From Steromphala cineraria (Eukaryota; Mollusca; Gastropoda; Trochida; Trochidae), in the NCBI GenBank assembly GCA_916613615.1, contig OU744731.1:13956726-14020725 (forward strand): a stretch of 64,000 nucleotides of DNA, in the 5' to 3' direction. Below the pieces are notes generated by a model. The model worked only from the letters and a program-made list of their open reading frames with translations. It made no database searches and had not been told where the DNA came from. The stretch's first letter is position 1, and every line of letters starts with the position of its first letter. This document shows positions 1 through 64,000 of the stretch, one piece after another. The translations under genes were made by a program, and so were the position numbers.

Positions 1-1800
1 CAGTGTGCAGTACTTACCATAATATATCAATTAGATATATCTGATAATACCATCAAGTCCCTCTCTCTCCAGTCCCTCTTCAGGATGTGGATGTGAGTGT
101 TAGTGTGCAGTACTTACCATAATATATCATTTAGATACATCTGATAATACCATCAAGTATGTCCCTCCCCAGTCCCTCTTCAGGATGTGGATGTGATTGT
201 CAGTATGCAGTACTTACCATGATATATCATTTAGATATATCTGATAATACCATCAAGTATCTCTCTCACCAGTCCCTCTTCAGGGTGTGGATGTGAGTGT
301 CAGTGTGCAGTACTTACCATAATATATCATTTAGATATATCTGATAATACCATCAAGTATCTCTCTCCCCAGTCCCTCTTCAGGGTGTGGATGTGAGTGT
401 CAGTGTGCAGTACTTACCATTATATATCATTTAGATATATCTGATAATACCATCAAGTATCTCTCTCCCCAGTACCTCTTCAGGGTGTGGATGTGAGTGT
501 CAGTATGCAGTACTTACCATAATATATCAATTAGATATATCTGATAATACCATCAAGTATCTCTCTCCCCAGTCCCTCTTCAGGATGTGGATGTGAGTGT
601 CAATATGCAGTACTTACCATAATATATCAATTAGATATATCTGATAATACCATCAACTATCTCTCTCCCCAGTCCCTCTTCAGGGTGTGGATGTGAGTGT
701 CAGTGTGCAGTACTTACCATAATATATCATTTAGATATATCTGATAATACCATCAAGTATCTCCCTCCCCAGTCCCTCTTTAGGATGTGGATGTGAGTGT
801 CAGTGTGCAGTACTTACCATAATATATCATTTAGATATATCTGATAATACCATCAAGTATCTCTCTCCCCAGTCCCTCTTCAGGGTGTGGATGTGAGTGT
901 CAGTGTGCAGTACTTACCATAATATATCATTTAGATATATCTGATAATACCATCAAGTATCTCTCTCCCCAGTCCCTCTTCAGGGTGTGGATGTGAGTGT
1001 CAGTGTGCAGTACTTACCATTATATATCATTTAGATATATCTGATAATACCATCAAGTATCTCTCTCCCCAGTCCCTCTTCAGGGTGTGGATGTGAGTGT
1101 CAGTGTGCAGTACTTACCATTATATATCATTTAGATATATCTGATAATACCATCAAGTATCTCTCTCCCCAGTCCCTCTTCAGGGTGTGGATGTGAGTGT
1201 CAGTATGCAGTACTTACCATAATATATCAACTAGATATATCTGATAATACCATCAAGTATCTCTCTCCCCAGTCCCTCTTCAGGGTGTGGATGTGAGTGT
1301 CAGTATGCAGTACTTACCATAATATATCAATTAGATATATCTGATAATACCATCAACTATCTCTCTCCCCAGTACCTCTTCAGGGTGTGGATGTGAGTGT
1401 CAGTGTGCAGTACTTACCATAATATATCATTTAGATATATCTGATAATACCATCAAGTATCTCCCTCCCCAGTCCCTCTTCAGGATGTGGATGTGAGTGT
1501 CAGTGTGCAGTACTTACCATAATATATCAATTAGATACATCTGATAATACCATCAAGTCCCTCTCTCTCCAGTCCCTCTTCAGGATGTGGATGTGAGTGT
1601 TAGTGTGCAGTACTTACCATAATATATCATTTAGATACATCTGATAATACCATCAAGTATCTCCCTCCCAAGTCCCTCTTCAAGATGTGGATGTGAGTGT
1701 CAGTATGCAGTACTTACCATAATATATCAATTAGATATATCTGATAATACCATCAAGTATCTCCCTCCCCAGTCCCTCTTCAGGATGTGGATGTGAGTGT

Positions 1801-3900
1801 CAGTGTGCAGTACTTACCATAATATAACAATTAGATACATCTGATAATACCATCAAGTATCTCCCTCCCCATTCCCTCTTAAGGATGTGGATGTGAGTGT
1901 TAGTATGCAGTACTTACCATAATATATCATTTAGATACATCTGATAATACCATCAAGTATCTCCCTCCCCAGTCCCTCTTCAGGATGTGGATTTGAGTGT
2001 CAGTATGCAGTACTTACCATAATATATCATTTAGATATATCTGATAATACCATCAAGTATCTCCCTCCCCAGTCCCTCTTCAGGGTGTGGATGTGAGTGT
2101 TTGTGTGCAGTACTTACCATAATATATTATTTACATATATCTGATAATACCATCAAGTATCTCTCTCCCCAGTCCCTCTTCAGGATGTGGATGTGAGTGT
2201 CAGTATGCAGTACTTACCATAATATATCATTTAGATATATCTGATAATACCATCAAGTATCTCCCTCCCCAGTCCCTCCTTAGGATGTGGATGTGAGTGT
2301 CAGTATGCAGTACTTACCATAATATATCAATTAGATATATCTGATAATACCATCAAGTATCTCTCTCCCCAGTCCCTCTTCAGGGTGTGGATGTGAGTGT
2401 CAGTGTGTAGTACTTACCATAATATATCATTTAGATATATCTGATAATACCATCAAGTATCTCCCTCCCCAGTCCCTCTTCAGGGTGTGGATGTGAGTGT
2501 CAGTATGCAGTACTTACCATAATATATCATTTAGATATATCTGATAATACCATCAAGTATCTCTCTCCCCAGTCCCTCTTCAGGATGTGGATATGAGTGT
2601 CAGTATGCAGTACTTACCATAATATATCATTTAGATATATCTGATAATACCATCAAGTATCTCCCTCCCCAGTCCCTCCTTAGGATGTGGATGTGAGTGT
2701 CAGTATGCAGTACTTACCATAATATATCAATTAGATATATCTGATAATACCATCAAGTATCTCTCTCCCCAGTCCCTCTTCAGGGTGTGGATGTGAGTGT
2801 CAGTGTGTAGTACTTACCATAATATATCATTTAGATATATCTGATAATACCATCAAGTATCTCCCTCCCCAGTCCCTCTTCAGGATGTGGATGTGAGTGT
2901 CAATGTGCAGTACTTACCATAATATATCAATTAGATATATCTGATAATACCATCAAGTATCTCCCTCCCCAGTCCCTCTTCAGGATGTGGATGTGAGTGT
3001 CAGTGTGCAGTACTTACCATAATATAACAATTAGATACATCTGATAATACCATCAAGTATCTCCCTCCCCAGTCCCTCTTCAGGGTGTGGATGTGAGTGT
3101 CAGTGTGTAGTACTTACCATAATATATCATTTAGATATATCTGATAATACCATCAAGTATCTCCCTCCCCAGTCCCTCTTCAGGATGTGGATGTGAGTGT
3201 CAATGTGCAGTACTTACCATAATATATCAATTAGATATATCTGATAATACCATCAAGTATCTCCCTCCCCAGTCCCTCTTCAGGATGTGGATGTGAGTGT
3301 CAGTGTGCAGTACTTACCATAATATAACAATTAGATACATCTGATAATACCATCAAGTATCTCCCTCCCCAGTCCCTCTTAAGAATGTGGATGTGAGTGT
3401 CAGTATGCAGTACTTACCATAATATATCATTTAGATACATCTGATAATACCATCAAGTATCTCCCTCCCCAGTCCCTCTTCAGGATGTGGATGTGAGTGT
3501 CAGTATGCAGTACTTACCATAATATATCATTTAGATATATCTGATAATACCATCAAGTATCTCTCTCCCCAGTCCCTCTTCAGGGTGTGGATGTGAGTGT
3601 TTGTGTGCAGTACTTACCATAATATATCATTTAGATATATCTGATAATACCATCAAGTATCTCCCTCCCCAGTCCCTCTTCAGTATGTGGATGTGAGTGT
3701 CAGTATGCAGTACTTACCATAATATATCATTTAGATATATCTGATAATACCATCAAGTATCTCCCTCCCCAGTCCCTCCTTAGGATGTGGATGTGAGTGT
3801 CAGTATGCAGTACTTACCATAATATATCAATTAGATACATCTGATAATACCATCAAGTATCTCTCTCCCCAGTCCCTCATCAGGGTGTGGATGTGAGTGT
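1801..3900 (+). repeat. Higher-order repeats of 300, 400 and 1500 bp in the distal array
   Basis: Marker variants recur at fixed multiples of the unit. The variant AATATAACAA occurs at 1821, 3021 and 3321. TTGTGTGCAG occurs at 2101 and 3601, and TAGGATGTGG at 2281, 2681 and 3781. TAGTACTTACC after CAGTGTG occurs at 2401, 2801 and 3101. These give local duplications of three, four and fifteen units, so blocks of several units were copied together after the units had diverged. Confidence 0.75.
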
Positions 3901-5100
3901 TAGTGTGCAGTACTTACCATAATATATCATTTAGATATATCTGATAATACCATCAAGTATCTCTCTCCCCAGTCCCTCTTCAGGGTGTAGATGTGAGTGT
4001 CAGTGAGCAGTACTTACCATAATATATCATTTAGATATATCTGATAATACCATCAAGTATCTCCCTCCCCAGTCCCTCTTCAGGATGTGGATGTGAGTGT
4101 CAGTGTGCAGTACTTACCATAATATATCATTTAGATACATCTGATAATACCATCAAGTCTCTCCCTCCCCAGTCCCTCTTCAGGATGTGGATGTGAGTGT
4201 CAGTGTGCAGTACTTACCATAATATATCATTTAGATATATCTGATAATACCATCAAGTATCTCCCTCCCTAGTCCCTCTTCAGGATGTGGATGTGAGTGT
4301 CAGTGTGCAGTACTTACCATAATATATCATTTAGATACATCTGATAATACCATCAAGTATCTCCCTCCCCAGTCCCTCTTCAGGATGTGGATGTGAGTGT
4401 CAGTATGCAGTACTTACCATAATATATCATTTAGAGATATCTGATAATACCATCAAGTATCTCCCTCCCCAGTCCCTCTTCAGGATGTGGATGTGAGTGT
4501 TAGTGTGCAGTACTTACCATAATATATCATGTAGATACATCTGATAATACCATCAAGTATCTCCCTCCCCAGTCCCTCTTCAGGGTGTGGATGTGAGTGT
4601 CAATGTGCAGTACTTACCATAATATATCAATTAGATACATCTGATAATACTATCAAGTATCTCCCTCCCAAGTCCCTCTTCAGGATGTGGATGTGAGTGT
4701 CAGTGTGCAGTACTTACCATAATATATCATTTAGATACATCTGATAATACCATCAAGTATCTCCTTCCCCAGTCCCTCTTCAGGATGTGGATGTGAGTGT
4801 CAGTGTGTAGTACTTACCATAATATATCAATTAGATACATCTGATAATACCATCAAGTATCTCCCTCTCCAGTCCCTCTTCAGGATGTGGATGTGAGTGT
4901 CAGTGTGCAGTACTTACCATAATATATCATTTAGATACATCTGATAATACCATCAAGTATCTCTCTCCCCAGTCCCTCTTCAGGGTGTGGATGTGAGTGT
5001 CAATGTGCAGTACTTACCATAATATATCAATTAGATACATCTGATAATACCATCAAGTATCTCCCTCCCCAGTCCCTCTTCAGGATGTGGATGTGAGTGT

Positions 5101-8100
5101 CAGTGTGCAGTACTTACCATAATATATCATTTAGATACATCTGATAATACCATCAAGTATCTCTCTCCCCAGTCCCTCTTCAGGGTGTGGATGTGAGTGT
5201 CAATGTGCAGTACTTACCATAATATATCAATTAGATACATCTGATAATACCATCAAGTATCTCCCTCCCCAGTCCCTCTTCAGGGTGTGGATGTGAGTGT
5301 CAGTGTGCAGTACTTACCATAATATATCATTTAGATATATCTGATAATACCATCAAGTATCTCCCTCCCCAGTCCCTCTTCAGGATGTGGATGTGAGTGT
5401 CAGTGTGCAGTACTTACCATAATATATCATTTAGATACATCTGATAATACCATCAAGTATCTCCCTCCCCAGTCCCTCTTCAGGATGTGGATGTGAGTGT
5501 CAGTATGCAGTACTTACCATAATATATCATTTAGATATATCTGATAATACCATCAAGTATCTCCCTCCCCAGTCCCTCTTCAGGATGTGGATGTGAGTGT
5601 CAGTATGCAGTACTTACCATAATATATCATTTAGATATATCTGATAATACCATCAAGTATCTCCCTCCCCAGTCCCTCTTCAGGATGTGGATGTGAGTGT
5701 CAGTATGCAGTACTTACCATAATATATCAATTAGATACATCTGATAATACCATCAAGTATCTCCCTCCCTAGTCCCTCTTCAGGGTGTGGATGTGAGTGT
5801 CAGTGTGCAGTACTTACCATAATATATCATTTAGATACATCTGATAATACCATCAAGTATCTCTCTCCCCAGTCCCTCTTCAGGGTGTGGATGTGAGTGT
5901 CAATGTGCAGTACTTACCATAATATATCAATTAGATACATCTGATAATACCATCAAGTATCTCCCTCCCCAGTCCCTCTTCAGGGTGTGGATGTGAGTGT
6001 TTGTGTGCATTACTTACCATAATATATCATTTAGATATATCTGATAATACCATCAAGTATCTCCCTCCCCAGTCCCTCTTCAGGATGTGGATGTTAGTGT
6101 CAGTGTGCAGTACTTACCATAATATATCATTTAGATATATCTGATAATACCATCAAGTATCTCCCTCCCTAGTCCCTCTTCAGGGTGTGGATGTGAGTGT
6201 CAGTGTGCAGTACTTACCATAATATATCATTTAGATATATCTGATAATACCATCAAGTATCTCCCTCCCCAGTCCCTCTTCAAGATGTGGATGTGAGTGT
6301 CAGTGTGCAGTACTTACCATAATATATCATTTAGATATATCTGATAATACCATCAAGTATCTCCCTCCCCAGTCCCTCTTCAGGATGTGGATGTGAGTGT
6401 CAGTGTGCAGTACTTACCATAATATATCATTTAGATACATCTGATAATACCATCAAGTATCTCCCTCCCCAGTCCCTCTTCAGGATGTGGATGTGAGTGT
6501 CAGTATGCAGTACTTACCATAATATATCATTTAGATATATCTGATAATACCATCAAGTATCTCCCTCCCCAGTCCCTCTTCAGGATGTGGATGTGAGTGT
6601 TAGTGTGCAGTACTTACCATAATATATCATGTAGATACATCTGATAATACCATCAAGTATCTCCCTCCCCAGTCCCTCTTCAGGGTGTGGATGTGAGTGT
6701 CAATGTGCAGTACTTACCATAATATATCAATTAGATATATCTGATAATACCATCAAGTATCTCCCTCCCCAGTCCCTTTACAGGATGTGGATGTGAGTGT
6801 TAGTGTGCAGTACTTACCATAATATATCATGTAGATACATCTGATAATACCATCAAGTATCTCCCTCCCCAGTCCCTCTTCAGGGTGTGGATGTGAGTGT
6901 CAATGTGCAGTACTTACCATAATATATCATTTAGATACATCTGATAATACCATCAAGTATCTCCCTCCCTAGTCCCTCTTCAGGGTGTGGATGTGAGTGT
7001 TAGTGTGCAGTACTTACCATAATATATCATTTAGATACATCTGATAATACCATCAAGTATCTCTCTCCCCAGTCCCTCTTCAGGGTGTGGATGTGAGTGT
7101 CAATGTGCAGTACTTACCATAATATATCAATTAGATACATCTGATAATACCATCAAGTATCTCCTTCCCCAGTCCCTCTTCAGGATGTGGATGTGAGTGT
7201 CAGTGTGCAGTACTTACCATAATATATCATTTAGATACATCTGATAATACCATCAAGTATCTCTCTCCCCAGTCCCTCTTCAGGGTGTGGATGTGAGTGT
7301 CAATGTGCAGTACTTACCATAATATATCAATTAGATACATCTGATAATACCATCAAGTATCTCCCTCCCCAGTCCCTCTTCAGGGTGTGGATGTGAGTGT
7401 CAGTGTGCAGTACTTACCATAATATATCATTTAGATATATCTGATAATACCATCAAGTATCTCCCTCCCCAGTCCCTCTTCAGGATGTGGATGTGAGTGT
7501 CAGTGTGCAGTACTTACCATAATATATCATTTAGATACATCTGATAATACCATCAAGTATCTCCCTCCCCAGTCCCTCTTCAGGATGTGGATGTGAGTGT
7601 CAGTATGCAGTACTTACCATAATATATCATTTAGATATATCTGATAATACCATCAAGTATCTCCCTCCCCAGTCCCTCTTCAGGATGTGGATGTGAGTGT
7701 CAGTATGCAGTACTTACCATAATATATCATTTAGATATATCTGATAATACCATCAAGTATCTCCCTCCCCAGTCCCTCTTCAGGATGTGGATGTGAGTGT
7801 CAGTATGCAGTACTTACCATAATATATCAATTAGATACATCTGATAATACCATCAAGTATCTCCCTCCCTAGCCCCTCTTCAGGGTGTGGATGTGAGTGT
7901 CAGTGTGCAGTACTTACCATAATATATCATTTAGATATATCTGATAATACCATCAAGTATCTCCCTCCCTAGTCCCTCTTCAGGGTGTGGATGTGAGTGT
8001 CAGTGTGCAGTACTTACCATAATATATCATTTAGATATATCTGATAATACCATCAAGTATCTCCCTCCCCAGTCCCTCTTCAAGATGTGGATGTGAGTGT

Positions 8101-8800
8101 CAGTGTGCAGTACTTACCATAATATATCATTTAGATATATCTGATAATACCATCAAGTATCTCCCTCCCCAGTCCCTCTTCAGGATGTGGATGTGAGTGT
8201 CAGTGTGCAGTACTTACCATAATATATCATTTAGATACATCTGATAATACCATCAAGTATCTCCCTCCCCAGTCCCTCTTCAGGATGTGGATGTGAGTGT
8301 CAGTATGCAGTACTTACCATAATATATCATTTAGATATATCTGATAATACCATCAAGTATCTCCCTCCCCAGTCCCTCTTCAGGATGTGGATGTGAGTGT
8401 TAGTGTGCAGTACTTACCATAATATATCATGTAGATACATCTGATAATACCATCAAGTATCTCCCTCCCCAGTCCCTCTTCAGGGTGTGGATGTGAGTGT
8501 CAATGTGCAGTACTTACCATAATATATCAATTAGATACATCTGATAATACCATCAAGTATCTCCCTCCCTAGTCCCTCTTCAGGGTGTGGATGTGAGTGT
8601 TAGTGTGCAGTACTTACCATAATATATCATTTAGATACATCTGATAATACCATCAAGTATCTCCTTCCCCAGTCCCTCTTCAGGATGTGGATGTGAGTGT
8701 CAGTGTGTAGTACTTACCATAATATATCAATTAGATACATCTGATAATACCATCAAGTATCTCCCTCCCCAGTCCCTCTTCAGGATGTGGATGTGAGTGT
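5101..8800 (+). repeat. ~2.1-kb higher-order repeat pair
   Basis: Units from 5101 onward reappear from 7201 onward in the same order. The TATGCAG/CAATTAGATACAT/CCCTAGTCCC variant at 5701 recurs at 7801 (offset 2100). The GTAGATACAT variant at 4531 recurs at 6631 (offset 2100) and again at 8431 (offset 1800), so about three units were gained or lost inside one copy. A further copy of parts of this block appears near 14000-15300, for example GTAGATACAT at 14831. Confidence 0.7.
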
Positions 8801-9600
8801 CAGTGTGCAGTACTTACCATAATATATCATTTAGATACATCTGATAATACCATCAAGTATCTCTCTCCCCAGTCCCTCTTCAGGGTGTGGATGTGAGTGT
8901 CAATGTGCAGTACTTACCATAATATATCAATTAGATACATCTGATAATACCATCAAGTATCTCCCTCCCTAGTCCCTCTTCAGGGTGTGGATGTGAGTGT
9001 CAGTGTGCATTACTTACCATAATATATCATTTAGATATATCTGATAATACCATCAAGTATCTCCCTCCCCAGTCCCTCTTCAGGATGTGGATGTGAGTGT
9101 CAATGTGCAGTACTTACCATAATATATCATCTAGATATATCTGATAATACCATCAAGTTTCTCCCTCCCCAGTCCCTCTTCAGGATGTGGATGTGAGTGT
9201 CAGTGTGCAGTACTTACCATAATATATCAATTAGATATATCTGATAATACCATCAAGTATCTCCCTCCCCAGTCCCTCTTCAGGATGTGGATGTGAGTGT
9301 CAGCATGCAGTACTTACCATACTATATCATTTAGATACATCTGATAATACCATCAAGTATCTCCCTCCCCAGTCCCTCTTAAGAATGTGGATGTGAGTGT
9401 CAGTGTGCAGTACTTACCATAATATATCATTTAGATACATCTGATAATACCATCAAGTATCTCCCTCCCCAGTCCCTCTTCAGGATGTGGATGTGAGTGT
9501 CAGTGTGCAGTACTTACCATAATATATCATTTAGATATATCTGATAATACCATCAAGTCCCTCTCTCCCCAGTCCCTCTTCAGGATGTGGATGTGAGTGT

Positions 9601-12600
9601 CAGTGTGCAGTACTTACCATAATATAACAATTAGATACATCTGATAATACCATCAAGTATCTCCCTCCCCAGTCCCTCTTAAGAATGTGGATGTGAATGT
9701 CAGTATGCAGTACTTACCATAATATATCATTTAGATACATCTGATAATACCATCAAGTATCTCCCTCCCCAGTCCCTCTTCAGGATGTGGATGTGAGTGT
9801 CAGTATGCAGTACTTACCATAATATATCATTTAGATATATCTGATAATACCATCAAGTATCTCCCTCCCCAGTCCCTCTTCAGGGTGTGGATGTGAGTGT
9901 TAGTGTGCAGTACTTACCATAATATATCATTTAGATATATCTGATAATACCATCAAGTATCTCTCTCCCCAGTCCCTCTTCAGGGTGTGGATGTGAGTGT
10001 CAGTATGCAGTACTTACCATAATATATCATTTAGATACATCTGATAATACCATCAAGTATCTCCCTCCCCAGTCCCTCTTCAGGGTATGGATGTGAGTGT
10101 CAGTGTGCAGTACTTACCATAATATATCAATTAGATATATCTGATAATACCATCAAGTATCTCTCTCCCCCGTCCCTCTTCAGGGTGTGGATGTGAGTGT
10201 CAATGTGCAGTACTTACCATAATATATCAATTAGATACATCTGATAATACCATCAAGTCTCTCCCTCCCCAGTCCCTCTTCAGGGTGTGGATGTGAGTGT
10301 TAGTGTGCAGTACTTACCATAATATATAATTTAGATATATCTGATAATACCATCAAGTATCTCTCTCTCCAGTCCCTCTTCAGGATGTGGATGTGAGTGT
10401 CAGTGTGCAGTACTTACCATAATATATCATTTAGATACATCTGATAATACCATCAAGTATCTCCCTCCCCAGTCCCTCTTCAGGATGTGGATGTGAGTGT
10501 CAGTGTGCAGTACTTACCATAATATATCATTTAGATACATCTAATAATACCATCAAGTATCTCCCTCCCCAGTCCCTCTTCAGGATGTGGATGTGAGTGT
10601 CAGTGTGCAGTACTTACCATAATATATCAATTAGATATATCTGATAATACCATCAAGTATCTCCCTCCCAAATCCCTCTTCAGGATGTGGATGTGAGTGT
10701 CAGTATGCAGTACTTACCATAATATATCATTTAGATACATCTGATAATACCATCAAGTATCTCCCTCCCCAGTCCCTCTTCAGGGTGTGGATGTGAGTGT
10801 CAATGTGCAGTACTTACCATAATATATCAATTAGATATATCTAATAATACCATCAAGTATCTCCCTCCCCAGTCCATCTTCAGGATGTGGATGTGAGTGT
10901 CAGTGTGCAGTACTTACCATAATATATCATTTAGATACATCTGATAATACCATCAAGTATCTCCCTCCCAAATCCCTCTTCAGGATGTGGATGTGAGTGT
11001 CAGTATGCAGTACTTACCATAATATATCATTTAGATATATCTGATAATACCATCAAGTATCTCTCTCCCCAGTCCCTCTTCAGGGTGTGGATGTGAGTGT
11101 TTTTGTGCAGTACTTACCATAATATATCATTTAGATATATCTGATAATACCATTAAGTATTTCTCTCCCCAGTCCCTCTTCAGGGTGTGGATGTGAGTGT
11201 CAGTGTGCATTACTTACCATAATATATCATTTAGATATATCTGATAATACCATCAAGTATCTCCCTCCCCAGTCCCTCTTCAGGATGTGGATGTGAGTGT
11301 CAATGTGCAGTACTTACCATAATATATCATTTAGATATATCTGATAATACCATCAAGTATCTCTCTCCCCAGTCCCTCTTCAGGATGTGGATGTGAGTGT
11401 CAGTGTGCAGTACTTACCATAATATAACAATTAGATACATCTGATAATACCATCAAGTATCTCCCTCCCCAGTCCCTCTTAAGAATGTGGATGTGAATGT
11501 CAGTATGCAGTACTTACCATAATATATCATTTAGATACATCTGATAATACCATCAAGTATCTCCCTCCCCAGTCCCTCTTCAGGATGTGGATGTGAGTGT
11601 CAGTATGCAGTACTTACCATAATATATCATTTAGATATATCTGATAATACCATCAAGTATCTCCCTCCCCAGTCCCTCTTCAGGGTGTGGATGTGAGTGT
11701 TTGTGTGCAGTACTTACCATAATATATCATTTAGATATATCTGATAATACCATCAAGTATCTCTCTCCCCAGTCCCTCTTCAGGGTGTGGATGTGAGTGT
11801 CAGTATGCAGTACTTACCATAATATATCATTTAGATACATCTGATAATACCATCAAGTATCTCCCTCCCCAGTCCCTCTTCAGGGTATGGATGTGAGTGT
11901 CAGTGTGCAGTACTTACCATAATATATCATTTAGATATATCTGATAATACCATCAAGTATCTCCCTCCCCAGTCCCTCTTCAGGGTGTGGATGTGAGTGT
12001 CAATGTGCAGTACTTACCATAATATATCAATTAGATACATCTGATAATACCATCAAGTCTCTCCCTCCCCAGTCCCTCTTCAGGGTGTGGATGTGAGTGT
12101 TAGTGTGCAGTACTTACCATAATATATAATTTAGATATATCTGATAATACCATCAAGTATCTCTCTCTCCAGTCCCTCTTCAGGATGTGGATGTGAGTGT
12201 CAGTGTGCAGTACTTACCATAATATATCATTTAGATACATCTGATAATACCATCAAGTATCTCCCTCCCCAGTCCCTCTTCAGGATGTGGATGTGAGTGT
12301 CAGTGTGCAGTACTTACCATAATATATCATTTAGATACATCTGATAATACCATCAAGTATCTCCCTCCCCAGTCCCTCTTCAGGATGTGGATGTGAGTGT
12401 CAGTGTGCAGTACTTACCATAATATATCAATTAGATATATCTGATAATACCATCAAGTATCTCCCTCCCAAATCCCTCTTCAGGATGTGGATGTGAGTGT
12501 CAGTATGCAGTACTTACCATAATATATCATTTAGATACATCTGATAATACCATCAAGTATCTCCCTCCCCAGTCCCTCTTCAGGGTGTGGATGTGAGTGT

Positions 12601-13200
12601 CAATGTGCAGTACTTACCATAATATATCAATTAGATATATCTAATAATACCATCAAGTATCTCCCTCCCCAGTCCATCTTCAGGATGTGGATGTGAGTGT
12701 CAGTGTGCAGTACTTACCATAATATATCAATTAGATATATCTGATAATACCATCAAGTATCTCCCTCCCAAATCCCTCTTCAGGATGTGGATGTGAGTGT
12801 CAGTATGCAGTACTTACCATAATATATCATTTAGATATATCTGATAATACCATCAAGTATCTCTCTCCCCAGTCCCTCTTCAGGGTGTGGATGTGAGTGT
12901 TTTTGTGCAGTACTTACCATAATATATCATTTAGATATATCTGATAATACCATTAAGTATTTCTCTCCCCAGTCCCTCTTCAGGGTGTGGATGTGAGTGT
13001 CAGTGTGCATTACTTACCATAATATATCATTTAGATATATCTGATAATACCATCAAGTATCTCCCTCCCCAGTCCCTCTTCAGGATGTGGATGTGAGTGT
13101 CAATGTGCAGTACTTACCATAATATATCATTTAGATATATCTGATAATACCATCAAGTATCTCCCTCCCCAGTCCCTCTTCAGGATGTGGATGTGAGTGT
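9601..13200 (+). repeat. 1.8-kb (18-unit) higher-order repeat, two tandem copies
   Basis: 9601-11400 and 11401-13200 match unit for unit. Shared diagnostic variants are AATATAACAA with AAGAATGTGG and ATGTGAATGT at 9601/11401, CAGGGTATGG at 10081/11881, AATATATAAT with CTCTCTCTCC at 10321/12121, AGTCCATCTT at about 10870/12670, and TTTTGTGCAG with CATTAAGTAT at 11101/12901. A few units differ, such as TAGTGTG versus TTGTGTG at 9901/11701. The low divergence points to a recent 1.8-kb duplication. Confidence 0.85.
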
Positions 13201-16000
13201 CAGTGTGCAGTACTTACCATAATATATCAATTAGATATATCTGATAATACCATCAAGTATCTCCCTCCCCAGTCCCTCTTCAGGATGTGGATGTGAGTGT
13301 CAGCATGCAGTACTTACCATACTATATCATTTAGATACATCTGATAATACCATCAAGTATCTCCCTCCCCAGTCCCTCTTAAGAATGTGGATGTGAGTGT
13401 CAGTGTGCAGTACTTACCATAATATATCATTTAGATACATCTGATAATACCATCAAGTATCTCCCTCCCCAGTCCCTCTTCAGGATGTGGATGTGAGTGT
13501 CAGTGTGCAGTACTTACCATAATATATCATTTAGATATATCTGATAATACCATCAAGTCCCTCTCTCCCCAGTCCCTCTTCAGGATGTGGATGTGAGTGT
13601 CAGTGTGCAGTACTTACCATAATATAACAATTAGATACATCTGATAATACCATCAAGTATCTCCCTCCCCAGTCCCTCTTAAGAATGTGGATGTGAGTGT
13701 CAGTATGCAGTACTTACCATAATATATCATTTAGATACATCTGATAATACCATCAAGTATCTCCCTCCCCAGTCCCTCTTCAGGATGTGGATGTGAGTGT
13801 CAGTATGCAGTACTTACCATAATATATCATTTAGATATATCTGATAATACCATCAAGTGTCTCCCTCCCCAGTCCCTCTTCAGGGTGTGGATGTGAGTGT
13901 TTGTGTGCAGTACTTACCATAATATATCATTTAGATATATCTGATAATACCATCAAGTATCTCCCTCCCCAGTCCCTCTTCAGGATGTGGATGTGAGTGT
14001 CAGTATGCAGTACTTACCATAATATATCAATTAGATACATCTGATAATACCATCAAGTATCTCCCTCCCTAGTCCCTCTTCAGGGTGTGGATGTGAGTGT
14101 CAGTGTGCAGTACTTACCATAATATATCATTTAGATACATCTGATAATACCATCAAGTATCTCTCTCCCCAGTCCCTCTTCAGGGTGTGGATGTGAGTGT
14201 CAATGTGCAGTACTTACCATAATATATCAATTAGATACATCTGATAATACCATCAAGTATCTCCCTCCCTAGTCCCTCTTCAGGGTGTGGATGTGAGTGT
14301 CAGTGTGCAGTACTTACCATAATATATCATTTAGATATATCTGATAATACCATCAAGTATCTCCCTCCCCAGTCCCTCTTCAAGATGTGGATGTGAGTGT
14401 CAGTGTGCAGTACTTACCATAATATATCATTTAGATATATCTGATAATACCATCAAGTATCTCCCTCCCCAGTCCCTCTTCAGGGTGTGGATGTGAGTGT
14501 CAATGTGCAGTACTTACCATAATATATCAATTAGATATATCTAATAATACCATCAAGTATCTCCCTCCCCAGTCCCTCTTCAGGATGTGGATGTGAGTGT
14601 CAGTGTGCAGTACTTACCATAATATATCATTTAGATACATCTGATAATACCATCAAGTATCTCCCTCCCCAGTCCCTCTTCAGGATGTGGATGTGAGTGT
14701 CAGTATGCAGTACTTACCATAATATATCATTTAGATATATCTGATAATACCATCAAGTATCTCCCTCCCCAGTCCCTCTTCAGGATGTGGATGTGAGTGT
14801 TAGTGTGCAGTACTTACCATAATATATCATGTAGATACATCTGATAATACCATCAAGTATCTCCCTCCCCAGTCCCTCTTCAGGGTGTGGATGTGAGTGT
14901 CAATGTGCAGTACTTACCATAATATATCAATTAGATACATCTGATAATACCATCAAGTATCTCCCTCCCTAGTCCCTCTTCAGGGTGTGGATGTGAGTGT
15001 CAGTGTGCAGTACTTACCATAATATATCATTTAGATACATCTGATAATACCATCAAGTATCTCTCTCCCCAGTCCCTCTTCAGGATGTGGATGTGAGTGT
15101 CAGTGTGTAGTACTTACCATAATATATCAATTAGATACATCTGATAATACCATCAAGTATCTCCCTCCCCAGTCCCTCTTCAGGATGTGGATGTGAGTGT
15201 CAGTGTGCAGTACTTACCATAATATATCATTTAGATACATCTGATAATACCATCAAGTATCTCTCTCCCCAGTCCCTCTTCAGGGTGTGGATGTGAGTGT
15301 CAATGTGCAGTACTTACCATAATATATCAATTAGATACATCTGATAATACCATCAAGTATCTCCTTCCCTAGTCCCTCTTCAGGGTGTGGATGTGAGTGT
15401 CAGTGTGCATTACTTACCATAATATATCATTTAGATATATCTGATAATACCATCAAGTATCTCCCTCCCCAGTCCCTCTTCAGGATGTGGATGTGAGTGT
15501 CAATGTGCAGTACTTACCATAATATATCATTTAGATATATCTGATAATACCATCAAGTATCTCCCTCCCCAGTCCCTCTTCAGGATGTGGATGTGAGTGT
15601 CAGTGTGCAGTACTTACCATAATATATCAATTAGATATATCTGATAATACCATCAAGTATCTCCCTCCCCAGTCCCTCTTCAGGATGTGGATGTGAGTGT
15701 CAGCATGCAGTACTTACCATACTATATCATTTAGATACATCTGATAATACCATCAAGTATCTCCCTCCCCAGTCCCTCTTAAGAATGTGGATGTGAGTGT
15801 CAGTGTGCAGTACTTACCATAATATATCATTTAGATACATCTGATAATACCATCAAGTATCTCCCTCCCCAGTCCCTCTTCAGGATGTGGATGTGAGTGT
15901 CAGTGTGCAGTACTTACCATAATATATCATTTAGATATATCTGATAATACCATCAAGTCCCTCTCTCCCCAGTCCCTCTTCAGGATGTGGATGTGAGTGT

Positions 16001-19000
16001 CAGTGTGCAGTACTTACCATAATAGAACAATTAGATACATCTGATAATACCATCAAGTATCTCCCTCCCCAGTCCCTCTTAAGAATGTGGATGTGAATGT
16101 CAGTATGCAGTACTTACCATAATATATCATTTAGATACATCTGATAATACCATCAAGTATCTCCCTCCCCAGTCCCTCTTCAGGATGTGGATGTGAGTGT
16201 CAGTATGCAGTACTTACCATAATATATCATTTAGATATATCTGATAATACCATCAAGTATCTCCCTCCCCAGTCCCTCTTCAGGGTGTGGATGTGAGTGT
16301 TTGTGTGCAGTACTTACCATAATATATCATTTAGATATATCTGATAATACCATCAAGTATCTCCCTCCCCAGTCCCTCTTCAGGGTGTGGATGTGAGTGT
16401 CAGTATGCAGTACTTACCATAATATATCATTTAGATACATCTGATAATACCATCAAGTATCTCCCTCCCCAGTCCCTCTTCAGGGTATGGATGTGAGTGT
16501 CAGTGTGCAGTACTTACCATAATATATCAATTAGATATATCTGATAATACCATCAAGTATCTCTCTCCCCAGTCCCTCTTCAGGGTGTGGATGTGAGTGT
16601 CAATGTGCAGTACTTACCATAATATATCAATTAGATACATCTGATAATACCATCAAGTCTCTCCCTCCCCAGTCCCTCTTCAGGGTGTGGATGTGAGTGT
16701 TAGTGTGCAGTACTTACCATAATATATAATTTAGATATATCTGATAATACCATCAAGTATCTCTCTCTCCAGTCCCTCTTCAGGATGTGGATGTGAGTGT
16801 CAGTGTGCAGTACTTACCATAATATATCATTTAGATACATCTGATAATACCATCAAGTATCTCCCTCCCCAGTCCCTCTTCAGGATGTGGATGTGAGTGT
16901 CAGTGTGCAGTACTTACCATAATATATCATTTAGATACATCTAATAATACCATCAAGTATCTCCCTCCCCAGTCCCTCTTCAGGATGTGGATGTGAGTGT
17001 CAATGTGCAGTACTTACCATAATATATCAATTAGATATATCTGATAATACCATCAAGTATCTCCCTCCCAAATCCCTCTTCAGGATGTGGATGTGAGTGT
17101 CAGTATGCAGTACTTACCATAATATATCATTTAGATACATCTGATAATACCATCAAGTATCTCCCTCCCCAGTCCCTCTTCAGGGTGTGGATGTGAGTGT
17201 CAATGTGCAGTACTTACCATAATATATCAATTAGATATATCTAATAATACCATCAAGTATCTCCCTCCCCAGTCCATCTTCAGGATGTGGATGTGAGTGT
17301 CAGTGTGCAGTACTTACCATAATATATCAATTAGATATATCTGATAATACCATCAAGTATCTCCCTCCCAAATCCCTCTTCAGGATGTGGATGTGAGTGT
17401 CAGTATGCAGTACTTACCATAATATATCATTTAGATATATCTGATAATACCATCAAGTATCTCTCTCCCCAGTCCCTCTTCAGGGTGTGGATGTGAGTGT
17501 TTTTGTGCAGTACTTACCATAATATATCATTTAGATATATCTGATAATACCATTAAGTATTTCTCTCCCCAGTCCCTCTTCAGGGTGTGGATGTGAGTGT
17601 CGGTGTGCATTACTTACCATAATATATCATTTAGATATATCTGATAATACCATCAAGTATCTCCCTCCCCAGTCCCTCTTCAGGATGTGGATGTGAGTGT
17701 CAATGTGCAGTACTTACCATAATATATCATTTAGATATATCTGATAATACCATCAAGTATCTCTCTCCCCAGTCCCTCTTCAGGATGTGGATGTGAGTGT
17801 CAGTGTGCAGTACTTACCATAATATAACAATTAGATACATCTGATAATACCATCAAGTATCTCCCTCCCCAGTCCCTCTTAAGAATGTGGATGTGAATGT
17901 CAGTATGCAGTACTTACCATAATATATCATTTAGATACATCTGATAATACCATCAAGTATCTCCCTCCCCAGTCCCTCTTCAGGATGTGGATGTGAGTGT
18001 CAGTATGCAGTACTTACCATAATATATCATTTAGATATATCTGATAATACCATCAAGTATCTCCCTCCCCAGTCCCTCTTCAGGGTGTGGATGTGAGTGT
18101 TTGTGTGCAGTACTTACCATAATATATCATTTAGATATATCTGATAATACCATCAAGTATCTCTCTCCCCAGTCCCTCTTCAGGGTGTGGATGTGAGTGT
18201 CAGTATGCAGTACTTACCATAATATATCATTTAGATACATCTGATAATACCATCAAGTATCTCCCTCCCCAGTCCCTCTTCAGGGTATGGATGTGAGTGT
18301 CAGTGTGCAGTACTTACCATAATATATCAATTAGATATATCTGATAATACCATCAAGTATCTCTCTCCCCAGTCCCTCTTCAGGGTGTGGATGTGAGTGT
18401 CAATGTGCAGTACTTACCATAATATATCAATTAGATACATCTGATAATACCATCAAGTCTCTCCCTCCCCAGTCCCTCTTCAGGGTGTGGATGTGAGTGT
18501 TAGTGTGCAGTACTTACCATAATATATAATTTAGATATATCTGATAATACCATCAAGTATCTCTCTCTCCAGTCCCTCTTCAGGATGTGGATGTGAGTGT
18601 CAGTGTGCAGTACTTACCATAATATATCATTTAGATACATCTGATAATACCATCAAGTATCTCCCTCCCCAGTCCCTCTTCAGGATGTGGATGTGAGTGT
18701 CAGTGTGCAGTACTTACCATAATATATCATTTAGATACATCTAATAATACCATCAAGTATCTCCCTCCCCAGTCCCTCTTCAGGATGTGGATGTAATTGT
18801 CAGTGTGCAGTACTTACCATAATATATCAATTAGATATATCTGATAATACCATCAAGTATCTCCCTCCCAAATCCCTCTTCAGGATGTGGATGTGAGTGT
18901 CAGTATGCAGTACTTACCATAATATATCATTTAGATACATCTGATAATACCATCAAGTATCTCCCTCCCCAGTCCCTCTTCAGGGTGTGGATGTGAGTGT

Positions 19001-19602
19001 CAATGTGCAGTACTTACCATAATATATCAATTAGATATATCTAATAATACCATCAAGTATCTCCCTCCCCAGTCCATCTTCAGGATGTGGATGTGAGTGT
19101 CAGTGTGCAGTACTTACCATAATATATCAATTAGATATATCTGATAATACCATCAAGTATCTCCCTCCCAAATCCCTCTTCAGGATGTGGATGTGAGTGT
19201 CAGTATGCAGTACTTACCATAATATATCATTTAGATATATATCTGATAATACCATCAAGTATCTCTCTCCCCAGTCCCTCTTCAGGGTGTGGATGTGAGT
19301 GTTTTTGTGCAGTACTTACCATAATATATCATTTAGATATATCTGATAATACCATTAAGTATTTCTCTCCCCAGTCCCTCTTCAGGGTGTGGATGTGAGT
19401 GTCAGTGTGCATTACTTACCATAATATATCATTTAGATATATCTGATAATACCATCAAGTATCTCCCTCCCCAGTCCCTCTTCAGGATGTGGATGTGAGT
19501 GTCAATGTGCAGTACTTACCATAATATATCATTTAGATATATCTGATAATACCATCAAGTATCTCCCTCCCCAGTCCCTCTTCAGGATGTGGATGTGAGT
19601 GT
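16001..19602 (+). repeat. Second pair of the 1.8-kb block, offset ~6.4 kb from the first
   Basis: The same diagnostic variants recur in the same order: AATAGAACAA/AATATAACAA at 16021/17821, CATTAAGTAT after TTTTGTGCAG at 17501 and about 19303. Offsets from the 9601-13200 pair are 6400 bp, or 6402 after the two-base insertion near 19240. Upstream markers also shift by 6400 (GTAGATACAT 8431/14831; ACTATATCAT 9321/15721). A long segment, at least about 8.4-14.0 kb, was therefore duplicated as a block to about 14.8-20.4 kb. Another partial copy begins near 20003. Confidence 0.8.
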
Positions 19603-22600
19603 CAGTGTGCAGTACTTACCATAATATATCAATTAGATATATCTGATAATACCATCAAGTATCTCCCTCCCCAGTCCCTCTTCAGGATGTGGATGTGAGT
19701 GTCAGCATGCAGTACTTACCATACTATATCATTTAGATACATATGATAATACCATCAAGTATCTCCCTCCCCAGTCCCTCTTAAGAATGTGGATGTGAGT
19801 GTCAGTGTGCAGTACTTACCATAATATATCATTTAGATACATCTGATAATACCATCAAGTATCTCCCTCCCCAGTCCCTCTTCAGGATGTGGATGTGAGT
19901 GTCAGTGTGCAGTACTTACCATAATATATCATTTAGATATATCTGATAATACCATCAAGTCCCTCTCTCCCCAGTCCCTCTTCAGGATGTGGATGTGAGT
20001 GTCAGTGTGCAGTACTTACCATAATATAACAATTAGATACATCTGATAATACCATCAAGTATCTCCCTCCCCAGTCCCTCTTAAGAATGTGGATGTGAGT
20101 GTCAGTATGCAGTACTTACCATAATATATCATTTAGATACATCTGATAATACCATCAAGTATCTCCCTCCCCAGTCCCTCTTCAGGATGTGGATGTGAGT
20201 GTCAGTATGCAGTACTTACCATAATATATCATTTAGATATATCTGATAATACCATCAAGTGTCTCCCTCCCCAGTCCCTCTTCAGGGTGTGGATGTGAGT
20301 GTTTGTGTGCAGTACTTACCATAATATATCATTTAGATATATCTGATAATACCATCAAGTATCTCTCTCCCCAGTCCCTCTTCAGGGTGTGGATGTGAGT
20401 GTCAGTATGCAGTACTTACCATAATATATCATTTAGATACATCTGATAATACCATCAAGTATCTCCCTCCCCAGTCCCTCTTCAGGGTATGGATGTGAGT
20501 GTCAGTGTGCAGTACTTACCATAATATATCAATTAGATATATCTGATAATACCATCAAGTATCTCTCTCCCCAGTCCCTCTTCAGGGTGTGGATGTGAGT
20601 GTCAATGTGCAGTACTTACCATAATATATCAATTAGATACATCTGATAATACCATCAAGTCTCTCCCTCCCCAGTCCCTCTTCAGGGTTTGGATGTGAGT
20701 GTTAGTGTGCAGTACTTACCATAATATATAATTTAGATATATCTGATAATACCATCAAGTATCTCTCTCTCCAGTCCCTCTTCAGGATGTGGATGTGAGT
20801 GTCAGTGTGCAGTACTTACCATAATATATCATTTAGATACATCTGATAATACCATCAAGTATCTCCCTCCCCAGTCCCTCTTCAGGATGTGGATGTGAGT
20901 GTCAGTGTGCAGTACTTACCATAATATATCATTTAGATACATCTAATAATACCATCAAGTATCTCCCTCCCCAGTCCCTCTTCAGGATGTGGATGTGAGT
21001 GTCAGTGTGCAGTACTTACCATAATATATCAATTAGATATATCTGATAATACCATCAAGTATCTCCCTCCCAAATCCCTCTTCAGGATGTGGATGTGAGT
21101 GTCAGTATGCAGTACTTACCATAATATATCATTTAGATACATCTGATAATACCATCAAGTATCTCCCTCCCCAGTCCCTCTTCAGGGTGTGGATGTGAGT
21201 GTCAATGTGCAGTACTTACCATAATATATCAATTAGATATATCTGATAATACCATCAAGTATCTCCCTCCCCAGTCCCTCTTAAGGATGTGGATGTGAGT
21301 GTCAGTGTGCAGTACTTACCATAATATATCATTCAGATACATCTGATAATACCATCAAGTATCTCCCTCCCCAGTCCCTCTTCAGGATGTGGATGTGAGT
21401 GTTAGTGTGCAGTACTTACCATAATATATCATTTAGATACATCTGATAATACCATCAAGTATCTCCCTCCCCAGTCCCTCTTCAGGATGTGGATGTGAGT
21501 GTCAGTGTGCAGTACTTACCATAACATATCATTTAGATACATCTGATAATACCATCAAGTATCTCCCTCCCAGTCCCTCTTCAGGGTGTGGATGTGAGTG
21601 TCAGTGTGCAGTACTTACCATAACATATCATTTAGATACATCTGATAATACCATCAAGTATCTCCCTCCCAGTCCCTCTTCAGGGTGTGGATGTGAGTGT
21701 CAGTGTGCAGTACTTACCATAATATATAATTTAGATATATCTGATAATACCATCAAGTATCTCTCTCTCCAGTCCCTCTTCAGGATGTGGATGTGAGTGT
21801 TAGTGTGCAGTACTTACCATAATATATCATTTATATCAATCTGATAATACCATCAAGGCTTTCCCTCCCCAGTCCCTCTTCAGGGTGTGGATGTGAGTGT
21901 TAGTGTGCAGTACTTACCATAATATATCATTTAGATATATCTGATAATACCATCAAGTCCCTCTCTCCTCAGTCTCTCTTCAGGATGTGGATGTGAGTGT
22001 CAGTGTGCAGTACTTACCATAATATATCATTTAGATACATCTGATAATACCATCAAGTATCTCCCTCCCCAGTCCCTCTTCAGGATGTGGATGTGAGTGT
22101 CAGTGTGCAGTACTTACCATAATATATCATTTAGATACATCTGATAATACCATCAAGTATCTCCCTCCCCAGTCCCTCTTCAGGATGTGGATGTGAGTGT
22201 CAGTGTGCAGTACTTACCATAAAATATCATTTAGATACATCTGATAATACCATCAAGTATCTCCCTCCCCAGTCCATCTTCAGGATGTGGATGTGAGTGT
22301 CAGTGTGCAGTACTTACCATAATATATCATTTAGATACATCTGATAATACCATCAAGTATCTCCCTCCCCAGTCCCTCTTCAGGATGTGGATGTGAGTGT
22401 CAGTGTGCAGTACTTACCATAATATATCATTTAGATACATCTGATAATACCATCAAGTATCTCCCTCCCCAGTCCCTCTTCAGGATGTGGATGTGAGTGT
22501 CAGTGTGCAGTACTTACCATAAAATATCATTTAGATACATCTGATAATACCATCAAGTATCTCCCTCCCCAGTCCATCTTCAGGATGTGGATGTGAGTGT

Positions 22601-24720
22601 CAGTGTGCAGTACTTACCATAATATATCATTTAGATACATCTGATAATACCATCAAGTATCTCCCTCCCCAGTCCCTCTTCAGGATGTGGATGTGAGTGT
22701 CAGTGTGCAGTACTTACCATAATATATCATTTAGATATATCTGATAATACCATCAAGTATCTCTCTCCCCAGTCCCTCTTCAGGATGTGGATGTGAGTGT
22801 CAGTGTGCAGTACTTACCATAATATATCATTTAGATACATCTGATAATACCATCAAGTATCTCCCTACCCAGTCCCTCTTCAGGATGTGGATGAGAGTGT
22901 CAGTGTGCAGTACTTACCATAATATATCATTTAGATACATCTGATAATACCATCAAGTATCTCCCTCCCCAGTCCCTCTTCAGGATGTGGATGTGAGTGT
23001 CAGTGTGCAGTACTTACCATAATATATCAATTAGATATATCTGATAATACCATCAAGTCCCTCTCTCCCCAGTCCCTCTTCAGGATGTGGATGTGAGTGT
23101 CAGTGTGCAGTACTTACCATAAAATATCATTTAGATACATCTGATAATACCATCAAGTATCTCCCTCCCCAGTCCCTCTTCAGGATGTGGATGTGAGTGT
23201 CAGTGTGCAGTACTTACCATAAAATATCATTTAGATACATCTGATAATACCATCAAGTATCTCCCTCCCCAGTCCCTCTTCAGGATGTGGATGTGAGTGT
23301 CAGTGTGCAGTACTTACCATAATATATCATTTAGATACATCTGATAATACCATCAAGTATCTCCCTCGCCAGTCCCTCTTCAGGATGTGGATGTGAGTGT
23401 CAGTGTGCAGTACTTACCATAATATATCATTTAGATATATCTGATAACACCATCAAGTATCTCTCTCCCCAGTCCCTCTTCAGGGTGTGGATGTGAGTGT
23501 AAGTGTGCAGTACTTACCATAATATATCATTTAGATCAATCTGATAATACCATCAAGTCTCTCCCTCCCCAGTCCCTCTTCAGGGTGTGGATGTGAGTGT
23601 TAGTGTGCAGTACTTACCATAATATATAATTTAGATATATCTGATAATACCATCAAGTCCCTCACTCCCCAGTCCCTCTTCAGGATGTGGATGTGAGTGT
23701 CAGTGTGCAGTACTTACCATAATATATCATTTAGATACATCTGATAATACCATCAAGTATATATCTCCCTCCCCAGTCCCTCTTCAGGATGTGGATGTGA
23801 GTGTCAGTGTGCAGTACTTACCATAATATATCATTTAGATACATCTGATAATACCATCAAGTATCTCCCTCCCCAGTCCCTCTTCAGGATGTGGATGTGA
23901 GTGTCAGTGTGCAGTACTTACCATAATATATCATTTAGATACATCTGATAATACCATCAAGTATCTCCCTCCCCAGTCCCTCTTCAGGATGTGGATGTGA
24001 GTGTCAGTGTGCAGTACTTACCATAAAATATCATTTAGATACATCTGATAATACCATCAATTATCTCCCTCCCCAGTCCCTCTTCAGGATGTGGATGTGA
24101 GTGTCAGTGTGCAGTACTTACCATAATATATCATTTAGATATATCTGATAATACCATCAAGTATCTCTCTCCCCAGTCCCTCTTCAGGATGTGGATGTGA
24201 GTGTCAGTGTGCAGTACTTACCATAATATATCATTTAGATACATCTGATAATACCATCAAGTATCTCCCTCCCCAGTCCCTCTTCAGGATGTGGATGTGA
24301 GTGTCAGTGTGCAGTACTTACCATAATATATCATTTAGATACATCTGATAATACCATCAAGTATCTCCCTCCCCAGTCCCTCTTCAGGATGTGGATATGA
24401 GTGTCAGTGTGTAGTACTTACCATAAAATATCATTTAGATACATCTGATAATACCATCAAGTATCTCCCTCCCCAGTCCCTCTTCAGGATGTGGATGTGA
24501 GTGTCAGTGTGCAATACTTACCATAATATATCATTTAGATACATCTGATAATACCATCAAGTATCTCCCTCCCCAGTCCCTCTTCAGGGTGTAGATGTGA
24601 GTGTCAGTGTGCAGTACTTACCACAATATATCATTTAGATACATCTGATAATACCATCAAGTATCTCCCTCCCCAGTCCCTCTTCAGGATGTGGATGTGA
24701 GTGTCAGTGTGCTGTCTTAC
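19231..24720 (+). repeat. Array units with indels that break the 100-bp register
   Basis: The strict 100-bp register is broken at a few places: +2 bases (an extra AT) near 19240, -1 C in the pyrimidine tract at about 21571 and 21670 (two neighbouring units that also share ACATATCAT), +4 bases (ATAT) at about 23761, and -1 base at 24711 (GCTGTCTTACC in place of GCAGTACTTACC). Each is a single event against hundreds of exact-length units. They are useful fixed landmarks for assembly checking and for dating duplications. Confidence 0.8.
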
Positions 24721-27700
24721 CATAATATATCATTTAGATCAATCTGATAATACCATCAAGTCTCTCCCTCCCCAGTCCCTCTTCAGGGTGTGGATGTGAG
24801 TGTTAGTGTACAGTACTTACCATAATATATAATTTAGATATATCTGATAATATCATCAAGTCCCTCTCTCCCCAGTCCCTCTTCAGGATGTGGATGTGAG
24901 TGTCAGTGTACAGTACTTACCATAATATATCATTTAGATACATCTGATAATACCATCAAGTATCTCCCTCCCCAGTCCCTCTTCAGGATGTGGATGTGAG
25001 TGTCAGTTTGCAGTACTTACCATAAAATATCATTTAGATACATCTGATAATACCATCAATTATCTCCCTCCCCAGTCCCTCTTCAGGGTGTGGATGTGAG
25101 TGTTAGTGTACAGTACTTACCATAATATATAATTTAGATATATCTGATAATATCATCAAGTCCCTCTCTCCCCAGTCCCTCTTCAGGATGTGGATGTGAG
25201 TGTCAGTGTACAGTACTTACCATAATATATCATTTAGATACATCTGATAATACCATCAAGTATCTCCCTCCCCAGTCCCTCTTCAGGATGTGGATGTGAG
25301 TGTCAGTTTGCAGTACTTACCATAATATATCATTTAGATACATCTGATAATACCATCAAGTCCCTCTCTCCCCAGTCCCTCTTCAGGATGTGGATGTGAG
25401 TGTAAGTGTGCAGTACTTACCATAATATATTATTTAGATACATCTGATAATACCATCAAGTATCTCTCTCCCCAGTCCCTCTTCAGGGTGTGGATGTGAG
25501 TGTTAGTGTGCAGTACTTACCATATTATATCATTTAGATCAATCTGATAATACCATCAAATCTCTCCCTCCCCAGTCCCTCTTCAGGGTGTGGATGTGAG
25601 TGTTAGTGTGCAGTACTTACCATAATATATAATTTAGATATATGTTATAATACCATCAAGTCCCTCTCTCCCCAGTCCCTCTTCAGGATGTGGATGTGAG
25701 TGTCAGTGTACAGTACTTACCATAATATATCATTTAGATACATCTGATAATACCATCAAGTATCTCCCTCCCCAGTCCCTCTTCAGGATGTGGATGTGAG
25801 TGTCAGTGTGCAGTACTTACCATAATATATCATTTAGATACATCTGATAATACCATCAAGTATCTCCCTTCCCAGTCCCTCTTCAGGAGTTGGATGTGAG
25901 TGTCAGTTTGCAGTACTTACCATAATATATCATTTAGATACATCTGATAATACCATCAAGTCCCTCTCTCCCCAGTCCCTCTTCAGGATGTGGATGTGAG
26001 TGTAAGTGTGCAGTACTTACCATAATATATTATTTAGATACATCTGATAATACCATCAAGTATCTCCCTCCCCAGTCCCTCTTCAGGATGTGGATGTGAG
26101 TGTCAGTGTGCAGTACTTACCATAATATATCATTTAGATAAATCTGATAATACCATCAAGTATCTCTCTCCCCAGTCCCTCTTCAGGGTGTGGATGTGAG
26201 TGTTAGTGTGCAGTACTTACCATATTATATCATTTAGATCAATCTGATAATACCATCAAGTCTCTCCCTCCCCAGTCCCTCTTCAGGGTGTGGATGTGAG
26301 TGTTAGTGTGCAGTACTTACCATAATATATAATTTAGATATATCTGATAATACCATCAAGTCCCTCTCTCCCCAGTCCCTCTTCAAGATGTGGATGTGAG
26401 TGTCAGTGTGCAGTACTTACCATAATATATCATTTAGATATATCTGATAATACCATCAAGTATCTCCCTCCCCAGTCCCTCTTCAGGATGTGGAAGTGAG
26501 TGTCAGTATGCAGTACTTACCATAATATATCATTTAGATACATCTGATAATACCATCAAGTATCTCCCTCCCCAGTCCCTCTTCAGGATGTGGATGTGAG
26601 TGTCAGTGTGCAGTACTTACCATAATATATCATTTAGATACATCTGATAATACCATCAAGTATCTCCCTCCCCAGTCCCTCTTCAGGATGTGGATGTGAG
26701 TGTCAGTGTCTAGTACTTACCATAATATATCATTTAGATATATCTGATAATACCATCAAGTATCTCCCTCCCCAGTCCCTCTTCAGGATGTGGATGTGAG
26801 TGTCAGTGTGCAGTACTTACCATAATATATCATTTAGATACATCTGATAATACCATCAAGTATCTCTCTCCCCAGTCCCTCTTCAGGATGTGGATGTGAG
26901 TGTCAGTATGCAGTACTTACCATAATATATCAATTAGATACATCTGATAATACCATCAAGTATCTCCCTCCCCAGTCCCTCTTCAGGGTGTGAATGTGAG
27001 TTTTAGTGTGCAGTACTTACCATAATATATCATTTAGATATATCTGATAATACCATCAAGTATCTCTCTCCCCAGTCCCTCTTCAGGGTGTAGATGTGAG
27101 TGTCAGTGTGCAGTACTTACCATAATATATCATTTAGATACATCTGATAATACCATCAAGTATCTCCCTCCCCAGTCCCTCTTCAGGATGTGGATGTGAG
27201 TGTTAGTGTGCAGTACTTACCATAATATATCATTTAGATACATCTGATAATACCATCAAGTATCTCTCTCCCCAGTCCCTCTTCAGGATGTGGATGTGAG
27301 TGTCAGTGTGCAGTACTTACCATAATATATCATTTAGATATATCTGATAATACCATCAAGTATCTCCCTCCCATGTCCCTCTTCAGGGTGTGAATGTGAG
27401 TGTCAGTGTGCAGTAATTACCATAATATATCAATTAGATATATCTGATAATACCATCAAGTATCTCCCTCCCCAGTCCCTCTTCAGGATGTGGATGTGAG
27501 TGTCAGTGTGCAGTACTTACCATAATATATCATTTAGATACATCTGATAATACCATCAAGTATCTCCCTCCCCAGTCCCTCTTCAGGATGTGGATGTGAG
27601 TGTCAGTGTGCAGTACTTACCATAATATATCATTTAGATACATCTGATAATACCATCAAGTATCTCCCTCCCCAGTCCCTCTTCAGGATGTGGATGTGAG

Positions 27701-30700
27701 TGTCAGTGTGTAGTACTTACCATAAAATATCATTTAGATATATCTGATAATACCATCAAGTATCTCCCTCCCCAGTCCCTCTTCAGGATGTGGATGTGAG
27801 TGTCAGTATGCAGTACTTACCATTATATATCATTTAGATATATCTGATAATACCATCAAGTATCTCCCTCCCCAGTCCCTCTTCAGGATGTGGATGTGAG
27901 TGTCAGTGTGTAGTACTTACCATAAAATATCATTTAGATATATCTGATAATACCATCAAGTATCTCCCTCCCCAGTCCCTCTTCAGGATGTGGATGTGAG
28001 TGTCAGTATGCAGTACTTACCATTATATATCATTTAGATATATCTGATAATACCATCAAGTATCTCCCTCCCCAGTCCCTCTTCAGGATGTGGATGTGAG
28101 TGTCAGTGTGTAGTACTTACCATAATATATCATTTAGATACATCTGATAATACCATCAAGTATCTCCCTCCCCAGTCCCTCTTCAGGATGTGGATGTGAG
28201 TGTCAGTGTGTAGTACTTACCATAATATATCAATTAGATACATCTGATAATACCATCAAGTATCTCCCTCCCCAGTCCCTCTTCAGGATGTGGATGTGAG
28301 TGTCAGTATGCAGTACTTACCATAATATATCATTTAGATACATCTGATAATACCATCAAGTATCTCCCTCCCTAGTCCCTCTTCAGGATGTGGATGTGAG
28401 TGTCAGTGTGCAGTACTTACCATAATATATCATTTAGATACATCTGATAATACCATCAAGTATCTCCCTCCCCAGTCCCTCTTCAGGATGTGGATGTGAG
28501 TGTCAGTGTGTAGTACTTACCATAAAATATCATTTAGATATATCTGATAATACCATCAAGTATCTCCCTCCCCAGTCCCTCTTCAGGAGTTGGATGTGAG
28601 TGTCAGTGTGTAGTACTTACCATAATATATCATTTAGATACATCTGATAATACCATCAAGTATCGCCCTCCCCAGTCCCTCTTCAGGAGTTGGATGTGAG
28701 TGTCAGTGTGCAGTACTTACCATAATATATCATTTAGATATATCTGATAATACCATCAAGTATCTCCCTCCCCAGTCCCTCTTCAGGATGTGGATGTGAG
28801 TGTCAGTGTGCAGTACTTACCATAATATATCATTTAGATACATCTGATAATACCATCAAGTATCTCCCTCCCCAGTCCCTCTTCAGGATGTGGATGTGAG
28901 TGTCAGTGTCTAGTACTTACCATAATATATCATTTAGATATATCTGATAATACCATCAAGTATCTCCCTCCCCAGTCCCTCTTCAGGATGTGGATGTGAG
29001 TGTCAGTGTGCAGTACTTACCATAATATATCATTTAGATACATCTGATAATACCATCAAGTATCTCCCTCCCCAGTCCCTCTTCAGGATGTGGATGTGAG
29101 TGTCAGTGTCTAGTACTTACCATAATATATCATTTAGATATATCTGATAATACCATCAAGTATCTCCCTCCCCAGTCCCTCTTCAGGATGTGGATGTGAG
29201 TGTCAGTGTGCAGTACTTACCATGATATATCATTTAGATACATCTGATAATACCATCAAGTATCTCTCTCCCCAGTCCCTCTTCATGGAGTGGATGTGAG
29301 TGTCAGTGTGCAGTACTTACCATAATATATAATTTAGATATATCTGATAATACCATCAAGTATCTCCCTCCCCAGTCCCTCTTCAGGATGTGGATGTGAG
29401 TGTCAGTATGCAGTACTTACCATAATATATCATTTAGATACATCTGATAATACCATCAAGTATATCCCTCCCTAGTCCCTCTTCAGGATGTAGATGTGGG
29501 TGTCAGTGTGCAGTACTTACCATAATATATCATTTAGATATATCTGATAATACCATCAAGTATCTCTCTCCCCAGTCCCTCTTCAGGATGTGGATGTGAG
29601 TGTCAGTGTGCCGTACTTACCATAATATATCATTTAGATACATCTGATAATACCATCAAGTATATCCCTCCCTAGTCCCTCTTCAGGATGTGGATGTGAG
29701 TGTCAGTGTGCAGTACTTACCATAATATATCATTTAGATACATCTGATAATACCATCAAGTATCGCCCTCCCCAGTCCCTCTTCAGGATGTGGATGTGAG
29801 TGTCAGTATGCAGTACTTACCATAATATATCATTTAGATACATCTGATAATACCATCAAGTATCTCCCTCCCCAGTCCCTCTTCAGGATGTGGATGTGAG
29901 TGTCAGTGTGCAGTACTTACCATAATATATCATTTAGATACATCTGATAATACCATCAAGTATCTCCCTCCCCAGTCCCTCTTCAGGATGTGGATGTGAG
30001 TGTCAGTGTGTAGTACTTACCATAAAATATCATTTAGATATATCTGATAATACCATCAAGTATCTCCCTCCCCAGTCCCTCTTCAGGATGTGGATGTGAG
30101 TGTCAGTATGCAGTACTTACCATTATATATCATTTAGATATATCTGATAATACCATCAAGTATCTCCCTCCCCAGTCCCTCTTCAGGATGTGGATGTGAG
30201 TGTCAGTGTGTAGTACTTACCATAAAATATCATTTAGATATATCTGATAATACCATCAAGTATCTCCCTCCCCAGTCCCTCTTCAGGATGTGGATGTGAG
30301 TGTCAGTATGCAGTACTTACCATTATATATCATTTAGATATATCTGATAATACCATCAAGTATCTCCCTCCCCAGTCCCTCTTCAGGATGTGGATGTGAG
30401 TGTCAGTGTGTAGTACTTACCATAATATATCATTTAGATACATCTGATAATACCATCAAGTATCTCCCTCCCCAGTCCCTCTTCAGGATGTGGATGTGAG
30501 TGTCAGTGTGTAGTACTTACCATAATATATCAATTAGATACATCTGATAATACCATCAAGTATCTCCCTCCCCAGTCCCTCTTCAGGATGTGGATGTGAG
30601 TGTCAGTGTGCAGTACTTACCATAATATATCATTTAGATACATCTGATAATACCATCAAGTATCTCCCTCCCCAGTCCCTCTTCAGGATGTGGATGTGAG

Positions 30701-32200
30701 TGTCAGTGTGTAGTACTTACCATAAAATATCATTTAGATATATCTGATAATACCATCAAGTATCTCCCTCCCCAGTCCCTCTTCAGGAGTTGGATGTGAG
30801 TGTCAGTGTGTAGTACTTACCATAATATATCATTTAGATACATCTGATAATACCATCAAGTATCGCCCTCCCCAGTCCCTCTTCAGGAGTTGGATGTGAG
30901 TGTCAGTGTGCAGTACTCACCATAATATATCATTTAGATATATCTGATAATACCATCAAGTATCTCCCTCCCCAGTCCCTCTTCAGGATGTGGATGTGAG
31001 TGTCAGTGTGCAGTACTTACCATAATATATCATTTAGATACATCTGATAATACCATCAAGTATCTCCCTCCCCAGTCCCTCTTCAGGATGTGGATGTGAG
31101 TGTCAGTGTCTAGTACTTACCATAATATATCATTTAGATATATCTGATAATACCATCAAGTATCTCCCTCCCCAGTCCCTCTTCAGGATGTGGATGTGAG
31201 TGTCAGTGTGCAGTACTTACCATAATATATCATTTAGATACATCTGATAATACCATCAAGTATCTCCCTCCCCAGTCCCTCTTCAGGATGTGGATGTGAG
31301 TGTCAGTGTCTAGTACTTACCATAATATATCATTTAGATATATCTGATAATACCATCAAGTATCTCCCTCCCCAGTCCCTCTTCAGGATGTGGATGTGAG
31401 TGTCAGTGTGCAGTACTTACCATGATATATCATTTAGATACATCTGATAATACCATCAAGTATCTCTCTCCCCAGTCCCTCTTCATGGAGTGGATGTGAG
31501 TGTCAGTGTGCAGTACTTACCATAATATATAATTTAGATATATCTGATAATACCATCAAGTATCTCCCTCCCCAGTCCCTCTTCAGGATGTGGATGTGAG
31601 TGTCAGTATGCAGTACTTACCATAATATATCATTTAGATACATCTGATAATACCATCAAGTATATCCCTCCCTAGTCCCTCTTCAGGATGTAGATGTGGG
31701 TGTCAGTGTGCAGTACTTACCATAATATATCATTTAGATATATCTGATAATACCATCAAGTATCTCTCTCCCCAGTCCCTCTTCAGGATGTGGATGTGAG
31801 TGTCAGTGTGCCGTACTTACCATAATATATCATTTAGATACATCTGATAATACCATCAAGTATATCCCTCCCTAGTCCCTCTTCAGGATGTGGATGTGAG
31901 TGTCAGTGTGCAGTACTTACCATAATATATCATTTAGATACATCTGATAATACCATCAAGTATCGCCCTCCCCAGTCCCTCTTCAGGATGTGGATGTGAG
32001 TGTCAGTATGCAGTACTTACCATAATATATCATTTAGATACATCTGATAATACCATCAAGTATCTTCCTCCCCAGTCCCTCTTCAGGATGTGGATGTGAG
32101 TGTCAGTATGCAGTACTTACCATAATATATCATTTAGATACATCTGATAATACCATCAAGTATCTCCCTCCCTAATCCCTCTTCAGGATGTAGATGTGGG
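27701..32200 (+). repeat. 2.2-kb higher-order repeat pair
   Basis: Rare variants recur at an offset of 2200: CAGGAGTTGG at 28581/30781 and 28681/30881, CATGGAGTGG at 29281/31481, TAGATGTGGG at about 29491/31691, and GTGCCGTACTT at about 29608/31808. The left part (ATAAAATAT units at 27701/30001 and 27901/30201) is offset by 2300, so one unit was gained or lost. The two copies are nearly identical, implying a recent duplication. Confidence 0.8.
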
Positions 32201-35200
32201 TGTCAGTGTGCAGTACTTACCATAATATATCATTTAGATATATCTGATAATACCATCAAGTATCTCTCTCCCCAGTCCCTCTTCAGGGTGTGGATGTGAG
32301 TGTCAATGTGCAGTACTTACCATAATATATCATTTAGATACATCTGATAATACCATCAAGTATCTCCCTCCCCAGTCCCTCTTCAGGATGTGGATGTGAG
32401 TGTCAGTGTGTAGTACTTACCATAATATATCATTAAGATACATCTGATAATACCATCAAGTATCTCCCTCCCCAGTCCCTCTTCAGGATGTGGATGTGAG
32501 TGTTAGTGTGCAGTACTTACCATAATATATCATTTAGATACATCTGATAATACCATCAAGTATCTCCCTCCCCAGTCCCTCTTCAGGATGTGGATGTGAG
32601 TGTTAGTGTGTAGTACTTACCATAAAATATCATTTAGATATATCTGATAATACCATCAAGTATCTCCCTCCCCAGTCCCTCTTCAGGATGTGGATGTGAG
32701 TGTCAGTGTGTAGTACTTACCATAATATATCATTTAGATACATCTGATAATACCATCAAGTATCTCCCTCCCCAGTCCCTCTTCAGGATGTGGATGTGAG
32801 TGTCAGTGTACAGTACTTACCATAATATATCATTTAGATATATCTGATAATACCATCAAGTATCTCCCTCCCCAGTCCCTCTTCAGGATGTGGATGTGAG
32901 TGTCAGTGTGCAGTACTTACCATAATATATCATTTAGATATATCTGATAATACCATCAAGTATCTCCCTCCCCAGTCCCTCTTCAGGATGTGGATGTGAG
33001 TGTCAGTATGCAGTACTTACCATAATATATCATTTAGATACATCTGATAATACCATCAAGTCCCTCTCTCCCCAGTCCCTCTTCAGGATGTGGATGTGAG
33101 TGTCAGTATGCAGTACTTACCATAATATATCATTTAGATATATCTGATAATACCATCAAGTCCCTCTCTCCCCAGTCCCTCTTCAGGATGTGGATGTGAG
33201 TGTCAGTGTCTAGTACTTACCATAAAATATCATTTAGATACATCTGATAATACCATCAAGTATCTCCCTCCCCAGTCCCTCTTCAGGATGTGGATGTGAG
33301 TGTCAGTGTGCAGTACTTACCATAATATATCATTTAGATACATCTGATAATACCATCAAGTATCTCCCTCCCCAGTCCCTCTTCAGGATGTGGATGTGAG
33401 TGTCAGTGTGCAGTACTTACCATAATATATCATTTAGATATATCTGATAATATCATCAAGTATCTCTCTCCCCAGTCCCTCTTCAGGGTGTGGATGTGAG
33501 TGTCAGTGTGCAGTACTTACCATATTATATCATTTAGATCAATCTGATAACACCATCAAGTCTCTCCCTCCCCAGTCCCTCTTCAGGGTGTGGATGTGAG
33601 TGTTAGTGTGCAGTACTTACCATAATATATAATTTAGATATATATGATAATACCATCAAGTCCCTCTCTCCCCAGTTCCTCTTCAGGATGTGGATGTGAG
33701 TGTCAGTGTACAGTACTTACCATAATATATCATTTAGATACATCTGATAATACCATCAAGTATCTCCCTCCCCAGTCCCTCTTCAGAATGTGGATGTGAG
33801 TGTCAGTGTGCAGTACTTACCATAATATATCATTTAGATACATCTGATAATACCATCAAGTATATCCCTCCCCAGTCCCTCTTCAGGATGTGGATGTGAG
33901 TGTCAGTGTGCAGTACTTACCATAATATATCATTTAGATACATCTGATAATACCATCAAGTCCCTCTCTCCCCAGTCCCTCTTCAGGATGTGGATGTGAG
34001 TGTCAGTGTGCAGTACTTACCATAATATATCATTTAGATACATCTGATAATACCATCAAGTATCTCCCTCCCCAGTCCCTCTTCAGGATGTGGATGTGAG
34101 TGTCAGTGTGCAGTACTTACCATAATATATCATTTAGATATATCTGATAATACCATCAAGTATCTCTCTCCCCAGTCCCTCTTCAGGGTGTGGATGTGAG
34201 TGTTAGTGTGCAGTACTTACCATATTATATCATTTAGATCAATCTGATAATACCATCAAGTCTCTCCCTCCCCAGTCCCTCTTCAGGGTGTGGATGTGAG
34301 TGTTAGTGTGCAGTACTTACCATAATATATAATTTAGATATATCTGATAATACCATCAAGTCCCTCTCTCCCCAGTCCCTCTTCAGGATGTGGAAGTGAG
34401 TGTCAGTGTACAGTACTTACCATAATATATCATTTAGATACATCTGATAATACCATCAAGTCCCTCTCTCCCCAGTCCCTCTTCAGGGTGTGGATGTGAG
34501 TGTCAGTGTGCAGTACTTACCATAATATATCATTTAGATACATCTGATAATACCATCAAGTATCTCCCTCCCCAGTCCCTCTTCAGGATGTGGATGTGAG
34601 TGTCAGTGTGCAGTACTTACCATAATATATCATTTAGATACATCTGATAATACCATCAAGTATCTCCCTCCCCAGTCCCTCTTCAGGATGTGGATGTGAG
34701 TGTCAGTGTGCAGTACTTACCATAATATATCATTTAGATACATCTGATAATACCATCAAGTCCCTCTCTCCCCAGTCCCTCTTCAGGATGTGGATGTGAG
34801 TGTTAGTGTGCAGTACTTACCATAATATATCATTTAGATACATCTGATAATACCATCAAGTATCTCCCTCCCCAGTCCCTCTTCAGGATGTGGATGTGAG
34901 TGTCAGTATGCAGTACTTACCATAATATATCATTTAGATACATCTGATAATACCATCAAGTATCTCCCTCCCCAGTCCCTCTTTAGGATGTGGATGTGAG
35001 TGTCAGTGTGCAGTACTTACCATAATATATCATTTAGATACATCTGATAATACCATCAAGTATCTCCCTCCCCAGTCCCTCTTCAGGATGTGGATGTGAG
35101 TGTCAGTATGCAGTACTTACCATAATATATCAATTAGATACATCTGATAATACCATCAAGTCCCCCTCTCTCCAGTCCCTCTTCAGGATGTGGATGTGAG

Positions 35201-38200
35201 TTTTAGTGTGCAGTACTTACCATAATATATCATTTAGATACATCTGATAATACCATCAAGTATCTCCCTCCCCAGTCCCTCTTCAGGATGTGGATGTGAG
35301 TGTCAGTGTGCAGTACTTACCATAATATATCATTTAGATATATCTGATAATACCATCAAGTATCTCTCTCCCCAGTCCCTCTTCAGGGTGTAGATGTGAG
35401 TGTCAGTGTGCAGTACTTACCATAATATATCATTTAGATACATCTGATAATACCATCAAGTATCTCCCTCCCCAGTCCCTCTTCAGAATGTGGATGTGAG
35501 TGTTAGTGTGCAGTACTTACCATAATATATCATTTAGATACATCTGATAATACCATCAAGTATCTCTCTCCCCAGTCCCTCTTCAGGATGTGGATGTGAG
35601 TGTCAGTGTGCAGTACTTACCATAATATATCATTTAGATACATCTGATAATACCATCAAGTCCCTCTCTCCCCAGTCCCTCTTCAGGGTGTGAATGTGAG
35701 TGTCAGTGTTCAGTACTTACCATAATATATCAATTAGATATATCTGATAATACCATCAAGTATCTCCCTCCCCAGTCCCTCTTCAGGATGTGGATGTGAG
35801 TGTTAGTGTGCAGTACTTACCATAATATATCATTTAGATACATCTGATAATACCATCAAGTATCTCCCTCCCCAGTCCCTCTTCAGGATGTGGATGTGAG
35901 TGTCAGTGTGCAGTACTTACCATAATATATCATTTAGATACATCTGATAATACCATCAAGTCCCTCTCTCCCCAGTCCCTCTTCAGGATGTGGATGTGAG
36001 TGTCAGTGTGCAGTACTTACCATAATATATCATTTAGATACATCTGATAATACCATCAAGTCCCTCTCTCTCCAGTCCCTCTTCAAGATGTGGATGTGAG
36101 TGTCAGTATGCAGTACTTACCATAATATATCATTTAGATATATCTGATAATACCATCAAGTCCCTCTCTCTCCAGTCCCTCTTCAGGATGTGGATGTGAG
36201 TGTCAGTGTGCAGTACTTACCATAATATATCATTTAGATACATCTGATAATACCATCAAGTCCCTCACTCCCCAGTCCCTCTTCAGGATGTGGATGTGAG
36301 TGTTAGTGTGCAGTACTTACCATAATATATCATTAAGATACATCTGATAATACCATCAAGTATCTCCCTCCCCAGTCCCTCTTCAGGATGTGGATGTGAG
36401 TGATAGTATGCAGTACTTACCATAATATATCATTTAGATACATCTGATAATACCATCAAGTATCTCCCTCCCCAGTCCCTCTTCAGGATGTGGATGTGAG
36501 TGTCAGTGTGCAGTACTTACCATAATATATCATTTAGATACATCTGATAATACCATCAAGTATCTCCCTCCCCAGTCCCTCTTCAGGGTGTGGATGTGAG
36601 TGTCAGTATGCAGTACTTACCATAATATATCATTTAGATATATCTGATAATACCATCAAGTCCCTCTCTCCCCAGTCCCTCTTCAGGATGTGGATGTGAG
36701 TGTTAGTGTGCAGTACTTACCATAATATATCATTTAGATACATCTGATAATACCATCAAGTATCTCCCTCCCCAGTCCCTCTTCAGGATGTGGATGTGAG
36801 TGTCAGTGTGCAGTACTTACCATAATATATCATTTAGATATATCTGATAATACCATCAAGTATCTCTCTCCCCAGTCCCTCTTCAGGGTGTATATGTGAG
36901 TGTCAGTGTGCAGTACTTACCATAATATATCATTTAGATACATCTGATAATACCATCAAGTATCTCCCTCCCCAGTCCCTCTTCAGGATGTGGATGTGAG
37001 TGTTAGTGTGCAGTACTTACCATAATATATCATTTAGATACATCTGATAATACCATCAAGTATCTCCCTCCCCAGTCCCTCTTCAGGATGTGGATGTGAG
37101 TGTCAGTGTGCAGTACTTACCATAATATATCATTTAGATATATCTGATAATACCATCAAGTATCTCCCTCCCATGTCCCTCTTCAGGGTGTGAATGTGAG
37201 TGTCAGTGTGCAGTACTTACCATAATATATCAATTAGATATATCTGATAATACCATCAAGTATCTCCCTCCCCAGTCCCTCTTCAGGATGTGGATGTGAG
37301 TGTCAGTGTGCAGTACTTACCATAATAAATCATTTAGATACATCTGATAATACCATCAAGTATCTCCCTCCCCAGTCCCTCTTCAGGATGTGGATGTGAG
37401 TGTCAGTGTGCAGTACTTACCATAATATATCATTTAGATACATCTGATAATACCATCAAGTATCTCCCTCCCAAATCCCTCTTCAGGATGTGGATGTGAG
37501 TGTCAGTGTACAGTACTTACCATAATATATCATTTAGATACATCTGATAATACCATCAAGTATCTCCCTCCCCAGTCCCTCTTCAGGATGTGGATGTGAG
37601 TGTCAGTGTGCAGTACTTACCATAATATATCATTTAGATACATCTGATAATACCATCAAGTATCTCCCTCCCCAGTCCCTCTTCAGGATGTGGATGTGAG
37701 TGTCAGTATGCAGTACTTACCATAATATATCAATTAGATACATCTGATAATACCATCAAGTCCCTCTCTCTCCAGTCCCTCTTCAGGATGTGGATGTGAG
37801 TGTTAGTGTGCAGTACTTACCATAATATATCATTTAGATACATCTGATAATACCATCAAGTATCTCCCTCCCCAGTCCCTCTTCAGGATGTGGATGTGTG
37901 TGTTACTTTGCAGTACTTACCATTATATATCATTTAGATATATCTGATAATACCATCAAGTATCTCTCTCCCCAGTCCCTCTTCAGGGTGTAGATGTGAG
38001 TGTCAGTGTGCAGTACTTACCATAATATATCATTTAGATACATCTGATAATACCATCAAGTATCTCCCTCCCCAGTCCCTCTTCAGGATGTGGATGTGAG
38101 TGTCAGTGTGCAGTACTTACCATAATATATCATTTAGATACATCTGATAATACCATCAAGTATCTCCCTCCCCAGTCCCTCTTCAGGATGTGGATGTGAG

Positions 38201-39280
38201 TGTCAGTGTGCAGTACTTACCATAATATATCATTTAGATATATCTGATAATACCATTAAGTATCTCCCTCCCCAGTCCCTCTTCAGGGTGTGGATGTGAG
38301 TGTTAGTGTGCAGTACTTACCATAATATATCATTTAGATACATCTGATAATACCATCAAGTATCTCTCTCCCCAGTCCCTCTTCAGGATGTGGATGTGAG
38401 TGTCAGTGTGCAGTACTTACCATAATATATCAATTAGATATATCTGATAATACCATCAAGTATCTCTCTCCCCAGTCCCTCTTCAGGATGTGGATGTGAG
38501 TGTCAGTGTGCAGTACTTACCATAATATATCAATTAGATACATCTGATAATACCATCAAGTATCTCTCTCCCCAGTCCCTCTTCAGGATGTGGATGTGAG
38601 TGTCAGTGTGCAGTACTTACCATAATATATCATTTAGATACATCTGATAATACCATCAAGTATCTCCCTCCCCAGTCCCTCTTCAGGATGTGGATGTGAG
38701 TGTCAGTGTGCAGTACTTACCATAATATATCATTTAGATACATCTGATAATACCATCAAGTATCTCCCTCCCCAGTCCCTCTTCAGGGTGTGGATGTGAG
38801 TGTCAATGTGCAGTACTTACCATAATATATCATTTAGATACATCTGATAATACCATCAAGTATCTCCCTCCACAGTCCCTCTTCAGGATGTGGATGTGAG
38901 TGTCAGTGTGCAGTACTTACCATAATATATCATTTAGATATATCTGATAATACCATCAAGTATCTCCCTCCCCAGTCCCTCTTCAGGGTGTGGATGTGAG
39001 TGTCAGTGTGCAGTACTTACCATAATATATCATTTAGATATATCTGATAATACCATCAAGTATCTCTCTCCCCAGTCCCTCTTCAGGGTGTGGATGTGAG
39101 TGTTAGTGTGCAGTACTTACCATTATATATCATTTAGATACATCTGATAATACCATCAAGTATCTCTCTCCCCAGTCCCTCTTCAGGATGTGGATGTGAG
39201 TGTCAGTGTGCAGTACTTACCATAATATATCATTTAGATACATCTGATAATACCATCAAGTATCTCCCTCCCCAGTCCCT

Positions 39281-40280
39281 CTTCAGGGTGTGGATGTGAG
39301 TGTTAGTGTGCAGTACTTACCATTATATATCATTTAGATACATCTGATAATACCATCAAGTATCTCTCTCCCCAGTCCCTCTTCAGGATGTGGATGTGAG
39401 TGTCAGTGTGCAGTACTTACCATAATATATCATTTAGATACATCTGATAATACCATCAAGTATCTCTCTCCCCAGTCCCTCTTCAGGATGTGGATGTGAG
39501 TGTTAGTGTGCAGTACTTACCATTATATATCATTTAGATACATCTGATAATACCATCAAGTATCTCCCTCCCCAGTCCCTCTTCAGGATGTGGATGTGAT
39601 TGTCAGTATGCAGTACTTACCATGATATATCATTTAGATACATCTGATAATACCATCAAGTATCTCCCTCCCCAGTCCCTCTTCAGGATGTGGATGTGAG
39701 TGTCAGTGTGCAGTACTTACCATAATATATCATTTAGATACATCTGATAATACCATCAAGTATCTCCCTCCCCAGTCCCTCTTCAGGGTGTGGATGTGAG
39801 TGTTAGTGTGCAGTACTTACCATTATATATCATTTAGATACATCTGATAATACCATCAAGTATCTCTCTCCCCAGTCCCTCTTCAGGATGTGGATGTGAG
39901 TGTCAGTGTGCAGTACTTACCATAATATATCATTTAGATACATCTGATAATACCATCAAGTATCTCTCTCCCCAGTCCCTCTTCAGGATGTGGATGTGAG
40001 TGTTAGTGTGCAGTACTTACCATTATATATCATTTAGATACATCTGATAATACCATCAAGTATCTCCCTCCCCAGTCCCTCTTCAGGATGTGGATGTGAT
40101 TGTCAGTATGCAGTACTTACCATGATATATCATTTAGATACATCTGATAATACCATCAAGTATCTCCCTCCCCAGTCCCTCTTCAGGATGTGGATGTGAG
40201 TGTCAGTGTGCAGTACTTACCATAATATATCATTTAGATACATCTGATAATACCATCAAGTATCTCCCTCCCCAGTCCCT
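39281..40280 (+). repeat. 500-bp (5-unit) higher-order repeat, two copies
   Basis: 39281-39780 and 39781-40280 match. CATTATATAT units lie at 39321/39821 and 39521/40021, and the GTGATTGTCAGTATG plus CATGATATAT unit lies at about 39590/40090. Confidence 0.8.
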
Positions 40281-41760
40281 CTTCAGGATGTGGATGTGAG
40301 TGTTAGTGTGCATTACTTACCATAATATATCATTTAGATACATCTGATAATACCATCAAGTATCTCCCTCCCCAGTCCCTCTTCAGGATGTGGATGTGAG
40401 TGTCAGTGTGCAGTACTTACCATAATATATCATTTAGATATATCTGATAATACCATCAAGTATCTCTCTCCCCAGTCCCTCTTCAGGATGTGGATGTGAG
40501 TGTCAGTGTGCAGTACTTACCATAATATATCATTTAGATACATCTGATAATACCATCAAGTATCTCCCTCCCCAGTCCCTCTTCAGGATGTGGATGTGAG
40601 TGTTAGTGTGCAGTACTTACCATAATATATCATTAGATATATCTGATAATAACATCAAGTATCTCCCTCCCAAGTCCCTCTTAAGAATGTGGATGTGAGT
40701 GTCAGTATGCAGTACTTACCATAATATATCATTTAGATACATCTGATAAAACCAGCAAGTATCTCCCTCCCCAGTCCCTCTTCAGGATGTGGATGTGAGG
40801 GTCAGTGTGCAGTACTTACCATAATATATCATTTAGATACATCTGATAATACCATCAAGTATCTCCCTCCCATGTCCCTCTTCAGGGTGTGGATGTTAGT
40901 GTCAGTGTGCAGTACTTACCATAATATATCAAGTAGATATATCTGATAATACCATCAAGTATCTCTCTCCCCAGTCCCTCTTCAGGATGTGGATGTGAGT
41001 GTCAGTGTGCAGTACTTACCATAATATATCATTTAGATACATCTGATAATACCATCAAGTATCTCCCTCCCCAGTCCCTCTTCAGGGTGTGGATGTGAGT
41101 GTTAGTGTGCAGTACTTACCATTATATATCATTTAGATACATCTGATAATACCATCAAGTATCTCTCTCCCCAGTCCCTCTTCAGGATGTGGATGTGAGT
41201 GTCAGTGTGCAGTACTTACCATAATATATCATTTAGATACATCTGATAATACCATCAAGTATCTCCCTCCCCAGTCCCTCTTCAGGATGTGGATGTGAGT
41301 GTTAGTGTGCATTACTTACCATAATATATCATTTAGATACATCTGATAATACCATCAAGTATCTCCCTCCCCAGTCCCTCTTCAGGATGTGGATGTGAGT
41401 GTCAGTGTGCAGTACTTACCATAATATATCATTTAGATATATCTGATAATACCATCAAGTATCTCTCTCCCCAGTCCCTCTTCAGGATGTGGATGTGAGT
41501 GTCAGTGTGCAGTTCTTACCATAATATATCATTTAGATACATCTGATAATACCATCAAGTATCTCCCTCCCCAGTCCCTCTTCAGGATGTGGATGTGAGT
41601 GTTAGTGTGCAGTACTTACCATAATATATCATTAGATATATCTGATAATACCATCAAGTATCTCCCTCCCAAGTCCCTCTTAAGAATGTGGATGTGAGTG
41701 TCAGTATGCAGTACTTACCATAATATATCATTTAGATACATCTGATAAAACCAGCAAGTA
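40281..41760 (+). repeat. ~1.0-kb higher-order repeat with a shared one-base deletion
   Basis: Units at 40281 onward recur about 999 bases later. The CATTACTTACC variant lies at about 40311/41311, the CATTAGATAT deletion (one T lost) at about 40631/41630, and AAACCAGCAAG at about 40748/41747, with a third copy at about 43247. The shared single-base deletion shows that the second copy derives from the first, or the reverse, after the deletion arose. Confidence 0.75.
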
Positions 41761-44460
41761 TCTCCCTCCCCAGTCCCTCTTCAGGATGTGGATGTGAGGG
41801 TCAGTGTGCAGTACTTACCATAATATATCATTTAGATACATCTGATAATACCATCAAGTATATCCCTCCCCAGTCCCTCTTCAGGATGTGGATGTGAGTG
41901 TCAGTGTGCAGTACTTACCATAATATATCAAGTAGATATATCTGATAATACCATCAAGTATCTCTCTCCCCAGTCCCTCTTCAGGGTATGGATGTGAGTG
42001 TCAGTGTGCAGTACTTACCATAATATATCATTTAGATACATCTGATAATACCATCAAGTATCTCCCTCCCATGTCCCTCTTCAGGGTGTGGATGTGAGTG
42101 TCAGTGTGCAGTACTTACCATAATATATCAATTAGATATATCTGATAATACCATCAAGTATCTTTCTCCCCAGTCCCTCTTCAGGGTATGGATGTGAGTG
42201 TCAGTGTGCAGTACTTACCATAATATATCAAGTAGATACATCTTATAATACCATCAAGTATCTCCCTCCCCAGTCCCTCTTCAGGATGTGGATGTGAGTG
42301 TCAGTGTGCAGTACTTACCATAATATATCAATTAGATACATCTGATAATACCATCAAGTATCTCCCTCCCCAGTCCCTCTTCAGGATGTGGATGTGAGTG
42401 TCAATGTGCAGTACTTACCATAATATATAATTTAGATATATCTGATAATACCATCAAGTATCTCCCTCCCCAGTCCCTCTTCAGGGTGTGGATGTGAGTG
42501 TCAATGTGCAGTACTTACCATAATATATCATTTAGATATATCTGATAATACCATCAAGTATCTCCCTCCCCAGTCCCTCTTCAGGATGTGGATGTGAGTG
42601 TCAGTGTGCAGTACTTACCATAATATATCATTTAGATACATCTGATAATACCATCAAGTATCTCCCTCCCCAGTCCCTCTTCAGGGTGTGGATGTGAGTG
42701 TTAGTGTGCAGTACTTACCATTATATATCATTTAGATACATCTGATAATACCATCAAGTATCTCTCTCCCCAGTCCCTCTTCAGGATGTGGATGTGAGTG
42801 TCAGTGTGCAGTACTTACCATAATATATCATTTAGATACATCTGATAATACCATCAAGTATCTCCCTCCCCAGTCCCTCTTCAGGATGTGGATGTGAGTG
42901 TTAGTGTGCATTACTTACCATAATATATCATTTAGATACATCTGATAATACCATCAAGTATCTCCCTCCCCAGTCCCTCTTCAGGATGTGGATGTGAGTG
43001 TCAGTATGCAGTACTTACCATAATATATCATTTAGATATATCTGATAATACCATCAAGTATCTCTCTCCCCAGTCCCTCTTCAGGATGTGGATGTGAGTG
43101 TCAGTGTGCAGTACTTACCATAATATATCATTTAGATACATCTGATAATACCATCAAGTATCTCTCTCCCCAGTCCCTCTTCAGGATGTGGATGTGAGTG
43201 TCAGTGTGCAGTACTTACCATAATATATCATTTAGATACATCTGATAAAACCAGCAAGTATCTCCCTCCCCAGTCCCTCTTCAGGATGTGGATATGAGGG
43301 TCAGTGTGCAGTACTTACCATAATATATCATTTAGATACATCTGATAATACCATCAAGTATCTCCCTCCCATGTCCCTCTTCAGGGTGTGGATGTTAGTG
43401 TCAGTGTGCAGTACTTACCATAATATATCAAGTAGATATATCTGATAATACCATCAAGTATCTCTCTCCCCAGTCCCTCTTCAGGGTATGGATGTGAGTG
43501 TCAGTGTGCAGTACTTACCATAATATATCATTTAGATACATCTTATAATACCATCAAGTATCTCCCTCCCCAGTCCCTCTTCAGGATGTGGATGTGAGTG
43601 TCAGTGTGCAGTACTTACCATAATATATCATTTAGATATATCTGATAATACCATCAAGTATCTCTCTCTCCAGTCCCTCTTCAGGATGTGGATGTGAGTG
43701 TCAGTGTGCAGTACTTACCATAATATATCATTTAGATATATCTGATAATACCATCAAGTATCTCCCTCCCCAGTCCCTCTTCAGGGTATGGATGTGAGTG
43801 TCAGTGTGCAGTACTTACCATAATATATCATTTAGATACATCTGATAATACCATCAAGTATCTCCCTCCCATGTCCCTCTTCAGGGTGTGGATGTGAGTG
43901 TCAGTGTGCAGTACTTACCATAATATATCAATTAGATATATCTGATAATACCATCAAGTATCTTTCTCCCCAGTCCCTCTTCAGGGTATGGATGTGAGTG
44001 TCAGTGTGCAGTACTTACCATAATATATCAAGTAGATACATCTTATAATACCATCAAGTATCTCCCTCCCCAGTCCCTCTTCAGGATGTGGATGTGAGTG
44101 TCAGTGTGCAGTACTTACCATAATATATCAATTAGATACATCTGATAATACCATCAAGTATCTCCCTCCCCAGTCCCTCTTCAGGATGTGGATGTGAGTG
44201 TCAATGTGCAGTACTTACCATAATATATAATTTAGATATATCTGATAATACCATCAAGTACTTCCCTCCCCAGTCCCTCTTCAGGATGTGGATGTGAGTG
44301 TCAGTGTGCAGTACTTACCATAATATATCATTTAGATATATCTGATAATACCATCAAGTATCTCCCTCCCCAGTCCCTCTTCAGGATGTGGATGTGAGTG
44401 TCAGTGTGCAGTACTTACCATAATATATCATTTAGATACATCTGATAATACCATCAAGTA

Positions 44461-46260
44461 TCTCCCTCCCCAGTCCCTCTTCAGGATGTGGATGTGAGTG
44501 TCAGTGTGCAGTACTTACCATAATATATCATTTAGATACATCTGATAATACCATCAAGTATCTCCCTCCCATGTCCCTCTTCAGGATGTGGATGTGAGTG
44601 TCAGTGTGCAGTACTTACCATAATATATCAATTAGATACATCTGATAATACCATCAAGTATCTCTCTCCCCAGTCCCTCTTTAGGATGTGGATGTGATTG
44701 TCAGTATGCAGTACTTACCATAATATATCATTTAGATACATCTGATAATACCATCAAGTATCTCCCTCCCCAGTCCCTCTTCAGGATGTGGATGTGATTG
44801 TCAGTATGCAGTACTTACCATAATATATCATTTAGATACATCTGATAATACCATCAAGTATCTCCCTCCCCAGTCCCTCTTCAGGATGTGGATGTGAGTG
44901 TCAGGGTGCAGTACTTACCAAAATATATCATTTAGATATATCTGATAATACCATCAAGTATCTCCCTCCCATGTCCCTCTTCAGGATGTGGATGTGAGTG
45001 TCAGTGTGCAGTACTTACCATAATATATCAATTAGATACATCTGATAATACCATCAAGTATCTCCCTCCCAAGTCCCTCTTCAGGATGTGGATGTGATTG
45101 TCAGTATGCAGTACTTACCATAATATATCATTTAGATACATCTGATAATACCATCAAGTATCTCCCTCCCCAGTCCCTCTTCAGGATGTGGATGTGAGTG
45201 TCAGTGTGCAGTACTTACCATAATATATCATTTAGATATATCTGATAATACCATCAAGTATCTCCCTCCCCAGTCCCTCTTCAGGATGTGGATGTGAGTG
45301 TCAGTGTGCAGTACTTACCATAATATATCATTTAGATACATCTGATAATACCATCAAGTATCTCCCTCCCCAGTCCCTCTTCAGGATGTGGATGTGAGTG
45401 TCAGTGTGCAGTACTTACCATAATATATCATTTAGATACATCTGATAATACCATCAAGTATCTCCCTCCCATGTCCCTCTTCAGGATGTGGATGTGAGTG
45501 TCAGTGTGCAGTACTTACCATAATATATCAATTAGATACATCTGATAATACCATCAAGTATCTCTCTCCCCAGTCCCTCTTTAGGATGTGGATGTGATTG
45601 TCAGTATGCAGTACTTACCATAATATATCATTTAGATACATCTGATAATACCATCAAGTATCTCCCTCCCCAGTCCCTCTTCAGGATGTGGATGTGATTG
45701 TCAGTATGCAGTACTTACCATAATATATCATTTAGATACATCTGATAATACCATCAAGTATCTCCCTCCCCAGTCCCTCTTCAGGATGTGGATGTGAGTG
45801 TCAGGGTGCAGTACTTACCAAAATATATCATTTAGATATATCTGATAATACCATCAAGTATCTCCCTCCCATGTCCCTCTTCAGGATGTGGATGTGAGTG
45901 TCAGTGTGCAGTACTTACCATAATATATCAATTAGATACATCTGATAATACCATCAAGTATCTCCCTCCCAAGTCCCTCTTCAGGATGTGGATGTGATTG
46001 TCAGTATGCAGTACTTACCATAATATATCATTTAGATACATCTGATAATACCATCAAGTATCTCCCTCCCCAGTCCCTCTTCAGGATGTGGATGTGAGTG
46101 TCAGTGTGCAGTACTTACCAAAATATATCATTTAGATATATCTGATAATACCATCAAGTATCTCCCTCCCCAGTCCCTCTTCAGGATGTGGATGTGAGTG
46201 TCAGTGTGCAGTACTTACCATAATATATCATTTAGATACATCTGATAATACCATCAAGTA
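44461..46260 (+). repeat. 900-bp (9-unit) higher-order repeat pair
   Basis: The unit with TCAGGGTGCA and AAATATATCA at 44901 recurs at 45801, and the unit with TTTAGGATGTGG and GTGATTG at about 44680 recurs at 45580. The intervening units match in order, giving a 900-bp duplication. Confidence 0.8.
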
Positions 46261-47801
46261 TATCCCTCCCCAGTCTCTCTTCAGGATGTGGATGTGAGTG
46301 TCAGTGTGCAGTACTTACCATAATATATCATTTAGATACATCTGATAATACCATCAAGTATCTCTCTCCCCAGTCCCTCTTCAGGGTGTAGATGTGAGTG
46401 TTAGTGTGCAGTACTTACCATAATATATCATTTAGATATATCTGATAATACCATCAAGTATCTCCCTCCCCAGTCCCTCTTCAGGATGTGGATGTGAGTG
46501 TCAGTATGCAGTACTTACCATAATATATCATTTAGATACATCTGATAATACCATCAAGTATCTCCCTCCCCAGTCCCTCTTCAGGATGTGGATGTGAGTG
46601 TCAGTGTACAGTACTTACCATAATATATCATTTAGATACATCTGATAATACCATCAAGTATCTCCCTCCCCAGTCCCTCTTCAGGATGTGGATGTGAGTG
46701 TCAGTGTGCAGTACTTACCATAATATATCATTTAGATACATCTGATAATACCATCAAGTATCTCCCTCCCCAGTCCCTCTTCAGGATGTGGATGTGAGTG
46801 TCAGTGTGCAGTACTTACCATAATATATCATTTAGATATATCTGATAATACCATCAAGTATCTCCCTCCCCAGTCCCTCTTCAGGGTATGGATGTGAGTG
46901 TCAGTGTGCAGTACTTACCATAATATATCATTTAGATATATCTGATAATACCATCAAGTATCTCCCTCCCCAGTCCCTCTTCAGGGTGTGGATGTGAGTG
47001 TCAGTGTGCATTACTTACCATAATATATCATTTAGATACATCTGATAATACCATCAAGTATCTCCCTCCCCAGTCCCTCTTCAGGGTATGGATGTGAGTG
47101 TCAGTGTGCAGTACTTACCATAATATATCATTTAGATATATCTGATAATACCATCAAGTATCTCCCTCCCCAGTCCCTCTTCAGGGTGTGGATGTGAGTG
47201 TCAGTGTGCAGTACTTACCATAATATATCATTTAGATACATCTGATAATACCATCAAGTATCTCTCTCCCCAGTCCCCCTTCAGGATGTGGATGTGAGTG
47301 TCAGTGTGCAGTACTTACCATAATATATCAATTAGATATAGCTGATAATACCATCAAGTCTCTCTGTCCCAAATCCCTCTTCAGGGTGTGGATGTGAGTG
47401 TCAGTGTGCAGTACTTACCATAATATATCATTTAGATACATCTGATAATACCATCAAGTCTCTCTGTCCCAAATCCCTCTTCAGGATGTGGATGTGAGTG
47501 TCAGTGTGCAGTACTTACCATAATATAAAATTTAGATATATCTGATAATACCAACAAGTATCTCCCTCCCCAGTCCCTCTTCAGGATGTGGATGTGAGTG
47601 TCAGTGTGCAGTACTTACCATAATATATCATTTAGATACATCTGACAATACCATCAAGTCTCTATGTCCCCAGTCCCTCTTCAGGATGTGGATGTGAGTG
47701 TCAGTGTGCAGTACTTACCATAATATATAATTTAGATATATCTGATAATACCAACAAGTATCTCCCTCCCCAGTCCCTCTTCAGGATGTGGATGTGAGTG
47801 T

Positions 47802-47995
47802 CAGTGTGCAGTACTTACCATAATATATCATTTAGATACATCTGATAATACCATCAAGTCTCTCTCTTCCCGGTCAATCTTCAGGGAATGGATATAAATT
47901 ATTCTCAGTCTTCAGTACTTATAACATAGATCAATCTGATAATACCATCAAGTAACTCCCTCCCCAGTCCCTCTTCAGGATGTGGATGTGAGTGT
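47802..47995 (+). repeat. Most degenerate units in the array
   Basis: Two units spanning 194 bp include the most divergent copy seen. Its exon-like part reads GGTCAATCTTCAGGGAATGG, then ATATAAATTATTCTCAGTC, with TACTTATAACATAG in place of TACTTACCATAATAT. The TATAAC form matches the units beside the real exon. To its left the array is mostly homogeneous; to its right units are mixed and CpG-bearing. Confidence 0.75.
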
Positions 47996-50900
47996 CAGTG
48001 TGCAGTACTTACCATAATATATCATTTAGATATATCTGATAATACCATCAAGTATCTCCCTCCCATGTCCCTCTTCAGGATGTGGAAGTGAGTGTTAGAG
48101 TGCAGTACTTACCATAATATATCAATTAGATACATCTGGTAACACCAACAAGTATCTCCCTCCCCAGTCCCTCTTCAGGATGTGGATGTGAGTGTCAGTG
48201 TGCAGTACTTACCATAATATATCAATTAAATATATCTGATAATACCATCAAGTATCTCTCTCCCCAGTCCCTCTTCAGGGTGTAGATGTGAGTGTCAGTG
48301 TGCAGTACTTACCATAATATATCATTTAGATACATCTGATAATACCATCAAGTATCTCCCTCCCCAGTCCCTCTTCAGGATGTGGATGTGAGTGTCAGTG
48401 TGCAGTACTTACCATAATATATCAATTAGATACATCTGATAATACCATCAAGTCTCTATGTCCCCAGTCCCTCTTCAGGATGTGGATGTGAGTGTCAGTG
48501 TGCAGTACTTACCATAATATATCATTTAGATACATCTGATAATACCATCAAGTCTCTATGTCCCCGGTCCCTCTTCAGGATGTGGATGTGAGTGTCAGTG
48601 TGCAGTACTTACCATAATATATCAATTAGATACATCTGATAATACCATCAAGTATCTCCCTCCCCAGTCCCTCTTCAGGATGTGGATGTGAATGTCAGTG
48701 TGCAGTACTTACCATAATATATCATTTAGATATATCTGATAATACCATCAAGTATCTCCCTCCCCAGTCCCTCTTCAGGATGTGGATGTGAGTGTCAGTG
48801 TGCAGTACTTACCATAATATATCATTTAGATACATCTGATAATACCATCAAGTATCTCCCTCCCCAGTCCCTCTTCAGGATGTGGATGTGAGTGTCAGTG
48901 TGCAGTACTTACCATAATATATCATTTAGATATATCTGATAATACCATCAAGTCTCTCCCTCCCCAGTCCCTCTTCAGGATGTGGATGTGAGTGTTAGTG
49001 TACAGTACTTACCATAATATATAATTTAGATACATCTGATAATACCATCAAGTAACTCCCTCCCCAGTCCCTCTTCAGGATGTGGATGTGAGTGTCAGTG
49101 TGCAGTACTTACCATAATATATCATTTAGATATATCTGATAATACCATCAAGTATCTCCCTCCCCAGTCCCTCTTCAGGATGTGGATGTGAGTGTCAGTG
49201 TGCAGTACTTACCATAATATATCATTTAGATATATCTGATAATACCATCAAGTATCTCCCTCCCCAGTCCCTCTTCAGGATGTGGATGTGAGTGTCAGTG
49301 TGCAGTACTTACCATAATATATCAATTAGATACATCCGGTAACACCAACAAGTCTCTCTATCCCCAGTCCCTCTTCAGGATGTAGATGTGAGTGTCAGTG
49401 TGCAGTACTTACCATAATATATAATTTAGATACATCTGGTAACACCAACAAGTATCTCCCTCCCCAGTCCCTCTTCAGGATGTGGATGTGAGTGTCAGTG
49501 TGCAGACCTTACCATAATATATCATTTAGATACATCTGATAATACCATCAAGTATCTCCCTCCCCAGTCCCTCTTCAGGATGTGGATGTGAGTGTCAGTG
49601 TGCAGTACTTACCATAATATATCAATAAGATATATCTGATAACACCATCAAGTATCTCCCTCCCCAGTCCCTCTTCAGGGTGTGGATGTGAGTGTCAGTG
49701 TGCATTACTTACCATAATATATCAATTAGATATATGTGATAATACCATCAAGTATCTCCCTCCCCAGTCCCTCTTCAGGATGTGGATGTGAGTGTCAGTG
49801 TGCAGTACTTACCATAATATATCAATTAGATATATCTGATAATACCATCAAGTATCTCCCTCCCCAGTCCCTCTTCAGGATGTGGATGTGAGTGTCAGTG
49901 TGCAGTACTTACCATAATATATCATTTAGATACATCTGACAATACCATCAAGTCTCTATGTCCCCAGTCCCTCTTCAGGGTGTAGATGTGAGTGTCAGTG
50001 TGCAGTACTGACCATAATATATCAATTAGATACATCTGATAATACCATCAAGTCTCTCTCTCCCCAGTCCCTCTTCAGGGTGTGGATGTGAGTGTCAGTG
50101 CGCATTACTTATAACATAGATATATATCAAGTCTCTCTCTCCCCAGTCCCTCTTCATGACGTGGATGTGAGTGTCAGTGTGCAGTACTTATAACATAAAT
50201 ATCTCTGATAATACCAACAAGTATCTCCCTCCCCAGTCCCTCTTCAGGATGTGGATGTGAGTGTCAGTGTGCAGTACTTACCATAATATATAATTTAGAT
50301 ACATCTGATAATACCATCAAGTATCTCCCTCCCCAGTCCCTCTTCAGGATGTGGATGTGAGTGTCAGTGTGCAGTACTTACCATAATATATCAATTAGAT
50401 ACATCTGATAATACCATCAAGTATCTCTCTCCCCAGTCCCTCTTCAGGATGTGGATGTGAGTGTCAGTGTGCAGTACTTACCATAATATATCAATTAGAT
50501 ACATCTGATAATACCATCAAGTATCTCTCTCCCCAGTCCCTCTTCAGGATGTGGATGTGAGTGTCAGTGTGCAGTACTTACCATAATATATAATTTAGAT
50601 ATATCTGATAATACCATCAAGTATCTCCCTCCCAAATCCCTCTTCAGGATGTGGATGTGAGTGTCAGTGTGCATTACTTACCATATTATATCATTTAGAT
50701 ACATCTGATAATACCATCAAGTATCTCCCTCCCCAGTCCCTCTTCAGGATGTGGATGTGAGTGTCAGTGTGCAGTACTTACCATAATATATCATTTAGAT
50801 ATATCTGATAATACCATCAAGTATCTCCCTCCCCAGTCCCTCTTCAGGATGTGGATGTGAGTGTCAGTGTGCAGTACTTACCATAATATATCATTTAGAT

Positions 50901-53900
50901 ATATCTGATAATACCATCAAGTATCTCCCTCCCCAGTCCCTCTTCAGGATGTGGATGTGAGTGTCAGTGTGCAGTACTTACCATAATATATCAATTAGAT
51001 ACATCCGGTAACACCAACAAGTCTCTCTATCCCCAGTCCCTCTTCAGGATGTAGATGTGAGTGTCAGTGTGCAGTACTTACCATAATATATCATTTAGAT
51101 ATATCTGATAATACCATCAAGTCTCTCTCTCCCCAGTCCCTCTTCAGGATGTGGATGTGAGTGTTAGTGTGCAGTACTTACCATAATATATCATTTAGAT
51201 ATATCTGATAATACCATCAAGTATCTCCCTCCCCAGTCCCTCTTCAGGATGTGGATGTGAGTGTCAGTGTGCAGTACTTACCATAATATATCAATTAGAT
51301 ACATCCGGTAACACCAACAAGTCTCTCTATCCCCAGTCCCTCTTCAGGATGTAGATGTGAGTGTCAGTGTGCAGTACTTACCATAATATATCAATTAGAT
51401 ACATCTGATAATACCATCAAGTATCTCTCTCCCCAGTCCCTCTTCAGGATGTGGATGTGAGTGTTAGTGTGCAGTACTTACCATAATATATCAATTAGAT
51501 ACATCTGATAATACCAACAAGTATCTCCCTCCCCAGTCCCTCTTCAGGATGTGGATGTGAGTGTCAGTGTGCAGTACTTACCATAATATATAATTTAGAT
51601 ACATCTGATAACACCATCAAGTATCTCCCTCCCCAGTCCCTCTTCAGGATGTGGATGTGAGTGTCAGTGTGCAGTACTTACCATAATATATCAATTAGAT
51701 ATATCTGATAATACCATCAAGTCTCTCCCTCCCCAGTCCCTCTTCAGGATGTGGATGTGAGTGTCAGTGTGCAGTACTTACCATAATATATCAATTAGAT
51801 ACATCTGATAATACCAACAAGTATCTCCCTCCCCAGTCCCTCTTCAGGATGTGGATGTGAGTGTCAGTGTGCAGTACTTACCATAATATATAATTTAGAT
51901 ACATCTGATAACACCATCAAGTATCTCCCTCCCCAGTCCCTCTTCAGGATGTGGATGTGAGTGTCAGTGTGCAGTACTTACCATAATATATAATTTAGAT
52001 ACATCTGATAACACCATCAAGTATCTCCCTCCCCAGTCCCTCTTCAGGATGTGGATGTGAGTGTCAGTGTGCAGTACTTACCATAATATATCATTTAGAT
52101 ATATTTGATAATACCATCAAGTATCTCCCTCCCCAGTCCCTCTTCAGGATGTGGATGTGAGTGTCAGTGTGCAGTACTTACCATAATATATCAATTAGAT
52201 ACATCTGATAATACAATCAAGTATCTCCCTCCCCAGTCCCTCTTCAGGATGTGGATGTGAGTGTCAGTGTGCAGTACTTACCATAATATATAATTTAGAT
52301 ATATCTGATAATACCATCAAGTATCTCCCTCCCAAATCCCTCTTCAGGATGTGGATGTGAGTGTCAGTGTGCAGTACTTACCATAATATATAATTTAGAT
52401 ATATCTGATAATACCATCAAGTATCTCCCTCCCAAATCCCTCTTCAGGATGTGGATGTGAGTGTCAGTGTGCAGTACTTACCATAATATATCATTTAGAT
52501 ATATCTGATAATACCATCAAGTATCTCCCTCCCCAGTCCCTCTTCAGGATGTGGATGTGAGTGTCAGTGTGCAGTACTTACCATAATATATCAATTAGAT
52601 ACATCCGGTAACACCAACAAGTCTCTCTATCCCCAGTCCCTCTTCAGGATGTAGATGTGAGTGTCAGTGTGCAGTACTTACCATAATATATAATTTAGAT
52701 ACATCTGGTAACACCAACAAGTATCTCCCTCCCCAGTCCCTCTTCAGGATGTGGATGTGAGTGTCAGTGTGCAGTACTTACCATAATATATCATTTAGAT
52801 ACATCTGATAATACCATCAAGTATCTCCCTCCCCAGTCCCTCTTCAGGATGTGGATGTGAGTGTCAATATGCAGTACTTACCATAATATATCATTTAGAT
52901 ATATCTGATAATACCATCAAGTATCTCCCTCCCCAGTCCCTCTTCAGGATGTAGATGTGAGTGTCAGTGTGCAGTACTTACCATAATATATAATTTAGAT
53001 ACATCTGGTAACACCAACAAGTATCTCCCTCCCCAGTCCCTCTTCAGGATGTGGATGTGAGTGTCAGTGTGCAGTACTTACCATAATATATCAATTAGAT
53101 ACATCTGATAATACCATCAAGTATCTCCCTCCCAGTCCCTCTTCAGGATGTGGATGTGAGTGTCAGTGTGCAGTACTTACCATAATATATCATTTAGATA
53201 CATCTGATAATACCATCAAGTATCTCCCTCCCCAGTCCCTCTTCAGGATGTGGATGTGAGTGTCAGTGTGCAGTACTTACCATAATATATCAATTAAATA
53301 TATCTGATAATACCATCAAGTATCTCTCTCCCCAGTCCCTCTTCAGGGTGTAGATGTGAGTGTCAGTGTGCAGTACTTACCATAATATATCATTTAGATA
53401 CATCTGATAATACCATCAAGTATCTCCCTCCCCAGTCCCTCTTCAGGATGTGGATGTGAGTGTCAGTGTGCAGTACTTACCATAATATATCAATTAGATA
53501 CATCTGATAATACCATCAAGTCTCTATGTCCCCAGTCCCTCTTCAGGATGTGGATGTGAGTGTCAGTGTGCAGTACTTACCATAATATATCATTTAGATA
53601 CATCTGATAATACCATCAAGTCTCTATGTCCCCGGTCCCTCTTCAGGATGTGGATGTGAGTGTCAGTGTGCAGTACTTACCATAATATATCAATTAGATA
53701 CATCTGATAATACCATCAAGTCTCTATGTCCCCGGTCCCTCTTCAGGATGTGGATGTGAGTGTCAGTGTGCAGTACTTACCATAATATATCAATTAGATA
53801 CATCTGATAATACCATCAAGTATCTCCCTCCCCAGTCCCTCTTCAGGATGTGGATGTGAGTGTCAGTGTGCAGTACTTACCATAATATATCATTTAGATA

Positions 53901-56900
53901 CATCTGATAATACCATCAAGTCTCTATGTCCCCGGTCCCTCTTCAGGATGTGGATGTGAGTGTCAGTGTGCAGTACTTACCATAATATATCAATTAGATA
54001 CATCTGATAATACCATCAAGTATCTCCCTCCCCAGTCCCTCTTCAGGATGTGGATGTGAGTGTCAGTGTGCAGTACTTACCATAATATATCATTTAGATA
54101 TATCTGATAATACCATCAAGTCTCTCCCTCCCCAGTCCCTCTTCAGGATGTGGATGTGAGTGTTAGTGTACAGTACTTACCATAATATATAATTTAGATA
54201 CATCTGATAATACCATCAAGTATCTCCCTCCCCAGTCCCTCTTCAGGATGTGGATGTGAGTGTCAGTGTGCAGTACTTACCATAATATATCATTTAGATA
54301 TATCTGATAATACCATCAAGTATCTCCCTCCCCAGTCCCTCTTCAGGATGTGGATGTGAGTGTCAGTGTGCAGTACTTACCATAATATATCATTTAGATA
54401 CATCTGATAATACCATCAAGTATCTCCCTCCCCAGTCCCTCTTCAGGGTGTGGATGTGAGTGTCAGTGTGCAGTACTTACCATAATATATCATTTAGATA
54501 CATCTGATAATACCATCAAGTATCTCCCTCCCCAGTCCCTCTTCAGGATGTGGATGTGAGTGTCAGTGTGCAGTACTTACCATAATATATAATTTAGATA
54601 CATCTGATAATACCATCAAGTATCTCCCTCCCCAGTCCCTCTTCAGGATGTGGATGTGAGTGTCAGTGTGCAGTACTTACCATAATATATCATTTAGATA
54701 CATCTGATAATACCATCAAGTATCTCCCTCCCCAGTCCCTCTTCAGGATGTGGATGTGAGTGTCAGTGTGCAGTACTTACCATAATATATCATTTAGATA
54801 TATCTGATAATACCATCAAGTATCTCCCTCCCCAGTCCCTCTTCAGGATGTGGATGTGAGTGTCAGTGTGCAGTACTTACCATAATATATCATTAAGATA
54901 CATCTGATAATACCATCAAGTATCTCCCTCCCCAGTCCCTCTTCAGGATGTGGATGTGAGTGTCAGTGTGCAGTACTTACCATAATATATCATTTAGATA
55001 CATCTGATAATACCATCAAGTATCTCCCTCCCCAGTCCCTCTTCAGGATGTGGATGTGAGTGTCAGTGTGCAGTACTTACCATAATATATCATTTAGATA
55101 CATCTGATAATACCATCAAGTATCTCCCTCCCCAGTCCCTCTTCAGGATGTGGATGTGAGTGTCAGTGTGCAGTACTTACCATAATATATCATTTAGATA
55201 CATCTGATAATACCATCAAGTATCTCCCTCCCCAGTCCCTCTTCAGGATGTGGATGTGAGTGTCAGTGTGCAGTACTTACCATAATATATCATTTAGATA
55301 TATCTGATAATACCATCAAGTATCTCCCTCCCCAGTCCCTCTTCAGGATGTGGATGTGAGTGTCAGTGTGCAGTACTTACCATAATATATCATTTAGATA
55401 CATCTGATAATACCATCAAGTATCTCCCTCCCCAGTCCCTCTTCAGGATGTGGATGTGAGTGTCAGTGTGCAGTACTTACCATAATATATCATTTAGATA
55501 TATCTCATAATACCATCAAGTATCTCCCTCCCCAGTCCCTCTTCAGGATGTGGATGTGAGTGTCAGTGTGCAGTACTTACCATAATATATCATTTAGATA
55601 TATCTGATAATACCATCAAGTATCTCCCTCCCCAGTCCCTCTTCAGGATGTGGATGTGAGTGTCAGTGTGCAGTACTTACCATAATATATCAATTAGATA
55701 CATCCGGTAACACCAACAAGTCTCTCTATCCCCAGTCCCTCTTCAGGATGTAGATGTGAGTGTCAGTGTGCAGTACTTACCATAATATATAATTTAGATA
55801 CATCTGGTAACACCAACAAGTATCTCCCTCCCCAGTCCCTCTTCAGGATGTGGATGTGAGTGTCAGTGTGCAGTACTTACCATAATATATCATTTAGATA
55901 CATCTGATAATACCATCAAGTATCTCCCTCCCAGTCCCTCTTCAGGATGTAGATGTGAGTGTCAGTGTGCAGTACTTACCATAATATATCAATAAGATAT
56001 ATCTGATAACACCATCAAGTATCTCCCTCCCCAGTCCCTCTTCAGGATGTAGATGTGAGTGTTTGTGTGCAGTACTTACCATAATATATCAATTAGATAT
56101 ATCTGATAATACCATCAAGTATCTCCCTCCCCAGTCCCTCTTCAGGATGTGGATGTGAGTGTCAGTGTGCAGTACTTACCATAATATATCAATAAGATAT
56201 ATCTGATAACACCATCAAGTATCTCCCTCCCCAGTCCCTCTTCAGGGTGTGGATGTGAGTGTCAGTGTGCATTACTTACCATAATATATCAATTAGATAT
56301 ATCTGATAATACCATCAAGTTTCTCCCTCCCCAGTCCCTCTTCAGGATGTGGATGTGAGTGTCAGTGTGCAGTACTTACCATAATATATCAATTAGATAT
56401 ATCTGATAATACCATCAAGTATCTCCCTCCCCAGTCCCTCTTCAGGATGTGGATGTGAGTGTCAGTGTGCAGTACTTACCATAATATATCATTTAGATAC
56501 ATCTGACAATACCATCAAGTCTCTATGTCCCCAGTCCCTCTTCAGGGTGTAGATGTGAGTGTCAGTGTGCAGTACTGACCATAATATATCAATTAGATAC
56601 ATCTGATAATACCATCAAGTCTCTCTCTCCCCAGTCCCTCTTCAGGGTGTGGATGTGAGTGTCAGTGCGCATTACTTATAACATAGATATATATCAAGTC
56701 TCTCTCTCCCCAGTCCCTCTTCATGACGTGGATGTGAGTGTCAGTGTGCAGTACTTATAACATAAATATCTCTGATAATACCAACAAGTATCTCCCTCCC
56801 CAGTCCCTCTTCAGGATGTGGATGTGAGTGTCAGTGTGCAGTACTTACCATAATATATAATTTAGATACATCTGATAACACCATCAAGTATCTCCCTCCC

Positions 56901-58131
56901 CAGTCCCTCTTCAGGATGTGGATGTGAGTGTCAGTGTGCAGTACTTACCATAATATATCATTTAGATACATCTGATAATACCATCAAGTATCTCCCTCCC
57001 CAGTCCCTCTTCAGGATGTGGATGTGAGTGTCAGTGTGCAGTACTTACCATAATATATAATTTAGATACATCTGATAACACCATCAAGTATCTCCCTCCC
57101 CAGTCCCTCTTCAGGATGTGGATGTGAGTGTCAGTGTGCAGTACTTACCATAATATATAATTTAGATACATCTGATAACACCATCAAGTATCTCCCTCCC
57201 CAGTCCCTCTTCAGGATGTGGATGTGAGTGTCAGTGTGCAGTACTTACCATAATATATCAATTAGATACATCTGATAATACCATCAAGTATCTCCCTCCC
57301 CAGTCCCTCTTCAGGATGTGGATGTGAGTGTCAGTGTGCAGTACTTACCATAATATATCAATTAGATACATCTGATAATACCATCAAGTATCTCTCTCCC
57401 CAGTCCCTCTTCAGGATGTGGATGTGAGTGTCAGTGTGCAGTACTTACCATAATATATCAATTAGATACATCTGATAATACCATCAAGTATCTCTCTCCC
57501 CAGTCCCTCTTCAGGATGTGGATGTGAGTGTCAGTGTGCAGTACTTACCATAATATATCATTTAGATATATCTGATAATACCATCAAGTATCTCCCTCCC
57601 CAGTCCCTCTTCAGGATGTGGATGTGAGTGTCAGTGTGCAGTACTTACCATAATATATCAATTAGATATATCTGATAACACCATCAAGTATCTCCCTCCC
57701 CAGTCCCTCTTCAGGGTGTGGATGTGAGTGTCAGTGTGCATTACTTACCATAATATATCAATTAGATATATCTGATAATACCATCAAGTTTCTCCCTCCC
57801 CAGTCCCTCTTCAGGATGTGGATGTGAGTGTCAGTGTGCAGTACTTACCATAATATATCAATTAGATATATCTGATAATACCATCAAGTATCTCCCTCCC
57901 CAGTTCCTCTTCAGGATGTGGATGTGAGTGTCAGTGTGCAGTACTTACCATAATATATCATTTAGATACATCTGACAATACCATCAAGTCTCTATGTCCC
58001 CAGTCCCTCTTCAGGGTGTAGATGTGAGTGTCAGTGTGCAGTACTTACCATAATATATCAATTAGATACATCTGATAATACCATCAAGTCTCTCTCTCCC
58101 CAGTCCCTCTTCAGGGTGTGGATGTGAGTGT

Positions 58132-59063
58132 CAGTGCGCATTACTTATAACATAGATATATATCAAGTCTCTCTCTCCCCAGTCCCTCTTCATGACGTGG
58201 ATGTGAGTGTCAGTGTGCAGTACTTATAACATAAATATCTCTGATAATACCATCAAGTCTCTCTCCCCAGTCCCTCTTCATGGAGTGGATGTGAGTGTCA
58301 GTGTGCAGTACTTACCATAATATATCAATTAGATATATCTGATAACACCATCAAGTATCTCCCTCCCCAGTCCCTCTTCAGGGTGTAGATGTGAGTGTCA
58401 GTGTGCAGTACTTACCATAATATATCAATTAGATACATCTGATAATACCATCAAGTATCTCCCTCCCCAGTCCCTCTTCAGGGTGTAGATGTGAGTGTCA
58501 GTGTGCAGTACTTACCATAATATATCAATTAGATACATCTGATAATACCATCAAGTATCTCCCTCCCCAGTCCCTCTTCAGGATGTGGATGTGAGTGTCA
58601 GTGTGCAGTACTTACCATAATATATAATTTAGATATATCTGGTAACACCAACAAGTCTCTCCCTCCCATGTCCCTCTTCAGGATGTGGATGTGAGTGTCA
58701 GTGTGCAGTACTTACCATAATATATCAATTAGATATATCTGATAATACCATCAAGTCTCTCTATCCCCAGTCCCTCTTCAGGGTGTGGATGTGAGTGTCA
58801 GTGCGCATTACTTATAACATAGATATATATCAAGTCTCTCTCTCCCCAGTCCCTCTTCATGACGTGGATGTGAGTGTCAGTGTGCAGTACTTATAACATA
58901 AATATATCTGATAATACCATCAAGTCTCTCTCCCCAGTCCCTCTTCAGGATGTGAATGTGAGTGTCAGTGTGCAGTACTTATAACATAAATATCTCTGAT
59001 AATACCATCAAGTCTCTCTCCCCAGTCCCTCTTCATGGAGTGGATGTGAGTGTCAGTGTGCAG
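58132..59063 (+). repeat. Short units (79/88/100 bp) leading into the real exon
   Basis: Unit starts lie at 58132, 58211, 58299, 58399 and so on, then 58799, 58878, 58966 and 59054. The spacings are 79, 88 and 100 bp at the left, and 79, 88 and 88 bp at the right. The final 88-bp unit carries TACTTATAACATAAATATCT, CTGATAATACC and TCTCTCTCCCCAG and passes without interruption into the exon. The real junction is thus the terminal unit, and the 88-bp form is the best candidate for the ancestral unit; the 100-bp core form has an extra ~12 bp of AT-rich sequence. Confidence 0.8.
58996..59025 (+). promoter_or_regulatory. Genuine 3' splice site of the VIT exon
   Basis: CTGAT at 58996-59000 fits the yUnAy branch-point pattern, with the A 26 bases before the intron end. 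The pyrimidine tract TCTCTCTCCCC and CAG end at 59025. The next base opens the coding exon in phase 1. The same arrangement, with the A 28 bases upstream, is present in nearly every satellite unit. Confidence 0.75.
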
Positions 59064-59231
59064 GGCTTCCTGGCCAATGTGGAGACGAGTCTCCAGTACA
59101 TCAACGACTCGGACACAGACACTCTCGAGGTCGTCTACGTCTTCCCCATGGACGACAACATAGCCGTCTACAAACTTGAGGCCAACATCGCTGGAAGAAA
59201 CATCACAGCAGAGGTCCAGGAAAAGGAACAG
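59026..59231 (+). CDS. VWA5A-like: VWA5A-like exon A: first half of VIT domain
   Basis: This exon starts after CCCCAG with TC, which completes a GTC valine codon whose G comes from an upstream exon outside the window, followed by 68 full codons to CAG at 59231 and donor GTTGGA. The frame reads PLHGVDVSVSVQGFLANVE, then ETSLQYINDSD, EVVYVFPMDD and AVYKLEANIAG. This matches the VIT domain start, including the hallmark VFPMD. An ATG at 58962 opens the same frame but lies inside satellite sequence (unit starting 58966), so I do not take it as the real start; human VWA5A has an N-terminal exon before PVPL. Its first 38 bases are the template of the satellite. It contains a strong donor-like GTGAGT at 59046, only 20 bases in, which must be ignored for normal splicing. 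Confidence 0.93.
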
Positions 59232-59492
59232 GTTGGAGACATTTACCTATATCTATTTTCCCTACGACTATGAACATCGACTTTTGCTATATGAACCAAT
59301 TATTATTCAACTCTAAAGTCACATAACTAGGTCCTTTATGTATTTTGTCTTTAATTCTTCGATTTTTTAACCATATACTACACAGTTTTAATTATCTTTA
59401 TTGAAAGATAATATTTGCCTCATTCTGTTAAAGGGATTTGATGTTCAATAAGAAGCCACAAATGTGCATGTTGTCTCATTTCCAACCAAAAG
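59232..59492 (+). other. Intron, 261 bp
   Basis: A phase-0 intron runs from GTTGGA to the acceptor CCAAAAG. It is AT-rich; I see no gene or repeat in it. Confidence 0.85.
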
Positions 59493-59721
59493 GCTCGTGA
59501 GACGTACGATGAAGCTGTTGAGAGTGGTCACTCTGCAGTCCTGATGGAGGAACACGACACTGCTGGAGATATCTTCAGATGCCAGCTGGGCAATCTTCCC
59601 CCAAACTCAAAAGCTGACATCAAGTTCTCCTTTGTAACAGAAATGAGTCTGGAAACGGACGGGTCTCTCAAGTTCGTGCTGCCGACGGTCCTAAACCCAA
59701 GATACAACCCAAGCCTAGAAG
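59493..59721 (+). CDS. VWA5A-like: VWA5A-like exon B: second half of VIT domain
   Basis: The exon begins GCTCGTGAG in phase 0 after CCAAAAG and reads ARETYDEAVESGHSAVLMEE, then DIFRCQLGNLPPNSKADIKF and LKFVLPTVLNPRYNPS. These are typical late VIT motifs: the E..A...G..A.L..E segment, the F.C..GNL.P....I block and the F.LP..L.PRY end. It is 229 bp long and stops after one base of a codon, before donor GTGTTT at 59722. The open frame continues to 59834, but that part (VYFGFQLLTV onward) looks like read-through into the intron and does not resemble the family. The ATG at 59544 is internal. Confidence 0.92.
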
Positions 59722-60133
59722 GTGTTTATTTTGGGTTTCAGCTTTTGACAGTTCCTTATAAAACCTATGATTCCTCTACCCAATCTTATGAAAACCAACT
59801 CCAATCTATCAGCCATATCTTGATGTGTCATTGACTCATAGGTATCCTTTCTGAATACAGATGTTCCTGGTTATTTAAAAAAGGAATGAATATAATGATA
59901 AGGACAGTGAGATTTCTTCATCTTCAATTTGTTTCAGAACAAATAGAGCTCTCAAATGTTATTATAGACTTCCTTAGGCTTTAATCTTATTTTAGGACTG
60001 GATGACAGAACAGTTCCTGGTGAATTGTTAGAGTTATCAAAAGGTTGAAAGGGGAAGCTTTTACCCAAAGTCAACAATTTCCTAAGGTTTATGTAACAAC
60101 TACTTCACTTACTTAAAAAGTCCTATAATTCAG
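59722..60133 (+). other. Intron, 412 bp
   Basis: A phase-1 intron between the VIT exon and the linker exon, ending in TATAATTCAG. AT-rich; no repeat or gene recognised. Confidence 0.8.
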
Positions 60134-60303
60134 ACGGGACCTCCAAAACAGACACAACTTTCTCTGGCATGGTTATATGTCATTATAATCTGACCTGCAA
60201 AGGCTCTGTGAGCTCAAAGCACGGAATATCCCGAGTGTGGTCGGAAACTGACGAACTCAGGACAACTCTTGTGACATTGGCTGGCAGTATCAACAGATTG
60301 GAG
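60134..60303 (+). CDS. VWA5A-like: VWA5A-like exon C: VIT-VWA linker
   Basis: The first two bases, AC, complete a GAC codon with the G left by exon B; 56 further codons then stay open to GAG at 60303. The reading includes GTSKTDTTFSGMVICHYNLT, CKGSVSSKHGISRVWSE and LRTTLVTLAGSINRLE. The middle resembles the S.HGI..V.S segment that follows the VIT domain in VWA5A, and the length and phases fit both neighbours. It has no early ATG, so a simple open-reading-frame search misses it. The donor is GAG|GTTTTT, which is weak; no better in-frame donor occurs before the next stop. Exon identity rests on phase fit plus moderate family similarity. Confidence 0.8.
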
Positions 60304-60962
60304 GTTTTTATTATTTTTTTTTATTGAACATTTATATCTTAACATACACGTGAATCGATAAAAGAAAATATTAGTTGTAATCTTGATTAATATCAGTTCT
60401 TATCTTACCTTTCCTACCTACGGTTTCCGCGTTTCTGTTCTATAATTGAAGGGATAGTTCTATCGGGGAATGTTTTGTGGCAATGAAATTCAAGAGTGGA
60501 AGTGATGCTTTCTACTGTATGCCAAATTGTTAAATCTTGAACAACGAAATATAACCATTCCTACTATATTTGAAAATGAGTGTGAAATGATAATGTAACG
60601 ATCATGTATAAGTATAAACAGGGAAATACTCTTTAATTTTGATTCCAGAAAGAAATACCCCGATAGGACTGTCCCTTTAAATGAAATTAATATTGTCTGT
60701 GAATCCCCCTTTTTCAAATTAACACAATGAGAGGCCGCCCAAATATCAAAAGGTGCCCATGCGGTTCAAACCCCGTCACTAAATTGCTCAACACTAAATG
60801 GTGACATGAAATGATTCCTACATGAGCACTACTACTGTCTTATACATTAGATCATTTAAATCTCATTTGAAAAAAATCCTTTTTCACCTCATAGTAAACT
60901 GTCCTCATTAAAAAGAAATTGAGTTAAATATCAGTGTAATGTTAGTGTTTGCATAGTTCCAG
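60304..60962 (+). other. Intron, 659 bp, carrying a MITE-like element
   Basis: A phase-0 intron ending GCATAGTTCCAG. It contains the inverted-repeat element at 60449-60677; the rest is AT-rich. Short open frames on the minus strand here have no recognisable product. Confidence 0.8.
60449..60677. mobile_element. MITE-like element with 20-bp inverted ends
   Basis: AAGGGATAGTTCTATCGGGG at the left end is matched by the reverse complement of the right end, CCCCGATAGGACTGTCCCTT, with two mismatches. The element is 229 bp long, AT-rich and without coding capacity, which fits a non-autonomous DNA transposon. Flanks TTGA and TTAA could be a decayed four-base target duplication, as in piggyBac-type elements, but this is only suggestive. 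Confidence 0.55.
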
Positions 60963-61059
60963 GTAGATGGTCCATCCGAACTTGATCATGATATCGCTTT
61001 TCAAGTTCTCTACGAGGGTTCTCACAAGCCACAGACATCCCTTGAGAAGGGTGCTCAAG
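60963..61059 (+). CDS. VWA5A-like: VWA5A-like exon D: linker before VWA domain
   Basis: After TAGTTCCAG the exon reads in phase 0 VDGPSELDHDIAFQVLYEGS and HKPQTSLEKGAQ, 32 codons plus one base G before GTCAAG. This corresponds to the conserved ...FDRDVEL.IYY...H.P...LE.G stretch that precedes the VWA domain in the family. A second possible donor, GTATGA at 61065, would leave phase 0 and not fit the next exon, so 61059 is preferred: G plus AC of the next exon gives aspartate. The open frame from the ATG at 60967 is in another frame and is a shadow. Confidence 0.88.
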
Positions 61060-61479
61060 GTCAAGTATGATTTTAAATCTTATGATAATATACATAGAAA
61101 GCTTGGTTTGAAGATACAAACGGTAGGGGAGACTGGTGCAGACACAGCTTCGGGGCATGTTCGTCTTTTCTCTGTAATTTTTGATCGGGGCAACTTTATC
61201 TTCATTTGGTAATTCCTAACAGACAACATGACCTTACTCCCACACTGACTTTAAAATAGTGTCACTCCAACTTGTTCTTTACAACCCGTTGATTAAAATC
61301 CGTTTTTCATCTAGTTGAGTAATTTATTCGACTTCAGTTCAGTATTTTTTTGACAAATGTGGACTGTGTTTAGGCATATGTTCTTAAGTAAGCATAAACC
61401 AACATACAGAGACGTATATGAAACGAACAATGTTTTTGTTATGAACACTGTGTGCAGTCTTTCTGTATTAGAAATATGG

Positions 61480-61525
61480 GTCACGAGGCCCGAAATGCAA
61501 AATAAACTTGTCACTTGTCACTTGT
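61480..61525 (+). mobile_element. Possible 3' tail of a non-LTR retrotransposon
   Basis: GGGTCACGAGGCCCGAAATG is followed by AATAAA at 61501 and then by 2.7 copies of CTTGTCA. A polyadenylation-like hexamer followed by a short tandem repeat is the usual 3' end of CR1/L2-like elements. No reverse transcriptase remains in the window, and an ordinary microsatellite is an alternative. Confidence 0.3.
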
Positions 61526-62517
61526 AATATTGTACATCCTGATACAACAATATAACAATACAGGAAGTTTTTTATTATTACTGATTTTTGGTTTTTGTCT
61601 GAATATATTTCACTTTTTCGTTGGTTATGAAGCTTAATAAAGGTTTCAAACATACACTCATGGGCAAAAGAAACGATGTCAACTTTTCAAATGAATATAT
61701 AACCAGAATTCTGTTGTAAATGAAATGCGACTAAGAACCCTTGTGATAGGCACATCAATTGTGAAGAATACTTATAATTGTATGACTGTTTAAATACACA
61801 AGGGGTCATAAAACAACTTTTTTTTAAATTTTGGTCAGTATCTTAGGAATATGAAATTTATAGATTTGATACATTCAAGATGTTATCAACATAAAAACCC
61901 TTCATAGAGATTTATTTGTTCATGCATTTTGTGTATAAGTTGATGTAAACCAGTAAGAGTCGTTTTCACTATCCAATCAAGTCTAGTAAAGGAGATTTTA
62001 AACGGCGTTTTTGAAAGGTGTGTTATTCAAAACCGTTGACAGATAAACTTTGAAATTAAAGATAGCTGATAAGTTAAGTAGGCTCTTGAAGACATGATAA
62101 AAAAACCTGTTCCAGCCCTTACTCTCAATTGTACCTTAACTTATTATGCATTTTATATGGTATCGGAGTTTTTTCCCCTGACTGTGTATATGATTATAAA
62201 AGGAGCAGAAGCACGTTGTTTTTTTACTGTTGATTATACGTTAATACTTAATGTATTAATTTGATGGTGTAAAAACCCATTACTCAATCCAATCATCCAT
62301 AGGCAGGGGACAAAGTATAGAAATTCACATAAAATTCTTTTGCGGACATTTTGTGTGAACACATTAAATTTATTTTGAGTAAGAAAAATGAATTGCATGG
62401 CTACACTTTACATTAAATATTTGAATTATCACTGTTTCATCTAGTTTAAATACATTGTCTTTCAATAGAAACCATTAATTTTCAATTTTCCCTTATATTC
62501 CCCCTAAAATCATGCTG

Positions 62518-62529
62518 CTGTCCCTTTAA
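62518..62529 (+). mobile_element. Possible lone MITE terminus
   Basis: CTGTCCCTTTAA here repeats the right terminus of the element at 60449-60677 (60669-60680), followed in both places by a similar ATG...TTAAT context. No matching left end was found nearby, so this may be a truncated relative or chance. Confidence 0.25.
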
Positions 62530-62555
62530 TGAATGGAATATTAATGATCCCACAG

Positions 62556-62666
62556 ACAAAGAGGGTCTGATGAGAATGGATCTGTTGATGCTATCCTTCT
62601 ATCCTGACCTCACCTCTCCAACAACAGCTGGGTCTTCAGAGTTCATCTTTGTCATCGACAGATCTG
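62556..62666 (+). CDS. VWA5A-like: VWA5A-like exon E: start of VWA domain, first MIDAS half
   Basis: AC completes the aspartate codon begun in exon D; the exon then reads KEGLMRMDLLMLSFYPDLT, SPTTAGSSEF and IFVIDRS plus the first base of a glycine codon. The SFYP and EFIF.IDRSG segments are characteristic of the start of the VWA domain in VWA5A-type proteins. D and S of IDRS are the first residues of the metal-ion-dependent adhesion site (MIDAS, DxSxS), whose last serine is encoded by exon F. Length 111 bp, donor GTAAAA. Confidence 0.93.
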
Positions 62667-62885
62667 GTAAAATCTATTTCTCCTTACTTTTCCCCTTTTC
62701 ATTGCTAAAATGAATGCTGGGAATAACCAAAAATGATGATGCAGAGATACTTTTACTTTATGTTTTTTGTTTTAAGGGAGCATGCGTAATAAGCCGATTC
62801 CGAGTGGTGGAATGATTGCTTGGAATAATCCAACATTAAAAATGATGATATAGAGATACATTTACTTCATGTTTTATGTTTTCAG
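62667..62885 (+). other. Intron, 219 bp, half made of a junction duplication
   Basis: A phase-1 intron ending TGTTTTCAG. Bases 62701-62806 are a diverged tandem copy of 62810-62915, which includes the first 30 bases of the next exon. Confidence 0.85.
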
Positions 62886-62915
62886 GAAGCATGCGCAATA
62901 AGCCGATTCGGAGTG
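62701..62915 (+). repeat. Two-copy tandem duplication across the exon F acceptor
   Basis: Copy 1 (62701-62806) and copy 2 (62810-62915) are spaced 109 bases apart (CATGCG at 62781 and 62890). Shared pieces are ATTGCT, GGAATAA, AAAATGATGAT, AGAGATAC, TTTACTT, ATGTTTT and then GAGCATGCGTAATAAGCCG versus GAAGCATGCGCAATAAGCCG. Copy 1 has acceptor TTTTAAG where the real site has TTTTCAG, and its exon-like part runs into unrelated sequence after GAGTG. So about 75 bp of intron end plus 30 bp of exon start were duplicated once. Confidence 0.88.
62775..62806 (+). pseudogene. Partial pseudo-exon copy of exon F
   Basis: After TTTTAAG the copy would read GSMRNKPIPSGG in the gene's frame, close to the real GSMRNKPIRSAR, then continue through intron sequence to a TAG shortly after AAAATGATGATA, with no clear donor of its own. 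It is a truncated duplicate, not an alternative exon that could replace exon F. If its AAG acceptor were used the product would be truncated. Confidence 0.7.
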
Positions 62916-63012
62916 CAAGGGAGGCGATGATGTTCTTCCTGAAAAGTTTACCAGTTGACTGTTACTTCAACATCGTCTGCTTTGGCAGTCTGTTTGTAGC
63001 TCTGTTCCCGAA
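62886..63012 (+). CDS. VWA5A-like: VWA5A-like exon F: VWA domain, MIDAS serine
   Basis: GA completes the split glycine; the exon reads SMRNKPIRSAREAMMFFLKS, then LPVDCYFNIVCFGSLFVALF and PK, the lysine being split with exon G. DRSGS across exons E and F gives the MIDAS triad D-x-S-x-S. The AREAMMFFLKSLP helix and the YFNI..FGS...LFP strand are standard for the family. It is 127 bp long and ends in phase 2 at the strong donor GTAAGT (63013). The bases AAGTAAG could suggest a TAA stop, but the donor and the good continuation in exon G argue against it. Confidence 0.94.
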
Positions 63013-63668
63013 GTAAGTTTCTTTGTTCCCATAGTATGTATGATGTGGATCCTTTATAAGCATTACGTTTTCCGTTTTTACAACCAAAGTCATGCAACTT
63101 CAGTGTGTCTAATCTAGCCATCCTGAAGTGGATTCCTGGAATAGACCAAACAGGTGATCATTATTACCTTTATGTTCAATGAACACACGCTTGTTACTTT
63201 TTTCATTAAAGATATGAAAAAGAGAAGCTGGCCTTTTCAATTATAATATCTTTTAATCATGCATTTAACAATCTTACGGAAACCTAACTATTCGACCTTA
63301 AACAATAATTAATTCCGCCTTTCAAGCCCACAGATGTTTCATTTCATATGTGAGGGCAATTTGACGACTTGAAATCATACACCAGTTTTATGGTTCGTTG
63401 TCTTCAAAATATTTCTCAATCTCGGTCTTCAAACACATACACGCTCCAATTTCTATTTTAGGATATATCCAAATCTATTTTTCTACAAGACCTTAAGTAT
63501 CACCTTTCTTATCATACTTCGGACACTTGCAAATTTTTATTTTTACAGGATTACATTACACTTTGCAAACGCTTTCTCTACAAGAATAAATAAAATTATC
63601 ATCACTGAATTCAGGCTTGAGATAAACTTTTATACCATGCAAATAACCTATAATATTACCGTTTTTAG
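63013..63668 (+). other. Intron, 656 bp
   Basis: A phase-2 intron from GTAAGT to CCGTTTTTAG. AT-rich with no recognisable element. Confidence 0.82.
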
Positions 63669-63813
63669 AGGGAGCAATCGTTACACCCAAAGAACACTGG
63701 AGCAAGCAATGGGACTCCAAGCTACTCTGGAAGCTGACTTCGGAGGTACCAATATCCTTAGACCCATTCAGTTCGTGTACAGTACAAAGCCTCCCGCTGG
63801 ATATTCGAGACAG
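63669..63813 (+). CDS. VWA5A-like: VWA5A-like exon G: VWA domain, GGT motif
   Basis: A at 63669 completes lysine, then GSNRYTQRTLEQAMGLQ, ATLEADFGGTNILRPIQFVY and STKPPAGYSRQ follow, ending in CAG before donor GTAACA. The GGT.I..P segment supplies the conserved MIDAS threonine in this family. AG occurs twice at the exon start (63667-63670); only the first keeps the frame with exon F. The frame is open upstream to an ATG at 63637, but that stretch (MQITYNITVF) is intron read-through. The next expected exon, carrying the .VFTDG motif, lies past the window. Confidence 0.93.
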
Positions 63814-64000
63814 GTAACAATTTAATTTATGAAGGGAATGTTAATAACCGGTAAGGTAGATATAACTTCCAAAATGAGTTTTGTGTTAACTAAGTAAAAA
63901 TTGTCCCTTATCTAATAATTTTAGGGTAAAATGATATCATCAACTTCACGAGAGCCTAAGAAACTCTTTGAAACTTTTTCTGTTTCAATCTAGATAATTT
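63814..64000 (+). other. Intron, 5' part, running off the window
   Basis: A phase-0 intron starting GTAACA; at least 187 bp with no feature recognised and no convincing acceptor before the window ends. Confidence 0.75.

What the first reader, a model, noticed from the sequence alone, without database searches (positions are those of the whole stretch)
1..59063. A giant intron built from ~590 copies of its own 3' splice junction
The satellite unit is the end of this intron plus the first 38 bases of the VIT exon, and the array merges directly into the true junction at 59025/59026. Seen: unit structure and continuity. Known: exon-edge minisatellites have been reported in amphioxus (recalled, not checked), normally far smaller. 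Inferred: a boundary duplication expanded into a satellite of at least 59 kb inside an expressed-looking gene, turning a splice site into satellite DNA.
Basis: partly seen in the sequence, partly recalled or inferred. Interest (0 to 1): 0.92.

Follow-up and report, generated by a model that had tools for sequence, protein, structure and literature searches.

The report
Satellite built from a splice junction
In what looks like a sea-snail gene, the short DNA stretch where an intron ends and the next exon begins has been copied head-to-tail nearly 600 times, filling at least 59,000 bases with decoy splice sites that the cell would have to ignore.

Summary
Window 1-59063 is one unbroken array; 11-59063 tiles into 592 units, 568 of them 100 bp. 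The consensus unit is 62 bp of intron 3' end plus the first 38 bp of the exon at 59026. The array runs into the authentic junction, and an exact 88/88 copy of the junction unit lies at 58221-58308. The exon starts a VIT domain in a VWA5A-like gene.

The six best protein matches are all Haliotis, so the source is most likely a vetigastropod mollusc, not amphioxus. Amphioxus is where such boundary minisatellites ("mirages") are published, with 6 and 3 copies in globin BflGb6 (PMC3087553, passages).

Units also carry a donor-like GTGAGT, so each resembles a 20-nt exon plus an 80-nt proto-intron. By a recalled matrix, the consensus decoy sites beat six of seven real sites. All 555 decoy acceptors read (of 591) stop within 23 residues. 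Variation fits neutrality. A second, two-copy boundary duplication lies in the same gene.

Best reading: a giant, neutral mirage grown by block duplication. Not tested: upstream exon, splicing, copies elsewhere (own-genome search did not complete).

The parts
1..59063 (+). Tandem array; 11-59063 = 592 contiguous units (568 of 592 exactly 100 bp), consensus = 62 bp intron 3' end + 38 bp exon start; continues past the left window edge
58976..59063 (+). Authentic junction unit (88 bp): last 50 bp of intron ending CCCCAG, first 38 bp of the exon
59026..59231 (+). Exon that starts the VIT domain (tc|CCT..., begins inside a Val codon); its first 38 bp are the exonic part of the array unit
58221..58308 (+). 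Exact 88/88 copy of the authentic junction unit inside the array, followed by array sequence instead of exon; the match extends a further 20 bp to the left
50006..50274 (+). Edge-type cassette (97+82+90 bp units), resembling the junction-proximal unit series; block 49806-50374 recurs at 56373-56941 with 1 difference
56573..56841 (+). Edge-type cassette, second copy
58042..58308 (+). Edge-type cassette, third copy, ending in the exact junction copy
58709..59063 (+). Edge-type units next to the real exon (97, 82, 88, 88 bp)
9211..10910 (+). 17-unit block duplicated at 15611-17310 (5 differences): longest of 36 runs of 5 or more units with at most 1 difference per unit
59493..59721 (+). VWA5A-like exon (VIT, continued)
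60134..60303 (+). VWA5A-like exon
60963..61059 (+). VWA5A-like exon
62556..62666 (+). VWA5A-like exon (start of the VWA domain)
62709..62914 (+). Second, two-copy acceptor-boundary duplication (62709-62805 and 62811-62914) around the acceptor of exon 62886
62886..63012 (+). VWA5A-like exon (VWA domain)
63669..63813 (+). VWA5A-like exon (VWA domain)

Best explanation
[quoted passage not shown] The real junction itself is sometimes copied. The array is neutral, lies inside one intron of a gene whose N-terminal exon is upstream of the window, and is removed whole by splicing to the last acceptor. Shown: anatomy, gene-to-satellite direction, block duplication, an exact copy of the real junction in the array, variation compatible with neutrality. 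Inferred: the exchange mechanism, intron status, expression, how splicing ignores the decoys.
For: 592 contiguous units in register with the junction. The exonic 38 bp encode a segment conserved in the Haliotis relative. Exact 88/88 copy of the junction unit at 58221-58308 and exact exon 38-mers at 29276, 31476, 58271. 36 runs of 5 or more near-identical units, the longest 17, against 0 in nine and 1 in one of ten order shuffles. Edge units diverge: the last 12 units average 88.7 matches per 100 consensus positions against 95.2-98.5 in the other 29 blocks of 20. Synonymous:nonsynonymous distinct variants 14:44 observed, 17.7:51.0 expected from the intron part. Seven exons with AG/GT borders give 361 codons with no stop. 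A second boundary duplication in the same gene hints at a recurrent process.
Against: The left end and the upstream exon are not in the window. No RNA data. All 555 decoy acceptors that could be read (of 591) would give a stop within 23 residues, and 527 of 572 scored acceptors, the true one among them, reach the true one's score, so a working gene needs an unexplained way of choosing the last site; a damaged or silent gene is possible. The GTGAGT columns vary less than the mean column (0.019 against 0.054), though not in a rank test (p = 0.34), so weak constraint on the donor motif is not excluded. Whether the unit lies elsewhere in the genome was not tested (genome search not answered).
Confidence: 0.72

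Rival explanations
1. The gene copy is 5'-truncated or silent: the array is not in a spliced intron but ends a broken VWA5A-like paralogue.
For: No upstream exon recognised in the window and no in-frame ATG between the exon and the nearest upstream stop. Haliotis rufescens has two VWA5A-like entries with the same longest-contig length (P0121 and P0126, both 59995430), so paralogues are plausible. Use of any of the 555 decoy acceptors read would truncate the product.
Against: 361 codons without a stop over seven exons with AG/GT borders; VIT 108.8 bits, VWA_3 43.4 bits; the exon starts in mid-codon exactly where the seven aligned relatives have V.
Confidence: 0.2
2. Each unit works as a real exon/intron pair: the pre-mRNA of the array is spliced through its 80-nt proto-introns, giving chains of 20-nt exons or many isoforms.
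For: Consensus donor GAT|GTGAGT and acceptor each beat 6 of 7 real sites of the gene by a recalled matrix. 551 of 591 units keep both AG and GT. GTGAGT columns have low mean heterozygosity (0.019 against 0.054). A potato gene gained an intron from the same anatomy (PMC4974935, abstract).
Against: AG columns vary about as the mean column (0.059 and 0.056 against 0.054); rank tests find no special conservation of the 13 element columns (p = 1.0) or of GTGAGT (p = 0.34); syn:nonsyn variants as under neutrality. The chain of 551 micro-exons has 18 stops, the first at codon 837; the low number mostly reflects a stop-free consensus. The gene's six real introns in the window are 219-1496 nt.
Confidence: 0.08
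3. A general satellite that happens to abut this exon.
For: Satellite-scale length; other copies in the genome could not be searched.
Against: The unit contains 38 bp of coding sequence of this very gene, conserved in a Haliotis relative, and runs in register into its junction, so at least the unit came from here.
Confidence: 0.03
4. Assembly artefact: a short mirage inflated by mis-joined reads.
For: Only one assembled sequence was seen; long arrays are error-prone.
Against: 270 distinct aligned units among 592, 164 of them seen once; most of the long block duplicates carry differences.
Confidence: 0.05

Closest known systems
Mirages: exon/intron-boundary minisatellites of amphioxus (globins BflGb6 and BflGb9, Adh3; PMC3087553, passages; PGBD5 and TnC, PMC3902484, passage)
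   Same: Tandem units span an intron/exon boundary. BflGb6 units are 3' intron end plus 5' exon part, as here. Many units keep AG/GT signals; concerted evolution inside the array with edge units left out.
   Different: BflGb6 has 6 and 3 copies of 150-160 bp on its two haplotypes; here at least 592 of mostly 100 bp. Source most likely a mollusc, not a cephalochordate. For globin and Adh3 the paper reports no interference with regular splicing; here untested.
Intron gain by tandem duplication across an intron-exon boundary (potato RdRp; PMC4974935, abstract)
   Same: Donor taken from the duplicated exonic segment; branch site, polypyrimidine tract and acceptor inherited from the parent intron: the anatomy of most units here.
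   Different: One duplication and one new, used intron in potato; here hundreds of potential introns with no evidence of use.
Satellite-filled gigantic introns of Drosophila Y genes kl-3 and kl-5 (PMC6508621, abstract; PMC11207136, passages)
   Same: A gene intron made mostly of satellite DNA.
   Different: Those are megabases of simple satellite repeats, and what I read does not say that they come from the host gene's splice site; here the unit is the junction itself and the array is at least 59 kb.
[quoted passage not shown] 1995; only its title seen, in a reference list)
   Same: A tandem repeat that multiplies splice sites.
   Different: Donor sites, described in the title as provided to a transcript; here acceptor units with a donor-like motif, use unknown.

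Membership tests
Mirage (exon/intron-boundary minisatellite) | Tandem units span an authentic exon/intron boundary | tested here: met
   last unit is the junction 59025/59026
Mirage (exon/intron-boundary minisatellite) | Unit length in the published range (10-160 bp) | tested here: met
   100 bp in 568 of 592 units; range from PMC3087553 passages
Mirage (exon/intron-boundary minisatellite) | Concerted evolution inside, divergent units at the array edge | tested here: met
   right edge only, left edge outside the window
Mirage (exon/intron-boundary minisatellite) | Found in cephalochordates | tested here: not met
   Best six of the 120 proteins listed (247 hits) are Haliotis, Branchiostoma belcheri 43%; species not directly known. 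So it is filed as mirage-like anatomy, not as an amphioxus mirage
Mirage (exon/intron-boundary minisatellite) | Regular splicing is not disturbed | not testable with these tools
   no RNA data
Intron gain by tandem duplication | Duplicated exonic segment offers a donor; intronic segment offers branch site, tract and AG | tested here: met
   GTGAGT kept in 562 of 592, AG in 557 of 592, branch-like CTGAT in 555 of 592; motifs only, branch site recalled by consensus
Intron gain by tandem duplication | The new intron is actually spliced | not testable with these tools
   no RNA data; variation gives no clear support
Giant satellite intron | Exons on both sides of the satellite in one transcript | not testable with these tools
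   the array reaches the window's left edge; own-genome search not answered (11 calls)

The most novel reading that the evidence does not exclude
The array is a tandem of about 550 signal-complete proto-introns (20-nt exon + 80-nt intron) that stays in exchange with the real junction. Copies leave the junction (three exact exon-start copies inside the array) and may return to it, so the array could be both a reservoir for new introns and a generator of N-terminal VIT variants (53 distinct open 12-residue versions among the units), in a lineage where boundary duplication recurs.
Probability: 0.12. Interest if true: 0.85.

Novelty: new variant of a known kind. Interest (0 to 1): 0.62.

Why it matters
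It would show that a splice junction can be the birthplace of a satellite, extend boundary minisatellites from amphioxus to molluscs at roughly a hundred times the copy number reported for the globin BflGb6, and offer a natural test of how the spliceosome finds one acceptor behind several hundred near-identical decoys that score as well or better. [quoted passage not shown]

Tried and rejected
Rejected: amphioxus as source. Coding selection on the unit's exon part (14:44 against 17.7:51.0). Strong selection to keep or to lose splice signals: over the 13 element columns (AG, GTGAGT, CTGAT) mean heterozygosity is 0.030 against 0.057 for the rest, but the rank test gives p = 1.0, because a few high-frequency variants raise the mean of the rest (median of all columns 0.020); AG alone is 0.059 and 0.056. 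GTGAGT alone is low in mean (0.019) and p = 0.34. A hairpin-driven expansion: unit z-scores 1.25 and -0.59 on the two strands. Long ORFs in the array: longest stop-free stretch 119 codons, + strand. Micro-exon chain: open-looking because the consensus is stop-free; the within-exon shuffle (mean 131 stops) is not a fair control, because one consensus is repeated. Boundary duplications at the other junctions: tested at 7 acceptors and 7 donors within 1500 bp of sequence right of the array, against 200 shuffles each (acceptor 59026 could only be tested to its right); only acceptor 62886 is clear (64 against a null maximum of 17); donor 62666 scores 19 against 17 because its window runs into the same duplicate.

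Limits of the counts: the unit alignment misplaces a gap in the four units that carry the exact exon 38-mer, so these four are among the 9 'gapped' ('open 548 of 592' is therefore a lower bound) and are wrongly counted among the 558 with TTCAG (554 after taking them off). Donor and acceptor scores use base frequencies recalled for human sites, not a published program; in the 3636 bp of introns right of the array 9 AG and 15 GT also reach the true sites' scores, so the true sites are not strong. The first exon model, typed, had 364 residues; junctions were refined to 361.

Literature: ten answered searches (the last listed no paper) and one argument error. Searches held 64 and 135 papers, of which 20 each were listed. 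Among the listed titles and abstract starts I saw no array made of a splice junction at this scale or in a mollusc. The library lacks most subscription papers; Turri et al. 1995 was not held.
Full report
What is there. The window is one tandem array from base 1 (cut by the edge) to 59063, followed by the exons of a gene. Tandem Repeats Finder gives period 100 over 1-56678 and further rows to 59063. A wrap-around alignment divides 11-59063 into 592 units, 568 of exactly 100 bp, mean identity to consensus 96.8%, with no gap between consecutive units. The consensus unit is 62 bp that end in ...CTCCCTCCCCAG, then 38 bp that are the start of the exon at 59026. The last unit, 58976-59063, is the authentic junction; past base 59063 the exon goes on as GGCTTCC, where the array copy of that unit goes on as TACTTAC.

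The gene. Seven exons with AG/GT borders (59026-59231, 59493-59721, 60134-60303, 60963-61059, 62556-62666, 62886-63012, 63669-63813) give 361 codons without a stop. Pfam finds VIT (108.8 bits) and VWA_3 (43.4 bits) (on the earlier 364-residue join). The closest proteins are VWA5A-like: of 247 hits, 120 are listed, and the first six are all Haliotis (best H. rufescens, 56% identity, E 5.8e-116), followed by Mytilus and Helobdella; Branchiostoma belcheri has 43%. Haliotis is Vetigastropoda. The source is therefore most likely a vetigastropod mollusc, but no near-identical protein was found, so the species is not known; this is inferred from one partial protein. All seven relatives that I aligned (picked from the 120 listed) have a start Met 13-27 residues before P-L, with V just before it; the window's exon begins inside that Val codon (tc|CCT), and no in-frame ATG lies between it and the nearest upstream stop. 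So an N-terminal exon upstream of the array is expected but not seen.

Direction. The 38 bp encode PLHGVDVSVSVQ, which H. rufescens has as PLTSVDVSVSVQ. Conserved coding sequence inside the satellite shows that the gene gave rise to the satellite. The array consensus (PLQDVDVSVSVQ) differs at 3 of 38 bases. Exact 38-mers lie at 29276, 31476 and 58271 besides 59026, and 58221-58308 matches the junction unit at 88 of 88 bases: the real junction, or an identical unit, has been copied within the array.

How it grew. Units at neighbouring and middle distances are about equally alike (4.97 differences per 100 at lag 1, 5.25 at lags 120-239) and less so far apart (6.61 at lags 240-591). Multi-unit blocks recur: 36 runs of at least five units with at most one difference each, the longest 17, against 0 in nine and 1 in one of ten order shuffles. 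A series of short edge-type units (97, 82, 88 or 90 bp) occurs four times, at 50006, 56573, 58042 and 58709 next to the exon. The last 12 units are the most divergent from the consensus (88.7 against 95.2-98.5). This fits in-register unequal exchange or slippage with a poorly homogenised edge, as described for the amphioxus globin mirage (PMC3087553, passages); the mechanism itself is inferred.

Splicing. Of 592 units (the authentic one included) 557 keep AG, 562 keep GTGAGT (20 nt into the exon part) and 555 keep CTGAT before the tract. Most units thus hold a 20-nt exon and an 80-nt proto-intron. With base frequencies recalled for human sites, the consensus acceptor (8.82) and donor (7.91) each beat six of the gene's seven real ones, and 527 of 572 scored acceptors, the true one among them, reach the true one's score. 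Against this, the true sites are not strong: 9 AG and 15 GT in 3636 bp of the other introns also reach them. Read in the gene's phase, all 555 decoy acceptors that could be read (of 591) give a stop within 23 residues; none reaches the exon. 554 of 592 units carry a second AG (TTCAG) inside the exon part that the real exon lacks. How a cell would choose the last acceptor is unexplained.

Selection. The exon part varies as much as the intron part (mean heterozygosity 0.051 and 0.055, p = 0.65), and distinct synonymous and nonsynonymous variants are 14 and 44 against 17.7 and 51.0 expected. AG columns are about average (0.059, 0.056); GTGAGT columns are low in mean (0.019) but not in a rank test (p = 0.34), nor are the 13 element columns together (p = 1.0). 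The array behaves as neutral DNA, with weak constraint on the donor motif not excluded. Strong harm from its acceptors would be expected to remove them, and there is no sign of that either.

A second case in the same gene. 62709-62805 and 62811-62914 are two copies of the acceptor region and exon start of exon 62886 (local score 64, maximum of 200 shuffles 17; 88% over 78 bp). Of seven acceptors and seven donors tested only this one shows it clearly. Boundary duplication may thus recur in this lineage.

Known or new. Boundary minisatellites are known from amphioxus (PMC3087553, PMC3902484; passages), and intron gain from a boundary duplication from potato (PMC4974935, abstract). Satellite-filled giant introns are known from Drosophila Y genes (PMC6508621, abstract). 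The combination here, a satellite-scale array made of the junction itself, in a likely mollusc, was not among the papers listed by my ten answered searches, two of which showed only 20 of 64 and of 135 papers. I call it a new variant of a known kind.

Open. The left border, the upstream exon, copies elsewhere in the genome, expression and splicing were not tested: the own-genome search did not complete in eleven tries, and no RNA data are held.

Noticed in passing
62709-62914: Two-copy duplication of another acceptor boundary in the same gene; the upstream copy's acceptor reads TTTTAAG instead of TTTTCAG.
   Followed up: yes
array units, exon positions 7-11: 554 of 592 units carry a second acceptor-like TTCAG inside the exon part, which the authentic exon lacks (TTCATGG).
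   Followed up: partly
array, - strand: The unit's CTTACC reads GGTAAG on the - strand, a good donor-like motif for any antisense transcript.
   Followed up: no
60446-60493 and 60633-60680: 48-nt inverted repeat, 73% complementary, in the intron before exon 60963; possible small transposon remnant.
   Followed up: no
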